Positions 1 through 64,000 of a stretch of 64,000 nucleotides of DNA are shown here, one piece after another. Source of the DNA: Roseococcus suduntuyensis (GTDB lineage: Bacteria > Pseudomonadota > Alphaproteobacteria > Acetobacterales > Acetobacteraceae). Location: the NCBI RefSeq assembly GCF_014196305.1, contig NZ_JACIDJ010000010.1:1-64000 (forward strand). The letters are read 5' to 3'. The notes below the pieces were generated by a model. The model saw nothing but the letters and a program-made list of their open reading frames with translations, ran no database searches and was not told the DNA's origin. The position numbers and the translations under genes were made by a program. The number at the start of each line of letters is the position of its first letter. Position 1 is the stretch's first letter.

Positions 1-75
1 ACCCGCTACGACAAGCTCGCTCGGAACTTCGCCTCCGCCGTCGCCATCGCCGCCGTGATCATCTGCTGGTGCTGA
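1..75 (+). CDS. IS5-family transposase, C-terminal fragment
   Basis: The first 25 codons of the window read TRYDKLARNF...IICWC then TGA on the plus strand. The TRYDK-x-ARNF motif is the usual C-terminal tail of IS5-type DDE transposases, where it follows the last catalytic residue. The rest of the gene lies left of the window, so intactness cannot be judged. It runs convergently into hpnE, whose stop lies 14 bases further on. The call rests on a short but characteristic tail. Confidence 0.7.
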   Translation, partial: TRYDKLARNFASAVAIAAVIICWC

Positions 76-92
76 ATGAGTCCGGAGCCTAG
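1..92. mobile_element. Right end of an IS5-like insertion sequence (partial)
   Basis: After the transposase stop there is only a short GC-rich stretch (atgagtccggagcctagg) before hpnE. A terminal inverted repeat would be expected there. The CTAG at 89-92 could be the boundary or target site, and it also contains the TAG stop of hpnE. The left end is outside the window, so inverted repeats and target duplication cannot be compared. The boundary is inference. Confidence 0.4.
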
Positions 93-1297
93 GCCACGGT
101 GCGCGCCGCCGCCCGGCCCGAACATGCCGCGGCCTCGATGGTCGCGGGCAGGTGTGGCCAGGTCCAGTCGCCGGCCAGCGCCAGGTTTTCCAGGTGCAGC
201 CGCTTGGGGCGCGGGATGGCGCCGGGGCGCTGGCGCGGGGTGGCGCGGCGTTCCTTGACCACTCGGCAGGCGGGCGTCGCCATGGGCCATTCGCCGGGCA
301 GGCGGAAGGCCATCGCCGCACGCAGGATTTCCGTCCAGGCGCGGGCGGCCAGCGTGTCGGCGTCCTCGCCCGCCTCGGCATCGCCCGCGCTGACGGTGAC
401 GGACACGCCTTCCGGCCGCACCAGGATCCATTGGCAGAGCGCACCCAGCAGGCCGATGAACCGCACCGGCCCCGGTCCCGTGCGCGCGAAATGCAGGTTC
501 ACGATGGGGGCATGGGAATGGGGTGCGTCCACATGGGTCAGCAGGCGCGTGGCCTCCCAGGGGGGGAGGGCCAGCACCACGCGATCCTGGGCGCCGAGGG
601 GGATGCTGTCCTCGTGGAAATGCAGCGCGGTGGCGCGGCCACCCGATTGGTCCAGCCGCCGCAGCCGATGGTCGGACACATAGCGCCCGCCGGCCTTGCC
701 GATGGCGTCCAGCGCGGGCTCCACCAGGTCCGGCCCCAGCCCGCGCCGCGCCACGAACAGCCGCGTGGCGCCGGGCGCGCCCAGCCGCCGCAGCACCTGG
801 CCCATGCGGCGGGAGGAGGCCTCATGCGCCGGGGTGTTGAGGGCCGCGATGGTCAGCGGGTCCACGAAGCCGCGCAGGAAGGCGGGGTGCGCGGCCATGG
901 CGTCGCCGATGGTGCGGTCGGGCACCGGGATGGCCATGCGCATCATCGCCGCCACCGCGCCGGCCGAGACGCCCGCCGGCCGCCGGTCCGCCCGCCACCA
1001 GCCCAGCGGCGAGAGCGCCACCAGCCGCGCCGAGCCATCCTCCAGGTCCAGCACGGGCAGGCCGTCCGGCTCCGGCTCGATCCAACCCGCGCGCGCGCCG
1101 ATCTCGTCGAGGAAGCCCAGCGCCACGCGGTTTGCGCCGATCAGCGCATGGGTGCCGTTGTCGGTGCCATCGGGCAAGGCGCGGGCGCGGCCGCCGGCGC
1201 CGGGTGTGGCCTCGTGCAGCGTGACCTCGCGGCCCGCGCGCGCCAGGACCAGGGCCGCGACGAGCCCCGCCACGCCCGCCCCCACCACATGGATCAT
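89..1297 (-). CDS. hpnE: Hydroxysqualene dehydroxylase HpnE (FAD-dependent)
   Basis: 402 aa. HpnE reduces hydroxysqualene to squalene in the HpnC/D/E route. The N terminus carries a dinucleotide-binding GAGVAG motif at residues 6-11. The C terminus has the LALAGDWTWPHLPATIEAA block of the squalene-associated FAD-dependent desaturase/amine-oxidase family. Length is normal. The start is an ATG overlapping the hpnCD stop by four bases (ATGA), so the two are probably translationally coupled. It is the last gene of the carotenoid operon. Its TAG stop abuts the end of an IS element, but the C terminus looks complete. Confidence 0.9.
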   Translation of the reverse strand: MIHVVGAGVAGLVAALVLARAGREVTLHEATPGAGGRARALPDGTDNGTHALIGANRVALGFLDEIGARAGWIEPEPDGLPVLDLEDGSARLVALSPLGWWRADRRPAGVSAGAVAAMMRMAIPVPDRTIGDAMAAHPAFLRGFVDPLTIAALNTPAHEASSRRMGQVLRRLGAPGATRLFVARRGLGPDLVEPALDAIGKAGGRYVSDHRLRRLDQSGGRATALHFHEDSIPLGAQDRVVLALPPWEATRLLTHVDAPHSHAPIVNLHFARTGPGPVRFIGLLGALCQWILVRPEGVSVTVSAGDAEAGEDADTLAARAWTEILRAAMAFRLPGEWPMATPACRVVKERRATPRQRPGAIPRPKRLHLENLALAGDWTWPHLPATIEAAACSGRAAARTVA

Positions 1298-2925
1298 GCG
1301 CCGCGCAGCCCGAGCGCGAAGGCCGCCATCTCGATCTTCTCGCGGCGGGAGAGGCGGGCGCGCGGCCGGGCACCCGCGAAGCCGCGCGCGATCATGATGT
1401 CGAGGATGCGGCGATAGGCCATCATCATCACCCGTGCCGGGTGCAGGGCGCGGATGTCGTGGCGGGGCAGTTCCGCCTCGGCGCGGGCGAAACCCTGGCG
1501 GGCCTGCTCGGCCAGGCGCTCGCAGATGCCGGGGAAGGCCGGATGCGCCACGATGGACCGCGCCGGGCCTTCCGGGATACCGGCGGCATCCAGCAGGCTG
1601 CGCGGGATGTAGACGCGTTCCCGCGCCGCATCCTCGTCCACGTCGCGCAGGATGTTGGTCAGCTGGAAGGTGTGGCCGAGGTCGAGGCCCCATTGCTCCG
1701 CGCCCGGGTCACCGAAGATGCGCACGCTCATCGCGCCCACGCTGCCGGCCACGCGGCGGCAGTAGAGATCGAGCGCCGCTTCGTCCGGCAGGCGCAGGTG
1801 GTCCGCGGCGTCCGTCTCCATGCCGGCGATCATGGCCTCGTACTCCGCCAGCGGCACGTCGAAGCCGATGCGCGCGAGGTGCAGTTCGCGGGAGATGACG
1901 CAGTCGGGCGCCGTCAGCTTGCCGCGCCAATCGGCCAGGAAGCGGCGCTTCTCCGTCTCCGGGATGGCGCCGTCCGCGATGTCGTCCACCGCGCGGCAAA
2001 AGGCATAGACGGCCCAGAGGGCGCGGCGGCGCTCACCCTTCAGCGTCGCCATGCCGCGCGCGAAGGAGGAGCCGGCGCGCTTCACGCGGCTGGCCGCCAG
2101 GTCCGGATCATGCGGGCCGGGCAGGGGAGCGGCCAGCAACTCGCCCAGGAAGTCGAGCTTGCCCACCGCCACCCGCCCCAGCACCGGGTCTGCGGCGCGC
2201 AGCTTCGCCAGCAGCCGCCGCGCGAGGCCGATGGTCATGGCGGATTGGATGGCCAGCCGGCGCGAGGCGACGAGGCGCGGCAGGGCCTGGGCGCGGTCGA
2301 GCTGTTCCTCCACGCGGTCCAGCATGGCGTCCAGCACCTCGCGCCGCTTGGTATTGCTTGGCGTGAAGAAGGCCTCCTCGCCGCCCGCCAGCGCCATCCA
2401 GCCCTGCGGCACATAGACGCGGTCGAGCTTCGCGCGGTCGGGCACCAGGTCCTGGATGTGGTTCAGGATCTGCAGAGCGGTGCAGAGGGCATCGGCGCTG
2501 GCGCGCGATTCGGGCGTGTCGCTGCCATGCAGGCGCAGCAGCATGCGCCCCACGGGGTCCGCGCTGCGGGTGCAGTAGTCCAGCAGCGCGTCCCAATCGG
2601 CGTAGCGCGCCTGCGTCGAGTCCTGGCGGAAGGCGGAGAGCATCAGGCGGGCTTCGTCGGTGCCCAACCCTTCCGCGTGCAGCCGCGCCGCCTCGGGCAG
2701 GGGCGTGCGCTGGTCGTCCAGCGCCGCCTCCATGGCGTTGAGGCGGGCGAGCTTCTCCTGCTCCGTCAGGCTCTCGCTGTCCGCGATGTCGTCCGCCGTG
2801 CGGACGAAGCGGTAGAAGGCCATGACCTTCCCGCGCACCTCCTTCGCCAGGATCAGCGAGGCGGTGGGGAAGTTCTCGGTATCGTGGTCGCGGTTGGGCG
2901 CGCCCGGGGCCTTGACGTCCGTCAT
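1294..2925 (-). CDS. hpnCD: Fused HpnC-HpnD: squalene-synthase-like plus presqualene diphosphate synthase
   Basis: 543 aa, one uninterrupted frame with two trans-isoprenyl diphosphate synthase domains. Residues 1-~265 are HpnC-like: the first Asp motif DDIAD is at 45-49 and the second, NHIQDLVPD, at 155-163. Residues ~275-543 are HpnD-like: DDIAD at 314-318 and ILRDVDED at about 425-432. Each half has normal domain length and a short Pro-rich linker joins them. HpnD condenses two farnesyl diphosphates to presqualene diphosphate and HpnC converts that to hydroxysqualene. The gene overlaps its upstream and downstream neighbours by ATGA. In most described clusters hpnC and hpnD are separate genes. 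Confidence 0.92.
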   Translation of the reverse strand: MTDVKAPGAPNRDHDTENFPTASLILAKEVRGKVMAFYRFVRTADDIADSESLTEQEKLARLNAMEAALDDQRTPLPEAARLHAEGLGTDEARLMLSAFRQDSTQARYADWDALLDYCTRSADPVGRMLLRLHGSDTPESRASADALCTALQILNHIQDLVPDRAKLDRVYVPQGWMALAGGEEAFFTPSNTKRREVLDAMLDRVEEQLDRAQALPRLVASRRLAIQSAMTIGLARRLLAKLRAADPVLGRVAVGKLDFLGELLAAPLPGPHDPDLAASRVKRAGSSFARGMATLKGERRRALWAVYAFCRAVDDIADGAIPETEKRRFLADWRGKLTAPDCVISRELHLARIGFDVPLAEYEAMIAGMETDAADHLRLPDEAALDLYCRRVAGSVGAMSVRIFGDPGAEQWGLDLGHTFQLTNILRDVDEDAARERVYIPRSLLDAAGIPEGPARSIVAHPAFPGICERLAEQARQGFARAEAELPRHDIRALHPARVMMMAYRRILDIMIARGFAGARPRARLSRREKIEMAAFALGLRGA

Positions 2926-4019
2926 GCCCCCTTTGTGGCGGTATAGGCGCGACCTTTCCAGCCCGCCTTGAGCCCCAATGCGGACCGCACCAGCGCCGTC
3001 CACTGGATGGCCAGCGCCACCAGCACCGTCAGCGGGTGCAGCGGCACGGTCCACCAGGGCTCGCCCGTGCGGATGGTCACGGCGGCGCGCAGCGCGAACA
3101 TCAGCAGCACGGTGATGGCCGCCTCCCACCCGGGCAGCAGGGCCCAGGGCCAGAGATGGGCGCCCGCCAGCAGCACCGTCCAGATGGGCAGGCCGATGGG
3201 GGTGGCCATGCCTTCGCGCGCATTCTTGATGAAGCCGCCCCAGGCATGGGCGAAGCCGTCATACATGCGGCAGACGGCCAGCGGCGCGCCGTCCACGATC
3301 TCGGTGTCGTGGCCGCGTTCGCGGAACAGGCGGGCGAGCGCGATGGCGTCGTGCAGCACGCCCTTGATGGTGGTGTGGCCGCCCGTGCCCTCATAAGCCC
3401 GGCGCTCGACGAGGATGAGCTGCCCGCAGGCGGCGGCGAGGCTCGGCTTGCGCTGGATGGCCCGGCCGCCGAAGGGCAGGTAGCAGATCAGCAGGAAATT
3501 GATGAAGGGCACGGTCAGCCCCTCGCCGATGGTGCGCATCTCCTGCCGCGGCACGCCGCTGATGAGGGCGATGTTCTTCTCGGCGGCATGGGCGGCCATG
3601 GCCGCGGCGGCGTGGGGTGCCAAGCGCACATCGGCGTCAATGAACAGGAAATGCGTGCCTGTCGCGGCCTCGGCCAGCCGCGCGCAGGCATGGACCTTGC
3701 CCGTCCAGCCCGGCGGCAGGGAGGGGGCCGCCACCAGCCGCACCCGCCCGTCGCGCGCGGCATAGGCGCGGACGATCTCGGCCGTGCGGTCGGTGCTGCC
3801 GTCATCCATCACCACCACCTCGACCTCGCAGCCGGTGGAGGCCAGGGCCGCGTCGAGGCAGGTGGCGATGTTGGCCTGCTCATTGCGCGCCGGGATCAGG
3901 ATGGAGACCTTGGTGCCGGCACCGGGCGTGCCCGTGACGCGCGCCATGTTGCGCAGGTTGATGATGCCGAAGATCACCGGCATCAGCGCCAGCGCCAGGG
4001 CGATATGGGCGAACTCCAT
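2922..4019 (-). CDS. Family 2 glycosyltransferase, CrtQ-like (carotenoid glycosylation)
   Basis: 365 aa. An N-terminal hydrophobic anchor (about 4-22) is followed by a GT-A domain with DDGSTD at 72-77 and a DAD metal/nucleotide-sugar motif at 128-130. Two to three hydrophobic segments lie in the last 100 residues. This layout matches CrtQ, the diaponeurosporenoate glucosyltransferase of staphyloxanthin synthesis, and also the hopene-associated HpnB group. Its place between the acyltransferase and hpnCD favours a carotenoid-acid substrate. Substrate and sugar are inferred from context. The hpnCD start overlaps its stop. Confidence 0.8.
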   Translation of the reverse strand: MEFAHIALALALMPVIFGIINLRNMARVTGTPGAGTKVSILIPARNEQANIATCLDAALASTGCEVEVVVMDDGSTDRTAEIVRAYAARDGRVRLVAAPSLPPGWTGKVHACARLAEAATGTHFLFIDADVRLAPHAAAAMAAHAAEKNIALISGVPRQEMRTIGEGLTVPFINFLLICYLPFGGRAIQRKPSLAAACGQLILVERRAYEGTGGHTTIKGVLHDAIALARLFRERGHDTEIVDGAPLAVCRMYDGFAHAWGGFIKNAREGMATPIGLPIWTVLLAGAHLWPWALLPGWEAAITVLLMFALRAAVTIRTGEPWWTVPLHPLTVLVALAIQWTALVRSALGLKAGWKGRAYTATKGA

Positions 4020-4025
4020 GGACGT

Positions 4026-4832
4026 TCAGGCTCCCGTTTGCCCGCGTGTCTCGTGCCGCGGGTCGTGGCGCTGCCCCCGCAGCAGCGCGCGTGCATATTG
4101 CCAAGTGCCGTAGAAACCGCCCATCCCTTTCCGGCCTTCCACCGCAACTTCAAATCGTTGCGGGTCGCGGCTCATGGCGTCCTCGGCCAGGCGGTCCATC
4201 ACGGCGGTGCAGGCGGCGCGGATGTGCTCGGTGCGGGCGTCGCGGTCCATGGCCAGCAATTCGCGCGCGTCGAGCGGGGGTCCGAAGGCGATCAGCGCCT
4301 CGCCGCGCTTCTCGCTCCAGTGCAGGTATTCCGTGGCCTGGGGGATGATGAGCGCGTCAGGCGCGATCTCGGCCAGCCGCGTGACACCGGGCGCCAGCGG
4401 CACCGGACGCTCACGCACATCGGCGAAGCGGCCGGCGGCGTTCATCCACAGCATGTGGTGCGGATCGGCCAGAACCTGCTTCGCCGTGTTGAGGAAGCGC
4501 ACCGCGCCGCGCGGCGTGCCCTGCTCAACGCCGAAGACGCCCAGCCTCTTCATGAAGCGGTACTTCTCAAGTGCCGCCGCATCAATCGGCGTGAAGCCCG
4601 GCCGGTCCAGGAAGAAGCGGCGCATCATCAGCAGGATGAGCACGCCATCCCACCAGCCGGGATGGTTCATCAGGATGATGGCGGGGCGGCCGGGGGGCAC
4701 CTGCGGCAGCCCCCATTTCGCCACGCGCAGCGCGGTGAAGCTGCCCTGGAAGGTGCGCGTGAAGGCCACCTGGAAGAAGGCCATCATGCGCTCGGAGCGC
4801 AGGGCGACGGGAGACACGTCTTCCGCCGCCAT
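4026..4832 (-). CDS. PlsC-like acyltransferase (probable carotenoid glycoside acyltransferase)
   Basis: 268 aa. It carries the lysophospholipid acyltransferase HxxxxD motif as NHPGWWD at 56-62. A downstream AAGRFADVRE region stands where EGTR-type glycerol-phosphate binding blocks lie in PlsC proteins. No clear transmembrane anchor is seen. The staphyloxanthin pathway ends with acylation of the glucosyl carotenoid by CrtO. This unrelated PlsC-type enzyme sits next to the CrtQ-like gene and could do the equivalent step. That role is inference; a phospholipid role is the alternative. Confidence 0.7.
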   Translation of the reverse strand: MAAEDVSPVALRSERMMAFFQVAFTRTFQGSFTALRVAKWGLPQVPPGRPAIILMNHPGWWDGVLILLMMRRFFLDRPGFTPIDAAALEKYRFMKRLGVFGVEQGTPRGAVRFLNTAKQVLADPHHMLWMNAAGRFADVRERPVPLAPGVTRLAEIAPDALIIPQATEYLHWSEKRGEALIAFGPPLDARELLAMDRDARTEHIRAACTAVMDRLAEDAMSRDPQRFEVAVEGRKGMGGFYGTWQYARALLRGQRHDPRHETRGQTGA

Positions 4833-4837
4833 GGCGG

Positions 4838-6424
4838 TCAGGCGCCCAGCAGCTCGGCCTCGCGCCGGCCGGCCAGCTCCGCCTCGGGCGACATGCCGCG
4901 GCCGCCCAGGTCCTTGTCCAGGCTGTCCGCCGCGATCCAGCCCGACATCATCACCATGGGCATGCCGGGGCCCGGATGCGCCGCGCCACCGGCCAGATAC
5001 AGCCCCTTCACGGCGCGCGAGCGGTTGCCCGGCTTGAAGGCGCCCATATAGGCCCCGTGCGAGGCCAGCCCATAGATCGCGCCGTTCAGCACGCGGTAGC
5101 GCTCATGGATGTCCACCGGCGTGAGCCGGTGCTCGACCACGATGCGCTCCTCGATGTCGGGCATGGCGGCGGTGCGCTTCAGCTTGTCCAGGATCTTCTG
5201 GCGATAGCCGGGGAAGAGCTGGTTCCAGTCATGGTGCGGCCGCATGTAGGGCGTGTGGACCAGGACATAGAGCGCCTCGCCCCCCTCCGGCGCGCTGCTC
5301 GGGTCGGTGGCGGAGGTCGCGGCGAGGTAGGCCGTGGGGTCCGGCGCGGGCTCGCCCTTCTTGTAGATGGCGTCGAACTCCTCCTCCGCGTCGCGCGAGA
5401 AGACGAAGCAGTGATGCGCCAGGTGGTCATAGCGCTTGTTCAGGCCGAGATAGAGCACGACGCCCGAGCAGGCCGGCTCATAGCCCTTCTTGCCATAGGT
5501 CTCGCCGGGCGCGCCGCCCACCAGCTCCTTGTAGGTGCGGATGGCGTCCATGTTCGAGATGACGGCGTCGCAGGCGATGCGCTCGCCGGAGGCGAGCTTC
5601 ACGGCGACGACCTTGCCGTTCTCGATGTCGAAGCCCGTCACGTCGCTGTTGGGGCGGAGGTCGGCGCCCAGCTCACCGGCCAGCCGCGCGAGGCCTTCCG
5701 CCACGGCGCGCGTGCCGCCCACCGGGTACCACACGCCCTCGCTCGCCTGCATGTCGCCGATCGAGGAGAGCACGGCCGGCGCGAGATAGGGGTTGGAGCC
5801 GACATACTGGCAGAAATGGTCCAGCATCTGCGCCAGGCGCTCATCGGGCACATGGCCGCGGATGACCTTGGCCACCGTCTGGCCCATGCGCAGCGACAGC
5901 ACGTCGCGCAGGGTGGAGGGGCTGAAATTGGCCTTGAGGTCCAGCGTGTCGCCGATGCCCTCGACGGACTTCCAGAAGAAGAACTTCTCCGAGACGCCGT
6001 GCAGGTGCTTCGCCACGTCCTGGAATTTCTTGTAGCCCTCGCCCAGGCCCTTGCCGGGGGAGAAGCGGTCCATGGCCTGGGCCATGGCGTCCACATTCTC
6101 CATCAGGTCGATTCGGGTGCCGTCCTCGAAGAAGCAGCGCCATTGCGGGTCGAGGCGGATCAGCGGGATTTCCGCGTTGGGGTCGCGCCCCGCCTCCGCG
6201 ATGATCCGTCGCAGCACGCGCGGCACGGTCAGGATGGTGGGGCCCATGTCGAAGCGGAAGGCGCCGCTGCCATCGGGCGCGTCGAGGAAAAGCTGTGCCG
6301 CCTTGCCGCCCAGCCAGGGATTCTTGTCCAGCAGCGTCACGCGGTGGCCGCGCGCGGCCGCGGTGACGGCGGCGGCGAGGCCACCCAGCCCCGCCCCCAC
6401 CACGACGACATGGGAGGTGGTCAT
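4838..6424 (-). CDS. crtP: CrtP-like carotenoid oxygenase/desaturase (FAD)
   Basis: 528 aa flavoprotein of the phytoene-desaturase family with GAGLGG at 10-15 and the C-terminal AGGAAHPGPGMPM signature. Several blocks resemble staphylococcal CrtP (diaponeurosporene oxidase) more than CrtN: QWRCFFEDGTRIDL, YVGSNPYLAPAVLS, ISNMDAIRTYKEL, LAHHCFVF and GAIYGL. The expected role is oxidation of a terminal methyl of the C30 polyene to aldehyde or acid. Its start overlaps the crtN stop (ATGA). The CrtP versus CrtN call is from remembered family blocks, not an alignment. Confidence 0.8.
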   Translation of the reverse strand: MTTSHVVVVGAGLGGLAAAVTAAARGHRVTLLDKNPWLGGKAAQLFLDAPDGSGAFRFDMGPTILTVPRVLRRIIAEAGRDPNAEIPLIRLDPQWRCFFEDGTRIDLMENVDAMAQAMDRFSPGKGLGEGYKKFQDVAKHLHGVSEKFFFWKSVEGIGDTLDLKANFSPSTLRDVLSLRMGQTVAKVIRGHVPDERLAQMLDHFCQYVGSNPYLAPAVLSSIGDMQASEGVWYPVGGTRAVAEGLARLAGELGADLRPNSDVTGFDIENGKVVAVKLASGERIACDAVISNMDAIRTYKELVGGAPGETYGKKGYEPACSGVVLYLGLNKRYDHLAHHCFVFSRDAEEEFDAIYKKGEPAPDPTAYLAATSATDPSSAPEGGEALYVLVHTPYMRPHHDWNQLFPGYRQKILDKLKRTAAMPDIEERIVVEHRLTPVDIHERYRVLNGAIYGLASHGAYMGAFKPGNRSRAVKGLYLAGGAAHPGPGMPMVMMSGWIAADSLDKDLGGRGMSPEAELAGRREAELLGA

Positions 6425-7992
6425 GTGTTCGCTCCTTGCGGCGCCAGGGCGGCGGGCCGTTTGCCGGCCGCCAGCGCCAGGTCTTCCTGGATGAGGCGCG
6501 TGGTGATGCGCGCGCCCTCATAGATCACGGGCAGGCCCGAGCCCGGATGCGTGCCGCCGCCCACGAGGTAGAGGCCCTCGGTGTCGTTGAAGCGGTTGCG
6601 CGGCCGGAAGCTCAGCATCTGCATCAGGTCGTGGCTGAGGTTGAAGGTGGCGCCATAGCCCACCGAGAAATCATCCTGCCAGCCTTGCGGCGACACCACC
6701 CGCTCATACCGGATGCGCGATTCGAGGTCATGGATGCCCAGCGTCTCCAGCCGCTTGATGGCCAGGTCGCGGAAGGGCTTCGCCTCCTTCTGCCAATCCG
6801 CGCCGAAGCGCAGGTTGGGCACGGGCACCAGCATGTAGAGGGCCGAATGGCCGGGGGGCGCGAGCGAGGGGTCCGTCACCGTCGGGTTCTGGACATAGAG
6901 GCTCGGCACCGCCGGGATCACGCCGCCTTCGATCTGGCGGATATTCTCTTGGTAGGTCTCGGCCAGCAGCACGTTGTGGTGCGAGAGCTGCGGCAACTCG
7001 CCCTCGATGCCCAGGTAGAGCATGAAGGTGGAGCAGGAATAGCGCGCGCGCTCGATCTTGCGGTCGGACCAGGCCTTGCGGATGCGGTCGGGCACCAGGC
7101 GCGGCACCGCATGGGCGAAATCGCCATTGATGACGACGGCATCGGCCGGGATGTGCTGGCCACCCACATCCACGCCCGTGGCGCGCCGGCCCTGGAAGGT
7201 GATGCGATCCACCGGCGTGTTCAGCTTGATTTCCACGCCCAGCCGCTCGGCCACGCGGGCCATGGCGTCGCTGACGGCGCCGCAGCCGCCGCGCGGGTGA
7301 TAGACGCCGTATTCATATTCCAGGAAGCTCAGGATGGTGAACATCGAGGGGCATTTGAACGGCGACATGCCCAGGTACTTGGTCTGGAAGCTGAAGGCGA
7401 GGCGGATGCGCGGGTCGCTGAAGTAACGCTTGAGGTCGTCATCCACCTGCAGATGCGGGCGCAGCTGCGGCAGGCTGCCGAGCACGTCGCGGCCCAGCAT
7501 GCGGGCGGCGGTGCTGAAGGGCTGCTCCAGCACCGGCTTGAAGGCATCGAGCTTCCAGCGGTTGTCCGCCATGAAGCGCCGCACGCCCTGCGCGTCCTGG
7601 GGCGCGATGGCGGCGATGGCGGCCTCCATTCGGTCCAGGTCACCGGTCGCGTCGAGCGTGACGTTGGGCTTGCCTTCGAAGATCAGCCGGTATTGCGGGT
7701 CGAGCTGGATGAGTTCGATCTCGTCATCCAAGTCCGCGCCGCAGGCGGTGAAGATTTCGCGCAGGATTCGCGGGTAGAGGAAGAAGGTCGGCCCCAGGTC
7801 GAACTTGTAACCTTCCGGAGAGGTCAAGGTACGGGTGCGCCCGCCCACCACCTCATCCTTCTCGAACAGGGTCACGCGGGCGCCGGTGGCGGCCAATTGC
7901 ATTGCGGCCGCGAGACCCCCTGGCCCTGCGCCAATGATGGCGATGCTGGGACGGGGGCGCCGCAGGGCGGGAGCGGGAAGTGATGCGTTCAT
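6421..7992 (-). CDS. crtN: CrtN-like C30 carotenoid desaturase (squalene/diapophytoene)
   Basis: 523 aa, first gene of the carotenoid operon. It has GAGPGG at 21-26 and a C-terminal VGGGTHPGSGLPV FAD-contact block. CrtN-like blocks include FDLGPTFFLYP, FTACG, YSCSTFMLYLGI and HNVLLAETYQENI. The likely reaction is stepwise dehydrogenation of squalene (or a hydroxylated relative) to a conjugated C30 polyene. The ATG at 7992 was chosen because upstream codons lack family similarity. The 86-base gap from the preceding gene stop at 8079 should hold the operon promoter if it has its own; no convincing -35/-10 pair was found. Confidence 0.85.
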   Translation of the reverse strand: MNASLPAPALRRPRPSIAIIGAGPGGLAAAMQLAATGARVTLFEKDEVVGGRTRTLTSPEGYKFDLGPTFFLYPRILREIFTACGADLDDEIELIQLDPQYRLIFEGKPNVTLDATGDLDRMEAAIAAIAPQDAQGVRRFMADNRWKLDAFKPVLEQPFSTAARMLGRDVLGSLPQLRPHLQVDDDLKRYFSDPRIRLAFSFQTKYLGMSPFKCPSMFTILSFLEYEYGVYHPRGGCGAVSDAMARVAERLGVEIKLNTPVDRITFQGRRATGVDVGGQHIPADAVVINGDFAHAVPRLVPDRIRKAWSDRKIERARYSCSTFMLYLGIEGELPQLSHHNVLLAETYQENIRQIEGGVIPAVPSLYVQNPTVTDPSLAPPGHSALYMLVPVPNLRFGADWQKEAKPFRDLAIKRLETLGIHDLESRIRYERVVSPQGWQDDFSVGYGATFNLSHDLMQMLSFRPRNRFNDTEGLYLVGGGTHPGSGLPVIYEGARITTRLIQEDLALAAGKRPAALAPQGANT

Positions 7993-8078
7993 GCCTGGGC
8001 TGTTCTTGTGCTGCGCATCAACATGCTGCGTTGGCGCGAGGGCGCAAGCCCCCGATTGTTCACAACCACTTCTTTCCC

Positions 8079-9671
8079 CTAAGCGATCAGCGCCAGGACT
8101 TCGTCGGCCCCGGCGATTTCCTGGCAATGCGCCACGGCGCGGGGCAGCAGCCGCGCCATGTAGAAACCCGCGATGGGGCCATAGGCGACGTCCAGCCGGG
8201 CGGCACGGGCGAGCTGTGCCGCGCCCAGGAACCAACCACAGGCTTCGAGATAGGCGGTGGCGGTCGCCGCCACCTCGGCCGGGCCGGCGCTCAGGATGCG
8301 GCGCGTCGCCCCCTCCAGCGCCTCGGCGGCGGGGGCGAGGCGCGCATCCTCGGCCACGGCGGCGGCCAGCATGGCGCGCAGCGTGGCCCCCTGGTCGCGC
8401 GGCAGCTTGCGGGTGACGAGGTCCAGCGCCTGGATGCCGTTCGTGCCCTCATAAATGGGGCAGATACGCGAATCGCGCAGCACCTGGGCGGCGCCCGTGT
8501 CCTCCACGAAGCCCATGCCGCCATGCACCTGCACGCCGAGCGAGGCCGCGGCCACGCCCCGGTCCGTGCACCAGGCCTTCACGATGGGGGTGAGCAGCGC
8601 GAGCTTCTCCTCCGCCCCCGTCACGCCGGCACGCGCCGCATCGGCGGCCACGCAGGCTTCCAAGGCCAGGAACCTTCCGGCCAGCGTGGTCGCGCGCATC
8701 TCCGCCAGCATCCGCGCCACATCGGGGTGGCGGGCGATGGGCTTGCCCCCTTGCTCGCGCCCCTCGGCATAGGCGGAGGCGAGGTGTAGGGCGCGCGCCC
8801 CGGCGGCCACCCCCTCGATCCCCACCTGGAGGCGGGCATTGTTCATCATGGCGAACATGGCGGGCAGGCCGCGATGGGGCTCGCCGATCAGCTCCGCCTC
8901 CGCCCCCTCGAACAGCATGATGCAGGTGGGCGAGGCATGGATGCCCAGCTTGCGCTCGATCCCGCCGCAGCGCACCGCGTTGCGGCTTCCATCCGCTTTC
9001 AGCTTCGGGCAGGCGAAGAGCGAAATCCCGCGCGACCCCGCCGGCGCCTCAGGCAGCCGCGCCAGCACCAGATGCAGGGTGTTGGCCGCGAGGTCGTTCT
9101 CGCCATAGGTGATGTAGATCTTCTGGCCGTGCAGGGCGTAGCGCCCGCCCCCCATCGGCTCCGCCCGGGTGCGGACGGTGGAGAGGTCGCTGCCCGCCTG
9201 GGGCTCGGTCAGGCACATGGTGCCGTTCCATTCGCCCGAGACCAGCGGCGGCAGCAGGCGCCCGGCCTGGTCTTCCGTGGCGTGCCGCTCCAGCAGCTCG
9301 ATCGCGCCCCAGGTCAGGGTGGGGCAGAGGCTGAAGGCGTGGTCGGCCGTGGTCAGCAATTCCTTCATGGCGGCCGCCAGCGCGAAGGGCAGGCCCTGGC
9401 CGCCATGGGCCTCGTCGGCCGGCAGGCCCTGCCAGCCGGCCTCGACCCATTTGGCGTAGATGTCGTGATAGGCGGGAGGGCAGCGCACCTCGCCGCCCTC
9501 GAAGCGGGCGCCCTGGCGGTCGGCCTCCAGGCGGTGGGGCTCGACCACGCCCTCGGTGAACTTCCGCATCTCCTCCAGCAGGGCGGCCACGTCGTCGGCG
9601 CCGAGCACATCACCCGGAATGGGATGCAGGCGCGTCAGGGCAAAGCGGATGTCGTCGAGCTGGCTTGTCAT
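8079..9671 (-). CDS. Acyl-CoA dehydrogenase, DmdC/FadE5-like subfamily
   Basis: 530 aa with the three-domain acyl-CoA dehydrogenase fold plus an extra C-terminal domain, longer than the classic ~380-aa enzymes. The TEPQAGSDLS FAD/substrate block lies in the first half. The CPIYEGTNGIQALDL block carries the putative catalytic glutamate, as in 3-methylmercaptopropionyl-CoA dehydrogenase-like proteins. It forms an alpha,beta-double bond on an acyl-CoA, passing electrons to ETF. The physiological substrate is not evident. It is coupled by an ATGA overlap to the upstream oxidase gene. Confidence 0.88.
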   Translation of the reverse strand: MTSQLDDIRFALTRLHPIPGDVLGADDVAALLEEMRKFTEGVVEPHRLEADRQGARFEGGEVRCPPAYHDIYAKWVEAGWQGLPADEAHGGQGLPFALAAAMKELLTTADHAFSLCPTLTWGAIELLERHATEDQAGRLLPPLVSGEWNGTMCLTEPQAGSDLSTVRTRAEPMGGGRYALHGQKIYITYGENDLAANTLHLVLARLPEAPAGSRGISLFACPKLKADGSRNAVRCGGIERKLGIHASPTCIMLFEGAEAELIGEPHRGLPAMFAMMNNARLQVGIEGVAAGARALHLASAYAEGREQGGKPIARHPDVARMLAEMRATTLAGRFLALEACVAADAARAGVTGAEEKLALLTPIVKAWCTDRGVAAASLGVQVHGGMGFVEDTGAAQVLRDSRICPIYEGTNGIQALDLVTRKLPRDQGATLRAMLAAAVAEDARLAPAAEALEGATRRILSAGPAEVAATATAYLEACGWFLGAAQLARAARLDVAYGPIAGFYMARLLPRAVAHCQEIAGADEVLALIA

Positions 9672-10795
9672 GCGGGCAGCCTCTCCTCTCCGGCGGCCCA
9701 GGCCGAGAAGGCCGCCGCGTCCTCGTTGCGCGCGATCGCGCGGGCCAGGCGCAGCCCCAGCACCGCGCCGAACTTGAAGCCATGGCCGGAGAAGCCGCTC
9801 ATCACCCAGGCCCGCGGCGACAGGGGCTCGATGACGAAGCGCTCTTCATCCTCCACATCGTAGAAGCAGTTGGCGCTGTCAACCAACGTGAAGCCGTCCA
9901 GCCCGGGGATGCGGGCGCGGGCGAGGTCCAGGATGCGCGCCACCTCGCGCGGGTCGGCCTCGCGCGTGGGCTCGTCCGGGTCGCCCTGGCGGGAGAAGCT
10001 GTGATCGCCGATCTTGAGCGGGGTGCCGGCCACGGGGGGCACCAGGTAGAAGCCGCCCGTCTCGCCCAGCTCCAGCACCATGGGGGCACGTTCCCACTGG
10101 GGCAGGGTGGCGGCGGGCGGCATCAGGCGCACGATCACCTGCCGCGAGGCGACCACCCGCCCGCCCAGCGCCGGCAGCAGCCGCGGCGCCCAGGGGCCGG
10201 CGGCGACCACCAGCACGTCCGCCGCGCGGGTCGCGCCGTTTTCCAGCGTGATGGCGCCACGGGCCGCGTCCACCGAAATGGCGCGGGCCTGCTCGAACAC
10301 CACGCCCCCTTCGCGCAGATGGTCCGCCAGCGCGCCCACGATCCGCCCGGCCAGCAGCACGCCGCCCAGCGGGCAGAACAGCGCATCGGCCACATGGCCG
10401 CCGGAGAGATAGGGAAAGCGCGCCTCGATCTCGGGCCCTGTCAGGTCCTCGGTCGGGTAGCCGCCGAGCGCCAGCGCGGCGCGGCTGGTGGCGACGCGGG
10501 TGCAGCCCGTCTCGTCAATGCTCAGCACCCCGGTCGGGATGTGCAGAACCTGGCCCAGCTCCGCCCAAAGCTCCTCCCAGGCGGCATAGGCGGCGTCCAC
10601 CATCCGCATGTAGCCGTGCTGCGCGCCATAGCTGTGGCGGATCAACCTGTGGTGGTCCACCGAGGCCCCATGCGGGTTGGGCGGCGTGGCCTGATCCACC
10701 ACCGTGACGGCGAAGCCCTCGCGCCGCAGCCCCCAGGCGGCGCCGAGCCCCATGATTCCGGCGCCGAGGACAAGAGCGGTTGGACGGTTCTGCAT
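9668..10795 (-). CDS. FAD-dependent amine/amino-acid oxidase, sarcosine-oxidase (SoxA/SolA) type
   Basis: 375 aa DAO-superfamily protein. The GAGIMG nucleotide motif is at 11-16. An RLIRHSYG block near residue 60 is typical of monomeric sarcosine or N-methyltryptophan oxidases, where Arg and His flank the covalent flavin region. The C-terminal MSGFSGHGFKFG block also fits. It probably oxidises an N-methyl amino acid or secondary amine, releasing H2O2. The ATG at 10795 is preferred to an in-frame TTG nine bases upstream. Its stop overlaps the acyl-CoA dehydrogenase start. Confidence 0.82.
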   Translation of the reverse strand: MQNRPTALVLGAGIMGLGAAWGLRREGFAVTVVDQATPPNPHGASVDHHRLIRHSYGAQHGYMRMVDAAYAAWEELWAELGQVLHIPTGVLSIDETGCTRVATSRAALALGGYPTEDLTGPEIEARFPYLSGGHVADALFCPLGGVLLAGRIVGALADHLREGGVVFEQARAISVDAARGAITLENGATRAADVLVVAAGPWAPRLLPALGGRVVASRQVIVRLMPPAATLPQWERAPMVLELGETGGFYLVPPVAGTPLKIGDHSFSRQGDPDEPTREADPREVARILDLARARIPGLDGFTLVDSANCFYDVEDEERFVIEPLSPRAWVMSGFSGHGFKFGAVLGLRLARAIARNEDAAAFSAWAAGEERLPA

Positions 10796-10859
10796 TCCAT
10801 CCAACCTAGCGCATTTTCGCCCGTGTCACAGGGGCGTTTAGGGTTCGTTACCCTCCCGG

Positions 10860-11639
10860 TCAGCGTCCCTGCCACTGGGCGGGGCGGCGGGCCAGGAAGG
10901 CCTCCACCCCCTCGGCGAAGTCCCGGCTGGTGAAGCACATCTCCACCAGGTCATCGCCATTGATCTCGCGCAGCGGCGCGCGCAGGCGGCGCAGGGCCTC
11001 CTTGCAGGCGCGCAGCGTCAGCGGGGCATGGCCGGCCACCGTGGCGGCGAGTTCGGCTGCCCGCGCCTGCAGCGCCGCATGGTCGGGCAGGATTTCCGAC
11101 AGCAGCCCCCAGGCCTTCATCTCCTCCGCCTCGATCAGGCGCGAGGTGTAGACCAGGTCCATCACCCGCGTCGGCCCGATCATGGTGGAGAGCCGCGCGA
11201 AATTGGCCATGGAGAGCGTGTTGCCCAGCGTCCGCGCGATGGGGAAGCCATAGCGCGCATTGGCCGCGCCGATGCGCAGGTCGCACACCGCCGCGATCCC
11301 CGCGCCACCCCCGGTGCAGGCGCCGGCGATGGCCGCGATGGTGGGTTTGATGCAGGTCTCGAGCGCCGTCATGATGCGATCGATCTTTTCCTCATAGGCC
11401 AGGGCATCCTCGGCCGTGCGGAAATTCGTGAACTGGCTGATGTCGGTGCCGGCGGCGAAGGCCTTCTCGCCCGCGCCGGTGATGACGATGGCCTTGATGG
11501 CGTCGTCCGTGTTGGCCTGCGTGGCCAGCTTGGCCAGGCCCTCATACATCTCGAAGGTCATGGCGTTGCGCGCCTGGGGGCGGTTCAGGGTCACGAAGGC
11601 GATCCCGTCCCGGTGCTCGATCAACAATTCATCCGACAT
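10860..11639 (-). CDS. Enoyl-CoA hydratase/isomerase family protein
   Basis: 259 aa crotonase-fold protein. The LNRPQARNAM N-terminal block, AAGTDISQF and GACTGGGAGI supply the oxyanion hole for a CoA thioester. The Glu pair of classic hydratases is not obvious (the region reads TLGNTLSMANF), so isomerase, hydrolase or another crotonase chemistry is possible. It is divergent from the CoA-transferase at 11729, with 89 bases between the starts. The two may act on the same CoA ester. Confidence 0.85.
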   Translation of the reverse strand: MSDELLIEHRDGIAFVTLNRPQARNAMTFEMYEGLAKLATQANTDDAIKAIVITGAGEKAFAAGTDISQFTNFRTAEDALAYEEKIDRIMTALETCIKPTIAAIAGACTGGGAGIAAVCDLRIGAANARYGFPIARTLGNTLSMANFARLSTMIGPTRVMDLVYTSRLIEAEEMKAWGLLSEILPDHAALQARAAELAATVAGHAPLTLRACKEALRRLRAPLREINGDDLVEMCFTSRDFAEGVEAFLARRPAQWQGR

Positions 11640-11728
11640 GTGTCGTCCCTCCGATTTCCTGCGGCAGGGTTGCAGCGAAAGCCGCGGGGTGGAAGATGCG
11701 CACGCGCAGTCGCCAGGGGACCCATGCC

Positions 11729-12901
11729 ATGATGCCGCTTTCCCGTTTCACCGTGCTCGATCTCACCCGCGTCCGTTCGGGGCCCACCTGCGTGCGGCAG
11801 CTGGCCGACTGGGGCGCCAATGTCATCAAGGTCGAGGCGACCGACGAGGTGGACACCGGCAAAGGTCTGGGCGGCGAACGCCATGGCCCGGACTTCCAGC
11901 TGGTGCACCGCAACAAGCGCGGCATCACGCTGAACCTGAAGTCCGAGGAGGGGCGGGCCACCTTCCACCGCCTCGTCGCCAAGGCCGATGTGGTGGTGGA
12001 GAACTACCGCCCCGACGTGAAGAACCGCCTGGGCGTGGATTACGAGACCCTGTCCGCCATCAACCCGCGCATCGTGCTGGGTTCGATCAGCGGCTTCGGC
12101 CAGACCGGCCCCTATGCCAAGCGACCGGGCTTCGACCAGATCGCCCAGGGGATGGGCGGGCTGATGAGCGTGACGGGCCTGCCCGGCCAGGGCCCCGTGC
12201 GCGCCGGCATCCCGGTGGCGGACCTCACGGCCGGCCTCTACTGCGCGCTGGGCATCATGGTGGCGCTGCTGGAGCGCGAGGCGACGGGCAAGGGCCGCTG
12301 GGTCCACACCTCGCTGCTGGAGGCCATGATCGCGATGATGGACTTCCAGGCCACCCGCTGGACCATGGCGGGCGAGGTGCCGCCCCAGGCCGGCAACGAC
12401 CATCCGACGACCGTGCCCACAGGCCTCTTCACCACCACCGATGGCGTGGTGAACCTGGCCGGCGGCGGCCAGCAGATGTGGGAACGGATTATCTCCGTCC
12501 TCGGCATCCAGGAGGAGGCCAAGGACCCCGACGTGGCCAACGACAAGCTGCGCTCGAAGAATCGCGCCAAGACCAACGCCATGCTGCAGGCCGTGATCGG
12601 CACCAACACCAGCGCGCATTGGGTGGCCGAGTTCAACAAGGCCGGCGTGCCTTGCGGCCCCGTCTATTCCATGGACCAGGTCTTCGCCGATGAGCAGGTG
12701 AAGCATCTGGGCGTGGCCATGCCCGTGCAGCACCCGCAGCTGGGCGAGATCACGCTGGTCCGCGCGCCCATGCAGATCGAGGGCGTGGAATGCGCCCGCA
12801 ACCCCACGCCCGAGCGCGGCCAGCACACGGATGAGGTGCTGGCGGAATTCGGCTTCACCGCGGAGGAAATCGCGCAGCTGCGTTCCAAGAGGGCCATTTG
12901 A
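11729..12901 (+). CDS. Family III CoA-transferase (CaiB/BaiF type)
   Basis: 390 aa. Family III transferases move CoA between carboxylic acids through an aspartyl-CoA thioester. The expected catalytic Asp is D165 in the VADLTAGLYCALGI block. The N-terminal LDLTRVRSGPTCVRQLADWGA and GSISGFGQTGPY blocks are diagnostic. The ATG at 11729 was chosen because AGGGGA at 11715-11720 gives well-placed ribosome binding; longer in-frame starts lack family similarity. The methyltransferase gene overlaps its stop. Confidence 0.9.
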   Translation: MMPLSRFTVLDLTRVRSGPTCVRQLADWGANVIKVEATDEVDTGKGLGGERHGPDFQLVHRNKRGITLNLKSEEGRATFHRLVAKADVVVENYRPDVKNRLGVDYETLSAINPRIVLGSISGFGQTGPYAKRPGFDQIAQGMGGLMSVTGLPGQGPVRAGIPVADLTAGLYCALGIMVALLEREATGKGRWVHTSLLEAMIAMMDFQATRWTMAGEVPPQAGNDHPTTVPTGLFTTTDGVVNLAGGGQQMWERIISVLGIQEEAKDPDVANDKLRSKNRAKTNAMLQAVIGTNTSAHWVAEFNKAGVPCGPVYSMDQVFADEQVKHLGVAMPVQHPQLGEITLVRAPMQIEGVECARNPTPERGQHTDEVLAEFGFTAEEIAQLRSKRAI

Positions 12902-13521
12902 GCGTCTCCGGCAGCGCGGGCTACGCGGTAGAGGCGGACACGCTCGCCCGCCTCTACGAGAGCGTGCCCTTCGCCCGCGCGCAGGCCCATTTGCTTCCCT
13001 TCCTGCCTTCGCCCCCGGCCGATGTGCTCGATGTCGGGGCCGGCACGGGGCGGGACGCGGCGGGGCTCACCGCGATGGGCCACCATGTTACGGCCGTGGA
13101 GCCGACGGCCGAGATGCGGGAACACGGCCAAGCGCTGCATGCGTCGCAGGCCATCTCCTGGGTGGAGGATTCCCTGCCGGAGCTCGCCCGGCTGCCTGGG
13201 GAGGCCGCCTTCGATGCGGTCCTGGCCACGGCGGTTTGGATGCACCTCGACGGCGCGGAGCGGTCGCGTGGCATGCCGCGCGTGGCCGCGCTGCTGCGAA
13301 GCGGGGGTATCTTCGCGCTGACGCTGCGCCACGGCCCCGTCCCGGCGGGGCGCCACATGTTCGAGGTGAACGCGGAGGAGACCATCGCGCTCGCGGAAGC
13401 CTCGGGCCTCGTCTGCGCGTATCGCGAGGAGGCCAAGGATGGATTGCGGCGTGCCAATGTCACCTGGGACCGGCTGATCTTCCGCAAGCGCGCGGCGCAG
13501 AACGTCACCAGCCAGAGATGA
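12898..13521 (+). CDS. Class I SAM-dependent methyltransferase
   Basis: 207 aa. SAM-binding motif I is VLDVGAGTGRD at about 43-53 and motif II-like acidic residues (VEP) follow near 75. The protein matches small methyltransferase-11/25 domain enzymes. It starts with TTG inside the stop of the CoA-transferase (TTGA overlap), so it is probably translated by coupling at lower yield. Substrate unknown. Nothing in the sequence shows whether a small molecule or a macromolecule is methylated. Confidence 0.8.
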   Translation: MSVSGSAGYAVEADTLARLYESVPFARAQAHLLPFLPSPPADVLDVGAGTGRDAAGLTAMGHHVTAVEPTAEMREHGQALHASQAISWVEDSLPELARLPGEAAFDAVLATAVWMHLDGAERSRGMPRVAALLRSGGIFALTLRHGPVPAGRHMFEVNAEETIALAEASGLVCAYREEAKDGLRRANVTWDRLIFRKRAAQNVTSQR

Positions 13522-13528
13522 GGCACTC

Positions 13529-14704
13529 GTGAAGATCACCAGCATACGCCAGGGCGTGGTGCCCATCAGCAGCAGCATCGCCAACGCCTATATCGACTTC
13601 TCGAAGATGACGGCGAGCGTGGTCGCCGTCACCGTCGAATCCGGCGATGGCCGCAGCGCGACCGGCTATGGCTTCAACTCCAATGGCCGCTATGCCCAGC
13701 CCGGATTGCTGGCCGAGCGCTTCATCCCGCGCCTTGAAGCCGTGGGCGAACTCCCCGCCCATGCCGATGGCGGCTTCGACCCCATCCCCGCCTGGACGGC
13801 GATGATGAAGAACGAGAAGCCCGGCGGCCATGGCGACCGTTCCGTGGCCGTCGGCGTGCTCGACATGGCGCTGTGGGACGCGGCGGCGAAGCTCGCCCAG
13901 GTGCCGCTGTGGAAGCTGCTGGCCGACCGCTACAACCAGGGCCGCGCCGATGAGCAGGCCTGGATCTATGCCGCCGGCGGCTACTACCAGCCTGGCAAGG
14001 ACGTGGATGCGCTGGTCGAGGAGATGAAGCGCTATCTCGGCCTCGGCTACTCGGTCGTGAAGATGAAGATCGGCGGCAGCCCCGGCATGGGGCTGCGCGA
14101 GGCGCTGCTGCTGGACCTCCAGCGCATCGAGGCCGTGCTGAAGCTGCTGGACGGGCAGGGGCACCGCCTCTGCGTGGACGTGAACGGGCGCTTTGGTTTG
14201 CACGCCGCACTCAGTTACGGCGCCGCCATCCAGGGCTTCGGCCTGCGCTGGTATGAGGAACCGCTGGACCCGCTGGACTACAGCACCCATGCGACGCTGG
14301 CCGAGCACTACGCGCCCCCGCTCGCCACCGGCGAGAATCTGTTCTCCATGCTGGATGCCCGCAACCTGATCCGCCACGGCGGGCTGCGGCCCGACCGTGA
14401 CGTGCTGCAATTCGACCCGGCGCTGTCCTATGGCCTGGTGGAATACCTCCGCACGCTGGAGATGCTGCGCGAGCACGGCTGGTCGCCCCGCCGCTGCGTG
14501 CCGCATGGCGGGCACCAGTTCGCGCTGAACATCGCGGTGGGCCTGGGCCTGGGCGGCAATGAAAGCTACCCGGAAGTCTTCGCGCCCTTCGGCGGCTTCG
14601 CCGACAGCACGCCCGTCGAGAACAGCCGCATCCGCATGCCCGACATCCCGGGCATCGGCTTCGAGGCCAAGTCCGACCTCCACGCCGTGCTGCGCGACCT
14701 CTGA
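13529..14704 (+). CDS. tarD: D(-)-tartrate dehydratase (enolase superfamily)
   Basis: 391 aa. It removes water from D-tartrate to give oxaloacetate in a Mg2+-dependent reaction. Residues expected from Bradyrhizobium TarD are present: NEKPGGHGDRSVAVG near 95-109, the catalytic KMK motif at 178-180, metal ligands D217, E243/E244 and E269, and the VPHGGHQ His block at 324-330. Similarity to remembered TarD sequence is continuous along the length. The start is GTG seven bases after the preceding stop. mobB and moeA follow closely, which is co-location rather than a known functional link. Confidence 0.88.
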   Translation: MKITSIRQGVVPISSSIANAYIDFSKMTASVVAVTVESGDGRSATGYGFNSNGRYAQPGLLAERFIPRLEAVGELPAHADGGFDPIPAWTAMMKNEKPGGHGDRSVAVGVLDMALWDAAAKLAQVPLWKLLADRYNQGRADEQAWIYAAGGYYQPGKDVDALVEEMKRYLGLGYSVVKMKIGGSPGMGLREALLLDLQRIEAVLKLLDGQGHRLCVDVNGRFGLHAALSYGAAIQGFGLRWYEEPLDPLDYSTHATLAEHYAPPLATGENLFSMLDARNLIRHGGLRPDRDVLQFDPALSYGLVEYLRTLEMLREHGWSPRRCVPHGGHQFALNIAVGLGLGGNESYPEVFAPFGGFADSTPVENSRIRMPDIPGIGFEAKSDLHAVLRDL

Positions 14705-14710
14705 GGCCCC

Positions 14711-15217
14711 ATGCGCGTGATCGGCTTCGCCGGCTGGAGCGGCGCCGGCAAGACCACGCTGGTCACGCGCCTCATTCCCTTTCTGGCGGGGCAGGGGGTG
14801 ACGGTCTCCACCATCAAGCACGCGCATAGCCGCTTCGACCTGGACCGGCCGGGCAAGGATTCGCATGCCCATCGGGAGGCCGGGGCGGCGCAGGTGCTGC
14901 TCGCCTCCTCGCAACGCTGGGCCTTGCTGACCGAGCTTCGCGGCGCGCCGGAGCCGGAACTGCCCGAATTGCTGGCGCAGCTCGCCCCCGTGGACCTGGT
15001 GCTGGTGGAGGGCTTCAAGTCCGGCCCGCATCCGCGCATCGAAGTGCATCGGGCGGCGCTGGGCCAGCCCTTCCTCTATCCCGACCACACCGGCATCGTG
15101 GCGCTGGCGAGCGATGCGCCCCCACCCCCCGGCGCGCCCCAGCACCTTTCCCTGGACGACATTCCGGCCATCGGCGCCGCCGCACTTCGCCTCGCGGTGC
15201 CGCGCGCGGCGCTGTAA
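14711..15217 (+). CDS. mobB: Molybdopterin-guanine dinucleotide biosynthesis protein MobB
   Basis: 168 aa P-loop GTPase. Walker A is GWSGAGKT at residues 8-15. The STIKHAHSRFDLDRPGKDSH block and the VDLVLVEGFK segment are hallmarks of MobB. It assists MobA in attaching GMP to molybdopterin. It lies six bases after tarD and ten before moeA, so the three are probably co-transcribed. No MobA or molybdoenzyme is present in the window. Confidence 0.92.
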   Translation: MRVIGFAGWSGAGKTTLVTRLIPFLAGQGVTVSTIKHAHSRFDLDRPGKDSHAHREAGAAQVLLASSQRWALLTELRGAPEPELPELLAQLAPVDLVLVEGFKSGPHPRIEVHRAALGQPFLYPDHTGIVALASDAPPPPGAPQHLSLDDIPAIGAAALRLAVPRAAL

Positions 15218-15227
15218 CCTGCGCGGC

Positions 15228-16436
15228 ATGGCGCTTCCTGACGACTGCTTCGCGCTGGATGATTCCCCGCTGACGGTCGAGGCCGCGCAGGCGCTGATCG
15301 CCGCGCGCGTCACCCCGCGCGGCGGCGAGGAATGGGTGCCGCTCGCCGCCGCGCTGGGCCGCGTGCTGGCGCGGCCGCTCTACGCTACCACGCCCCTGCC
15401 GCCCTTCACCAATGCCGCGCTGGATGGCTACGCCTTCCGCCACCCGGCCACGGCTCCGCTGCCCATCACGACGCGCATCACGGCCGGGCAGGGGGTTGGC
15501 GCGCTGGCCCCCGGCACCGCCGCACGCATCTTCACCGGCGCCGCCCTGCCCAAGGGCGCGGACACGGTGCTGATGCAGGAGGCGGCGCGGATCATGGACG
15601 GCGCGCTGCATGTGCCACCCGGCCTCGCCCCTGGCGCCAACACGCGCCGGGCGGGCGAGGAACTCGCTATGGGCGCGGAGGCGCTGCCCGCGGGCCGTCG
15701 CCTGCGCGCCCCCGAGATCGGGCTGGCCGCCGCCCTCGGCGCCGCGACCCTGCCCGTGCGGCCCCTGCTGCGCGTGGGCGTCTTCTCCACGGGCGATGAG
15801 CTGGTCGCGCCCGGCCAGCCCCTCGGCCCTGCCCGGACGCATGACAGCAACCGCTTCACCCTGATGGCGCTGCTGGCCGCGCTGCCGGTGCTGGTGACGG
15901 ATTTCGGCATCCTGCGCGATGACGCCACCGAAACCCGCCGCGCCCTCAGCGCCGCCGCCGAAAGCCAGGACCTGCTGCTGACCTCGGGCGGCGTCTCGGC
16001 GGGCGAGGCCGACCATGTGCGGGCGAGCCTGGGCCGCCTCGACTTCTGGCGTCTCGCCGTGAAACCCGGGCGACCGGCCGTGATGGGCATGGTGGCGGGC
16101 ACGCCGCTGCTGGGCCTGCCCGGCAACCCCGTGGCGGCGGTGGTGGCCTTCCTGCACCTGGCGCGCCCCTTGGTGCTGCGCCTGGCGGGCGCGGAGGCCG
16201 AGACGTTGCCGCGCCTGAGCGCCATCGCCGGCTTCCACCACACGAAGCGGCCCGGCCGCCGCGAGTATCTGCGTGTCTCCCTGCGCGACGGCATCGCGGA
16301 AAAATTCCCGCGCGAAGGTTCGGCCTGGCTCACCTCGCTCACGCAATCCGACGCGCTGGCCGAACTGCCCGAGGCGCTGGAACTGGTCCGCCCCGGAGAT
16401 GCGCTGCGCCTCCTCCCCTTCCAGGGGATTTTCTGA
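15228..16436 (+). CDS. moeA: Molybdopterin molybdenumtransferase MoeA
   Basis: 402 aa, normal length. MoeA inserts molybdate into adenylylated molybdopterin. Diagnostic blocks are FTNAALDGYAF, GTAARIFTGAALPKGADTVLMQE, VGVFSTGDEL, LTSGGVSAGEADH and the LGLPGNPVAAVV loop. The ATG at 15228 follows the mobB stop by ten bases; an earlier in-frame codon would overlap mobB and lacks MoeA similarity. It belongs with mobB to molybdenum-cofactor synthesis in the cytoplasm. Confidence 0.94.
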   Translation: MALPDDCFALDDSPLTVEAAQALIAARVTPRGGEEWVPLAAALGRVLARPLYATTPLPPFTNAALDGYAFRHPATAPLPITTRITAGQGVGALAPGTAARIFTGAALPKGADTVLMQEAARIMDGALHVPPGLAPGANTRRAGEELAMGAEALPAGRRLRAPEIGLAAALGAATLPVRPLLRVGVFSTGDELVAPGQPLGPARTHDSNRFTLMALLAALPVLVTDFGILRDDATETRRALSAAAESQDLLLTSGGVSAGEADHVRASLGRLDFWRLAVKPGRPAVMGMVAGTPLLGLPGNPVAAVVAFLHLARPLVLRLAGAEAETLPRLSAIAGFHHTKRPGRREYLRVSLRDGIAEKFPREGSAWLTSLTQSDALAELPEALELVRPGDALRLLPFQGIF

Positions 16437-16466
16437 CAGGCTCGCCCGAGACCCGGAGGAAACCGC

Positions 16467-17219
16467 ATGACCGACCACGTCCAGACCGCGCGCGAGGGCG
16501 CGGTGCTGACCATCCGCCTGAACCGCCCCGACAAGAAGAACGCGCTCACGCGCGAGATGTATGGCGCCATGGGCAACGCCCTGCGCGCGGCGGCGGGCGA
16601 CGACGCCGTGCGCGTCATCCTGCTGGCGGGCGGCGCCGACTTCACCGCGGGCAATGACATCGCGGACTTCGCCAGCGCGGGCGAGCGCAAGCCGGGCGAC
16701 CCGGGTGCGGCCTTCGAATTCCTGGAAGCCCTGGTCGCCACGACCAAGCCCGTGGTGGCCGCGGTGCGCGGCAACGCCGTGGGCATCGGCACCACCATGC
16801 TGCTGCATTGCGACGTGGTGGTGGCCAGCACCACCGCCCGGCTGATGATGCCCTTCACGAAGCTGGCCCTGGTGCCGGAGGCCGGGTCCTCCTTCCTGCT
16901 GCCGCTGCGCGTGGGACCCGCGCGGGCGAACTGGTGGCTGCTGTCAGGTGCCGCCTTCAGCGGCGCCGAGGCGGCGGAAGCCGGCCTCGCCACACGCGCC
17001 GTCGAGGATGGCGCGGTGGAGGCCGCCGCCGCCGAGATGGCCGCGGCCCTGGCCGCCCTGCCGCCCGGTTCGGTTCAGGAATCCAAGCGCCTCATCAAGG
17101 CCCCGCACGCCGAGGCGCTGCGCGCGGTGATGGCGGCCGAGCGCGTCGCCTTCGGTGAGCGCCTGCGCAGCGAGGAGGCGCAGGCCGCCTTCGCCGGCTT
17201 CCTCAAGCGCAAGGGTTGA
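16467..17219 (+). CDS. Enoyl-CoA hydratase/isomerase family protein
   Basis: 250 aa crotonase-fold enzyme. RLNRPDKKNALTREM, AGGADFTAGNDIADF and AVRGNAVGIGTTMLLHCD are the CoA-binding and oxyanion-hole blocks. An alternative catalytic role such as delta3-delta2-enoyl-CoA isomerase is plausible because the region after the oxyanion hole reads LVPEAGSSFLLP, with one retained Glu. A clear GGAGG Shine-Dalgarno sits at about 16455. Its last 17 bases overlap the 3' end of the convergent oxidoreductase gene. Confidence 0.87.
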   Translation: MTDHVQTAREGAVLTIRLNRPDKKNALTREMYGAMGNALRAAAGDDAVRVILLAGGADFTAGNDIADFASAGERKPGDPGAAFEFLEALVATTKPVVAAVRGNAVGIGTTMLLHCDVVVASTTARLMMPFTKLALVPEAGSSFLLPLRVGPARANWWLLSGAAFSGAEAAEAGLATRAVEDGAVEAAAAEMAAALAALPPGSVQESKRLIKAPHAEALRAVMAAERVAFGERLRSEEAQAAFAGFLKRKG

Positions 17220-18186
17220 TGACGACGCGGCCCAGCGCGCGGCGGTTGGCCACTTCCGCCATCGCCGCGCGGAAGTCATCCAGCTTGTAGCGCGCATGGA
17301 CCTCCGGGCGGAGCTTCCCCTCCGCCCACCAGGCCACCAGCTGGTCCCACAGCGCGCGGACGCGGGGCGCGTAACCCTCGCGCCCATCGCCCGGCGACCA
17401 GCCGATGTAGCTGCCCCAGTTCAGCCCCGCGACGCCGATGTTCTTCAGCAGCAGGATGTTGGCCGGCACGGTCGGGATGCCGCCGCCGGCATAGCCGATG
17501 GTGACCAGCGTGCCGCCATCGCCCAGGCAGCGCAGCGATTCGTCGAAGCTGTCGCCGCCGATGGTGTCCAGCACGCAGGCGACACCCGCGCCGCCGGTCG
17601 CGGCACGCACCGCGTCGCGGAAGGGCTGCGCCGAATCCAGCACCACTTCCGCGCCCCGCGCACGCAGCGCCTCGTGCTTCGCCACGCCGGCCCGTGCCAC
17701 GACATGCGCGCCGAGGGCCTTGGCCACCTCCACACCCGCCAGCCCCACGCCGCCGCCGGCGCCCTGCACCAGCACCCAGTCCCCCGGCCCCACCCGCCCG
17801 CGCCACATCAGCGCCGAGGCCGCGGTGGGATAGCTGATGGGCATGGCCACCGCGGCATCGAGCGGCAGATGGTCGGGCAGGGGGGTGACGTGGATGGCGT
17901 CCACCACCGCCTCCTCGGCCATGGCGCCCCAATCCAACGCCGCGAAGACGCGCGTGCCCACGCGCAGCGGGCCTTCCAGCACCACGCCCGCGGCCTCGGT
18001 CCCCGGGGTGAAGGGCAAAGGCGGGCGGCGCTGATACTTGCCCTCCACGACAAGTTGCGTGGCGAAGGAGACGCCCGAGGCCTCCACGCGGATTCGCACC
18101 GCGCCGGGGCGCATGGGCGGCGGCGGGATGTCCTTCACCTCCAGCTGGTCGAAGGGCCGCCAGGATTCGCAGACCAATGCGCGCAT
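17203..18186 (-). CDS. Quinone oxidoreductase-like zinc-independent MDR protein (NADPH:quinone reductase/acryloyl-CoA reductase type)
   Basis: 327 aa medium-chain dehydrogenase/reductase. It has an N-terminal GroES-like domain, a PGTEAAGVV turn, and a Rossmann domain with VQGAGGGVGLAGVEVAKALGA. The Cys/His zinc ligands of alcohol dehydrogenases are absent, as in quinone or enoyl reductases. It probably reduces an activated double bond or quinone with NADPH. Neighbouring CoA-ester genes make an enoyl-type substrate likely, but this is inference. It ends inside the convergent hydratase gene. Confidence 0.85.
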   Translation of the reverse strand: MRALVCESWRPFDQLEVKDIPPPPMRPGAVRIRVEASGVSFATQLVVEGKYQRRPPLPFTPGTEAAGVVLEGPLRVGTRVFAALDWGAMAEEAVVDAIHVTPLPDHLPLDAAVAMPISYPTAASALMWRGRVGPGDWVLVQGAGGGVGLAGVEVAKALGAHVVARAGVAKHEALRARGAEVVLDSAQPFRDAVRAATGGAGVACVLDTIGGDSFDESLRCLGDGGTLVTIGYAGGGIPTVPANILLLKNIGVAGLNWGSYIGWSPGDGREGYAPRVRALWDQLVAWWAEGKLRPEVHARYKLDDFRAAMAEVANRRALGRVVINPCA

Positions 18187-18189
18187 GGC

Positions 18190-19170
18190 TCAGCCCGCCG
18201 TGATGCTGGCGTCGCGGACCAGCCGGCCCCAGCGCTCATGTTCCGCGCGCACGAAGCGGGCGAAGTCGGCGGGCGGGCTCGCCACGGGCTGGGCGCCGAG
18301 GGCGGTGAAGCGCGCCCGTGCCTCCTCGGTCGCGTTCACCGCTGCGACGGCCTGCTGCATGCGGGTGGCGATGGCCTCCGGCAGGCCCTTCGGTCCCCAC
18401 ATGCCGTACCAGGTGGCGATCTCGTATCCGGGCACCCCGGCCTCCGCGATGGTGGGCAGGTTCGGGAAGGCCTCGATGCGCTCGGCCGTGCTGACGGCGA
18501 GCGCCCGCAGCCGCCCCTCGCGCACATGCTGGGCGGAGGAGGCCAGGCTGTCGAACATCACCTGCACATGGCCGCCCACCATGTCCGTCAGCGCGGGGCC
18601 CGAGCCGCGATAGGGCACGTGCGCGATGTTCGTGCCCGTCATGAGCTTGAACATCTCGCCCGCCAGATGCGGCGCGCCGCCGATGGACGACGACGCATAG
18701 GAGAGCCGCCCCGGCTGCGCGCGCGCCATGGCGATGAGTTCCGCCACGCTGTTCACCGGAAGCTGCGGGTTCACCACCAGGATCAGCGGCACCTTCACGA
18801 GTTCCGTCACCGGGGTGAAGTCCGCCACCGCGTCGAAGGGCATGTTGGGCTGGAGATGCGGGATGATGACATGCGCGGAGGCATTCACCAGGAACATCCC
18901 GCCATCGGGGGCCGCGCGCGCCACCTCGCCCGAGCCGATCACGCCCGAGGCGCCGGCCCGGTTTTCCACCACCGCCGGTTGCCCCAGCTGCGCCTGCAAG
19001 CCCGCCGCCACCACGCGCCCCGCGATGTCGGTGGGCCCCCCCGGCGGATAGGGCACGATGATGCGCACCGGCCGCGTGGGCCAGGATTGCGCGCGTGCCT
19101 GCCCCGGAGTGGACAGAATGGGCGTGGCGAGCAGCGGCGCGGCCAGGATGGCGCGACGGGTGGTGTTCAT
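18190..19170 (-). CDS. Tripartite tricarboxylate transporter receptor (Bug/TctC family)
   Basis: 326 aa periplasmic solute receptor. A Tat-like leader (TTRRAIL...ARAQS, cleavage near residue 28) precedes WPTRPVRIIVPYPPGG, the Bug-family ligand-loop block. ENRAGASGVIGSGEVARAAPDG and HVPYRGSGPALTDM are further signatures. Such proteins bind carboxylates or amides and normally deliver them to TctA/TctB. No membrane subunits lie nearby. It follows the oxidoreductase in reverse order, with only three bases between, and is divergent from the CoA-transferase at 19225. Confidence 0.92.
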   Translation of the reverse strand: MNTTRRAILAAPLLATPILSTPGQARAQSWPTRPVRIIVPYPPGGPTDIAGRVVAAGLQAQLGQPAVVENRAGASGVIGSGEVARAAPDGGMFLVNASAHVIIPHLQPNMPFDAVADFTPVTELVKVPLILVVNPQLPVNSVAELIAMARAQPGRLSYASSSIGGAPHLAGEMFKLMTGTNIAHVPYRGSGPALTDMVGGHVQVMFDSLASSAQHVREGRLRALAVSTAERIEAFPNLPTIAEAGVPGYEIATWYGMWGPKGLPEAIATRMQQAVAAVNATEEARARFTALGAQPVASPPADFARFVRAEHERWGRLVRDASITAG

Positions 19171-19224
19171 GGGTTTCTCCCTTCCTCGGTTGGGGCGATG
19201 ATACGCCCAAACGGAGGAACGGCC

Positions 19225-20343
19225 ATGCCAGGACCCTATGACGGAATTTTCGTGCTCGACGCCGCGCAGGGCATCGCCGGCCCCTATTGCGGCATGCTGC
19301 TGGCGCAGGGCGGCGCCACCGTGGTGAAGCTCGAACCGCCCAAGGGCGACTGGTCGCGCGGGCTGACGGCGCGCGAGGGCGACCATTCCGTGATGCACAC
19401 CGCCTTCAATCGCGGCAAGAAGGGCCTGGTGCTGGACCTGGCCCAGCCGGAGGACCGCGCCAAGGCCGCGCGACTTGCCGCCCGGGCCGATGTGCTGATC
19501 GAGGCCTTCCGCCCCGGGGTCGCGGCTCGCATCGGCCTCGGCCCCGAGCAGGCCAAGGCGGATGCCGTCTGCGTCTCCGTCTCGGGCTTCGGCCAGTCCG
19601 GCCCCTACAGCGAGCGTCCCTGCACCGATGGTGTGGCCCAGGCCTTTTCGGGCCTGGTGTCACTCAACGCCGGCGCCGATGGCGTGCCGCACAAGGTGGG
19701 CACGCTGGTGGTGGACGTGTTTTCCGGGCTTTCCGCCTTCGCCGCCTGCCAGTCGGCCCTGGCCGAGCAGGCGCGCGACCGTGCCGCGGGCGCCGAACCA
19801 CGCCGGCGGCACCTCGACATCTCGCTCATGCAGGCCGCGGCCTCGCTGCTGGTGCTGCCCATCGCCGAGGGCGGGCTCCTGGGCCGCATGCCGGCCGAGC
19901 TGAACGTCCCCGCCGGCACCTGGCAGGGCAGCGACGGCGCCTGGGTGATGGTGGCCATGGTGCGCGAGGCGGAGTTCGTCACCCTCTGCCAGGAACTGGG
20001 CCTGCCCGAGCTGCCCAATGACCCGCGCTTCAACAGCTTCGCCCAACGTGCCGCGAACAAGGCCGAGATCGTGCCCATCCTGCGCGAGGCCTTCCGCCGC
20101 AAGACGGCCGCCGAATGGGTGACCCAGCTGCAGGGCGTGCGGATGCTGTGCGACAGGGTGAACACACCCCTCGAATGGCTGCAGAACCCCCATGTGCAAG
20201 CCGTGGGGGCCGCCCCCTTGTTCAACCAGCCAGGCCTCGGCACCCTGCCTTTCCCGGCCATTCCGGGCTTCGGCGCCTGGGAGGTGCCCGCCCCCGGTCT
20301 CGGCGCCGACACCGATGCCATCCTCCGGGAATGGGGAGCCTGA
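19225..20343 (+). CDS. Family III CoA-transferase (CaiB/BaiF type)
   Basis: 372 aa. FVLDAAQGIAGPYCGMLLAQGGA at the start and VSVSGFGQSGPYSERP in the middle are family III signatures. D164 in LVVDVFSGLSAF is the predicted thioester-forming aspartate. The start was placed at 19225 after a GGAGG ribosome site at 19213-19217; the much longer open frame upstream is antisense to other genes. It transfers CoA between acids of unknown identity. The TPR gene follows after three bases. Confidence 0.9.
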   Translation: MPGPYDGIFVLDAAQGIAGPYCGMLLAQGGATVVKLEPPKGDWSRGLTAREGDHSVMHTAFNRGKKGLVLDLAQPEDRAKAARLAARADVLIEAFRPGVAARIGLGPEQAKADAVCVSVSGFGQSGPYSERPCTDGVAQAFSGLVSLNAGADGVPHKVGTLVVDVFSGLSAFAACQSALAEQARDRAAGAEPRRRHLDISLMQAAASLLVLPIAEGGLLGRMPAELNVPAGTWQGSDGAWVMVAMVREAEFVTLCQELGLPELPNDPRFNSFAQRAANKAEIVPILREAFRRKTAAEWVTQLQGVRMLCDRVNTPLEWLQNPHVQAVGAAPLFNQPGLGTLPFPAIPGFGAWEVPAPGLGADTDAILREWGA

Positions 20344-20346
20344 ACC

Positions 20347-21675
20347 ATGCCGCGCGACGCCCAGGGCAACGCCGCCACCTTCGCCTCCGACGAGGCCGCC
20401 GTTGGTTATGACCGCACCATCGCCTCCTTCCTGAACTACCGCTTCGACACGCCGCTCCAGCTCAAGGCCGCCCTCGCCCTGGATGGCGAAGCGCCGCTGC
20501 TGCACGCCATGAAGGCGGGCTTTTCCATGATGGCCTACAATCAGGCCTTCATCCCCGCCGCGAAATCCGCCATCGCCACTGCGCGGGGCCTGCGGCCCAA
20601 CGCGCGCGAGGCCCTGCACCTGGACGCGCTCGATGCCTGGGCGGATGGCGGGCAGGAACGGGCGCTGGCCATCTGGGAGCGCATCGTGGCCGAGCACCCG
20701 CGCGACATCCTGGCCTTCCGCTTCCACCATTTCTCGGCGTTCTGGATGGGCCGGACGCCCGCCATGTACCGGCTGGTCGAGCAGGCCATCCCGCATTGGG
20801 CCGACGACCTGCCGGGCTATGGCTCCATGCTGGCCTGCCGCGCCTTCGCCCATGAGGAATGCGGCAGCTACGCCATTGCCGAACGCGCCGGCCGCGAGGC
20901 CATCCGCCGCGACCCCTCCGACCTCTGGGCCGCGCATGCGGTGGCCCATGTGCTGGAGATGCAGGGCCGCCGTGCCGAGGGCATCGGCTGGATCACGCAG
21001 CTCACGCCGCATTTCGGCGCGGGCAACAACCTGCGCCACCACATCTTCTGGCACCAGGCGATGTTCCACCTGGAGCGCCATGAGCATGAGGAGGTGCTGC
21101 GCCTCTACGACCAGGGCTTCCGCGACCTGCAAAGCCCCGTGACCCAGGTGCAGCCCGACCTCTACATCGACTGCCAGAACGCCGCCTCCATGCTGTTCCG
21201 CCTGGAGCGCCAGGGCGTGGATGTGGGCGAGCGCTGGGTGGAACTGGCTGACAAGGCCGAGGGCCGTATCGGGGACTGCCTCTCCGCCTTCACCCTGCCG
21301 CACTGGATGATGGCGCTGACGGCCACTGGCCGGCTCGACGCCGCCGCCCGCATGCTGGATGCCATGCGCGACTATGCGCTGGCCAATACCGGCGACAACC
21401 CGCGCATCGTGCGCGACTACGCCATCCCCGCCTGCGCCGCCCTGCTGCACCGCGCGCGCGGCGAATACAGTGCGGCCGTGGCCGTGATGCGCCCGGCGCT
21501 GGGCGGGATGCACGAACTCGGCGGGAGCTACGCGCAGCAGGACGTGCTGGAGCAGCTTTTCCTGGACGTGGCGCTGAAGGCTGACGCCCAGACCGATGCC
21601 GACATGTTGCTGGAACGCGTCCGCGGCCGCTGGCCCACACCGCCGGAACGGCGGGCGGGGTATGCGCGGGGGTAG
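20347..21675 (+). CDS. Tetratricopeptide-repeat protein, TTC38-like
   Basis: 442 aa, all-helical, built of degenerate TPR units across about residues 60-420. Blocks such as HFSAFWMGRTPAMY, HEECGSYAIAERAGREAI and WAAHAVAHVLEMQGR match the conserved TTC38 family found in many alphaproteobacteria. No signal peptide. The function of the family is unknown. TPR folds usually mediate protein-protein contacts. It is co-directional with the CoA-transferase, three bases apart, and ends in TAG directly before an array of hairpins. Confidence 0.78.
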   Translation: MPRDAQGNAATFASDEAAVGYDRTIASFLNYRFDTPLQLKAALALDGEAPLLHAMKAGFSMMAYNQAFIPAAKSAIATARGLRPNAREALHLDALDAWADGGQERALAIWERIVAEHPRDILAFRFHHFSAFWMGRTPAMYRLVEQAIPHWADDLPGYGSMLACRAFAHEECGSYAIAERAGREAIRRDPSDLWAAHAVAHVLEMQGRRAEGIGWITQLTPHFGAGNNLRHHIFWHQAMFHLERHEHEEVLRLYDQGFRDLQSPVTQVQPDLYIDCQNAASMLFRLERQGVDVGERWVELADKAEGRIGDCLSAFTLPHWMMALTATGRLDAAARMLDAMRDYALANTGDNPRIVRDYAIPACAALLHRARGEYSAAVAVMRPALGGMHELGGSYAQQDVLEQLFLDVALKADAQTDADMLLERVRGRWPTPPERRAGYARG

Positions 21676-21683
21676 GCGCGCTG

Positions 21684-21846
21684 CCGGGGGCGCTGCCCCC
21701 GGGCCCCCGTCGGGGGAACATGTTCCCCCGAGCCCCCCTTTCAATTGGGTTTCACGGAGGGGGCTTTGCCCCCTCCGTGAAACCCAATGACGGGGTTCCG
21801 AGGGACGTGTCCCTCGGCGGGGAGCGCGAGGGGCAGAGCCCCTCGC
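21684..21846. repeat. Array of four to five strong hairpins (intergenic 21676-21983)
   Basis: The 308-base gap after the TPR gene holds consecutive perfect inverted repeats. Arms 21684-21691/21695-21702 form 8 bp with a 3-nt loop. 21710-21731 is a 22-base palindrome. Arms 21744-21764/21768-21788 form a 21-bp perfect stem with loop TTT. Arms 21798-21806/21809-21817 form the next hairpin, and 21826-21834/21838-21846 form 9 bp with loop AGA. None is followed by a T tract. From about 21850 to 21983 nothing else was recognised apart from the receptor's ribosome site. The array could terminate or stabilise RNA, or be a composite repeat. Confidence 0.85.
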
Positions 21847-21983
21847 TGGCGCCCCACCCCTTGCATACCCGGCCTGCGTTACAGGCTTGTGCCGCCTGCG
21901 CCGGAAGGTTAAGCACCGGACAGGAAATGGCGGGTTGGCCTGCGAGCTGGCCCTTTGCCATGCACGACAGGGAGACGAAACCA

Positions 21984-22997
21984 ATGACCACTCGCCGCAA
22001 CATCCTGGCCGGCGGTGCCGCCGTGCTGGCGGCGCCGGCCGTGGCGCGCGCCCAGGGCAACACCCGCAGCTACATCCTGGCCACCGCCTCCATCGGTGGC
22101 ACCTATTACCCGGTGGGCGTGGCCTTCGCGACGCTGGTCAAGCTGCGCCTCGCCAATTCGCGCGGCATCGACATGTCGGCCATCTCGTCGGCCGGGTCGG
22201 GCGAGAATGTGCGCCTGATGCGTGAGAACCAGGCCCAGTTCGCCATCATGCAGGGCCTGTTCGGCGTCTATGCGCGCGACGGGTCGGGCCCCATCCAGTC
22301 CTCGGGGCCGCAGCAGAACATGCGCTCCATCATGAACATCTGGGGCAATGTCGAGCATTTCGTGCAGCGCGCGACGCTCGCCCCCACCGGCACCATCGCG
22401 GACCTGGCGCAGATGCGCGGCCGCCGCTTCTCCATGGGCGCGCGCAACTCGGGCACCGAGTTCTCGAACCGCTTCATCTTCGCCAACCTGGGCATCAACC
22501 CCGACACGCATTTCGACCTGGTCTTCCAGGGCTTCGGCCCCTCGGCCGAGGCGCTGCTGAACGGCCAGATCGATGGCAGCAACCCGGGCGGCGGCATCCC
22601 GGTGGCGGCGGTGACGCAGATCTTCGCCCGCCAGGCGGCCCAGTTCAAGCTGCTCTCCTTCACCAATGAGCAGGCGACCCAGGCCGACGGCAACAACGGC
22701 CTCTATGTGCCGACGCAGATCCCGGCCAACTCCTACCCGGGCCAGGCGCAGGCCTTGCAGACCATCGTTCAGCCCAACTTCCTGGCCTGCAACGCGGCGG
22801 TGCCGGAGAACGACGTCTACGAGATCACGAAGTCCATCTTCGAGAACCTGCCCTTCCTGAACGGCATCCATGCCGCCACGCGCGAAATCCAGCTGGAAAC
22901 CGCGCTGAACGGCCTGGTGAACCCCGTCCACCCGGGTGCGGCGCGCTACTACCAGGAAAGGGGCGTGACCATTCCGGAGCGCATCCGTCCGGCCTGA
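21984..22997 (+). CDS. TRAP transporter receptor, TAXI family
   Basis: 337 aa. A Tat-type leader (TTRRNILAGGAA...ARAQ, about 24 residues) is followed by a periplasmic binding domain with ATASIGGTYYPVGVA and SAGSGENVRLMREN, characteristic of TAXI receptors. It captures a carboxylate ligand for the membrane subunit encoded eight bases downstream. The start at 21984 follows GGAGA at 21971-21975. An in-frame ATG at 21960 would add eight residues before the leader and is less likely. Confidence 0.93.
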   Translation: MTTRRNILAGGAAVLAAPAVARAQGNTRSYILATASIGGTYYPVGVAFATLVKLRLANSRGIDMSAISSAGSGENVRLMRENQAQFAIMQGLFGVYARDGSGPIQSSGPQQNMRSIMNIWGNVEHFVQRATLAPTGTIADLAQMRGRRFSMGARNSGTEFSNRFIFANLGINPDTHFDLVFQGFGPSAEALLNGQIDGSNPGGGIPVAAVTQIFARQAAQFKLLSFTNEQATQADGNNGLYVPTQIPANSYPGQAQALQTIVQPNFLACNAAVPENDVYEITKSIFENLPFLNGIHAATREIQLETALNGLVNPVHPGAARYYQERGVTIPERIRPA

Positions 22998-23004
22998 GAC
23001 GCGC

Positions 23005-25110
23005 GTGAACAGCACCGAACAGGCTCCGCGGGGGCTGCGCGGCGAGGGAAGCCTCGTCGCGCGGTTCCTGTTCGTGGCCGGCGTCCTCCTCTCGGCGTGG
23101 CACATCTGGCTCAACACCTTCGGGGTGATGAGCGAGCTGCGCGCCTCCATCATCCACTTCGCGGGCTTCGCCGTGATCGGCGCGCTGGCCTGGCCGATCA
23201 TGCGCGGGGAGGGTGCGCGGGGCTGGCTTGCCCTCGCCATAGACATCTTCATCGGGCTGATGGCGGTGGGCTGCGCCATCTACCTCATCACGGGCGAGGT
23301 CGCCTTCTATGCCCGCGCCAGCGAATTCCTCTGGTATGACTGGGTCTTCACCATCGCGGCGCCACTGATCGCGCTGGAACTGATCCGCCGCACCACGGGC
23401 ATCGTCGTGCCCATCCTGTGCATCCTGGGCTTCACCTACGTCACCTTCTGGGGCGCCTGGCTGGGCGGCGTGCTGCGCTTCCCCGGGCTTTCGGTCGAGA
23501 TCGCCCTGTTCCGGACCTTCTATTCCGATGACGGGATGTTCGGGAACATCGCCCTGATCTCCTGGAACCTGGTGGCGATGTTCATCATCTTCGGCGCCTT
23601 CCTCCAGGTGTCGGGGGCGGACCGCTTCGTGCTGGACCTGGGCCGCGCGGTGGCCAAGCGCATGCAGGGCGGGCCCGGCTTCGTCGCCGTCATCGCCTCG
23701 GCGCTGTCGGGCACCATCTCGGGCTCGGCGGTGGCGAACGTGACGTCCACCGGCGCGGTCACCATCCCGCTGATGAAGAAGGCGGGGTTCAAGCCGCACT
23801 TCGCGGCGGGGGTGGAGACGGCGGCCAGCACGGGCGGCGGCATCCTGCCGCCCATCATGGGGGCGGGCGCCTTCATCATGGCCTCCTTCACGGCCATTCC
23901 CTACCTGCACATCGCGGCCGTCTCGGCCATCCCGGCGCTGGTCTTCTTCTTCGGCGTGGCGGTGGGCGTGCGCATCCATGCGAAGCGCCACGACATCCGC
24001 TTCGTGGACGAGGAGGCGCCGCCGCTGATGGAGACGGTGCGTCGCCGCGGCCTGCCCTTCCTGATTCCCTTCAGCGTGCTGCTCTATCTGCTGTTTTCGG
24101 GGATGAGCCCGGCCTATGCCGCCGGTGCCGCCACGGCCACGGTGGTGGTGGTCTCCTGGATTTCCGACACGCCCATGGGGCCGCGCCGCATCCTGGAGGC
24201 GCTGTATCTGGGCGCCCGCACCATGGCGCCGACGGCGGTGCTGCTGGTGGGCATCGGCATCCTGATCTCGGCGGTGGCCACCACGGGCCTCGGCAACGTC
24301 TTCTCGATCATGATCGAGACCTGGGCGGGCGGGAACCTCGCCATCGCGCTGGTGCTGATCGCGCTCGCCTCGCTGGTGCTGGGGGCGGCGCTGCCGGTCA
24401 CGGCCTCTTATGTGGTGCTGGCCACGCTGTCCGCGCCGGCGCTCGCGGACATGATCCTGAACTCCTCGGCGCAGGCGGCCTTCGTGGCGGGGAACATCCC
24501 CGACATCGTCCGCGCCGTGGCCATGCTGGCCGCGCCTGACATCTCCCTGCCGCCCCCCGGCACGGGCATGGCGGCGGCGGAGGCGGCGCGGCTGCTGGCG
24601 GCCATTCCGCCGGACATGCGGGCGCAGGTCTATGACGCCTCGCTCTCCTCCGGGGCGGCCATGCTGGCGTTGCTGTCGGCGCATATGATCATCTTCTGGC
24701 TCAGCCAGGACAGCAACGTGACGCCGCCGGTCTGCATCCCGGCCTATGCGGCGGCGGCCATCGCCAATGCCTCGCCCATGGCCTCGGGCTTCGTCGCGTG
24801 GCGATTGGCGAAAGCGCTCTACTTCGTGCCGTTGATGATGGCCTACCAGCCCTTCCTCTCGGGCGACATCTGGGTGCAGATCTCCATCGCGGCCTTCGCG
24901 CTGCCGGGCATCTACGCCATGTCGGCCGCCTTCGAGGGCTTCGCGGAAGCACGCCTCAACATCATCGAGCGCGTGATCTTCGGCGTGGCGGGCTTCGTGC
25001 TGATCGTTCCCTTCGGCCAGATGGTGAACTGGATCGCCATCGTGGTCTTCGCGATCATCATGGGGATGAACCTGGTGCGCGCGCGGCGCAATTCCGCCGC
25101 CGCCGCCTGA
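23005..25110 (+). CDS. TRAP transporter fused permease (4TM + 12TM)
   Basis: 701 aa integral membrane protein starting with GTG. The N-terminal part is the small DctQ-like 4TM region and the rest the DctM-like transport domain, as usual in TAXI systems. LSGTISGSAVANVTSTGAVTIP and ASTGGGILPPIMGAGAFIMA are the conserved substrate/Na+ loops. With the TAXI receptor it forms a complete secondary importer driven by the ion gradient. The pair is followed by a strong intrinsic terminator. Confidence 0.94.
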   Translation: MNSTEQAPRGLRGEGSLVARFLFVAGVLLSAWHIWLNTFGVMSELRASIIHFAGFAVIGALAWPIMRGEGARGWLALAIDIFIGLMAVGCAIYLITGEVAFYARASEFLWYDWVFTIAAPLIALELIRRTTGIVVPILCILGFTYVTFWGAWLGGVLRFPGLSVEIALFRTFYSDDGMFGNIALISWNLVAMFIIFGAFLQVSGADRFVLDLGRAVAKRMQGGPGFVAVIASALSGTISGSAVANVTSTGAVTIPLMKKAGFKPHFAAGVETAASTGGGILPPIMGAGAFIMASFTAIPYLHIAAVSAIPALVFFFGVAVGVRIHAKRHDIRFVDEEAPPLMETVRRRGLPFLIPFSVLLYLLFSGMSPAYAAGAATATVVVVSWISDTPMGPRRILEALYLGARTMAPTAVLLVGIGILISAVATTGLGNVFSIMIETWAGGNLAIALVLIALASLVLGAALPVTASYVVLATLSAPALADMILNSSAQAAFVAGNIPDIVRAVAMLAAPDISLPPPGTGMAAAEAARLLAAIPPDMRAQVYDASLSSGAAMLALLSAHMIIFWLSQDSNVTPPVCIPAYAAAAIANASPMASGFVAWRLAKALYFVPLMMAYQPFLSGDIWVQISIAAFALPGIYAMSAAFEGFAEARLNIIERVIFGVAGFVLIVPFGQMVNWIAIVVFAIIMGMNLVRARRNSAAAA

Positions 25111-25116
25111 ACGACG

Positions 25117-25151
25117 CCCGCCCGGGGGATCACCCCCCGGGCGGGTCTTTT
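25117..25151 (+). terminator. Rho-independent terminator after the TRAP operon
   Basis: A perfect 12-bp GC stem (25117-25128 with 25134-25145, five-base loop) is followed by TCTTTT. It begins six bases after the permease stop and is the clearest intrinsic terminator in the window. Confidence 0.9.
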
Positions 25152-25174
25152 CCCTTTCCCGGCTTTGGTCGAGA

Positions 25175-25191
25175 ATGCGAATGATTCGCAT
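25175..25191. promoter_or_regulatory. Fur/Mur-like operator before the ChaN-family gene
   Basis: A 17-base perfect palindrome, ATGCGAAT-G-ATTCGCAT, matches the 7-1-7 layout of Fur-family boxes and resembles alphaproteobacterial Fur/Mur sites. It lies between the upstream terminator and the start at 25204, so it would control only the ChaN-like gene. It ends 12 bases before the start codon, so bound protein would block the promoter or the early transcript. The assignment is by motif and context. Confidence 0.65.
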
Positions 25192-25203
25192 CAAGGCCCG
25201 CCG

Positions 25204-26037
25204 ATGACCCTCACGCCCCACCCCCGCGCCCGCTGGATGGACCCCACCACCGGCGCCTTGCTCGACCCCGGCCCCCTCATGCGGCGCCTGGCCACCCGCC
25301 GCGCCGTGCTGCTGGGCGAGCGCCACGACGTCGCGGAAATCCATCGCTGGCAGTTGCAGGTCACCACCTGCCTGCATCTGCTGGAGCCCCGCCTCGCGGT
25401 CGGCTTCGAGATGTTCCCCCGCCGCCTGCAGCCCGTGCTGGACCGCTGGGTGGAGGGCGAGTTCACCACCGCCGATTTCCTGCGCGAGGTGGAGTGGGAG
25501 AAGGTCTGGGGTTTCCCGCCCGAGATCTACCTGCCCCTCTTCCACTTCTGCCGTCAGCAGGGCGTGCGGATGCTGGCGCTGAACTGCCACCGCCCGCTGG
25601 TGACCCGCATCGGCAAGGATGGCTGGGATTCCGTGCCCGAGGAGGAGCGCGACGGCATGACGCCCGCGGCCCCGCCCACGCCCGGCCACCGCGCCTACAT
25701 CTCCTGGCTGACCGGCCGGCCCGAGGCCGAGATCACCGACCGCTTCCTTCGCGCCCAGCAGGTGTGGGACCGCGCCTTCGCCTGCAACATCGCGTCCGCG
25801 CTGCAGGGTGGCGTGCCGCTGGTGGTGGGCATCATCGGCCGGGGGCACCTCGATTTCGGCCATGGCACGCCGCACCAGCTGGCCTCGCTCGGCGTTGCGG
25901 AGGTCTCGGTGCTCCGCACCAGTGAGGCGCCCGAACTGGACACGCAGGAATGGGCCGGCGTCGCCGAAGCGGTGTTCCGCCTCGACCAGCCGGAGGAACC
26001 CGCGTCGCGCGGTGGGCCGCCCCCTTCCGGGGCCTGA
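25204..26037 (+). CDS. ChaN-family haem-binding/iron-regulated protein (PF04187-like)
   Basis: 277 aa. The VLLGERHDVAEIHRWQ block near residues 35-50, the EMFPRRLQPVLDRW segment and the C-terminal GIIGRGHLDFGHG His block are typical of ChaN-like/Tiki-fold proteins; ChaN of Campylobacter binds haem pairs. Unlike lipoprotein ChaN, no signal peptide or lipobox is seen from the 25204 start, so a cytoplasmic form is possible. A longer TTG-initiated frame from 25165 would read through the Fur-like box and is rejected. Iron regulation is supported by the operator just upstream. Confidence 0.82.
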   Translation: MTLTPHPRARWMDPTTGALLDPGPLMRRLATRRAVLLGERHDVAEIHRWQLQVTTCLHLLEPRLAVGFEMFPRRLQPVLDRWVEGEFTTADFLREVEWEKVWGFPPEIYLPLFHFCRQQGVRMLALNCHRPLVTRIGKDGWDSVPEEERDGMTPAAPPTPGHRAYISWLTGRPEAEITDRFLRAQQVWDRAFACNIASALQGGVPLVVGIIGRGHLDFGHGTPHQLASLGVAEVSVLRTSEAPELDTQEWAGVAEAVFRLDQPEEPASRGGPPPSGA

Positions 26038-26043
26038 TGGGCG

Positions 26044-26682
26044 TCAGGGCAGCCCGTTGCGGATATGGGCGCGGAAGCCCGGCCGCTCGGCCAGCCGTTC
26101 CAGCCAGGCGTCCAGGGCGGGGGTGGGGGCTTCGCTGCCATCCTTCACCGCGTCCCAGCGATGGGCCGCCATGCCGCAGGCCATGTCGGCCAGGGTGAAG
26201 GCGGCGCCCGCCAGGTAGGGCCCGCTGCGCGCCAGCGCCTGCTCCAGCACGCCCATGCGGTGCGCGTATTCCGCGCGCCCCAACGCCGCCATGCCGGGCC
26301 CGTTCCAGGGCGCGAGGTTCAGCACGCCGCCGAGATAACCCAGGCGCATGGGCAGCGTCATCTCATAGGCCACCCAGTCCATCCAGGCCTCGACCTCGGC
26401 CCGCGCGGCGGGTTCGGCGGGCAGCAGGTCGTGGCGCGCCCGCGTGGCGGCGAGGTGGCGCATGATGACGTGGGATTCGCGCAGCACCGCATCGCCATCC
26501 ACCAGCACCGGCACCGTGCCCAGCGGGTTCAGCGCCAGGAACTCCGGCACCTGCATGCTGCGATGGCCGCGGCCCCAATCCTCCTGGGTGAAGGGTTCGC
26601 CCAGCTCCTCCAGCATCCAGAGCACCTTGCGGACATTGAAGGCGTCCTTGCGGCCGAGCAGGCGGAGCGGGGCAGGGGGCAT
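26044..26682 (-). CDS. Glutathione S-transferase family protein
   Basis: 212 aa. The N-terminal thioredoxin-like domain carries NVRKVLWMLEELG and NPLGTVPVLVDGDAVLRESHVI, the glutathione-binding segment. The C-terminal helical domain follows from about residue 85 (GPYLAGAAFTLADM). The start at 26682 follows GAGGA. It probably conjugates or reduces hydrophobic electrophiles. It is divergent from the arsenite pump gene by 87 bases; a joint role in metal or oxidant stress is possible but not shown. Confidence 0.9.
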   Translation of the reverse strand: MPPAPLRLLGRKDAFNVRKVLWMLEELGEPFTQEDWGRGHRSMQVPEFLALNPLGTVPVLVDGDAVLRESHVIMRHLAATRARHDLLPAEPAARAEVEAWMDWVAYEMTLPMRLGYLGGVLNLAPWNGPGMAALGRAEYAHRMGVLEQALARSGPYLAGAAFTLADMACGMAAHRWDAVKDGSEAPTPALDAWLERLAERPGFRAHIRNGLP

Positions 26683-26769
26683 GGGGCGGTTCCTCGTCTG
26701 GCGCGCGGGCAGAGTGGCGCGCCATGGCATCGCTGGCCAGATGGGGCGGGGCGGGGATAGACAGGCGCC

Positions 26770-27795
26770 ATGCAGGAACCGCTCGGCACCTTCGAACGCT
26801 GGCTCAGCCTCTGGGTCGCGCTGTGCATCGGGGCCGGCATCGGGCTGGGCGCGCTGGCACCTGGCCTGTTCCAGGCGCTGGCGGCGCTGGAATATGCGCG
26901 GGTGAACCTGGTCGTCGCCGTGCTGATCTGGGTGATGATCTATCCGATGATGGTGGCGGTGGACTTCTCCTCCCTGCGCCGCATCGGCGACAAGCCCAAG
27001 GGCCTGATCATCACGCTGGTGGTGAACTGGCTGGTGAAGCCCTTCACCATGGCCGCACTCGGCGTGCTGTTCTTCGAGGTGGTCTTCGCCGACCTGATCG
27101 CGCCCGCCGACGCGCAGCAATACCTGGCCGGCGTCATCCTGCTGGGTGCGGCGCCCTGCACCGCCATGGTCTTCGTCTGGAGCCAGCTGGTGCGGGGCGA
27201 TCCGACCTACACGCTGGTGCAGGTCTCGGTGAACGATGCGGTGATGGTGCTGGCCTTCGCGCCCATCGTGGCGCTGCTGCTGGGCGTCACCTCCATCCCG
27301 GTGCCGTGGGAGACGCTGCTGCTCTCGGTGCTGCTCTATGTCGTGGTGCCGCTGGCCGCGGGCATCGCGACGCGCGTGGCGCTGCGGGAGGCGGCGGCGG
27401 TGGAGGCCTTCACCGCGCGGCTGAAGCCCGCCGGGGTGCTGGGGCTGCTGGCCACCGTCGTGCTGCTCTTCGGCTTCCAGGGCGGCGTGATCCTGGCGCA
27501 GCCGCTCGTCATCCTGCTGATCGCGGTGCCGCTGCTGCTGCAATCCTATGGCATCTTCGCCGTGGCCTATGTCTGGGCGTATCTCTGGCGGGTGCCCTTC
27601 CGCATTGCGGCGCCCTGCGCGCTGATCGGCACGTCGAACTTCTTCGAACTTTCGGTGGCGGTGGCCATCAGCCTGTTCGGGCTGAACAGCGGCGCGGCAC
27701 TCGCCACCGTGGTGGGCGTGCTGGTGGAGGTGCCGGTGATGCTCTCCCTCGTCGCCATCGCCAACCGCACGCGGGACCGTTTCCCGGCCGGTTGA
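26770..27795 (+). CDS. acr3: Arsenite efflux transporter Acr3 (ArsB/ACR3 family)
   Basis: 341 aa with about ten transmembrane helices. The catalytic cysteine block [17 protein letters not shown] places Cys130 where Acr3 enzymes have their essential Cys. The [12 protein letters not shown] and [11 protein letters not shown] blocks, including the conserved late Glu, are also present. It exports As(III) across the inner membrane. No arsR or arsC lies beside it, so local regulation is not evident. Confidence 0.93.
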
Positions 27796-27853
27796 GCCGG
27801 CGGCGCAACTCGGGCACAACCGGGGCAACGACACCGAACGGGGAGGAACCAAG

Positions 27854-28828
27854 ATGACGACATCCACACGCCGGCTGCTGCTGGCGGGCGGGGCCACGCT
27901 GCTGGCCGCCCCCGCGCTGCGCGCGCAATCCGCCTGGCCCTCGGGGCCTATCCGCATCATCGCACCCTTTCCGCCGGGCGGCAGCACGGATGCGCTGTCG
28001 CGGCTGCTGCAACAGCCGCTGTCGCAGGCACTGGGCGTGCCCGTCATCGTGGAGAACCGCGCCGGTGCCTCGGGCTCGCTCGGCACCGCCGCCGTGGCGC
28101 GCAGCGCGCCCGACGGCAACACCTGGGTGCTGGTCTTCGACACCCATGCCGTGAACCCCGCGCTGATCCCGAACATGGGCTTCGACACCGAGCGCGACCT
28201 GACGCCGCTGCTGCTCTTCGGCACGGCCCCCATGGTGCTCACGGCGCATTCCACGCGGCCCTACAAGGACTGGGCGGCGATGGCCGCGGCGGCGCGCGCG
28301 CGGCCCGACACGCTGACCTATGGCACCATTGGCAATGGCTCGCTCGCGCATTTGACCATGGCGCTGGTGGGGCGCACCACCGGGCTTCAACTGGTGCATG
28401 TGCCCTATCGCGGCGGCGGGCCGCTGGCGGCGGCCGCGCTGGCGGGCGAGGTGGACCTGCCCATCGCGACGCGGCCTGCCATCGGCGTGCATGTGGACAG
28501 CGGCACGCTGGTGGCGCTGGCGCAGACGGGGTCCACGCGCTCACCCACCATGCCCAATGTGCCGACGCTGGCCGAATGCGGCGTGGCGGGCATCGATGCG
28601 CGGGCCTTCTGGGGCTTCCTCGGCCCGGCGAACATGCCGGCCGCCATCAAGCAACGGATGGAGGCGGAACTCCGCAAGGCGCTGGAGATCGAGACGGTGC
28701 GCACGCGCGTGACCAATCTCGGCATCGACCTGGAGCCGCAGGGCGAGGAGGCGTTCCGGGCGTTCCTGTCGCGCCAGATCCGCACCTGGGGCCAGGTGGT
28801 GCGCGAGAACAACATCCGGCCCGACTGA
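27854..28828 (+). CDS. Tripartite tricarboxylate transporter receptor (Bug/TctC family)
   Basis: 324 aa. A Tat-like leader (TSTRRLLLAGG...LRAQS) is followed by WPSGPIRIIAPFPPGGSTDALSR, ENRAGASGSLGTAAVARSAPDG and HVPYRGGGPLAAAALAG, the three Bug signatures. A GGAGG ribosome site sits at 27841-27845. No TctA/TctB genes are near. It stands alone between the Acr3 gene and a convergent ABC operon, so its ligand and partner membrane protein are unknown. Confidence 0.92.
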   Translation: MTTSTRRLLLAGGATLLAAPALRAQSAWPSGPIRIIAPFPPGGSTDALSRLLQQPLSQALGVPVIVENRAGASGSLGTAAVARSAPDGNTWVLVFDTHAVNPALIPNMGFDTERDLTPLLLFGTAPMVLTAHSTRPYKDWAAMAAAARARPDTLTYGTIGNGSLAHLTMALVGRTTGLQLVHVPYRGGGPLAAAALAGEVDLPIATRPAIGVHVDSGTLVALAQTGSTRSPTMPNVPTLAECGVAGIDARAFWGFLGPANMPAAIKQRMEAELRKALEIETVRTRVTNLGIDLEPQGEEAFRAFLSRQIRTWGQVVRENNIRPD

Positions 28829-28856
28829 GCCGGTTCAAGCCTGGCGGCGCGGTGGA

Positions 28857-29732
28857 CTACTCCTTCACCGCGCCCGTCAGGCTGCTCACATAATAGTCCA
28901 CGAAGAACGAGTAGAAGATCGCGACCGGCAGCGAGCCCAGCAGGCTGCCCGCCATCAGCGCGCCCCACTGATACACATCGCCGGTCACCAGCTCCGTCAG
29001 GATGGCCACGGGAACGGTCTTGTTCTCGCTGCTCTGGATGAAGGCGAGCGCGTAGATGAACTCGTTCCAGGACAGGGTGAAGCTGAAGATGCCCGCGCTG
29101 ATGAGGCCCGGCACCGCCAGCGGTAGCGTGATCTTGGTCAGGATCTGCAGCCGCGTGGCGCCGTCGATCAGCGCGCACTCCTCCAGCTCATACGGGATGG
29201 ACTTGAAGTAGCCGATGAGCAGCCAGGTGCAGAAGGGCACCAGGAAGGTCGGGTAGACCAGGATCAGCGCCATCGGGCTGTCGAAGAGGCCGAGCTGCAC
29301 CACCATCGTCGCCAGCGGGATGAACAGGATGGAGGGCGGCACGAGATAGGCCAGGTAGATGGCCAGCCCCACATACTGGCTGCCACGGAAGCGAAGCCGC
29401 TGGATGGCATAGGCCGCCAGCGTGCTGGCGAAGAGCGAAAGGAAGGTCGCCCCCACCGAGACCAGCATCGTGGTCCAGAGCCAGGAGGGGTAGGAGGTCT
29501 CGAACAGCAGCTTGCGGATGTGGTCGAGCGTGGGCGAGGTGATCCAGAAGGGGTTGTGCGTCGCGAAATCATACAGCTCGGCGTCCGGTTTGAAGGCCGT
29601 CACCGTCATCCAGTAGAAGGGGAAGAGCAGGATGAAGAGAAAGCAGCACAGCGGCACCCACAGTGTGACGACGCGGCGCGCGCGGCTGTCCCACTGCATG
29701 GCTTCCGGTCCGTCAGAGGCGGCGTTGCTCAT
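28857..29732 (-). CDS. Carbohydrate-type ABC transporter permease (MalG-like)
   Basis: 291 aa inner-membrane permease with six predicted helices. The EAA loop that docks on the ATPase is EECALIDGATRLQILTKITLPLAVPG. The family usually pairs with a MalF-like partner, here the gene at 29745. It is the last gene of a four-gene importer operon (ATPase, receptor, two permeases). Stop codon is TAG. Confidence 0.92.
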   Translation of the reverse strand: MSNAASDGPEAMQWDSRARRVVTLWVPLCCFLFILLFPFYWMTVTAFKPDAELYDFATHNPFWITSPTLDHIRKLLFETSYPSWLWTTMLVSVGATFLSLFASTLAAYAIQRLRFRGSQYVGLAIYLAYLVPPSILFIPLATMVVQLGLFDSPMALILVYPTFLVPFCTWLLIGYFKSIPYELEECALIDGATRLQILTKITLPLAVPGLISAGIFSFTLSWNEFIYALAFIQSSENKTVPVAILTELVTGDVYQWGALMAGSLLGSLPVAIFYSFFVDYYVSSLTGAVKE

Positions 29733-29744
29733 GGCTGGGTCCTC

Positions 29745-30716
29745 TCAGTCATTGCCTTCGCCCTGCTGCCACTTGCGCCGCGCCAGCGCGAAGTAGCTGA
29801 ACAGGGTGGCGAAGACGAGGAAGGGGATCATGGAGACGGCGATGGCCGCACCTTCCGCCAGCTCACCGCCCGGAATGCCGCGCTGGAAGGCCAGCGTCGC
29901 CAGCAGGTGCGTGGAGTTCACCGGGCCGCCGCGCGTGATGGCATAGACCAGCTGGAAGTCGGTGAAGGTGAAGATGATGCTGAAGGTCATCACGATGGCC
30001 AGGATGGGCAGCAGCATCGGGAAGGTGATGTAGCGGAAGCGCTGCCACGCGGTCGCACCGTCGAGCAGCGCGGCCTCATACAGCGAGGGCGAGATGGTCT
30101 GCAGCCCCGCCAGCAGCGAGATCGCCACGAAGGGAATCCCGCGCCAGATGTTGGCCACGATCAGCGAGAAGCGCGCCGGCCATTCGCTGCCGATGAAATC
30201 TATGTTGGTGGTCCGCAGCCCAAGCTCGATGAACACCCAGGAGATGATGCTGAACTGCGGGTCATACATCCACCAGAACGCGATGGCCGACAGCACCGTG
30301 GGCACGATCCAGGGCAGCAGGATGATGGCGCGGAAGAAGGACTTGAACGGCATGTACTGGTTCAGCAGCAGCGCCAGCCACAGCCCCAGCGCGAATTTCC
30401 CGATGGTGGCCAGCGTCGTGTAGAAGACGCTGAAGAACACCGCGTTCCAGAAGATGGGGTCGGTGAAGAGCCACTCGAAATTCTCGAAGCCCACGAACTG
30501 CCCGCGCCGGCCGATGGTGCCGTCGGTGAAGGCGAGCCAGATGCCCAGGCCCAGCGGATAGGTGAGAAAGACGCCGAGCAGCCCCACCGTCGGCAGCAGG
30601 CAGGCGATGATCAGGAAGGTCTTGCTGTCGAACAGCCGGCCGAACGCGGTGGGTTGCCGCCGCGTGCGGGACCAGTGCTGCGCCCTTTCGGCGGGAAGGG
30701 TGGTGTCCATGGCCAT
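29745..30716 (-). CDS. Carbohydrate-type ABC transporter permease (MalF-like)
   Basis: 323 aa, six to seven hydrophobic segments. The EAA loop reads YEAALLDGATAWQRFRYITFPMLLP. Start choice between 30716 and 30710 (adjacent ATGs) is uncertain; a GGAG lies ten bases before the first. It forms the translocation pore with the permease at 28857. The substrate is not deducible; genes of this layout import sugars, polyols or glycerol phosphates. Confidence 0.9.
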   Translation of the reverse strand: MAMDTTLPAERAQHWSRTRRQPTAFGRLFDSKTFLIIACLLPTVGLLGVFLTYPLGLGIWLAFTDGTIGRRGQFVGFENFEWLFTDPIFWNAVFFSVFYTTLATIGKFALGLWLALLLNQYMPFKSFFRAIILLPWIVPTVLSAIAFWWMYDPQFSIISWVFIELGLRTTNIDFIGSEWPARFSLIVANIWRGIPFVAISLLAGLQTISPSLYEAALLDGATAWQRFRYITFPMLLPILAIVMTFSIIFTFTDFQLVYAITRGGPVNSTHLLATLAFQRGIPGGELAEGAAIAVSMIPFLVFATLFSYFALARRKWQQGEGND

Positions 30717-30781
30717 GGCGCGGGCGCTCCGGCAGGGTTCCCGCGCGGTGGGGCACACCGCGCGGGGGTTTCAGGGTGGCG

Positions 30782-32110
30782 TCAGCGCCGGCGGAAGAAG
30801 CGCGTCGCGCGGCGTTCGGCCTCGCGCGCCGCGGCCTGGGGCGTGGCCTGGCCGGAGGCGACCGAGGCGCACATCTGCACCATCACGTAGTCGGCATTGG
30901 CGGCGGCCGAGCCCTCGGTGATGGGCCCGCTGTAGCCATTGTAGAAGGCGGTATCCATCACGTCGCGGAAGATGCTCACCTTCGGGTCGCTCGCCCACAC
31001 CGCGCTGGTGTTGTAGGCGTTGAGCGGCTGCGACCAGTAGCCGAGGTTCGCCTGCAGCCATGGGTCGTACTGCTCGCTCTCCATCAGGAAGGCCAGCAGC
31101 GCCTTCGAGGCATTGGGGAAGCGGCTGTGGCGGAACACCATGGCGTTCAGCGTCAGCCCCGCCATGGGCGAGGTCTCGGCCACGCCCTTGGGCAGCAGCG
31201 AATGCTCCGTGTCGTCCGCGATGGCGCGCGTCGCGGCGTCGTTCTTCAGTGCGAAGTAGAGCGAGACGCCGTTCGCCGTCAGGAACAGCTCGTTCGACGC
31301 ATAGGCGCGGTTGTTGCTGATGTCGCCCCAGGCCAGCGTGCCGGGGACGAAGGTGGCATACAGCTCCCGCAGGTATTCCAGCGCCTGGATGGTCTGCGGG
31401 CTGTTGATGCCCACGCTGCCATCATCATTCACCAGCCGCCCGCCGAAGGACCACACCAGCCAGTTGGCGAAACCGTTGCCGTCGCCCACCGCATTGCCCA
31501 GCGCGAAGCCCGCGGGCTTGTTGATGCGGCGCAACTGCTGGCAGAGGCGCAGGTAGCTCGCGTGGTCGTCGGGGATGGACTGGAAGCCCGCCTCGTTCAC
31601 CGCGGATTTCCGCCACACCAATGGGCCGCCGGATGCGCCGAAGGGCAGGGCCAGCCAGTTGTTCGTGCCATGCCGCCTGCCATAGCGCTCGGCCAGCCGC
31701 TTCCAGCCGCCATACTTGGCGCCCAGATATTCCGCGACGTCCGTCACCTCCACCACCTTGTCGGCGTAGACGTGCGGGGCCTCGTTGAAGCCGATGATGA
31801 CGTCGGGGCCGGCACCCGTGTTGGCGGTGACGGCGGTCTGCTGGTTGATGTCCTCCCAGCCCACGAAGTCCACGCGCACCTGCACGCCCGTCTGTTGGGC
31901 GAAGCGGGCGCAGTTGGCGCGGAACACCTCCTCGTCCGGCTGGACGAAGCGCACGGGGCGCAGCACGCGCAGCGTGGCGCCGTTCTCCACGCGGAAATTG
32001 GGCGTGGGGACCTGCGCCGCCTGGATCTGCGCCGAGGCCTGGGCCCCCACCAGACTCGCCGCGCCGCCGAGGCCGAGGGTTCGGCGGGTGATGCTGAATT
32101 GCGTTGGCAT
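30782..32110 (-). CDS. ABC transporter extracellular solute-binding protein (family 1 type)
   Basis: 442 aa periplasmic receptor with a Tat-like leader (SITRRTLGLGGAASLVGAQASAQ). A large two-lobed binding domain follows: the FVGWEDINQQTAVTANTGAGPDVI block, where sugar-binding proteins have their hinge contacts, and a late region rich in Tyr/Trp. Its size fits oligosaccharide or polyol binders. It sits between the ATPase and permease genes, so the importer is complete. Confidence 0.9.
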   Translation of the reverse strand: MPTQFSITRRTLGLGGAASLVGAQASAQIQAAQVPTPNFRVENGATLRVLRPVRFVQPDEEVFRANCARFAQQTGVQVRVDFVGWEDINQQTAVTANTGAGPDVIIGFNEAPHVYADKVVEVTDVAEYLGAKYGGWKRLAERYGRRHGTNNWLALPFGASGGPLVWRKSAVNEAGFQSIPDDHASYLRLCQQLRRINKPAGFALGNAVGDGNGFANWLVWSFGGRLVNDDGSVGINSPQTIQALEYLRELYATFVPGTLAWGDISNNRAYASNELFLTANGVSLYFALKNDAATRAIADDTEHSLLPKGVAETSPMAGLTLNAMVFRHSRFPNASKALLAFLMESEQYDPWLQANLGYWSQPLNAYNTSAVWASDPKVSIFRDVMDTAFYNGYSGPITEGSAAANADYVMVQMCASVASGQATPQAAAREAERRATRFFRRR

Positions 32111-32139
32111 TGTTTCCGTTCCTCCCTTTGTGGCGGGCG

Positions 32140-33186
<1,047 letters not shown>

Positions 33187-33418
33187 CAGTGCGCGGCCTT
33201 CGAGATGGGCGCGCGCGCTCCTGCCTGTTCCGGCATGCCGCTTCCTTTTCCATTTCCTCGTCGCGGTCTGTGCCGCTGTGGCTACTTCACGTCCTTCGGC
33301 GAGGACTTGTCCAGTGGTGATTTCCTGAAATACGTGCTGCACCCGCGAAGTCGTTCGGGCATTGGCGCGCGGCGAAAGCGGGTCCAGAACAGGGGGGACC
33401 GCATCACGGAGACGCCCG

Positions 33419-34144
33419 ATGGCACCAGAGATTCTTGCCCAGCTCGCCCCCACGGGCGTGCTGCGCGCCGGCATCAACATGAGCAACTTCCTGCTCGTCA
33501 CCGGGCGCCGCCCGAATGGCGAGCCGGATGGTGTTTCGCCGGGCATGGCGCGCGCCATCGCGGACAAGCTGGGTGTGCCCGTCCACTACGTGCCCTATCC
33601 ACGCCCCGGCGAGCTGGCCGACGCGGCGGGCACCGGCGCCTGGGACATCGGCCTGATCGGCGCCGAGCCGCAACGCGCGGAGAAGATCCACTTCACCGCC
33701 GCCTATGCCGAGATCGAGGCCACCTACATGGTGCCGCCCGGCAGCGCCATCATGTCGTTGGAGCAGGTGGACCGGCCCGGCATCCGCATCGCCGTCGCCG
33801 CGCGCGCGGCCTATGACCTCTGGCTGGAGCGCAACATCAAGCACGCCACTCTGGTGCGCGCGGAAGGCCTGGATGGCGCGATGGAGCTCTACCTGCGCGA
33901 CGGCCTCGACGTGCTGGCCGGCCTGCGCCCGCGCCTGCTGACCGATGTGGAGAAGCAGCCCGGCGCGTGCATCCTGGAGGGCAAGTTCACGGCGGTGCAG
34001 CAGGCCATCGGCACCGCGCGCGCCAACACCGCGGCCGCGGCCTTCCTCGCGGAATTCGTGGAGGAGGCGAAGCGCAGCGGCCTCGTGGCCGACCTCATCG
34101 CAAAGCATCAGGTGCGTGGCCTGTCGGTGGCGCCGCTCGCCTGA
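33419..34144 (+). CDS. Substrate-binding (SBP_bac_3/PBPb) domain protein without signal peptide
   Basis: 241 aa. The fold is that of amino-acid ABC receptors: LRAGINMSNFLL, ARAIADKLGVPVHYVPYPRPGEL and WDIGLIGAEPQRAEKIHFTAAYAEIEATY. The start at 33419 follows GGAG at 33408-33411. From there no Sec, Tat or lipoprotein leader is visible, and longer in-frame starts do not supply one. It might act in the cytoplasm as a ligand sensor, or leave the cell by another route. It precedes a TPP enzyme by 125 bases. Confidence 0.78.
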   Translation: MAPEILAQLAPTGVLRAGINMSNFLLVTGRRPNGEPDGVSPGMARAIADKLGVPVHYVPYPRPGELADAAGTGAWDIGLIGAEPQRAEKIHFTAAYAEIEATYMVPPGSAIMSLEQVDRPGIRIAVAARAAYDLWLERNIKHATLVRAEGLDGAMELYLRDGLDVLAGLRPRLLTDVEKQPGACILEGKFTAVQQAIGTARANTAAAAFLAEFVEEAKRSGLVADLIAKHQVRGLSVAPLA

Positions 34145-34196
34145 CCCCGCAGGGGGTGGCGTGGGCCGCGCATCGTGACACCATGGCGGCAAAGAG

Positions 34197-34245
34197 CCGT
34201 CCGATGGCCGAAGGGCGATGTCGCCCGGAGGTCTGAATCGGCCGG
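34197..34245 (+). repeat. Structured repeat element, degenerate copy
   Basis: Outer arms CCG-T-CCGAT and ATCGG-C-CGG pair with the same central mismatch as the other family members. GGCC/GGTC and GGGCGA/TCGCCC form the inner stem and TGA is left unpaired on the 3' side. Inner bases differ from other copies but pairing is kept. It lies in the gap between the substrate-binding gene and the TPP enzyme. Confidence 0.55.
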
Positions 34246-34269
34246 CCAGAACCTCCGAGGAAGCGCCGC

Positions 34270-35952
34270 ATGACCCACGACACCCCCTACACCGTCGCCG
34301 ACATGGTGGCCGAATTCCTGGCACGCGTGGGCGTCACCACCGCCTTCGGCATCGTCTCCGTCCACAACATCCCGATGCTGGACGCCATCGGCCGGCGCAA
34401 TGCCATCCGCTACGTGATGTGCCGCGGCGAGATGGGCGGCGCGCACATGGCCGATGCCTATGCGCGCGTGACGGGGCATCTGGGCGTGCTCTTCACCAGC
34501 ACGGGGCCCGGCATGGCCAACAGCATCGGTGGACTGGTGGAGGCACGCTTCGCGGGCTCGCCCGTGCTGCACATCACCGGCCAGACGCTCACGAAGTTCC
34601 TCGACCGCGACACGGGCAGCGTCCATGACGTGCCGGGCCAGACGGCCATCCTGGAGGCGGCGGGCAAGGCCGCGTATCGCGTGCGCCACGCGAACCAGGC
34701 CTTCGGCACGCTGTGGCGTGCGGCCATGGAGGCGATGACGCCGCCGCGCGGCCCCGTCTCGGTGGAAATCCCCATTGATATCCAGCGCGCCACCATCGCG
34801 CGGCCTGCGGCGCTCGACACGCTGGAACTGCCCGTGCCGCCGCCGCTGCCGCCCTCTGAGGCCGCACTCGATGAACTGGCCGACCGTCTGGCTTCGGCGA
34901 AGCGCCCCATGATCTGGCTCGGCAATGGCGCGCGCGAGGCGGGGGCGGGGGCCATGGCGCTGATCGAACTCGGCTTCGGCTGTGTGAATTCCTGGAACGG
35001 CCGCGGCATCGTGCCGGAGGATCACCCGATGACGCTGGGCGCCATGCACGGCAATGGATCGCCCCGCGTGCAGGAGTTCTATGGCACGGTGGACGCGATG
35101 CTGGTGCTGGGTTCGCGCCTGCGCGGGCATGAGACGCAGGATGGCACGCAGAAGCTGCCCGCGAACCTCATCCATGTGGATGTGGACCCCGCCGCCGATG
35201 GCCGCACCTATCCCAACACCCTCTTCGTGCAGGGCGATGCGGAGCTGGTGGCCCAGGGCCTCGCGCGGCGCCTCAAGGGCCGCCTGCACACGGACCCGGC
35301 CTTCCCCGCCGACCTGGCGGAGACGCGCCGCCGCGCGGTGGAGGAATTCCTCGCCACCCTCGGCCCCTATCACGGCTTCTGCGATCAGCTGCGCGCCGTC
35401 ATGCCGCGCGACGCGCTCTGGGTGCGCGACATCACCATGAGCAACACGACCTGGGGCAACCGCGTCTTCCCCATCTACGGCCCGCGCGATGCGGTGCACC
35501 CCGTGGGGGCCGCCATCGGGCCTGGCCTGCCGCTGGGCATTGGCGCGGCCATGGGTGCCCAAGGCCGCAAGACGGTGGCGATGGTGGGCGATGGCGGCTT
35601 CGCCATGAACATGAGCGAGCTCTGGACCGCCGTGCAGGAACGCGCGCGGCTCTGCACCATCGTGATGAACGACCGCGGCTATGGCGTGATCCGCGTGATC
35701 CAGGATGCGGTGGTGGAGGGCCGCCGCTTCGGCGATGACCTGCTGGGACCGGACCTCGCGCAACTGGCGGCGGTCGCCGGGCTGCCGCACTTCAAGGTCT
35801 CGCGCGCCGAGGCTTTCGGCGCCGTGGTGGCCCAGGCGCTGGAGGTGGACGGGCCCACCTTGGTCGAGGTGGACATGGTCGCCATCGGGCCCTTCCCGCC
35901 CTATGCGCCCTACACCACCATGGGCAAGCACGCGGAGCGTGCGCAGCGTTGA
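34270..35952 (+). CDS. Thiamine-diphosphate-dependent enzyme, acetolactate-synthase-like
   Basis: 560 aa with the three domains of the POX/AHAS family. E54 in MCRGEMGGAHMADAYAR is the cofactor-activating glutamate. The central domain starts near 190, and the C-terminal Mg-TPP motif is GDGGFAMNMSELWTAV...IVMNDRGYG. It likely decarboxylates or carboligates a 2-oxo acid. It is not the biosynthetic ilvB, as no ilvN follows. An odd HNIPMLDAI segment replaces the usual motif near residue 32. The neighbouring substrate-binding and amidase genes suggest a catabolic role. Confidence 0.87.
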   Translation: MTHDTPYTVADMVAEFLARVGVTTAFGIVSVHNIPMLDAIGRRNAIRYVMCRGEMGGAHMADAYARVTGHLGVLFTSTGPGMANSIGGLVEARFAGSPVLHITGQTLTKFLDRDTGSVHDVPGQTAILEAAGKAAYRVRHANQAFGTLWRAAMEAMTPPRGPVSVEIPIDIQRATIARPAALDTLELPVPPPLPPSEAALDELADRLASAKRPMIWLGNGAREAGAGAMALIELGFGCVNSWNGRGIVPEDHPMTLGAMHGNGSPRVQEFYGTVDAMLVLGSRLRGHETQDGTQKLPANLIHVDVDPAADGRTYPNTLFVQGDAELVAQGLARRLKGRLHTDPAFPADLAETRRRAVEEFLATLGPYHGFCDQLRAVMPRDALWVRDITMSNTTWGNRVFPIYGPRDAVHPVGAAIGPGLPLGIGAAMGAQGRKTVAMVGDGGFAMNMSELWTAVQERARLCTIVMNDRGYGVIRVIQDAVVEGRRFGDDLLGPDLAQLAAVAGLPHFKVSRAEAFGAVVAQALEVDGPTLVEVDMVAIGPFPPYAPYTTMGKHAERAQR

Positions 35953-35962
35953 ACCTGCTGGC

Positions 35963-36004
35963 GCGGCCGATTCACGCCGCGGCTGCGCCACGACGATCGG
36001 ACGC
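35963..36004 (-). repeat. Structured repeat element, one copy
   Basis: Read on the minus strand: outer stem GCG-T-CCGAT with ATCGG-C-CGC, asymmetric internal loop C opposite GTGA, inner stem GTCGTGGC/GCCGCGGC (two G-U pairs on this strand) and loop GCA. Relative to the commoner CTGAT/ATCAG copies the outer stem carries a matched double change. The first G is the last base of the TAG stop of the small gene at 36004. It fills the convergent gap after the TPP gene. Confidence 0.8.
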
Positions 36005-36303
36005 TACTCGCCGCCCTCCCTCGCCCGCTCCATCAACCGCGCGATGCCCGTGATCTTCTCCAGCCCCATATCCAGGGGCTGGCCGGTGCGCGGGTCGGGG
36101 TAGATCTTGAGGTAGGACTGTCCCGCCACCTTCTCCCATCGCCCCGAAGGCCGGCGCATCTGCAAATCCACGCCCATGGATTTCAGCAGCATCCGCACCA
36201 GCGCCTCCTTCGGCGCGTCGGGCTTGGGCAGGCAGGGATAGGCGCCGATCATCTTCCAGCCATTGGCCAGCGCCCAGTCGGTGAGTTCCTGCTTCGTCAT
36301 CAT
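36004..36303 (-). CDS. Small conserved-looking protein of unknown function
   Basis: 99 aa, not recognised. It begins with MMTKQELTDWALANGW, is amphipathic with no membrane segment, and has a central SYLKIYPDPRTGQPLDMG segment. Start is ATGATG overlapping the amidase stop, so translation is probably coupled. High-GC third positions and a tight overlap support a real gene. A helix-rich N terminus and a short beta-like C-terminal part are all that can be said. It ends in TAG at the edge of a repeat element. Confidence 0.7.
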   Translation of the reverse strand: MMTKQELTDWALANGWKMIGAYPCLPKPDAPKEALVRMLLKSMGVDLQMRRPSGRWEKVAGQSYLKIYPDPRTGQPLDMGLEKITGIARLMERAREGGE

Positions 36304-37760
36304 GCCATGGAGGCCGGGGGCACGGTGCCGGGGCGCGGGTCAATCGGCAGCATCCGGTCCAGCCCCGCCGCCGCTTCGAACAGCGCGGCCGCCTGGAGCG
36401 CCACATCCTCGCGCCGATGGGGTGCCACCACCTGCAACCCCACCGGCCGGCCATGCTGGTCGAAGCCGCAGGGCACGGCGACGGCGGGGCAGCCCGTCAT
36501 GGTGATGGCGGCGTTGAGCATGGAGCCGGCCATGTAGTTCTCGAGCTTCACACCGGCGATGGTCTCGGGGTTGCGCAGCATCACGTCGAAGGCCGGCGTG
36601 GGCGCGCCCGGCGTCACGAACACGTCGTACTTGGCGAACATCGCCACCATGCGGCGGAAGAAGGCCGCGCGCTCGCGGTCGGCCCAGGCCAGGCGGCTGG
36701 GCGTCGCGTCCAGCCCGCGCTGGGTGTTCCAGATGATGTCGGGCTTCAGCTGGTCGCGGTGGGACTGCATCTGCAACTCGCGGTCCACCACGAAGACCTG
36801 GCTGCGCAGCACCAGGAAGGCCTCGTCCAGCTCGCCGAGGTCAGGCGCGAACTCCTCGACCACGCAGCCCATCGCCTCGAAATGCTTCATGGCCTTCGCG
36901 CAGATGTCACGCACCTCGCGGTCCACCGGCAGCTTGCCGTTGAAGTCGGTGGTGAAGGCGATGCGGCGCGGGCGGTTCTGCTCGGCCGTCGCCACGGCGG
37001 CGGCGTAGGGCAGGGCGGGCGCGTCATAGGTCAACGGGTCATGCGCGCACCAGCCCGCCATGGTGTCGAGGAACAGCGCGAGGTCCGGGATGTTCCGCGC
37101 CATCGGCCCCTGCACCGACATGGGCGAGAAGGTGTTGTTCACCGTGCCGCGCGTGATGCGCCCCGGCGAGGGCCGCAGCCCCGCCACCGAGCAATAGGTG
37201 CCGGGCCGGCGCGTGCTGCCGCCATGGTCGGTGCCCTGCGCCAGCCACACCTCGCCGGTCGCGAGCGAGACGGCGCCACCCCCCGTGCTGCCCCCGCAGG
37301 TGAGTGACGTGTTCCAGGGGTTGCGCGTGCGGCCGAACACCTCGTTGAAGGTGGACCCGCCCGCGCCGAATTCCGGCGTGTTGGACTTGGCGATGACGAT
37401 GCCGCCCAGCGCCTCGATGCGCTCCACGATGGGGTGCGAACGCTCCGGCACATGGTCCTTGAAGATGGGCGAGCCATAGGTGGTCCTGACACCCGCCACA
37501 TCGGTCAGGTCCTTGATGGAGACGGGCAGGCCGCCCAGCCACCCCGCCTGGCCCTCGCGTTCCCGCCCCTCACCGCGCATCAGCCGCTTCGCGTGGTCGC
37601 GCGCGCGATCGAGGCAGAGGGTGGGCAGGGCATTCACCGCGGGCTCGACCTCCGCGATGCGCGACGCCGCCGCTTCCACGAGTTCGAGGGGCGAGACCTC
37701 GCCGCGCGCGAGCGCCGCGACGGCCTGGGTGGCGGAAAGACGGATCAGATCATGCGACAT
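36300..37760 (-). CDS. Amidase (amidase-signature family)
   Basis: 486 aa. The Ser-cisSer-Lys triad is intact: K83 (SIKDLTD), S158 (GGSTGGGA) and the nucleophile S182 (GTDHGGSTRRPG). A Thr replaces the second Ser of the usual GGSSGG. The enzyme hydrolyses a carboxamide to acid and ammonia. Start at 37760; the next plus-strand gene, a Bug receptor, begins 103 bases away divergently. Related loci pair amidases with Bug receptors for amide nutrients, so the receptor may take up its substrate (inference). Confidence 0.92.
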   Translation of the reverse strand: MSHDLIRLSATQAVAALARGEVSPLELVEAAASRIAEVEPAVNALPTLCLDRARDHAKRLMRGEGREREGQAGWLGGLPVSIKDLTDVAGVRTTYGSPIFKDHVPERSHPIVERIEALGGIVIAKSNTPEFGAGGSTFNEVFGRTRNPWNTSLTCGGSTGGGAVSLATGEVWLAQGTDHGGSTRRPGTYCSVAGLRPSPGRITRGTVNNTFSPMSVQGPMARNIPDLALFLDTMAGWCAHDPLTYDAPALPYAAAVATAEQNRPRRIAFTTDFNGKLPVDREVRDICAKAMKHFEAMGCVVEEFAPDLGELDEAFLVLRSQVFVVDRELQMQSHRDQLKPDIIWNTQRGLDATPSRLAWADRERAAFFRRMVAMFAKYDVFVTPGAPTPAFDVMLRNPETIAGVKLENYMAGSMLNAAITMTGCPAVAVPCGFDQHGRPVGLQVVAPHRREDVALQAAALFEAAAGLDRMLPIDPRPGTVPPASMA

Positions 37761-37862
37761 GGTGCGAGAGTGGCACCAGCGCCCGCACCCCGGCAACCAT
37801 GCGCTTGCGCCATTCCCCCCGCCCGCGTTAGCCATGGCCGCACAAACACTGGGAGGAACCAA

Positions 37863-38840
37863 ATGTTCTCACGTCGCATGCTTTTCGCGTCGGCGCCGGC
37901 GCTCGCGGCACCCGCGCTGCTGTCCGGCACTGCCAGCGCGCAGAACTTCCCCACGCGCCCCATCATGATGGTGAACCCCTATCCGCCCGGCGGCGCCACG
38001 GAATTCGGCGCGCGCCTCATCGCGCAGCGCATAGAGCAGGAACTCGGCCAGAGCGTCGTGATCGACGCGCGCGCGGGTGCGGGCACGGCCATCGGCAATT
38101 CCTTCGTGGCCGGGCAGCGGCCCGATGGCTACACGCTGCTGATGGGGACCACCTCCCTCGCCGTGCTGCCAGCCTTGCAGCCCACCTCCGTCCCGCGTGA
38201 TCCGCGCACGGCCTTCACCCCCATTGGCCCGGCCACCATCTCGCCCTTCGTGCTGCACGTGCATCCGGACTTCCCGGCGCGCACGGTGCAGGAGGTGATC
38301 GACTACGCGAAGGCCAATCCGGGCCGGGTGAGCTGGGGCAGCTCGGGCATTGGCGCCATCAACCACATGACGCTGGAACTCTTCCGCGCGCGCACGGGCA
38401 TTGACGTGGTGCACGTGCCCTATCGTGGCGGCGCGCCCGCGCTGGTGGACATCGCGGCGAACCGCATCCAGTGCATGTTCGCGGCCGCGCAAGAGGCCTC
38501 CAGTTCCATCGCGGCCGGGCGCACGCGCGGCATCGCGGTCACGTCCACCGAGCGCATGGCCTCGCTGCCCGACCTGCCGCCCATCGCGGAGACGGTGCCG
38601 GGCTTCAACTCCGTGTTCTGGCAGGGCGTCTTCGCGCCGGCCGGCCTCTCGCAGGAGATCGCCGCCCGGCTGGAACGCGCCGTCCGCACCGCCGCCGAGA
38701 ATGCCGAGGTGAAGGAGCGCCTGGCCGGCGCCGGCATCGCCGCCTGGCCTGGCGATGCGGCCCTGCTGCGCGACACGCTGGCCCAGGACACGGAGACCTG
38801 GGGCAACATCATCCGCACCCAGAACATCACGGTGGGCTAG
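37863..38840 (+). CDS. Tripartite tricarboxylate transporter receptor (Bug/TctC family)
   Basis: 325 aa. The leader SRRMLFASAPALAAPALLSG ends with SAQ near residue 27. FPTRPIMMVNPYPPGGATEFGAR, DARAGAGTAIGNSFVAGQRPDG and HVPYRGGAPALVDI are the family blocks. A GGAGG ribosome site sits at 37852-37856. It is divergent from the amidase and has no TctA/TctB partner nearby. The TAG stop at 38838-38840 contributes its G to the first pair of the repeat array that follows. Confidence 0.92.
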   Translation: MFSRRMLFASAPALAAPALLSGTASAQNFPTRPIMMVNPYPPGGATEFGARLIAQRIEQELGQSVVIDARAGAGTAIGNSFVAGQRPDGYTLLMGTTSLAVLPALQPTSVPRDPRTAFTPIGPATISPFVLHVHPDFPARTVQEVIDYAKANPGRVSWGSSGIGAINHMTLELFRARTGIDVVHVPYRGGAPALVDIAANRIQCMFAAAQEASSSIAAGRTRGIAVTSTERMASLPDLPPIAETVPGFNSVFWQGVFAPAGLSQEIAARLERAVRTAAENAEVKERLAGAGIAAWPGDAALLRDTLAQDTETWGNIIRTQNITVG

Positions 38841-39049
38841 CGTCTGATCGGCTTCGGTGGATCACCGAAGCCGTGAATCAGCCGCGGGCGACAGCTCGTC
38901 TGATCGGCTTCGGTGGAACACCGAGGCCGTGAATCAGCCGCGGGTAAGCGTCTGATCGGCTTCGGTGGATCACCGAGGCCGTGAATCAGCCGCGGGCGAC
39001 AGCTCGTCTGATCGGCTTCGGTGGGTCACCGAGGCCGTGAATCAGCCGT
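38840..39049 (+). repeat. Structured repeat element, four tandem copies
   Basis: Copies span about 38840-38885, 38897-38941, 38948-38993 and 39005-39049 (periods 56, 52, 56). Each has CTGAT/ATCAG outer pairs, the C/GTGA internal loop, and a 10-bp GGCTTCGGTG inner stem with a 3-nt loop. Copies 2-4 carry one G-U pair (CACCGAGGCC). Loops vary (GAT, GAA, GAT, GGT) while stems stay paired. The fourth copy lies inside the 3' end of the convergent esterase gene and supplies its last codons. Confidence 0.88.
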
Positions 39050-40063
39050 GGGCGACAGCCCCCAGAAGTCGCAGATGCGGCGGGCGGCGGGGGTGCCCGC
39101 CGCCAGCACCCAGCGCGCGGCACGGCCTTCTCCCTCGCTGATGGGAAAGCCGTGCGCCATCTCCTCCAGCGTCCACAACTCCACCAGAGCGGTGGCGCCG
39201 CGTGACCACTGGCGCAACCGCGCGCCAGGGGCGGGCTCGGTGTCTTGCGAGGGTTCCTCCACAAGCCCGTGCAGCGCGCCCCATTGCGTGGCCAGCAGCG
39301 CCGCGTTGTCCGGATGTACCGTCCGGTCACGCCCGCCCTGCCAGATGGACAGGCGCGGCCAGCGCCCCGCGCCGCGGGCCGGGTTGAAGGCGCGCACGCT
39401 GGCGGCCAGGCCCGCGCGGGTGGTGAAGCGGTTGGCGTGGCGCATGCGCAGCAGCGCGCCGCCGGGCGTTACGGCAGAACCCACCGGCATCCCCGCCACC
39501 ACCGCGCCCGCCGCGAAGACCGCCGGATAGGCGGCCAGCAGCGCCGCCGCCATCGCGCCCCCGGCCGAGAGCCCCACGACGAAGACGCGCCGCTTGTCGG
39601 TGCCGAGGTGCCGCATGGCCCAGCGCAGCCCCTGGCGGATGGACATGGCCTCGCCCTGGCCGCGCGCCACATCCTGCGGGCGGAACCAGTTGAAGCAGCG
39701 GTGCCGGTTGTTCTCGCGGACCTGCTCGGGCAGCAGCAGGGGCACGCCCAGCGCCTCTGACATCGCGATCCAGCCGGCATCGGCTGCGAAGCTTGCCGCA
39801 TCCTGCCCGCAGCCATGCAGCACCACGATCAGCGGCGCGCCGCGGGCGGGCGCGCGGCGCGGCAGGTGCATGAGCATGCGTAGTCCGCCCGGATTGCTGC
39901 CGAAGCCCGTGATGGCGGATGTGCGTCCCGGCTTGGGAGTGGCCGGCGGGGTGGGCGCCCAGGCGGCCTGCATCAGCCCCATGGCGGCCCCCATGGTGGC
40001 ACGGTTCATCCGCCGCAGCGCCGCGGCCGCCCCGGGCGGCCGGCGGAAGCGGATCAGCCGCAT
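39026..40063 (-). CDS. PHB-depolymerase-family esterase (alpha/beta hydrolase)
   Basis: 345 aa. The lipase box GLSAGGA puts the nucleophile at S166. An Asp in GGRDRTVHPDN and a His in MAHGFP complete the triad. VLHGCGQDAASFAADAGW, near 81-99, is the oxyanion block of the LpqC/poly(3-hydroxybutyrate) depolymerase family. A MNRATMGAAM start 19 residues later is equally possible. No clear signal peptide, so an intracellular polyester or feruloyl-type esterase is possible. Its final residues and stop are encoded by a repeat element, so the C terminus has been rewritten. Confidence 0.83.
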   Translation of the reverse strand: MRLIRFRRPPGAAAALRRMNRATMGAAMGLMQAAWAPTPPATPKPGRTSAITGFGSNPGGLRMLMHLPRRAPARGAPLIVVLHGCGQDAASFAADAGWIAMSEALGVPLLLPEQVRENNRHRCFNWFRPQDVARGQGEAMSIRQGLRWAMRHLGTDKRRVFVVGLSAGGAMAAALLAAYPAVFAAGAVVAGMPVGSAVTPGGALLRMRHANRFTTRAGLAASVRAFNPARGAGRWPRLSIWQGGRDRTVHPDNAALLATQWGALHGLVEEPSQDTEPAPGARLRQWSRGATALVELWTLEEMAHGFPISEGEGRAARWVLAAGTPAARRICDFWGLSPTADSRPR

Positions 40064-40133
40064 GGGGGTCGCACGGGGGGTATGGGGGGCATCGGAGCAG
40101 CAACGTGCGCGGGCCCCGCGCGGTTGCCGCGGA

Positions 40134-41135
40134 TCAGCCCTGCAGACCGTCCCACCAGGGGCAGGCGCCGGGCATGCGGGTGTGGTTGCCGTCCAGCACC
40201 TGCACGGGCGCGCGTTCGCCGCGGGAAGCGGCCGCCATCCGCATGCGGCGGCCCGCCGCCACCGCCTCCTCGCCCGCCCAGATGCGGTCATGGCCCCAGA
40301 GGCTCGGGCCGCTGTCCATACACTCCGCCTGCCAGGTCTCAGGCTCGATGTGCCGGCCGCCCCAGCCATATTCCACCAGGAAGCCGCCGGGGGTGCGGGC
40401 GTAGAAGCTGGTCATCCAGTCATTGGTGTGGCGGCCGAGGGTGGTGGCGACCCGCCCTTCCTCGGCCTGGGCCAGGTCATAGCCCTGGCCGACGTCATCC
40501 AGGCTGAGGCATTCCATCATCAGGTGGTGCATCCCCGCGCGCCCGGTCTCGATCAGCGCCAGCGAGTGGTGGCGGCCATTCACATGCAGGAAATAGCCGC
40601 GGAAGGGCTGCTCCACCCAGTCGGAGAGGCCGAAGCCCAGCACGTCGCGGTAGAAGGGCAGCACGTCGTCCACGCGCGGCACCGTCAGCACCGCATGCCC
40701 CATGCCCAGCGGCCCGGTGCGGAAGCCCGAGATGGCCCGGCCGGGAGTGAAGGCGGCGCTGGCCACCTCCGGCCCGTGGAAGAATTCCAGGCGGTTGCCC
40801 AGCGGGTCGGCGGCCAGGATGAGCGCCGCCACGCGCCGCTGGTCGGCCAGGGCCTGGCTGCCACGCGCGACCGCCACGCCCGCGCCCTCCAGCCGCGCGG
40901 CCAGGGCGTCGAGGGCCGCCGCGTCCGCCAGTTCCCAGCCGAAGGCGCCCAGCCCGTCATGGGTGTCGCCGCTGACGAGGATGCGCTGCCGCCGGTCATC
41001 CATGCGGAAGGCCAGTTCGGATTGCGTCTTTTCCGCCAGCATCAGCCCCAGCATGCGGGGCCCGAACCCCGCCCAGTCGTCGAGGTTGCTGGCGCGGAGT
41101 TCGAGGTAGCCGAGAGCCTGGATCGGGGGGGCCAT
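40134..41135 (-). CDS. Extradiol ring-cleavage dioxygenase (VOC superfamily, BphC-like)
   Basis: 333 aa with two glyoxalase/VOC modules. The C-terminal module has the Fe(II) ligands expected of type I extradiol enzymes: His in GMGHAVLTVPRVDD, His in HHLMMECLSLDDVG and Glu in FLVEYGWGG. These enzymes split a catechol or substituted catechol next to the diol. A GGAG ribosome site precedes the ATG at 41135. It is divergent from a Bug receptor that leads a fumarylacetoacetase operon, suggesting one aromatic or phenylpropanoid pathway. Confidence 0.88.
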   Translation of the reverse strand: MAPPIQALGYLELRASNLDDWAGFGPRMLGLMLAEKTQSELAFRMDDRRQRILVSGDTHDGLGAFGWELADAAALDALAARLEGAGVAVARGSQALADQRRVAALILAADPLGNRLEFFHGPEVASAAFTPGRAISGFRTGPLGMGHAVLTVPRVDDVLPFYRDVLGFGLSDWVEQPFRGYFLHVNGRHHSLALIETGRAGMHHLMMECLSLDDVGQGYDLAQAEEGRVATTLGRHTNDWMTSFYARTPGGFLVEYGWGGRHIEPETWQAECMDSGPSLWGHDRIWAGEEAVAAGRRMRMAAASRGERAPVQVLDGNHTRMPGACPWWDGLQG

Positions 41136-41211
41136 GGCGCGCTCCTGTTCTTTGCGCGCATACTGAACCGAACGGCGCCACAAGCCGAGAGGGTGGGGGA
41201 GAGAGAACGCC

Positions 41212-42171
41212 ATGTTGTCCAAAAGCGTCCGGGCCGCGCTGGCCCTGCTGCTGCTGCCGGCCACCGCCATGGCCCAAGGGACGGGCCAGGGATGGGCGCC
41301 GGAGCGCCCCGTCACCATCGTGAACCCCTATGCCGCCGGCAGCACCACCGACACCCTGGCGCGCACCCTGGCCCAGGGCATGACGGCGCGGTTGGCGCAG
41401 CCCGTGGTGGTGCAGAACCGCGATGGCGCCGCGGGCGGGATTGGAACGGCCTTCGTGACGCGCGCGGCGCCGGACGGCCACACGCTGCTGTTCGCGCCCG
41501 CGGTCGTGCTCTCCGTCCTGCCGGCGCGCGGCGATCCGGGCTATGGGCCGGAGGCGCTGGTGCCCATCTGCCAGACCTTCGAGAACGCGATGGCGATTGC
41601 GGTGCGCCCCGAAAGCCCCTTCGCCACCCTGGCGGACCTGGTGGCGGCGGCGCGGGCGCGGCCCGGCGCGGTCACCTTCGGGCACCAGGGCATCGCCTCC
41701 ATCCCGCACCTGGCCGCGCTGGAACTGGCCGAGGCGGCGGGGCTGCAATTCCAGGACGTGCCCTATCGGGGCGAGCCCGCCGTCCTCACCGACCTGCGCG
41801 CGGGCCGGGTGGATTTCGCGGTGACCGTCATGGGCTCTCTGGCCGGGCAGAACATGCGGGTGCTGGGCGTCTTCGCCCCCGCCCGCCACCCGCTGATGCC
41901 CGAGGTGCCTACCGTCGCCGAGCTGGGCTTCCCCGTCGCGCCGACCAGCTTCGGCGGCCTCTTCGCCCCCGCCGGCACGCCGCAAGCCGCCCGCGTGGCG
42001 CTGGAAGCGGCCTGCCTGGCCGCCGCCCGCGACGAGGCCTATCGCGCCGTCGCCGCCCGCGTCTTCCAGCCCGAGACCCCCGAAGCCCCGGCCGATGCCT
42101 TGGCCGCGCGGCTGGCCCGCGACATCGCCGACAAGCGCCGCCTGCTGACCGCCATCGGCGCCGCCCGCTGA
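41212..42171 (+). CDS. Tripartite tricarboxylate transporter receptor (Bug/TctC family)
   Basis: 319 aa. A Sec-type leader (KSVRAALALLLLPATAMAQ) differs from the Tat-like leaders of the other receptors. APERPVTIVNPYAAGSTTDTLAR, NRDGAAGGIGTAFVTRAAPDG and DVPYRGEPAVLTDL follow. It leads a run with fumarylacetoacetase, a cyclase-family hydrolase and a second Bug receptor, all same strand with gaps of 5-21 bases. It may import an aromatic acid or its cleavage product; the membrane partner is not in the window. Confidence 0.92.
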   Translation: MLSKSVRAALALLLLPATAMAQGTGQGWAPERPVTIVNPYAAGSTTDTLARTLAQGMTARLAQPVVVQNRDGAAGGIGTAFVTRAAPDGHTLLFAPAVVLSVLPARGDPGYGPEALVPICQTFENAMAIAVRPESPFATLADLVAAARARPGAVTFGHQGIASIPHLAALELAEAAGLQFQDVPYRGEPAVLTDLRAGRVDFAVTVMGSLAGQNMRVLGVFAPARHPLMPEVPTVAELGFPVAPTSFGGLFAPAGTPQAARVALEAACLAAARDEAYRAVAARVFQPETPEAPADALAARLARDIADKRRLLTAIGAAR

Positions 42172-42190
42172 CCTTGTTGAAGGAGACCGC

Positions 42191-43477
42191 ATGACCCCCG
42201 ACGCCACCCATGACCCCGCGCTGACCAGCTGGGTCGCCTCGGCCCAGGCGCCGGGCTGCGATTTCCCCATCCAGAACCTGCCGCATGGCGTGTTCAGCAC
42301 CGCGGGCGGCGCGCCGCGCGGAGGTGTCGCGATCGGCGACATGATCCTGGATGTGGGGGCCGCCCTGCGCCTCGGGCTGCTGCGCGGCGAGGCGGCCGAG
42401 GCGGCGGCGGCCCCCAGCCTGAACGGGCTGATGGCGCTGGGCCGCGCGGCGGGGCTACGGCGGCAGGTTTCGGCGCTGTTGGCCACGCACTCCCCGGCGG
42501 AAGCCCATGCGGCGGCGCTGCTGGTGCCGATGGCCGAGGCGCGCATGCACCTGCCCACCACCGTCGCCAACTTCTCCGACTTCATGGCCAGCATCGACCA
42601 TTGCGCGCGGCTGGGCGTACGGCGGGACCCGAAGAACCCGCTGCCCCAGGCCTTCCGCCATTTGCCCGTGGCCTATCACTCCCGCGCGAGTTCGGTGCGC
42701 GTTTCCGGCGAGGCCGTGGTGCGGCCACACGGGCAATGGCCGCGCGAGGATGGGAGTGTGCGCTTCTCCCCCAGCGAGGCGATGGATTTCGAGCTGGAAC
42801 TGGCCGTCTGGATCGCCGGCGAGAACGCGCTGGGCACGCCCGTCACTATGGAACAGGCGCCGGGCCGCATCTTCGGCGTGGGCCTGCTGAACGACTGGTC
42901 GGCGCGCGACATCCAGCGCTGGGAGATGCCGCCGCTCGGTCCCTTCCTGGCCAAGAGCCTCTCCACCACCGTCTCGCCCTGGGTGGTGACGATGGAGGCG
43001 CTGGCGCCCTTCGCGCGGCCGGCGCCCGCCATCGAGCCGCCCCCCCTCCCGCACCTCGACAGCGGCTGGAACCGCGCCCATGGCGCGCTCGGCATTCGCA
43101 TGCAGGCCTTGATCGTCACACCGCGCATGCGCGCGGAAGGCGCCGCACCCGCCGTGCTGACCGACACCGACTTCGCCCATCTCTACTGGACCTGCGCGCA
43201 GATGGTGGCCCACCACGGCAGCAATGGCTGCAACCTGCTGCCCGGGGATCTGCTCGGCAGCGGCACCGCCTCTGGGCCCGAGGACAGCGCCCGCGCCTGC
43301 CTCGCCGAAATCCTGCTGACCGGCCCCGTCACGCTGCCCAATGGCGAGACGCGGAACTATCTGCTGGATGGCGACGAGGTGATCTTCCGCGCCCGCGCCG
43401 AGGCCCCCGGCGCCACCCCCATCGGCTTCGGCGAATGCCGGGCCGAGATCGCGCCCGCCATCGCCTGGCCCGCCTGA
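42191..43477 (+). CDS. fahA: Fumarylacetoacetase
   Basis: 428 aa, normal for FAH. NFSDFMASIDHCARLGVRR carries the catalytic His of the DHxxxxG motif. LPVAYHSRASSVRVSG and MDFELELAVWI...LLNDWSARDIQ include the metal and substrate residues, and GSNGCNLLPGDLLGSGT is the C-terminal core block. It splits 4-fumarylacetoacetate to fumarate and acetoacetate, the last step of tyrosine/homogentisate breakdown. No hmgA or maiA is beside it; the nearby extradiol dioxygenase and hydrolase may form a related non-canonical route. Confidence 0.92.
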   Translation: MTPDATHDPALTSWVASAQAPGCDFPIQNLPHGVFSTAGGAPRGGVAIGDMILDVGAALRLGLLRGEAAEAAAAPSLNGLMALGRAAGLRRQVSALLATHSPAEAHAAALLVPMAEARMHLPTTVANFSDFMASIDHCARLGVRRDPKNPLPQAFRHLPVAYHSRASSVRVSGEAVVRPHGQWPREDGSVRFSPSEAMDFELELAVWIAGENALGTPVTMEQAPGRIFGVGLLNDWSARDIQRWEMPPLGPFLAKSLSTTVSPWVVTMEALAPFARPAPAIEPPPLPHLDSGWNRAHGALGIRMQALIVTPRMRAEGAAPAVLTDTDFAHLYWTCAQMVAHHGSNGCNLLPGDLLGSGTASGPEDSARACLAEILLTGPVTLPNGETRNYLLDGDEVIFRARAEAPGATPIGFGECRAEIAPAIAWPA

Positions 43478-43498
43478 ACCAACACAAGAGGAAACGCC

Positions 43499-44287
43499 GT
43501 GCCCCGCCGCATCATCGACATCTCCGTGGCCCTGCAGGCCGGGATCGCCAGCGACCCGCCGCACATGCTGCCGGACATCACCTATGTGGACCACCACATG
43601 TCCGCCCCGCGCCTCGCCGAGGAGTTCGGCATCCGCGTGGACCAGCTGCCCGAGGGCGAGTACGCGGCGGTGGAGCAGGTGCGCCTGTCCACCCACAACG
43701 GCACGCATCTGGACGCGCCCTACCACTTCTTCAGCCGCATGAACGAGCGCACGGTGCCCGGCGGCGAGCCTTCCTGGCGCATTGACGAGGTGCCGCTCGA
43801 CTGGTGCTTCCAGCCCGGCGTGAAGCTCGACTTCCGGCACATGGAGGATGGCTATGTCTGCACGCCCGCCGATGTGCAGGCGGAACTCAAGCGCATCGGC
43901 CACGTGCTGAAGCCGCTGGAGATCGTGGTGGTGAACACCCGCGCCGGCAGCCGCTACGGCCATGACGACTTCATCCACAGCGGCTGCGGCATGGGCAAGG
44001 ACGCCACGCTCTGGCTGCTGGAACAGGGCGTGCGCGTGACCGGCACGGATGGCTGGAGCTGGGACGCGCCCTTCTCGCTGACGCGCCAGAAGGTGCAGGA
44101 GACGGGCGATGCCGGGCTGATCTGGGAGGGCCACCGGGCCGGCCGCGAGATCGGCTACTGCCACATGGAGAAGCTGTCGAACCTCGAAACCCTGCCGGCC
44201 GACGGCTTCATGATCTCCTGCTTCCCCGTGAAGATCCATCGCGCCTCGGCCGGCTGGATCCGCGCCGTCGCCATCATCGAGGAGTGA
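43499..44287 (+). CDS. Cyclase-family metal hydrolase (kynurenine-formamidase-like)
   Basis: 262 aa, GTG start after AGAGGA. The HxGTHxDxPxH metal motif is at 66-76 (HNGTHLDAPYH). Members hydrolyse formylkynurenine, isatin or lactone-type substrates with a binuclear Mn/Zn site. Placement between fumarylacetoacetase and a Bug receptor argues for a ring-opening or lactone step in the same pathway. The exact substrate cannot be read from sequence. Confidence 0.86.
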   Translation: MPRRIIDISVALQAGIASDPPHMLPDITYVDHHMSAPRLAEEFGIRVDQLPEGEYAAVEQVRLSTHNGTHLDAPYHFFSRMNERTVPGGEPSWRIDEVPLDWCFQPGVKLDFRHMEDGYVCTPADVQAELKRIGHVLKPLEIVVVNTRAGSRYGHDDFIHSGCGMGKDATLWLLEQGVRVTGTDGWSWDAPFSLTRQKVQETGDAGLIWEGHRAGREIGYCHMEKLSNLETLPADGFMISCFPVKIHRASAGWIRAVAIIEE

Positions 44288-44292
44288 GCGCC

Positions 44293-45231
44293 ATGCGCCG
44301 CCTGTTCCTGGCCCTCGCTTTGCTGGCGCCCATGCCCGCCTTCGCCTGGCCCGAGCGCCCCATCACCATCATCAACCCCTATGCCGCCGGCAGCAGCACC
44401 GATGCCGCCGCCCGCGCGCTGGCGGACTCCTTCACACGGGAGCTTGGGCAGAACGTCATCGTCACCTCGCAATCCGGCGCCTCGGGCGTGGTGGGGATGC
44501 GTGCGCTGACGCAGGCCGCGGCGGATGGGCACACGCTGGCCTATGCGCCCCTGGTGCCGCTGGTGTTCCAGCCGCATCTGGTGCGGAACACGGGCCTCGG
44601 CCCCGACGCGTTGGCACCCGTCTGCAACGTGACCGAGAACATCCTCGGCATCATGGTCAAGGCCGACAGCCCCATCCGGAACCTCACAGACCTCGTCGCG
44701 GCGGCGCGGCAGCGGGTGCTGAACTATGGCTCGCCCGGGCCCAATTCGGCGCCCTTCCTGGGCGTGCACCGCATCCAGGCGGCGGCGGGTGGGCAGTTCA
44801 CGCACATCCCCTTCCGGGGCGACAATGCCTCGCTGCTGGAGGTGATCGCGGGGCGGCTCGATTTCGCGGCCATCGTGGTGGCCTCGGGCGTGCCCATGGC
44901 GCGGGCGGGGCAGGTGCGGCTGGTCGCGGTGTTCTCGGAAGGGCGCCACCCGGCCTTCCCCGACGTGCGGACGGCGCGCGAGCAGGGGGTGGACGCGCTG
45001 CAGCCCTCCTATGCCGCGCTGTTCGCGCCGCGCGGCACGCCGCCCGCGGTGCTGGAGCGTCTGGAGGGCGCCTGCCGTCGCGCCATGGACACGGAGGGCT
45101 TCCGCCGCTTCACCGAGAACTGGGGCGCGGTGCCGAGTTTTAGGCCGCGCGCGGAACTCGCTGCGATGCTGGCCCGCGAATACGAGGCCGCCGGCCGGAC
45201 CTTCCGTGAGTTGGGCGTGCAGCCGGAGTAA
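44293..45231 (+). CDS. Tripartite tricarboxylate transporter receptor (Bug/TctC family)
   Basis: 312 aa. A Sec leader (RRLFLALALLAPMPAFA) precedes WPERPITIINPYAAGSSTDAAAR, SQSGASGVVGMRALTQAAADG and HIPFRGDNASLLEV. A GTG at 44284 overlaps the preceding stop, but the ATG at 44293 has a better placed GAGGAG and was chosen. It is the last gene of the aromatic run. Having two Bug receptors in one operon suggests two ligands or paralogue redundancy. Confidence 0.91.
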   Translation: MRRLFLALALLAPMPAFAWPERPITIINPYAAGSSTDAAARALADSFTRELGQNVIVTSQSGASGVVGMRALTQAAADGHTLAYAPLVPLVFQPHLVRNTGLGPDALAPVCNVTENILGIMVKADSPIRNLTDLVAAARQRVLNYGSPGPNSAPFLGVHRIQAAAGGQFTHIPFRGDNASLLEVIAGRLDFAAIVVASGVPMARAGQVRLVAVFSEGRHPAFPDVRTAREQGVDALQPSYAALFAPRGTPPAVLERLEGACRRAMDTEGFRRFTENWGAVPSFRPRAELAAMLAREYEAAGRTFRELGVQPE

Positions 45232-45242
45232 GGGTGCCTCTG

Positions 45243-45347
45243 GGCGCGTGGTCCACGCCTCCGGGCCTTCGCCCTGCGGCGATCACGCGCCTGCGCTGGG
45301 CGTGTGATTCACGCCTCCGGGCCTTCGGCCTGCGGCGATCACGCGCC
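45243..45347 (-). repeat. Structured repeat element, two copies in reverse orientation
   Basis: Copies are 45299-45347 and 45243-45291. On the minus strand each begins GGCG-C-GTGAT and closes with ATCAC-A-CGCC (first copy) or ACCAC-G-CGCC (second copy). The internal loop is C opposite GTGA/GTGG and the inner stem GCC/GGC plus GGCC/GGCC has a GAA loop. The outer bases differ from the CTGAT copies yet pair, a compensatory pattern. The first G is the G of the permease TAG stop. The copies fill the convergent gap between receptor and permease. Confidence 0.82.
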
Positions 45348-46132
45348 TATTGCGCGCGCCGCCTCAGCGCCATGTCCACCAGCAACAGCAGCAGCGTAAA
45401 GACAATCAGCAGCACGGCCACCGCCGCCATGGCGGGGTCGAGGTTCTCGTTGATCCCGTCCCAGATGCGGCGTGGCAGGGTGAAGACGTCGCGGCTCGCG
45501 ATGAACAGCACCATCACCAGCTCGTCCCAGGAATGGATGAAGGCGAAGATGGCGCCCGAGACGATGCCTGGCATGATGCGCGGCAGGATCACCCAGCGCA
45601 GCGTCTGGCTGAGTGACGCCCCCATGCCGCGCGCCGCCTGCTCCAGCCGCGGGTCGAAGGCGGCCAGCGCCGTGGACACGGTGATGACCACATAGGGAAT
45701 GCCCGTGACGCCATGCGCGATCACCACGCCCAGGAAGCGGTCCAGCAGGTCGAGCGGCCCGAAGTAGCGATAGAGGCCGATCGCGTAGATGATGGAGGGG
45801 ATGATCAGCGGCAGCAGCATCAGCAGCCGCACAAGGTCCGTCGCGCGCCGCGAGATGCGCCAGCAGCCGATGGCGCACAGCGTGCCCGCCACCACCGACA
45901 GCACGGTGGAAGCGAGCGCGATGGTGAAGGACTGCCAGATGGAGCCCAGCCACTCGGGCGAGGTCAGCACCGTGCGGAAGTGCTGGAAGCTGATGCCGTC
46001 CTGCGGCAGCGAGAGGAAACGCTGGTCCGTCAGCGCCACCGGCAGCACGATCAGGATGGGCAGGACGAGGTAGAGCGCCGTGATCCAGGCCAGCCCCCGT
46101 CCGAAGGGCCCGGCGCCATGGGTGCCATGCAT
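45347..46132 (-). CDS. ABC transporter permease, PotC-like
   Basis: 261 aa, six predicted helices. The EAA loop reads EQAARGMGASLSQTLRWVILPRIMPG. It matches the second permease of spermidine/putrescine-type (MOI family) importers. Its TAG stop forms the edge of a repeat element. Three bases separate it from the PotB-like gene. Substrate unknown; see the operon context of the receptor at 49796. Confidence 0.9.
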   Translation of the reverse strand: MHGTHGAGPFGRGLAWITALYLVLPILIVLPVALTDQRFLSLPQDGISFQHFRTVLTSPEWLGSIWQSFTIALASTVLSVVAGTLCAIGCWRISRRATDLVRLLMLLPLIIPSIIYAIGLYRYFGPLDLLDRFLGVVIAHGVTGIPYVVITVSTALAAFDPRLEQAARGMGASLSQTLRWVILPRIMPGIVSGAIFAFIHSWDELVMVLFIASRDVFTLPRRIWDGINENLDPAMAAVAVLLIVFTLLLLLVDMALRRRAQ

Positions 46133-46135
46133 CGC

Positions 46136-46984
46136 TCAGCCCCCCCCGCTGCCGAACATGCGCCGCAGGTCCACCACCCGGGAAAAGACCAGCAGCGTGA
46201 CCATGATGGCCACCACCAGCATGGTCGCCATCATGGTGCCGAGCCCCCAGCGGATCAGGTCCAGGATCTGCAGCGCGATCCATTCGGCCACCATCAGCGT
46301 GCGGCCCCCGCCCAGGATGGCGGGCGTGATGTAGAAACCCAGCGAGAAGATGAAGACCAGCACGCCGGCCGCGATCACGCCCGGCATGGAGAGCGGCAGG
46401 AACACCTGGCGGAACACCTGCCCGCGCGAGGCACCAAGCCCCCGCGCGGCCGCCAGCAGCCGCGGCTCGATCTCGCGCATGGAGGCCAGCATGGGCAGCA
46501 CGGCGAAGGGCACCATGTAGTGGACCATCCCCACCAGGATGCCGAATTCGTTCCACACCAGCGGCAGCGGTTCGCTGATCACGCCCGCCTGCATCAGCGT
46601 GTTGTTCACCAGGCCCTGGCGGCGCAGCAGCGTGACCCAGGCGAAGGCCCGCACCAGCACCGAGATCCACAGCGGCACCAGCACCGCCAGGATCCACCAG
46701 CTCCGCGCCCGCGGCGAGGCCAGCGTGATGGCATAGGCGATGGCATAGCCCAGCAGCAGCGCGAAGAAGGTGGTCAGCAGGCAGATGCGCAGCGTGGTGA
46801 AGATGACGCGCTGCACCCCCTCCGAGGTCAGCAGCCGTTCGTAGTTGCCAAGCCCCGGCTCGGGCTCGGTGAAGGAGATGGTCAGCACCTGCACGATGGG
46901 CGCCACATAGAAGAACAGCACCAGCGCCACGGCGGGCAGCAGCAGCAGCCACCAGCCCAGGCTCGCGCGGCCGGAGGCGTTCAT
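46136..46984 (-). CDS. ABC transporter permease, PotB-like
   Basis: 282 aa with an N-terminal hydrophobic helix and five more. The cytoplasmic EAA loop LLAAARGLGASRGQVFRQVFLPLSMPG contacts the ATPase. It pairs with the PotC-like permease downstream. Its ATG overlaps the ATPase stop (ATGA), so stoichiometric coupled translation is likely. Confidence 0.9.
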   Translation of the reverse strand: MNASGRASLGWWLLLLPAVALVLFFYVAPIVQVLTISFTEPEPGLGNYERLLTSEGVQRVIFTTLRICLLTTFFALLLGYAIAYAITLASPRARSWWILAVLVPLWISVLVRAFAWVTLLRRQGLVNNTLMQAGVISEPLPLVWNEFGILVGMVHYMVPFAVLPMLASMREIEPRLLAAARGLGASRGQVFRQVFLPLSMPGVIAAGVLVFIFSLGFYITPAILGGGRTLMVAEWIALQILDLIRWGLGTMMATMLVVAIMVTLLVFSRVVDLRRMFGSGGG

Positions 46985-48075
46985 GCCGCGTCCTCCTCGA
47001 CCGGCACGGCGGCGTCCGCCGCCCAGCCCAGCCGCACCGGCAGCCCTTCGGCAGGTGCCACGGGCGATTGCCAGGCCGGCAGCACGGCGCGGATTTCGCC
47101 CAGATGCGCGGTCTCCACCACCAGCGAGAAGCCGGCACCCAGATAGGCGAAGGCACGCACCGTGCCCTCCACCACATTCTCGGCCGTCTCACCGGGGTTC
47201 AACACCGTGATCTTCTCCGGGCGCAGCGAGAGCAGGGCGCGCCCGCCATCACGCGGCATGTGGACCGGCCCCGCGAAGCGCACATGGATGCCCTGGCCCG
47301 GCGTCTCCAGCAGCATCCCCGCCGCGTCCGGCCCGCGCGCGATGCCCTGCAGGAAGTTCGACTTGCCGAGGAAATCCGCCACGAAGCGGGTGCGGGGGCG
47401 TTCATAGAGTTCGCCAGGGCCGCCGAACTGCACCAGCTTGCCATGGTTGAGGATGGCGATGCGGTCGGAGAGCGACAGCGCCTCCTCCTGGTCATGCGTC
47501 ACGTTCACGAAGGTGCGGCCGATGCGGCGGTGCAGCGCCTTCAGCTCCTCCTGGAGTTCGGCGCGCAGCTTCTTGTCGAGCGCGGAGAGCGGTTCGTCCA
47601 GCAGCAGCAGGTTGGGATCGAAGACCAGCGCGCGGGCCAGCGCCACGCGCTGCTGCTGCCCGCCCGAGAGCTGCTTCGGCAGGCGCTCCGCGAAGGCGGA
47701 AAGCTGCACGAGGTCCAGCGCCGCGCGCACCTTCGCCTCCCGGTCCGCGCGCGACTGGCCGCGCACGCGCAGCGGGAAGGCCACGTTGTCGGCCACGCTC
47801 ATGTGCGGGAACAGCGCATAGCCCTGGAAGACCATCCCGAAATCGCGCTTCTCGGGGGGCAGGGGCGTGATGTCGCGCCCGTCCAGCAGCACATGCCCGT
47901 CGGTCGGTTCCACGAAGCCCGCCACCGCCATCAGGATGGTGGTCTTGCCCGAGCCGCTGGGGCCCAGCAGCGTCAGGAACTGGCCTTGCTCCACCTCCAG
48001 CGAGACATCGTCCACCGCGGTGAAGTCGCCATAGCGCTTGGTCAGCCGGCGCAGCGAGAGGGCGTGGCCCTTCAC
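46981..48075 (-). CDS. ABC transporter ATP-binding protein, PotA-like
   Basis: 364 aa, GTG start overlapping the aldolase stop (GTGA). Walker A GPSGSGKTT at 38-46, Q-loop FQGYALFPHM, signature QLSGGQQQRVALARAL, Walker B LLLDEPLSALD, and a C-terminal TOBE domain typical of polyamine/Fe importers. It drives the permease pair encoded downstream. Confidence 0.93.
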   Translation of the reverse strand: MKGHALSLRRLTKRYGDFTAVDDVSLEVEQGQFLTLLGPSGSGKTTILMAVAGFVEPTDGHVLLDGRDITPLPPEKRDFGMVFQGYALFPHMSVADNVAFPLRVRGQSRADREAKVRAALDLVQLSAFAERLPKQLSGGQQQRVALARALVFDPNLLLLDEPLSALDKKLRAELQEELKALHRRIGRTFVNVTHDQEEALSLSDRIAILNHGKLVQFGGPGELYERPRTRFVADFLGKSNFLQGIARGPDAAGMLLETPGQGIHVRFAGPVHMPRDGGRALLSLRPEKITVLNPGETAENVVEGTVRAFAYLGAGFSLVVETAHLGEIRAVLPAWQSPVAPAEGLPVRLGWAADAAVPVEEDAA

Positions 48076-48842
48076 GACTTGTAGTCCGGCTGCTGGCGAT
48101 CCAGCTTGCGGCGCAGCGCCTGCCAGGGCAGCCAGCCCTTGGTGGGGCCGCTGCCGAACTGGTCGCGCGTGCGTTCCACCACCTCGGGCGGGGGCATGGT
48201 CAGCGCCTTGCCGCCCGATTGCGCGGCGAGCTGGATGCGGCAGGACTGCTCCAGGTAGTACATGTAGTAGAAGGCCTCGGCGACCGTGCGGCCCACCGTC
48301 AGCAGGCCGTGGTTGCGCAGGATCATGCAGTTGTGGCTGCCGAGGTCGCGCACCAGGCGCTGGCGTTCGGAGAGGTTGTCGTCCGCCGCGATGCCCTCGT
48401 ACTCATGCACCGCCACGCGCCCCGCGAACTCGATGCTGATCTGGTTCAGCGGCAGCAGCCCCTGTTCCTGCGCCGCCACCGCCATGCCCGCGATGGTGTG
48501 GGTGTGCATGACGCAGGCCGCGTCCTCACGCCCCGTGTGCACGGCGGAATGGATGACGAAGCCCGCCGGGTTCACGGGCCAGGAGGTCTCCTGCAAGGGC
48601 TCGCCCTCCGCATCCACGGCGACAAGGGAGGAGGCCGTGATCTCCTCGAACAGCAGGCCGTAGGGGTTCACCAGGAAGCGATGGCCCGGTCCCGGCAGCC
48701 GCACCGAAAGGTGCGTGAACACCAGGTCCGTCATGCCGAAATGCGCGATGAGGCGATAGGCCGCGGCCAAATCCTCGCGCAGCTCCTGCTCGGTCGGCAC
48801 GCGGTTCGGGTCGGGGCGGACGGGCGGCGGGGGAAGGGACAT
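48072..48842 (-). CDS. Class II aldolase/adducin-family protein
   Basis: 256 aa. The Zn-binding His residues are visible in CVMHTHTIAGMAV and MILRNHGLLTVG. The family includes fuculose- and ribulose-phosphate aldolases and decarboxylase-like or hydroxy-acid enzymes. Its place between the importer ATPase and a D-hydroxyacid dehydrogenase suggests that it processes the imported solute. The ATG overlaps the upstream stop by one base (TGATG). The substrate is not deducible. Confidence 0.87.
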   Translation of the reverse strand: MSLPPPPVRPDPNRVPTEQELREDLAAAYRLIAHFGMTDLVFTHLSVRLPGPGHRFLVNPYGLLFEEITASSLVAVDAEGEPLQETSWPVNPAGFVIHSAVHTGREDAACVMHTHTIAGMAVAAQEQGLLPLNQISIEFAGRVAVHEYEGIAADDNLSERQRLVRDLGSHNCMILRNHGLLTVGRTVAEAFYYMYYLEQSCRIQLAAQSGGKALTMPPPEVVERTRDQFGSGPTKGWLPWQALRRKLDRQQPDYKS

Positions 48843-49780
48843 CAATAGCCTCGCGCGGGATCGTAGAGATGGGGAAGCGTCTCGCCCCGCTCCAGCGCGG
48901 CGATGGCGCGGGCCACATAGCGCGCGCGCTCGGCGCGGCTGGGCAGGCTGGCCACATGGGGGGTGACGATGATGGAAGGGTGCGCCCAGGCGGGGCTGCC
49001 GGCGGGCAGGGGCTCGGGCGTGAAGACGTCCAGCACCGCACCGGACAACTGCCCGGAATCGAGGGCCGCGATGATGTCCGGCAGCACCTGCTGCGCGCCG
49101 CGCCCCACCTGCACCAGCCCCGCGCCGCGCGGCAGTTTCGCCAGCAGGGGGGCGGCGATGAGGCCCTGGGTCTCGGCCGTCGCGGGCAGCAGGCAGACCA
49201 GCACGTCGCAGCCGGCCAGGAAGGCGTCGCGCTCCTCCGCGCCGGCGAAGCACTCCACGCCGGGGATGGATTTGCGGCTGCGCGACCAGCCGCGCACCGG
49301 AATGCCGAGCGCGCGCAGCATCTCGGCCGAGCGCTGGCCCATGGCGCCCAGGCCCATGATGCCAACCGTGCGGTCGGCGGCGGCGAAGGGCGGGTCCACC
49401 GCCGCCCATTCGGACGCCACCTGGGCCAGCGCCATGCGCCGCGCCTCCTTGGCCAATGACAGCACGGACCAGACCACGAATTCGCCCATGCGCTGCGTCG
49501 CTTCCTCCGGCACGCAGCGCACGATGGGCACGCCGGGCGGCAGGGTCGGGTCCGCCACGATGTGGTCCACCCCCGCGCCCGAGCCGAAGATGGCGCGCAG
49601 CCGCGGCATGGCGGCGAGCCGCCCTGGCTCCGGGTCCCAGACCAGGGCGTAGTCCACCATCTCCGGCGTCACGTCCGGGTCGTTCCAGTCCCGGACCTCC
49701 AGGCCCGGCACCAGGTCACCGAAGCCGCGACGCCATTCCAGGACGGCCTCGGGGCCGCCCGACTTCACCACCAGGATCAC
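48842..49780 (-). CDS. D-2-hydroxyacid dehydrogenase, GhrA-like
   Basis: 312 aa. The NAD(P)-binding GLGAMG motif is at 143-148. The catalytic Arg is in VGRGAQQ, Glu in DVFTPEPLP and His in TPHVAS, in the order seen in glyoxylate/hydroxypyruvate reductase A. It interconverts a 2-oxo acid and D-hydroxy acid. Embedded in an importer operon, it probably acts on the imported compound or a fragment of it. It is the second gene after the receptor, with a 15-base gap. Confidence 0.88.
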   Translation of the reverse strand: MILVVKSGGPEAVLEWRRGFGDLVPGLEVRDWNDPDVTPEMVDYALVWDPEPGRLAAMPRLRAIFGSGAGVDHIVADPTLPPGVPIVRCVPEEATQRMGEFVVWSVLSLAKEARRMALAQVASEWAAVDPPFAAADRTVGIMGLGAMGQRSAEMLRALGIPVRGWSRSRKSIPGVECFAGAEERDAFLAGCDVLVCLLPATAETQGLIAAPLLAKLPRGAGLVQVGRGAQQVLPDIIAALDSGQLSGAVLDVFTPEPLPAGSPAWAHPSIIVTPHVASLPSRAERARYVARAIAALERGETLPHLYDPARGY

Positions 49781-49795
49781 AAGAAATACCCTATG

Positions 49796-50902
49796 TCAGC
49801 CGGTCACCATGTCGATGTAGTCGGCATTCACCCGGGCGTAGTTCTCGCCCCACCAGCGCCCGTTCTGCGCCACCTGCACGGCGGCGTTGGCGGGCTCTGT
49901 CGGGTTGAAGCGCTTGTATTCCTCGGGGACGAGAGGTGCGGCGGCGGGGTTGGTCGGGCCATTGCCGAAGAACTTCAGCAATTCCACCTGCTGCTCGGCA
50001 TTGGCCAGCATCGAGGCCAGCAGCCGCTGCGCCGCCGCCCCGGCCGGGTTGCCGCGCGGGCTGACGAAGATGCCGGGCTGGAGGATGCCCTGGTTCCAGA
50101 TGAACTTGAACCGGCCGTTGCTCTCCTGTTCCAGCACCTTGGCGCGGGTGTGCCAGATCTGGCCCATCACCGCCTCGCCCGTGCGGATGAACTGCTCCGA
50201 CTCCGCGCCCGAGGTCCAGAAGACCAGGTTGCGCCGGATCTCCCGCACGCGGGCAAGGCTGGCCCGCACATCCAGCGGATACAGCTCCGGCAGGGGGCGC
50301 CCCAGCGACATCTGCGCCGCGTCCAGCGCGCCAGCGGCATCGCGCCGCAGCAGCCGCGTGCCGGGGAAGCGGCGCAGATCCCAGAAATCCGCCCAGCTTG
50401 TGGGGGCCGTCTGGAACTTCGTGCTGTCATAGACGAGCACATTGCTGAAGGAATAGGACGCGGCGCCATGCTCCAGCGCGAAGGTCGGGCCGAGCACGTG
50501 CTCGCGGTTCACCACATTGTAGTCCACCGGGTTCAGCAGGTTCATGCCCCCCAGCAGGAAGGCGGATGTGGCGGAGCTGTCGCAAAGGTCCCAGGTGACG
50601 CGCCCGCTCTCCACCATGGAGCGGATGCGGCCGGCGGACGGTCCCGTGCTGTCCTGCACCACGCGGAAGCCCGGATTGGCGGCCATGAAGGGCTCGCCAT
50701 AGAAGCGGCCGAAGGCCTGGTTGGCCATGCCGCCCCAGTTCACCATCACGATGTTCTGCGGCGTCTGCGCCCCGGCCTCGCCGGCGGCGGCCGCGCCCAT
50801 GCCGAGCGCGGCCAGGCCCGCCAACAGGGTGCGGCGGTCCATCTCCCCGCGCCGGTATTTCGCCAGCGCCAGTTCGACGCAATCCTGCTGGAAGCTCTGC
50901 AT
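49796..50902 (-). CDS. ABC transporter substrate-binding protein, PotD-like
   Basis: 368 aa. The N terminus has about 20 residues before a Tat-type leader (MDRRTLLAGLAALGMGAAAA...GAQ). This extension (MQSFQQDCVELALAKYRRG) recurs in alphaproteobacterial PotD-like receptors. VNWGGMANQAFGRFYGEPF is the binding-lobe start. GGAG ribosome site before 50902. First gene of the operon receptor, dehydrogenase, aldolase, ATPase, two permeases. The ligand is likely a small organic solute other than a simple polyamine. Confidence 0.88.
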   Translation of the reverse strand: MQSFQQDCVELALAKYRRGEMDRRTLLAGLAALGMGAAAAGEAGAQTPQNIVMVNWGGMANQAFGRFYGEPFMAANPGFRVVQDSTGPSAGRIRSMVESGRVTWDLCDSSATSAFLLGGMNLLNPVDYNVVNREHVLGPTFALEHGAASYSFSNVLVYDSTKFQTAPTSWADFWDLRRFPGTRLLRRDAAGALDAAQMSLGRPLPELYPLDVRASLARVREIRRNLVFWTSGAESEQFIRTGEAVMGQIWHTRAKVLEQESNGRFKFIWNQGILQPGIFVSPRGNPAGAAAQRLLASMLANAEQQVELLKFFGNGPTNPAAAPLVPEEYKRFNPTEPANAAVQVAQNGRWWGENYARVNADYIDMVTG

Positions 50903-51257
50903 CCGTCTCTCCTGCCCGTGCCTGTCGGGTGCGCGGCGGTGTTTTCGCACGGCGCAGCCATCCCAGACGCAACTCGATGGTTGCCGTGGCGCCAGCGTCA
51001 GTCTCCCGGGCCGGATCACACCACGCCGCGGCGCGCGCCGCAATCATGGCGATGGCGCGAGGCTTGGGGCTAGCGTCTGATCGCCTTTGGCGGAATCGCC
51101 AAAGGCGTGAATCAGCCGCTCGGCGAGGCCGGAAACGGCGTCTGATCGCCTTTGGCGGAATCGCCAAGGGCGTGAATCAGCCGCTCGGCCAGGCCGCAAG
51201 CGTGGTCACCGAAAGGTGATCTCGCTGTAGGCTGCCGCGCCCTGTCCGGAGAAGCCC
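50903..51257. other. Divergent intergenic region with repeats, 355 bp
   Basis: This gap separates the PotD-like gene (minus) from the amidohydrolase gene (plus) and must carry both promoters. It contains two copies of the structured repeat at 51073-51119 and 51138-51184. In the remaining sequence, about 50903-51070 and 51185-51257, no gene, operator or convincing -35/-10 pair was recognised. Confidence 0.6.
51073..51184 (+). repeat. Structured repeat element, two copies
   Basis: Copies are 51073-51119 and 51138-51184. Outer stem GCG-T-CTGAT/ATCAG-C-CGC, internal loop C/GTGA, inner stem GCCTTTGGCG/CGCCAAAGGC, loop GAAT. Copy 2 has CGCCAAGGGC, a single G-U replacement. A CTAG at 51070-51073 precedes copy 1, as at 38837-38840. 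Each copy is followed by CGCTCGGC, which recurs in part at 63520. No gene ends at this TAG. Confidence 0.85.
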
Positions 51258-52877
51258 ATGAACGCCGAATTCGTCCTGCTCAACGCCCGCATCGCGACCA
51301 TGGGAGGGCAGGGGGATTTGACCGGCGGGCTGGCCTCCCTGGGCGGGCGGATCGTGGCCATGGGCGAAGATTTCGCCATGCGCCAGCACATCGGCGCCGA
51401 GACGCGGGTGCTGGATGCGGGGGGTGCCCGCGTCATTCCCGGCATCGTGGACAGCCATTGCCATCCGGACGCCTATGCCGTGCGGCTGAAGGGCTGGACG
51501 CTGGTCTCGCCCGACCGCGTGGCCAGCCGCGAGGCGCTGCTCTCCACCATCCACCGCGTCTGCGCGGCCCTTCCCCCCGGCCGCTGGGGCGCCTTCTACC
51601 GGCTGAACGAGCGTGCCAGCGGTGGCTATCCCACGCGCGAGGAGCTGGACGCCGCCGGCGCCGGCCGCCCCGTCTTCATCCTGCGCACGGATGGGCATAT
51701 GGGCCTCGCCAACCGCGCCGCCTTCGCCGCCTGCGGCCTGGCGGACGATGTGGCGGACCCGCCCTTCGGCGCCTTCGGCCGCGACCCGGCCACGGGTGCG
51801 CTCACCGGCCTGGTGCGCGAGACGGCGGCGCACATCTTCCTCGACGCCATCCACGCCACCGACCGCGAATCCGACATCATGGACGGCATGGAGATGGTGC
51901 AGGACCAGTGCCTCGCGCATGGCATCACCTCGGTCGGCAACGCGCTGACGCCAACCCAGGCCATCCGCGCCTTCCAGGCCATGCGGCGCGAGGGGCGGCT
52001 GCGGATGCGCCTCGGCATCATGGCGTCGGGCCGCGACGTGCCATTGGTGCCGCATCTGATCGGCGCGGGCATCCGCTCGGGCTTCGGCGATGAATGGCTG
52101 CGGCTGATCGGCGTGGAATGGTGCCCGGATTGCTCCACCTCCGGACGCACCGCCGCCTATTGGGACCCCTATCTCGGCACGCCCGTCCCCGGCGAACCGG
52201 TGCCCAACACCGGCATGCTGCTCTACGACAAGGCGGACCTGACGGAGCGCGTCACCGCCGCGCACAAGGCCGGGCTGCAGGTGATGATCGAGGGCGTGGG
52301 CGACCGCGGCATTGATTTCGCACTCGACGTGATGGAGGCGGCGCTGGCCGCGCACCCCGCCCAGGACCACCGCATGCGCGTGGAACACTGCTGCTTCGTG
52401 ACGCCCGCCATCCTGGCGCGGCTGAAGCGCGGCGGTTTCGTGGATTCCTCCGCGACCGGCTTCATGGACGAACTCGGCGAGGCCTATGTCGCCAACCGCG
52501 GCCAGGAGGCCATGCGCCACATGTGGCCGCACCGCAGCCTGATCGCGGCGGGCGTACCGGCGCCCGGCCATTCGGACTTCGCCGTCTGCCGCGTGAACCC
52601 CTTCACCGCGCTGGCCGCGATGGTCACGCGCCGCACGCAGACGGGTGCGGACCTCGACGCCAGCGAGGCCATCACCGCGCGCCAGGCCCTGGCCGCCTAC
52701 ACCACGCTGGGCGCCTTCGCGCAGCGCGAGGAGCATGACAAGGGCAGTCTCGACATGGGCAAGCTGGCGGACTTCGCCGTGCTCGACACCGACATCCTGG
52801 AGTGCGACCCGGCCGCCATTCGTGCAACGCGCGTGACGGCGACGGTGGTGGGCGGCGTTCTTCGGCATGGGGGGTGA
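51258..52877 (+). CDS. Amidohydrolase family protein, YtcJ-like (amidohydro_3)
   Basis: 539 aa metal-dependent hydrolase. PGIVDSHCHPD contains the HxH metal pair; later His residues appear in RMRVEHCCF and the late Asp in PAPGHSDFAVC. The C-terminal GSLDMGKLADFAVLDTDI block is typical of amidohydrolases. It probably hydrolyses an N-acyl or cyclic amide. It may supply substrate for the two flavin monooxygenases that follow, but a 138-base gap leaves operon membership open. That gap contains an 8-bp hairpin at 52982-53000. Confidence 0.88.
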   Translation: MNAEFVLLNARIATMGGQGDLTGGLASLGGRIVAMGEDFAMRQHIGAETRVLDAGGARVIPGIVDSHCHPDAYAVRLKGWTLVSPDRVASREALLSTIHRVCAALPPGRWGAFYRLNERASGGYPTREELDAAGAGRPVFILRTDGHMGLANRAAFAACGLADDVADPPFGAFGRDPATGALTGLVRETAAHIFLDAIHATDRESDIMDGMEMVQDQCLAHGITSVGNALTPTQAIRAFQAMRREGRLRMRLGIMASGRDVPLVPHLIGAGIRSGFGDEWLRLIGVEWCPDCSTSGRTAAYWDPYLGTPVPGEPVPNTGMLLYDKADLTERVTAAHKAGLQVMIEGVGDRGIDFALDVMEAALAAHPAQDHRMRVEHCCFVTPAILARLKRGGFVDSSATGFMDELGEAYVANRGQEAMRHMWPHRSLIAAGVPAPGHSDFAVCRVNPFTALAAMVTRRTQTGADLDASEAITARQALAAYTTLGAFAQREEHDKGSLDMGKLADFAVLDTDILECDPAAIRATRVTATVVGGVLRHGG

Positions 52878-53015
52878 CGTGCAACACCACCTGCCCCATA
52901 GTTCCCCTCAACAACGCCAGACCAACGCACGGCCCGCCCCACGATCAGGAGGCCGCTTGCCCATCGTCCCGCCGCCCGAATCGGGGCGCGTTGCGCCCCG
53001 CCGTCAGGCCCAGCC

Positions 53016-54320
53016 ATGACCGCGCGTCGCATGCACCTCGTGGCCTATCTCAAGACGGGCCCCACCGCGAACCACCCGGGCGCCTGGCGCCACCCGGCCG
53101 CGGCACTGGACGACATCTTCGACCCCGGCCGCTACGAACACATCGCGCGCGTGCTGGAGGCGGCGCGGTTCGACGGCTGCTTCTACGCCGACACCTTCGG
53201 CCTGCAGGACATCCATGGCGGCAATTTCGACGCCACGCTGCGCCATGGCGGGCAGATCAGCTACCTCGACCCCATGATGGTGCTGCCGCTGATGGCGCGC
53301 GCCACGCGCCACCTGGGGCTGGGCGCCACCCTCTCGACCAGCTTCGCGCACCCCTATGCGCTGGCGCGCAGCCTGGCCTCGCTGGACCATCTCAGCGGCG
53401 GGCGCGCGGCGTGGAATGTCGTGACCTCGGCCACCGATCTGGAGGCGCGCAATTTCGGGATGGATGGCATTCCGGCCAAGGGCGAACGCTATGACCGCGC
53501 CGATGAGGCGCTGGAAGCCTGCTGCGCGCTTTGGGATGGCTGGGAGGAAGGCGCGCTGGTGAAGGACCGCGCGGCGGGCGTCTTCGTGGACCCATCCCGC
53601 GTGCATTACACCAATTACGAAGGCCGCTTCGTCCGCACGCGCGGGCCGCTCTCCATCCCGCGCAGCCCGCAGGGGCGGCCGGTATTGATGCAGGCCGGCT
53701 CCTCCGAGCGCGGGCGCGAATTCGCCGCGCGCTGGGCCGAGATCATCTTCGTCACACCCCACCAGCGCGAGGACGCCGTCGCGTTTCGCCAGGACATGCA
53801 CGCGCGCCTCGTCGCTGCCGGCCGCCGCCCGGAGGATTGCAAGATCCTGCCCAGCTTCGCCCTGGTCCTGGCCGAGACGGACAGCATCGCGCGCGAGAAG
53901 CACGATCACCTGCAATCCCTCATCACGCCCGACGCGCAGATGATGCTGAACTCCGCCCTGGTCGGCGTGGACCTGACGCGCCACCAGACCGCGCGCGAGG
54001 TGGCGCAGGCGCAGGGCAACCAGGGCATCGCCGGCTCCACCGACCGCGTGCTGGCCCAGGCGCGCGCCGAGGGTCTGGGCTTCGCCGAAGCGGCCGCCAA
54101 GCCCCGCGGCCTTCTGGTCGGCTCCGCCGCCACCGTCGCCGACATGCTGGAGGAATGGTTCAGCACCGAGGCCTGCGACGGCTTCATCTTCTGGCCCACC
54201 GTCTTCCCTTCGATGTTCGAGGACGTGGCCCGCCTCCTCGTGCCCGAACTCCAGCGCCGCGGCCTGTTCCGCCGCGACTATGCCGGCGCCACGCTGCGCC
54301 AGAACCTCGCCTCCCCATGA
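53016..54320 (+). CDS. LLM-class FMNH2-dependent monooxygenase (NtaA/SnaA/DszA type)
   Basis: 434 aa, bacterial-luciferase-like TIM barrel. Blocks FYADTFGLQDIHGG, LGATLSTSFAHPYALARSLASLDHLSGGRAAWNVVTS and RSPQGRPVLMQAGSSERGREFAA match the nitrilotriacetate/dibenzothiophene-sulfone monooxygenase group. It oxidises C-N or C-S bonds using FMNH2 from a separate reductase. No reductase gene is visible here. A second family member follows after 13 bases. Confidence 0.9.
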   Translation: MTARRMHLVAYLKTGPTANHPGAWRHPAAALDDIFDPGRYEHIARVLEAARFDGCFYADTFGLQDIHGGNFDATLRHGGQISYLDPMMVLPLMARATRHLGLGATLSTSFAHPYALARSLASLDHLSGGRAAWNVVTSATDLEARNFGMDGIPAKGERYDRADEALEACCALWDGWEEGALVKDRAAGVFVDPSRVHYTNYEGRFVRTRGPLSIPRSPQGRPVLMQAGSSERGREFAARWAEIIFVTPHQREDAVAFRQDMHARLVAAGRRPEDCKILPSFALVLAETDSIAREKHDHLQSLITPDAQMMLNSALVGVDLTRHQTAREVAQAQGNQGIAGSTDRVLAQARAEGLGFAEAAAKPRGLLVGSAATVADMLEEWFSTEACDGFIFWPTVFPSMFEDVARLLVPELQRRGLFRRDYAGATLRQNLASP

Positions 54321-54333
54321 AAGGCCGCTTGCG

Positions 54334-55650
54334 ATGACCCGTCCCTTCCATCTCGGCTGGTTCCTCCAGGGCTCCTCCGTGCAGGCCTGGGGCGAGCCCT
54401 GGACCGGCGCCATCGGGCGCGACTGGATGGTGCCGGAACTGTTCTGCGACCTGGCCCGCGCGCTGGAACGCGCCCGCTTCGACTATGTGCTGATCGAGGA
54501 CAGTTCCTATATCGGCGAGAGCTATGCGGGCTCACGCGAGATCTACCTGCAGCACGGCCTCTCCGTGCCGCGCCAGGACCCGAGCGTGATCGCCACCCTG
54601 ATGGCGGCGGCGACGAAGCACATCGGCATCGTTCCCACGCTCTCCACCTTCGCCTATCCGCCCTATCTGCTGGCGCGACTGGTGGCCTCGTTGGACCAGG
54701 TGTCCTCGGGGCGCATCGGCTGGAACATGGTCACCGGCAGCAGCGACTACGCCGCGATGAACTACGGCATGGACGGCATGCCGCCGCACGACCTGCGCTA
54801 CGACATGGCCGATGAATACATGGCGGCCGTGAACGCGCTGTGGGACAGCTGGGAACCCGGCGCCATCCTGGCCGACACGGCCTCTGGCGTGCTGGTGGAC
54901 CACACCAAGGTCCATGCGCCCAACTTCGCGGGGCAATGGTACAAGACGCGTGGGCCGCTCAATTCCGGCCCCTGCCCGCAGGGGCGGCCCGTCATCGCGC
55001 AGGCGGGCGGCAGCCCGCGCGGCCGCCGCTTCGCCGCGACCCATGCGGACACGGTGGTGGCGCAGGTGAAGGGCGCGGCGGGCATGAAGGCCTATCGCGA
55101 CGATGTGCGCGCCCATGCCGTGGCCCAGGGCCGCAACCCGGATGATGTGAAGATCCTGTTCCTCGTCACGCCCACGCTGGGCGACACCATGGAGGAGGCG
55201 GAGTTGCGCCTGCGCCAGCGCCGCGCGCGAATCGCGGCCCAGGTGCCGCAGATGCTGGCCTTCTTCGGCAAGATCACGAACATTGATTTCGGCCAGATGG
55301 ACCTGGATACGCCGGTGGACCAGATGGAACTGACCACCAACGGGCATCAGCAATCATTGGACGAGTTCAAGCGTTTCGCCGGCAAGCGCAGCCTGCGCGA
55401 GGCCATGCTGGCCTATCGCGGCAATCCGGGTTCGGTGGATCTGGTCGGCACGCCCGATGCCGTGGCGTCGCAGATGGAGGAGGCCATGCAGGAGGCGGGC
55501 GGCGATGGCTTCCTGCTCTCCATGAACGACGTCAGCCGCCGCGCCGTGGCCGAGGTGGCCGATGGCCTGGTGCCCGCCTTGCAAGCCCGCGGGCTTGTCC
55601 GCCGCGAATACGCTCACCCGCATTTCCGCGACAATCTGCGGGAATTCTGA
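54334..55650 (+). CDS. LLM-class FMNH2-dependent monooxygenase (NtaA/SnaA type), second copy
   Basis: 438 aa. FDYVLIEDSSYIGESYAG, VPTLSTFAYPPYLLARLVASLDQVSSGRIGWNMVTGS and CPQGRPVIAQAGGSPRGRRFAA show the same subfamily as the preceding gene with substantial divergence. The start at 54334 is 13 bases after the first stop. Two tandem oxygenases suggest sequential oxidation, or two substrates. The transcript may end at or pass through the hairpin at 55658-55689. Confidence 0.9.
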   Translation: MTRPFHLGWFLQGSSVQAWGEPWTGAIGRDWMVPELFCDLARALERARFDYVLIEDSSYIGESYAGSREIYLQHGLSVPRQDPSVIATLMAAATKHIGIVPTLSTFAYPPYLLARLVASLDQVSSGRIGWNMVTGSSDYAAMNYGMDGMPPHDLRYDMADEYMAAVNALWDSWEPGAILADTASGVLVDHTKVHAPNFAGQWYKTRGPLNSGPCPQGRPVIAQAGGSPRGRRFAATHADTVVAQVKGAAGMKAYRDDVRAHAVAQGRNPDDVKILFLVTPTLGDTMEEAELRLRQRRARIAAQVPQMLAFFGKITNIDFGQMDLDTPVDQMELTTNGHQQSLDEFKRFAGKRSLREAMLAYRGNPGSVDLVGTPDAVASQMEEAMQEAGGDGFLLSMNDVSRRAVAEVADGLVPALQARGLVRREYAHPHFRDNLREF

Positions 55651-55657
55651 ACCGCGC

Positions 55658-55689
55658 GCCTCCTCGCCGGTTCAGGCCGGCGAGGAGGC
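55658..55689 (+). promoter_or_regulatory. Hairpin that buries the ribosome-binding site of the DUF3008 gene
   Basis: Perfect 13-bp stem (55658-55670 with 55677-55689) and a six-base loop, right after the monooxygenase stop. The 3' arm contains GAGGAGG, the only Shine-Dalgarno for the GTG start at 55695. It could be an intrinsic terminator (only TT follows) or a translational switch. The structure is seen; the role is inferred. Confidence 0.6.
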
Positions 55690-55694
55690 TTCCC

Positions 55695-55913
55695 GTGCCC
55701 GCCAAGTCCCAGCAGCAGCAAAAGGCCGCCGGCGCCGCACTCGCCGCCAGGCGTGGCGACATGCCCAAATCACGCCTCAAGGGCGCCTCGAAATCCATGG
55801 CCGAGAGCATGGACGAGGCCGAGCTTCGCAAGATGGCCCATGCCAGGCGTTCCGAACTGCCCAGGCGCGACCACAAGGGGCGCGACCACGAGGGGTGTGA
55901 CCACGAGGATTGA
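55695..55913 (+). CDS. Small DUF3008-family protein
   Basis: 72 aa, basic N terminus MPAKSQQQQKAAGAAL, then RLKGASKSMAESMDEAELRKMA, the DUF3008 core. An unusual C-terminal tail holds three His-Asp/Glu-rich units (RDHKGRDHEGCDHED) that could bind a metal. GTG start behind GAGGAGG. The function of DUF3008 proteins is unknown; they are often found near stress genes. It precedes another small stress-type gene. Confidence 0.8.
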   Translation: MPAKSQQQQKAAGAALAARRGDMPKSRLKGASKSMAESMDEAELRKMAHARRSELPRRDHKGRDHEGCDHED

Positions 55914-55972
55914 GCGCAACGCAGCCGGCGCCCCCGCGTTTCTGCGGCTGGAATGACTGCAAGGAGACAGCG

Positions 55973-56194
55973 ATGTCCGGTGCCACCGCCCTGAAGGAAA
56001 AGCGCCTCGATGCCGAGGCCCATGCGCTGTGGGTCGCCGCCGGTTCCCCCGCCGGCGGGCCGGAAGCCTTCCGCGAGGAGGCCCTGCGCCAGATTTCCGA
56101 GGCCGAGACGGCCGTGGACGAGGCCAGCGCCGAAAGCTTCCCCGCCAGCGACCCCCCGGCCCATACCGGCATTACTGGTCCGGAACGCGCCTGA
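55973..56194 (+). CDS. Small DUF2934-like protein
   Basis: 73 aa. LDAEAHALWVAAGSPAGGPEAFREEAL resembles the DUF2934 helix-turn-helix-sized module, and the C terminus has the SAESFPASDPPAH motif often seen in such proteins. The ATG at 55973 follows AAGGAGA; the longer frame from 55910 adds residues without family similarity. Highly acidic. Function unknown. Confidence 0.72.
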   Translation: MSGATALKEKRLDAEAHALWVAAGSPAGGPEAFREEALRQISEAETAVDEASAESFPASDPPAHTGITGPERA

Positions 56195-56291
56195 ACCGCC
56201 GCGCGAGGTTGTCCCGCAACCCTCGCTGCCTGTAGAACCCCAGCGTCAGGCCCGCCGCATCGCGGCCGGCCATGCCGGGATGGGGTAAGCT

Positions 56292-56987
56292 GTGCGTAGG
56301 AGACGGGGCAGCAGGGGCCAGCAGAACTGGTGGCCCCTCGTGAAATGGCTGACTGTGGCGGGTATCTTCGTCGCGATCGGCTATGCGGCGCACCATGCCG
56401 GCACCCAGCTCGCCCGCCTTGAAGTGGAGCGGCTGGAGGTGAACCTCCAGCGCGCCCTCGCCACCCAGCGCGACCTCGAACAGCGCAACCGTGACCTCCA
56501 GGCCGAGCGCGACACCGCCCGCACGGCGCTCGCCGCGCTGCGCCAACGCTATGACCGCGAGGTGCCCCAGGGCGAGATGGCCACGCTGTTCGCGCGGCTG
56601 CGCGAACGGCTGGACGCCGGGCTCACGCCCGCGCGCATGGCCGACGCCATCGCCCGTGCCGAACCCGCCACCCGCTGCGACGGGCCCGTGGTGTCGCGCC
56701 GCTTTCGCATCGGCATTGGTCCGCGCGGCGCGGAGGATGACGGCACCAGCTTCGCCGAGGGCATGATCACCGTGCGCGCTGTCGCCCCCGCCACCGCCTC
56801 GGATCTGAACGCCGCCACTGTCGTCACCTTCGCCGGGCTGGGGGTGGAGGGCGGCAGCGTCAGCATGACCGGCCTGCCCGCCGAAGCCAGCCTCATGCTC
56901 GGCAACACCGAGATGCGGGTGGTGGTGGGGCCGAGCGGCGTGCCTGGCTTCGCCGCCGCCAGCCTGACCACCTGCCGGCCGCGCTGA
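56292..56987 (+). CDS. Predicted membrane-anchored coiled-coil protein
   Basis: 231 aa, unknown family, GTG start. An Arg-rich N terminus (RRRRGSRGQQ) precedes one transmembrane helix at about 18-36, then a coiled coil to about 85 (LEVERLEVNLQRALATQRDLEQRNRDLQAE). A beta-rich domain containing ATRCDGPVVSRRFRIGIG and a late Cys follows. The topology predicts a short cytoplasmic tail and a periplasmic coiled coil. The Cys pair could form a disulfide. No operon partner is evident. Confidence 0.7.
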   Translation: MRRRRGSRGQQNWWPLVKWLTVAGIFVAIGYAAHHAGTQLARLEVERLEVNLQRALATQRDLEQRNRDLQAERDTARTALAALRQRYDREVPQGEMATLFARLRERLDAGLTPARMADAIARAEPATRCDGPVVSRRFRIGIGPRGAEDDGTSFAEGMITVRAVAPATASDLNAATVVTFAGLGVEGGSVSMTGLPAEASLMLGNTEMRVVVGPSGVPGFAAASLTTCRPR

Positions 56988-57042
56988 GCCGCTACCCGCG
57001 CCCGGCATTGCGGCGGGGGGAGGGGTTGGCTATCTCCAAGGG

Positions 57043-57516
57043 ATGCCCGTCCCAGAGATGCATGCCATCCAGATCGCGCCCGCCGACGTGCTGCTTGGCT
57101 TCGCAGGTGGCAGCAAGCGCGCCGTGCTGCAATCCCTCGCCGCCGAGGCCGCCCGCCGCCTGAACCTGCCCGAGCGCGAGGTGCTGGATGCCTTGCAGGC
57201 GCGCGAGGCGCTGGGCTCCACCGCGCTGGGCCGGGGCGTCGCCCTGCCCCATGCGCGGATGGAGGGCGAAATCCCCCCCACCATGCTCTTCGCCCGCCTC
57301 GCCCGCCCCGTGGACTATGAGGCGCGGGACGAGGAGCCGGTGGACCTTGTCATCCTCGTCCTCTGGCCGGCGGCCGAGCCGGAGGGCTTCCTGCCCTCGC
57401 TGGCCGAGACCTGCCGCGCGCTGCGCGAACCCCAGACGCTGCGCCGCCTGCGCGCCGCCGCCACGCCGGAGGAGGTCGCTTCCCTGCTCGCCCCCAACCC
57501 GGGCAGGGATGGCTGA
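57043..57516 (+). CDS. ptsN: PTS EIIA-Ntr-like protein (PtsN)
   Basis: 157 aa fructose/mannitol-type EIIA domain. The phosphorylatable histidine is H70 in GVALPHARM. AREALGSTALGRG and the hydrophobic VILVLWPA strand support the fold. In proteobacteria PtsN adjusts K+ transport and nitrogen or envelope stress by its phosphorylation state. Here it is six bases before an Mrp antiporter operon, so it may regulate the antiporter directly. It could start at the Met six residues later. Confidence 0.87.
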   Translation: MPVPEMHAIQIAPADVLLGFAGGSKRAVLQSLAAEAARRLNLPEREVLDALQAREALGSTALGRGVALPHARMEGEIPPTMLFARLARPVDYEARDEEPVDLVILVLWPAAEPEGFLPSLAETCRALREPQTLRRLRAAATPEEVASLLAPNPGRDG

Positions 57517-57522
57517 GGGAGG

Positions 57523-60441
57523 GTGTCGGACAGCCTCCTCCTCCTCAGCCTGGTCGCGCTGCCCTTCCTGGGCGCCCTGGCGGCTTCGCTTCTCGCCACC
57601 CATGCCCGCAATGCGGCCGCCTACCTGGCGGGGGGGGTGGCCCTGGTCGGCCTCGCGCTGGTCTGGACGGCGTATCCCACCATTTCCAGCGGCGGCGTGC
57701 TGCGGGCGGAATTCGCCTGGGTGCCGCAGCTGGGCCTCAACTTCGTGCTCAGGATGGACGGGCTCGCCTGGCTGTTTGCCGGGATGGTCACGGGCATCGG
57801 CGCGCTGGTCGTGGTCTATGCGCGCTACTACATGTCCTCGGACGACCCGGTGCCGCGCTTCTTCGCCTTCCTGCTGGCCTTCATGGGGGCGATGTGCGGG
57901 CTGGTGCTGTCCGGCAACCTGATCCAGCTCGCCTTCTTCTGGGAGCTGACCTCCCTCTTCTCCTTCCTGCTGATCGGCTATTGGCACCACACCCAGGCGG
58001 CGCGGGACGGGGCGCGCATCGCGCTGACGGTGACGGCCACGGGCGGCTTCTGCCTCTTCGCGGGCCTGCTGCTGATCGGGCACATCGTCGGCAGCCATGA
58101 CCTCGACGTGGTGCTGGCCTCGGGCGATGCCATCCGCGAGCACCCGCTCTATCTGCCCGCGCTTGTGCTGGTGCTGCTGGGGGCGCTGACCAAGAGCGCG
58201 CAATTCCCCTTCCACTTCTGGCTGCCGCACGCGATGGCGGCGCCCACCCCCGTCTCGGCCTACCTGCATTCGGCGACGCTGGTGAAGGTGGGGCTGTTCC
58301 TCATGGTGCGGCTCTGGCCCGTCATGGCCGGCACGGACGCCTGGTTCTGGATCGTGGGCACGGCGGGGCTCATCACCCTGCTCGTCGGCGCCTACATCGC
58401 CATCTTCCAGCATGACCTGAAGGGGCTGCTGGCCTATTCCACCATCAGCCATCTGGGGCTGATCACGCTGCTGCTCGGGCTGAACAGCCAGCTCGGGCTC
58501 GTGGCGGCCATCTTCCACATCCTGAACCACGCCACCTTCAAGGCCTCGCTCTTCATGGCGGCGGGCATCATCGACCATGAATCCGGCACGCGCGACATCC
58601 GCCGCCTGTCGGGGCTGAACCGTACCATGCCCTTCACCGGGCGGCTTGCCCTGGTGGCGGCCGCGGCCATGGCCGGCGTGCCGCTGCTGAACGGCTTCAT
58701 CTCGAAGGAGATGTTCTTCGAGGAGGCGCTCTCGGCCGGCGGGCTGCTCGTGCTGCCGCTGGCGGCCATGCTCGCCTCGGCCTTCAGCGTCACCTACTCG
58801 CTGCGCTTCATCCACGGCACCTTCTTCGGCCCCGACCCCGAGGGCCTGCCGCGCACGCCGCACGAACCCCCTGCCTGGATGCGCTTCCCGGTGGAAATCC
58901 TGGTGCTGGGCTGCATCTTCGTGGGCGTGCTGCCGGCGGCGACGGTGGGGCCCTTCCTTGACCTCGCCGCGCGTTCGGTGCTGGGCGAGGCGACGCCGAA
59001 CTACAGCCTCGCCGTCTGGCACGGCGTGAACCTGCCGCTGGTGATGAGCATGATCGCGCTCGGCGGCGGCGTGCTGCTCTACATGGCCTTGCAGAAGCAC
59101 CTTCGCAGCGGCATCGAGGGCCCGCCGCTGATCCGGCGTCTGGAGGGGCGGCGCATCTTCGAACGCGCGCTGGTCTTCCTCTCCTGGCGCCTCGCGCGGC
59201 GGATGGAGGGGCTGCTCGGCACGCGGCGGCTGCAGCAGCAGTTGCGCCTGGTGCTGGTGCTGGCGCTCGCCGCGGGCGGATTCGCCGCCTGGCACCGGGG
59301 CGTCGGCCCTGGAAATCTGGTGCCGCAGGGGGTGGACCCGGTCATCGCCCTCGTCTGGCTGGTGGGGGCCGCCTGCGCCCTGGGTGCCGCCTGGCAGGCC
59401 AAGTTCCACCGCTTCGCCGCCGTCATGCTGCTGGGGGGTGCGGGGCTTGTGGTCTGCATCACCTTCGTGTGGTTCTCGGCCCCCGACCTCGCGCTGACCC
59501 AGCTTCTGGTGGAGGTGGTGACGACCGTGCTGCTGGTGCTGGGCCTGCGCTGGCTGCCCAAGCGGCAGGACCGGCCGGGGGCCACGGGCGTGGAGGTCGT
59601 TACCGTCAGCCGCCGCCTGCGGGACCTCGCCATCGCCATCACGGCGGGCTTGGGCATGGCGGCCCTCGCCTTCGCGGTGATGACGCGCACCCCGCCCGAC
59701 CTGCTGGCCCAGCATTTCCTGGCCCGCGCCTACACCGAGGGCGGCGGGACGAATGTGGTGAACGTCATCCTCGTGGATTTCCGCGCCTTCGACACGCTGG
59801 GCGAGATCTTCGTGCTCGGCGCCGTGGCGCTTACGGTCTTCGCCCTGCTGCGCCGCTTCCGCCCCGCCTCCGACAGCCTGGAGGTGCCCGAGCAGCAGCG
59901 CGACCAATCCGCCTGGGACGAAGCCCGCCCCGACCGGCGCGAGGGCGACACGGTGGCGGACTGGCTGCTGGTGCCCTCGGTGCTGACGCGGCTGCTGTTC
60001 CCGGTCATCTGCATCCTGGCCGTGCACCTGCTCCTGCGCGGACATGACCAGCCGGGCGGCGGCTTCGCGGCGGGGCTTGTCGCCTCCATCGCCATCATCC
60101 TGCAATACATGATCGGCGGCGCGGCCTGGACCGAGGAGCGGCTGCGCGTGCTGCCGCTGCGCTGGATGGGGGCGGGGCTGCTGCTGGCCGGCGGCGTGGG
60201 GCTGGCCTCGCTGTTCTTCGGCATGCCCTTCCTGACCACCTATTTCGCCTATGCCGAGCTGCCCTGGATTGGCCGGGTGCCGATGGCGAGCGCGCTGATC
60301 TTCGACATCGGCGTCTTCGCCCTGGTGGTGGGGGCCACGGTGCTCATGCTCATCGCGCTGGCGCACCAGTCCGTCCGCGGCCACCGCGCGGAGCGCCGGG
60401 CCGAAACGGCGCCCCGCGCCCTGGTGCCGGGAGAGGATTGA
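57523..60441 (+). CDS. mrpAB: Mrp Na+(K+)/H+ antiporter subunit A fused to B
   Basis: 972 aa, many membrane helices, GTG start. Residues 1-~780 are MrpA/MnhA: a NuoL-like core with [25 protein letters not shown] and the later [38 protein letters not shown] block. The last ~170 residues are MrpB/MnhB-like ([19 protein letters not shown]). Fusion of A and B is known in PhaAB-type antiporters of rhizobia. Together with C-G it exchanges cytoplasmic Na+ or K+ for protons. Confidence 0.93.
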
Positions 60442-60785
60442 TGGAGCTGGTCGTCGCCATCGGCATCGGGGTGCTGACCGGCTCGGGCGTGTGGCTGCTG
60501 CTGCGGCCGCGCACCTTCCAGGTCATCATGGGGCTGTCGCTGCTGTCCTATGCGGTGAACCTCTTCATCTTCTCCACGGGTGGGCTGCGCACCGGCGCGG
60601 CCCCGGTGCTGGAACCGGGCGGCGTGGGTGACCTGGCCACCCATGCCGACCCGCTGCCCCAGGCGCTGGTGCTGACGGCCATCGTCATCAGCTTCGCCAC
60701 CACGGCGCTGTTCCTGGTGGTGCTGCTGGCCGCGCGCGGCCTGACGGGCACCGACCATGTGGACGGGCGGGAGCACGACCGATGA
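60441..60785 (+). CDS. mrpC: Mrp antiporter subunit C
   Basis: 114 aa, NuoK-like, three helices. LLLRPRTFQVIMGLSLLSYAVNLFIF and QALVLTAIVISFATTAL are diagnostic. Its ATG overlaps the AB stop (TGATG); a TTG three bases earlier is ignored. It sits in the membrane between A/B and D. Confidence 0.93.
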   Translation: MELVVAIGIGVLTGSGVWLLLRPRTFQVIMGLSLLSYAVNLFIFSTGGLRTGAAPVLEPGGVGDLATHADPLPQALVLTAIVISFATTALFLVVLLAARGLTGTDHVDGREHDR

Positions 60786-62359
60786 CGCATCTCGTCATCG
60801 CGCCCATCATCATCCCGCTGCTGGCCGGCGCGCTGATGATGCTGCCGGGCGAGCGCTGGCGCACCCTGCGGACGGGGCTGGGCCTGGCCGCCACGGCCGC
60901 GCTGGTGGTGGTGGCGGGGCTGCTGCTGCTGCGCGCCGATGCCGCGGGCGCGGCCGAGGTGCAGCTCTATCGCCTCGGCAACTGGCCTTCCAGCTTCGGC
61001 ATCGTGCTGGTGCTGGACCGGCTTTCGGCTCTGATGCTGGTGCTGGCTTCCGTGCTGGGGCTGGCCGCCCATGTCTTCGCGCTGGCCCGCTGGGACCGGG
61101 CGGGGGCGCATTTCCACCCGCTGTTCCAGTTCCAGCTCATGGGGCTGAACGGCGCCTTCCTGACGGGCGACCTGTTCAACCTCTTCGTCTTCTTCGAGGT
61201 GATGCTGGCGGCTTCCTACGGGCTTGCGCTGCACGGCTCGGGCACGGCGCGGGTGCGGGCGGGGCTGCACTACATCGCGATCAACCTCGCCGCCTCGCTG
61301 GTCTTCCTGGTGGGCGTCAGCGTCATCTATGGCGTGGCGGGCACGCTCAACATGGCCGACCTCGCGGCCCGCATGCACGACATCGCGGCCGAGGACCGCG
61401 CCCTGCTGGAGACCGGCTGCGCCATCCTGGGGGTCGCCTTCCTCATCAAGGCCGCCATGTGGCCGGTGGGGTTCTGGCTGCCCGGCACCTATGGCGCGGC
61501 CAGCGCGCCGGCGGCGGCCATCCTGTCCCTGCTGAGCAAGGTGGGCATCTACGCGGTGCTGCGGCTGTGGCTGCTGCTGTTCGGGGACGGGGCCGGGGCG
61601 TCGGCGGGCTTCGGCGGCATGTGGCTGATGCTGGGCGGGCTCGCCACCATCGCCTTCGGCTCGCTCGCCGTGCTGGCCACGCAGAACATGGCGCGGCTGG
61701 CGGGCGCCTGCGTCATCGTCTCCTCCGGCACCTTGCTGGCGGCGCTCGGCGCGGGGCAGGTGGCGGTGACGGGCGGCGCGCTGTTCTACATGACGAGTTC
61801 CGTGCTCGCCATCGGCGCGCTCTTCCTGCTGATCGAACTGATCGAGCGCGGGCGCGAAGTGGGTGCGGACGTGCTGGCCGTGACGCGCGAGGCCTTCGGC
61901 GAGGGCGCGGAGGAGGAATACCTCGACGATGACGAGGAGATCGGCGTCGCCATCCCCGCCATCATGGCCCTGCTGGGGCTGGGCTTCATGGCCTGTGCGC
62001 TGCTGCTGGCGGGGCTGCCGCCGCTCTCGGGCTTCCTCGCCAAGTTCGCCATCCTGGCGCCCTTGATCGGCACCGGCGATGACGGCCTGCCCGCCACCAC
62101 CTGGGCGGTGCTGGCCGCGCTGATCCTCTCGGGCCTCGCCTGCCTCATCGCCATGACGCGGGTGGGGATGGACGCCTTCTGGGCCGCGCCGGGCCCGCCG
62201 CCGCGCGTCGCCATGGTCGAGATCCTGCCCGTGGCGGGGCTGCTCGCGCTGTGCCTCGGCCTCACCCTCATGGCGGGGCCGGTGATGCGCTACATGCACG
62301 ACACGGCGGCGGGGCTGCACGCCCCGGCCGGCTATGTCAGCGGCGTGATGCGTCCATGA
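60782..62359 (+). CDS. mrpD: Mrp antiporter subunit D
   Basis: 525 aa, NuoM/NuoN-like proton-channel subunit with about 14 helices. Typical blocks are LTGDLFNLFVFFEVMLAASYGL, FLIKAAMWPVGFWLPGTYGAASAPAAAIL and LLAGLPPLSGFLAKFAILAPL. The start overlaps the C stop by ATGA. It is a main ion-translocating subunit together with A. Confidence 0.94.
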   Translation: MTHLVIAPIIIPLLAGALMMLPGERWRTLRTGLGLAATAALVVVAGLLLLRADAAGAAEVQLYRLGNWPSSFGIVLVLDRLSALMLVLASVLGLAAHVFALARWDRAGAHFHPLFQFQLMGLNGAFLTGDLFNLFVFFEVMLAASYGLALHGSGTARVRAGLHYIAINLAASLVFLVGVSVIYGVAGTLNMADLAARMHDIAAEDRALLETGCAILGVAFLIKAAMWPVGFWLPGTYGAASAPAAAILSLLSKVGIYAVLRLWLLLFGDGAGASAGFGGMWLMLGGLATIAFGSLAVLATQNMARLAGACVIVSSGTLLAALGAGQVAVTGGALFYMTSSVLAIGALFLLIELIERGREVGADVLAVTREAFGEGAEEEYLDDDEEIGVAIPAIMALLGLGFMACALLLAGLPPLSGFLAKFAILAPLIGTGDDGLPATTWAVLAALILSGLACLIAMTRVGMDAFWAAPGPPPRVAMVEILPVAGLLALCLGLTLMAGPVMRYMHDTAAGLHAPAGYVSGVMRP

Positions 62360-62844
62360 GGCGCGTGCTGCCCTTCCCCTGGGTCTCGGCGGCGCTGCTG
62401 CTGCTGTGGCTGCTGTTGCAGGGCAGCCTCGGGCCCGGCTCGCTGCTGCTGGGCGGCGCGCTGGCGCTGGTGGGCGGCTGGCTGCTGGCCGTGCTGGATC
62501 CGCCGCGCACCCGGCTGCGCCGGCCCCTGGCCGCGCTGCGCCTCGCCTGGGTGGTGCTGGTGGAGGTGTTCCGTTCCAACAACGCGGTCGCGCGCCTCAT
62601 CCTGGCGCCCACCACGCGCGGGCGAAGCTCGGGCTTCGTGCGCATCCCGCTCGACATGCGAAACCCGGCGGGGTTGGCGGCACTGGCCTGCATCCTGACC
62701 GCCACGCCGGGCACCGTCTGGGCCGAGTATGATTCCGCGCGCGGCATCATGCTGCTGCACGTCCTCGATCTCATCGACGAGGCGGAATGGGTGCGGATCA
62801 TCAAGGACCGCTACGAGGCGCGGCTGATGGAGATCTTCGAATGA
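62356..62844 (+). CDS. mrpE: Mrp antiporter subunit E
   Basis: 162 aa, two N-terminal helices and a cytoplasmic domain with LAALACILTATPGTVWAEYD and LHVLDLIDEAEWVRIIKDRYE, characteristic of MnhE/MrpE. The ATG overlaps the D stop. It is needed for assembly of the seven-subunit complex. Confidence 0.92.
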   Translation: MRRVLPFPWVSAALLLLWLLLQGSLGPGSLLLGGALALVGGWLLAVLDPPRTRLRRPLAALRLAWVVLVEVFRSNNAVARLILAPTTRGRSSGFVRIPLDMRNPAGLAALACILTATPGTVWAEYDSARGIMLLHVLDLIDEAEWVRIIKDRYEARLMEIFE

Positions 62845-63122
62845 CGGCGATGATCCTCTCCTGGTCGGTCTTTCTCGCGCAGCTGATGCTGGCGCTCGGC
62901 ATGGGCTGCACCATCTGGCGCGTGGCGCGCGGGCCCCGCGCGCAGGACCGCGTGCTGGCGCTGGACACCTTCTACGTGCTGGCGGCCATGCTGCTGCTGG
63001 TCTTCGGCATCCGCACCGGCAGCGTCGTGTATTTCGAGGCCGCGCTGGTCATCTCGCTGCTGGGCTTCGTGGCCACGGCCGCGCTGTCCAAGTTCCTCAT
63101 GCGCGGCGAGGTGATCGAATGA
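62841..63122 (+). CDS. mrpF: Mrp antiporter subunit F
   Basis: 93 aa, three helices. RVARGPRAQDRVLALDTFYVLAAMLLL is the conserved MrpF loop. The start overlaps the E stop and its stop overlaps the G start, by four bases each. Confidence 0.92.
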   Translation: MTAMILSWSVFLAQLMLALGMGCTIWRVARGPRAQDRVLALDTFYVLAAMLLLVFGIRTGSVVYFEAALVISLLGFVATAALSKFLMRGEVIE

Positions 63123-63475
63123 CCCATGCCGAGAACCTGCCGGGCTGGGCCGCCATCCTGGTCTCGCTGCTGCTGCTTCTGGGGGCCGGGCTTGGGCTGG
63201 TGGGCGCCATCGGCCTGCTCAGGCTGCGCAATTTCTATGAGCGCGTCCATGCGCCGACGCTCGGCACCACGCTCGGCATCGGCAGCATCCTGCTGGCCTC
63301 CATGCTGTTCTTCACCGTGCTCCAGGCGCGGCCCGTGCTGCATGAGGTGCTGATCGGCGTCTTCATGGTGCTGACCACGCCGGTGACGCTGATGCTGCTG
63401 GCCCGCGCCGCCCTCTACCGCGACCGGCGCGAGGGCAGTGCCGAGGTTCCGCGCAGCACGACGGGGGAGGGGTAG
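63119..63475 (+). CDS. mrpG: Mrp antiporter subunit G
   Basis: 118 aa, three helices. GAIGLLRLRNFYERVHAPTLGTTLGIGSILLAS is the MrpG signature. Last gene of the antiporter operon. Its TAG stop at 63473-63475 supplies the first paired base of a structured repeat. A charged C-terminal tail (RDRREGSAEVPRSTTGEG) follows the last helix. Confidence 0.93.
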   Translation: MTHAENLPGWAAILVSLLLLLGAGLGLVGAIGLLRLRNFYERVHAPTLGTTLGIGSILLASMLFFTVLQARPVLHEVLIGVFMVLTTPVTLMLLARAALYRDRREGSAEVPRSTTGEG

Positions 63476-63521
63476 AGGGCGATCCGCGACGGCGGCATCG
63501 CCGAAGCGGTGAATCGCCCTC
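63475..63521 (+). repeat. Structured repeat element, one copy
   Basis: Outer stem of nine pairs (GAGGGCGAT/ATCGCCCTC), internal loop C opposite GTGA, inner stem CGC/GCG and GGCG/CGCC separated by a GAC/GAA mismatch, loop GCAT. The outer stem sequence differs from the others but pairing and the C/GTGA loop are kept. It sits in the convergent gap between mrpG and a Bug receptor. Confidence 0.75.
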
Positions 63522-63539
63522 TCGGCAAAGGCTGCCGCG

Positions 63540-64000
63540 CTACTCCGACCGCGCCCCCGCCGTCCGCACCAGCTCGGCCCAGAAGGGGATCTGCTGGCCC
63601 ATGAATTCCGCGAACTCGGTGGGCGATCGCGAGGGCCAGGCCTGCAGCCCCTCGGTCGCGATGCGCGCCTGCACATCCGTGTCCGACACCGCCGCCACCG
63701 AGACCTCGAACAGCTTGTCACGGATCTCGTCGGGCAGGCCGGCGGGCGCGAAGAAGCCCCACCACCCCGCGACATCGAGGCTGGGCAGCCCCGCCTCCGC
63801 CGTGCCCGGCACGTCCGGGATGGCGCGCGAGGCCTCGCGGCTGGTCAGCGACAGGCCGCGCATCCGCTCCGTCCGGATGGCCGGCAGCAGCACCGGCGGC
63901 GTGCCCACCAGCAGCTCCACATCGCCCGCGAGTGCCGCGTGCAGCGAGGCGCCGCCGCCCCGGAAGGGCACATGCGTAAGCTGGATGCCGGCCAGCCGCG
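63540..64000 (-). CDS. Tripartite tricarboxylate transporter receptor (Bug/TctC), 3' part only
   Basis: The C-terminal ~150 residues of a Bug receptor; the N terminus lies beyond the right edge. AGIQLTHVPFRGGGASLHAALAG is the conserved loop after the first lobe. GWWGFFAPAGLPDEI and the terminal EFMGQQIPFWAELV match the family end. The TAG stop at 63540-63542 faces the repeat element after mrpG. Confidence 0.88.
   Translation of the reverse strand, partial: RLAGIQLTHVPFRGGGASLHAALAGDVELLVGTPPVLLPAIRTERMRGLSLTSREASRAIPDVPGTAEAGLPSLDVAGWWGFFAPAGLPDEIRDKLFEVSVAAVSDTDVQARIATEGLQAWPSRSPTEFAEFMGQQIPFWAELVRTAGARSE

Follow-up and report, generated by a model that had tools for sequence, protein, structure and literature searches.

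What kind of element is the short intergenic hairpin that recurs along this 64-kb stretch of Roseococcus suduntuyensis DNA (the window), and how does it come to lie at so many places? The first-pass annotation had described 11 copies at six loci built on one plan, and had read them as the product either of selection on a structure or of repeated mobilisation by a structure-reading enzyme, as for REP repeats and RAYT (REP-associated tyrosine transposase). The repeat, here called hairpin A, has copies of about 46 bases and a total in the bacterium's genome well above 100; no mobilising enzyme was found beside them. The most probable reading is a non-autonomous mobile element of REP-like hairpin form that spreads into intergenic gaps, a family new in itself but of a kind already known (the REP-type mobile hairpin).

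Copies in the window and beyond

A covariance model of hairpin A (R1; 34 training sequences) matches the window at 11 places in six loci (E≤0.01, opposite-strand echoes excluded; Table 1), which bears out the count and the common plan described at first. The training set already included 10 of these 11 copies (the exception is 45244), so independent support comes from the rest of the genome: in the 4.14-Mb genome the pattern GTCTGATC-N18..30-GTGAATCAG is matched exactly at 64 sites, and at none when reversed, and within one contiguous 1.2 Mb 132 copies form 77 clusters. Of 200 genomes sampled from the family, the model finds hairpin A in 98 and gives no match in the other 102 (E≤0.001, 30 candidates scored per genome); elsewhere in the class few genomes have it. 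Rfam families gave no match in the window at their gathering scores.

Table 1. Hairpin A copies and associated features in the window. R1 places begin at the starts given, except for the minus-strand copy at 35962, placed at 35963. G003, 94%-identical relative of the bacterium's own genome (G000); G020, a further relative.
Feature	Position	Strand	R1 bits	Remarks
Hairpin A copy, outer CCGAT/ATCGG, bulge TGA	34197..34245	+	50.2	orthologous site of G003 and G020 without copy
Hairpin A copy	35962..36004	-	48.1	directly 3' of TAG stop (36006-36004) of called gene 36004-36303 (-); absent in G003 and G020
TAG stop codon	38838..38840	+		overlaps the array's first base; called gene 37878-38840 (+); from sequence
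Hairpin A, array copy 1	38840..38885	+	71.7	
Hairpin A, array copy 2	38896..38941	+	64.9	
Hairpin A, array copy 3	38948..38993	+	69.7	
Hairpin A, array copy 4	39004..39049	+	63.6	
Hairpin A copy, degenerate	45244..45290	-	41.2	without TGAATC
Hairpin A copy, outer GTGAT/ATCAC	45300..45346	-	56.5	
Hairpin A, copy 1 of insertion	51073..51119	+	74.7	
Hairpin A, copy 2 of insertion	51138..51184	+	72.7	same insertion as the 51073 copy
Hairpin B, second short hairpin	51200..51225	+		15 nt past the last A copy
Segment missing from G003 and G020	51074..51227	+		empty site CTAGG; TAG at both flanks here
Hairpin A copy, outer GAGGGCGAT/ATCGCCCTC	63475..63521	+	56.1	directly 3' of TAG stop (63473-63475) of called gene 63119-63475 (+)

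Structure and covariation

Hairpin A is one stem of 19 pairs in two parts, with a pyrimidine-pyrimidine (Y.Y) mismatch near the foot, a 3-nt TGA bulge, the core GAT...TGAATC and the 3' foot CCGC. RNA folding gives the stem and the 3-nt bulge in 10 of the 11 window copies, and a larger internal loop at 45244. Fold energies run from -20.7 to -33.4 kcal/mol; the fold z is below -4 in seven copies, with no shuffle equally good, and is weaker at 34197 (-2.6), 45244 (-3.1), 45300 (-2.9) and 35962 (-1.4, 16 of 200 shuffles being as good). The single mismatch first described in the outer stem holds (Y.Y in 147 of 150 own-genome copies), but the asymmetric internal loop of C against GTGA does not: the C has the G of GTGA as its partner, 123 of the 126 distinct copies having C-G there, so that the supposed loop is the TGA bulge. 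GCGCC stands in place of GCGTC in at least 32 of the 150 copies. The GTGAATC stretch, called almost fixed, is present in nine of the 11 window copies, the exceptions being 34197 (CTGAATC) and the degenerate copy at 45244; as a heptamer it is not rare in the window (nine matches, 4.7 expected), and TGAATC occurs in 141 of the 150 own-genome copies.

That the stem bases change yet stay paired, as the annotation had proposed, is confirmed in the 126 distinct copies: 94.0% of cells are paired (84.7% in shuffles), double changes number 244 (72 in shuffles), and the covariation score is 0.278, against 0.111 when shuffled and at most 0.115 with slid partners. Selection on the structure of hairpin A is thus supported.

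Location and orientation

None of the 77 clusters in the contiguous 1.2 Mb lies within a called gene (own gene caller). Counting gaps of at least 20 nt, there are 36 clusters for 82 convergent, 35 for 383 unidirectional and 6 for 145 divergent gaps. Within unidirectional gaps the hairpin is sense 19 times and antisense 16 times, so its bulge strand is not fixed relative to transcription. Arrays are head-to-tail: orientation is mixed in none of the 34 multi-copy clusters (copies under 400 nt apart), spacing is 51-65 nt (plus one of 108), and identity is 96% among copies within an array and 77% among first copies of different arrays.

The 5' edge of a cluster often coincides with TAG. The 150 best own-genome copies form 90 clusters (the best set), and the 77 clusters of the 1.2 Mb form an unselected set; first copies overlap a TAG in 51 of the 90 and 29 of the 77, and internal copies do so in 4 of 60 and 5 of 55, respectively. 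Any base can precede TAG (CTAG 23, GTAG 17, TTAG 6 and ATAG 5; n=51) and the rule is not strict, TAG being missing from 48 of the 77 first copies in the unselected set. At first copies this TAG often serves as a stop codon: genes ending within 12 nt of hairpin A have a TAG stop in 50 of 81 cases, and other genes in 49 of 294.

Hairpin B was considered as a constant right end and rejected. A perfect stem of at least 8 bp lies within 75 nt downstream in 15 of 90 clusters (upstream, 9 of 90; random 75-mers, 9 of 450), and some of the downstream stems belong to additional A copies or fall within genes.

Gain and loss among relatives

Hairpin A is gained and lost between close relatives. Of 38 orthologous sites compared between G000 and G003, 17 are occupied and 21 are without a model hit, with length differences near one unit (54, 54, 54, 53, 57, 59 and 60) among the 21. 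One G003 copy, missing from G000, sits behind ATAG; the presence/absence sites number 22 (21 G000-only, 1 G003-only). The junction could be read by eye at 13 of these, where the empty site has TAG in six, TA only in three and TGA instead in four; at one of the TGA sites (L122) G003 retains GGCGTCTGA, which shows that part of the absences arose by loss. The entire gap differs between the genomes at L075 and L078. Arrays also vary: the one at 38840-39049 has four copies here, three in G003 and one in G020. Within the genus, the number of matches per genome varies from one (at 74% completeness) or four (at 97% completeness) up to at least about 150.

Outgroup polarisation was obtained at L077 only, G003 and G020 (94.5% identity) being closer to each other than either is to G000. 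Among 20 genomes with a readable junction at L077, the element is in G000 alone, directly 3' of CTA and with no target duplication; the other 19 keep TA in 17 cases and TAG in 12. L077 is therefore one polarised insertion, a gain in G000 directly 3' of TA. IS630 elements duplicate their TA target. A TA duplication of that type, suggested by the window insertion at 51073 and by L104, was rejected, since neither L077 nor L118 has one. Two further sites are not explained by simple insertion: L054, where the site and the outer stem are common to both genomes and the inner stems are unlike, and L041, where the copy is inverted in G003. Repeated mobilisation is nonetheless supported by presence/absence among close relatives and the one polarised insertion; the likeness to RAYT in the original suggestion is so far unsupported, as no RAYT homologue was detected within 1.8 kb of the 90 clusters or in the 45% of the genome searched.

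Comparison with known repeats

Hairpin A behaves as a REP does, yet it fits neither the GTAG nor the CGTC family as described. The GTAG REPs of E. coli and Pseudomonas, which go with RAYT/TnpAREP, often from a gene adjoining the repeats, are also short extragenic hairpins in high copy that favour gene 3' ends, the TAG of the 5' foot often being used as a stop codon (PMC3733652); stem mismatches are conserved in E. coli REPs, where the mismatch bulge and GTAG are needed for TnpAREP (PMC8266576). Hairpin A, too, is an extragenic high-copy palindrome found mostly at gene 3' ends, but any base may precede its TAG (the tetranucleotide GTAG occurs in only 17 of 90 best first copies), and it has a 3-nt bulge, a fixed GAT/TGAATC core and direct tandem arrays in place of the inverted REPs of a REPIN or BIME. 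The CGTC REPs of Alphaproteobacteria are likewise alphaproteobacterial hairpins with no dedicated transposase known, and ...CGTC starts the main hairpin A subfamilies. As described, CGTC REPs have stems of 8-9 bp, loops of 4-5 nt, mostly CCA tails and head-to-head dimers (PMC3733652), with the tag unpaired; hairpin A differs in having the final C of CGTC paired, as well as in its 19 pairs, direct arrays and CCGC foot. Di Nocera et al. (2013) state that Acetobacteraceae lack CGTC REPs (PMC3733652), in agreement with the earlier remark that no such family is known in this group. Literature titles on such repeats or on Acetobacteraceae, Roseomonas or Roseococcus included no such family among the matches listed. 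Lichenicola cladoniae also belongs to the Acetobacteraceae. For that species RepRanger counts 1,369 palindromic REPs, and no family definition was noticed in the accessible part of the source (PMC12306157).

A likeness of another sort is to insertion sequences. In IS200/IS605 elements and their non-autonomous derivatives a hairpin adjoins a short target, and insertion occurs 3' of that target with no target duplication. Hairpin A also lies by a short target and is inserted 3' of it without duplication, but the IS200/IS605 transposase domain (PF01797) was not found in its genome; a lost or elsewhere-acting transposase is possible. PF01797 occurs in one of 21 genomes of the genus and, across the genomes sampled from the family, shows no association with the hairpin (13 of 98 genomes with hairpin A, 11 of 102 without; p=0.67, both searches taken as covering the same 200 genomes). 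A separate observation concerns the genome G006, which has three PF01797 matches: the ORFs at two of these loci, L033 and L034, resemble IS200/IS605 material by eye, the latter adjoining a TnpB-like ORF.

Alternative explanations

Hairpin A could be a true REP moved by a RAYT that is coded elsewhere in the genome or was recently lost, an explanation that overlaps the preferred one and differs in the enzyme. The foot TAG, a hairpin with mismatch and bulge, the extragenic location and the high copy number are features important for E. coli TnpAREP. PF01797 was rejected as a test for such an enzyme: the E. coli RayT control gave no Pfam hit (E≤0.01), yet scored 179 bits with NF047646, so PF01797 searches are uninformative on RAYT. 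No match (E≤1) to a profile built from six RAYT-like proteins, whose left-out members score 147-249 bits, turned up in the roughly 1.85 Mb of own-genome sequence covered (45% of the total, with 1.8 kb on each side of all 90 clusters among it) or in 1.23 Mb of relatives, and tblastn of E. coli RayT on 1.2 Mb gave chance-level matches only (best E 0.76). Candidates with an HxH...Y motif near the repeats number 14, and the four that were scanned included no transposase. Given these searches over 45% of the genome and direct arrays free of inverted pairs, we consider a RAYT rather unlikely as the agent.

Two other explanations would place the function in the hairpin itself. The copies might form functional 3' ends of RNAs, as terminators in both directions or as stabilisers of mRNA, and be selected at gene ends, with their spread secondary, and the crowding into convergent gaps, the TAG stops of adjoining genes and the stable folds are consistent with this. 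But the T run of an intrinsic terminator is absent (TTTT within 12 nt downstream in 0 of 150 copies), its opposite-strand equivalent, AAAA just upstream, occurs in 4 of 150, and copies lie on either strand of unidirectional gaps; the many sites without a model hit in a 94%-identical relative, the wide range within the genus and the family genomes without a match also argue against it, and we consider it improbable. It is very unlikely that hairpin A serves CcrM methylation in the manner of the Caulobacter CIR repeats, with the fixed GAATC as a GANTC methylation site and this as its function. GANTC does lie within 145 of the 150 copies and is rare in the window (49 matches, 189 expected under a first-order model), 12 of the 49 being inside hairpins, and the CIR repeats of Caulobacter and Brucella likewise lie between genes, contain inverted repeats and carry a fixed GANTC (PMC2229807). 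Yet the N is A in 143 of the 145 and the preceding base is T in 143, so that conservation exceeds what methylation needs, and CIR repeats, compared by description, are longer, at about 110 bp, and contain two inverted repeats that are themselves long.

A possible mechanism and its implications

The reading of hairpin A as a REP-like mobile hairpin is built on a high-copy, conserved two-part hairpin, presence/absence at orthologous sites, one polarised gain, a TAG excess at the 5' edge, head-to-tail arrays and an intergenic location. Movement of such an element would depend on a protein able to recognise the single strand in its folded form, probably through the foot with its Y.Y mismatch, the TGA bulge and the GAT/TGAATC core. 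If mobilisation is restricted to copies still able to fold, the stems would covary because the copies that moved are those that still fold. Arrays may then lengthen or shorten when direct repeats recombine or slip against each other. As TAG is never an in-frame codon within a gene, the choice of TAG would make for frequent and harmless landing behind stop codons. A more specific version can be offered tentatively: an undescribed, single-strand-reading enzyme of Acetobacteraceae, recently active, might insert hairpin A 3' of TA(G) without a RAYT or an IS200/IS605 transposase, with stop codons as a safe harbour and with inner stems swapped as cassettes while the recognised foot and bulge are kept.

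How REP-type repeats spread without a transposase gene, those of the CGTC class above all, is a question already posed (PMC3733652). Hairpin A offers a recent clean insertion, many presence/absence sites, strong covariation and one genus whose genomes carry from a handful of copies up to at least about 150; because copy number varies so widely within the genus, a comparison of its genomes is a way to look for the mobilising enzyme. Hairpin A also points to a simple explanation for the position of REPs behind stop codons: the preferred target contains the stop codon TAG.

Structure and covariation

The eleven copies of hairpin A, a repeat of about 46 nt, that the first-pass annotation described in the window are real: opposite-strand echoes aside, they are the only covariance-model matches there at E ≤ 0.01 (the training set of the model took in ten of them). 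Read on the GTGAATC strand, a typical copy opens with the foot GCG, a mismatch (T.C), CTGAT and an inner stem running from C to G, followed by an unpaired TGA, ATCAG, C and CGC. RNA folding gives this bulged stem in 10 of the 11 copies. When six copies were folded as DNA it was the lowest-energy fold in five, the exception being 45300; for 34197 and 35962 many shuffles fold as DNA at least as well.

The stems also covary, as had been proposed. The named structure has 19 pairs, followed in 34 copies and then in 150 copies from the same genome (126 distinct). In the larger set 94.0% of pairing cells were paired versus 84.7% in shuffles, 13 pairs showed changes on both sides, double-change cells numbered 244 versus 72 in shuffles, and covariation was 0.278 for the true pairing versus at most 0.115 when partners were slid. 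The 150 copies are the best of 294 matches in the fetched loci (many of the 294 being opposite-strand echoes); this choice and their alignment with the covariance model bias the counts towards structure. In our view such bias alone would not produce so large an excess over slid and shuffled partners. GAT/ATC is kept in 143 of the 150 copies and TGAATC in 141. The foot mismatch is T.C in 110, C.T in 22, C.C in 13, T.T in 2, C.A in 2 and G.C in 1, and therefore stays unpaired while neighboring pairs covary.

Abundance and taxonomic spread

A covariance-model search of the whole 4.14-Mb genome, in which the window lies on contig C10, scored 150 candidates and gave at least 152 matches, the best 150 of them all at E ≤ 1.7e-5. 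The further copies that the annotation had proposed looking for are plentiful: searched free of that limit at E ≤ 1e-5, a contiguous 1.2 Mb of contig C1 alone holds 132 distinct copies in 77 clusters, a density that would give about 450 copies genome-wide. Within the genus all 21 genomes have a match, from one (in a 74%-complete genome) to at least about 150 per genome. With stricter filters and 30 candidates scored per genome, matches were found in 98 of 200 genomes of the family, representing 57 of 102 genera. A sample of the class (21 candidates scored) gave matches in 6 of 289 genomes, this one among them; the other five have one to three each (best E 9.7e-8 to 6.5e-4). A strict-pattern scan of named genomes matched at least 101 stretches, and the titles among 80 listed were Acetobacteraceae, Roseomonas, Roseococcus, Rhodovarius, uncultured Rhodospirillales or Alphaproteobacteria, and "Asaia bogorensis" MAGs. 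Three contigs of the viral collection IMG/VR (L316, L317 and L318) also carry copies, five on one of them; these contigs could be pieces of host DNA or the flanks of prophages.

Placement, arrays and neighboring hairpins

None of the 77 clusters in the unselected 1.2 Mb of C1 lies inside a called gene. Among gaps of at least 20 nt, 82 convergent gaps hold 36 clusters, 383 unidirectional gaps 35 and 145 divergent gaps 6, by our own codon-based gene caller rather than a published one; in a first set of 90 best-copy clusters, ten were unclassifiable through an overlapping called gene and one for lack of a called gene to one side of it. Elements in the unidirectional gaps of C1 are sense in 19 cases and antisense in 16.

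A TAG (see the table), a triplet with a background of 0.27% per position in the window, is common at first copies. In 51 of the 90 best-copy clusters and 29 of the 77 unselected ones it covers the base at which the first copy starts; for internal copies the figures are only 4 of 60 and 5 of 55, respectively. Two to four of the best copies, always in one orientation, occur in 34 of the 90 clusters, spaced 51–65 nt apart with one spacing of 108. Because these copies share their orientation, are 96% identical within an array (versus 77% between first copies of different arrays) and, where internal, mostly lack the TAG, the data suggest that arrays grow locally by duplication and not by repeated insertion.

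Hairpin B, a second short hairpin (GCGTGATC...GATCACGC), occurs at nine places in the genome at up to three mismatches; at least three of these, and two places in the related genome G003, lie about 15 nt after a copy of hairpin A. By eye, hairpins with other feet (CGGGAT/ATCCCG; AGAGCA/TGCTCT) adjoin family members at loci L050, L101, L119 and L114 and are possible additional subfamilies. At 21744-21788, between two called + strand genes, there is a perfect inverted repeat of 21 bp, its loop 3 nt long, that on visual inspection is unlike the family.

Locations of hairpin B and of TAG triplets at hairpin A copies (G000, this genome; G003, another genome of the genus; bare coordinates, window)
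Feature	Location	Strand	Context
Hairpin B	51200-51225 (C10:51200)		about 15 nt after an A copy
Hairpin B	G000 C6:11680 and C2:512836		each about 15 nt after an A copy
Hairpin B	G000 C2:447784, C8:114841 and others		
Hairpin B	G003 C1:3593446 and C1:3932493		each about 15 nt after an A copy
TAG	38838-38840	+	stop codon of called gene at array start
TAG	63473-63475	+	stop codon of called gene before 63475 copy
TAG	36006-36004	-	stop codon of called gene before 35962 copy
TAG	51071-51073		between divergent called genes, at 51073 insertion

Presence and absence between relatives

Over 19 kb, identity to G000 is 93.8% for G003 and 92.2% for a second relative, G020; the two relatives are 94.5% identical. 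Both lack the segment at 51073, which contains hairpin B as well as two copies of hairpin A and measures 154 bases between its two TAGs in G000, and have an empty site reading CTAGG. Neither has the copies found in G000 at 34197 and 35962, and the array at 38840 has four copies in G000, three in G003 and one in G020. The stretches of G003 that were compared contain both flanks of 38 sites in G000; 17 of these sites have a model match there and 21 do not. The ratio is not unbiased, since some stretches were picked for their G003 copies and others through synteny with clusters of G000. The 21 include 45244, with a degenerate relative in G003, L122, with a remnant there, and two sites (L075 and L078) where the entire gap differs. 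One G003 copy missing in G000 sits after ATAG.

Site L077 can be polarized: flanking DNA is matched in all 21 genus genomes and the element (an insert of about 59 bp) is found in G000 only, among 20 genomes with the junction printed. The other 19 keep TA in 17 cases and TAG in 12 (two, G004 and G007, have a longer unrelated spacer), and no duplication accompanies the L077 insertion; at least this copy is therefore a recent gain 3′ of TA.

Two orthologous pairs differ in another way. L054 and its G003 counterpart L137 share a site and the rare outer stem CGGAT/ATCCG and have entirely different inner stems, each paired, reflecting either inner-stem exchange or independent insertion. At L041 and its counterpart L128 (G003) the elements point in opposite directions and have different inner stems.

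Search for a mobilizing enzyme and relation to known families

The IS200/IS605 transposase profile PF01797 has no match in this genome and matches in 1 of 21 genus genomes; in the family sample it matches in 13 of 98 genomes with the hairpin and 11 of 102 without. E. coli RayT (rayT, L319:4638-5135) itself has no Pfam-A match at E ≤ 0.01, so PF01797 searches are no test for a REP-associated tyrosine transposase (RAYT). Six RAYT-like proteins representing three phyla, namely E. coli RayT plus five relatives from tblastn (two of them short), were combined in a profile that recovers every left-out member at 147 bits or more. Neither about 1.85 Mb of this genome, which took in 1.8 kb on each flank of the 90 clusters (shorter at two contig ends), nor 1.23 Mb from relatives gave a match at E ≤ 1. 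The RAYT that the first-pass annotation had suggested looking for was not found in the part searched or beside the best-scoring repeats; one could be encoded in the other 55% of the genome.

A pure RNA function would account for where the copies lie relative to genes, but leaves their presence and absence between relatives, the absent strand preference and the lack of T runs unexplained. The fixed GAATC might conceivably have a methylation role: GANTC is about four times rarer in the window than a first-order model expects (49 versus 189), and a quarter of its sites there fall within hairpins. A REP-like mobile hairpin fits the evidence best. Unlike described REP families, hairpin A has a free base before TAG and no inverted pairs, and it differs from the described CGTC class in stem, loop, tail and arrangement; PMC3733652 reports CGTC REPs as missing in Acetobacteraceae. 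Given these differences, we class hairpin A as a new family of REP-like kind, a member of neither described family.
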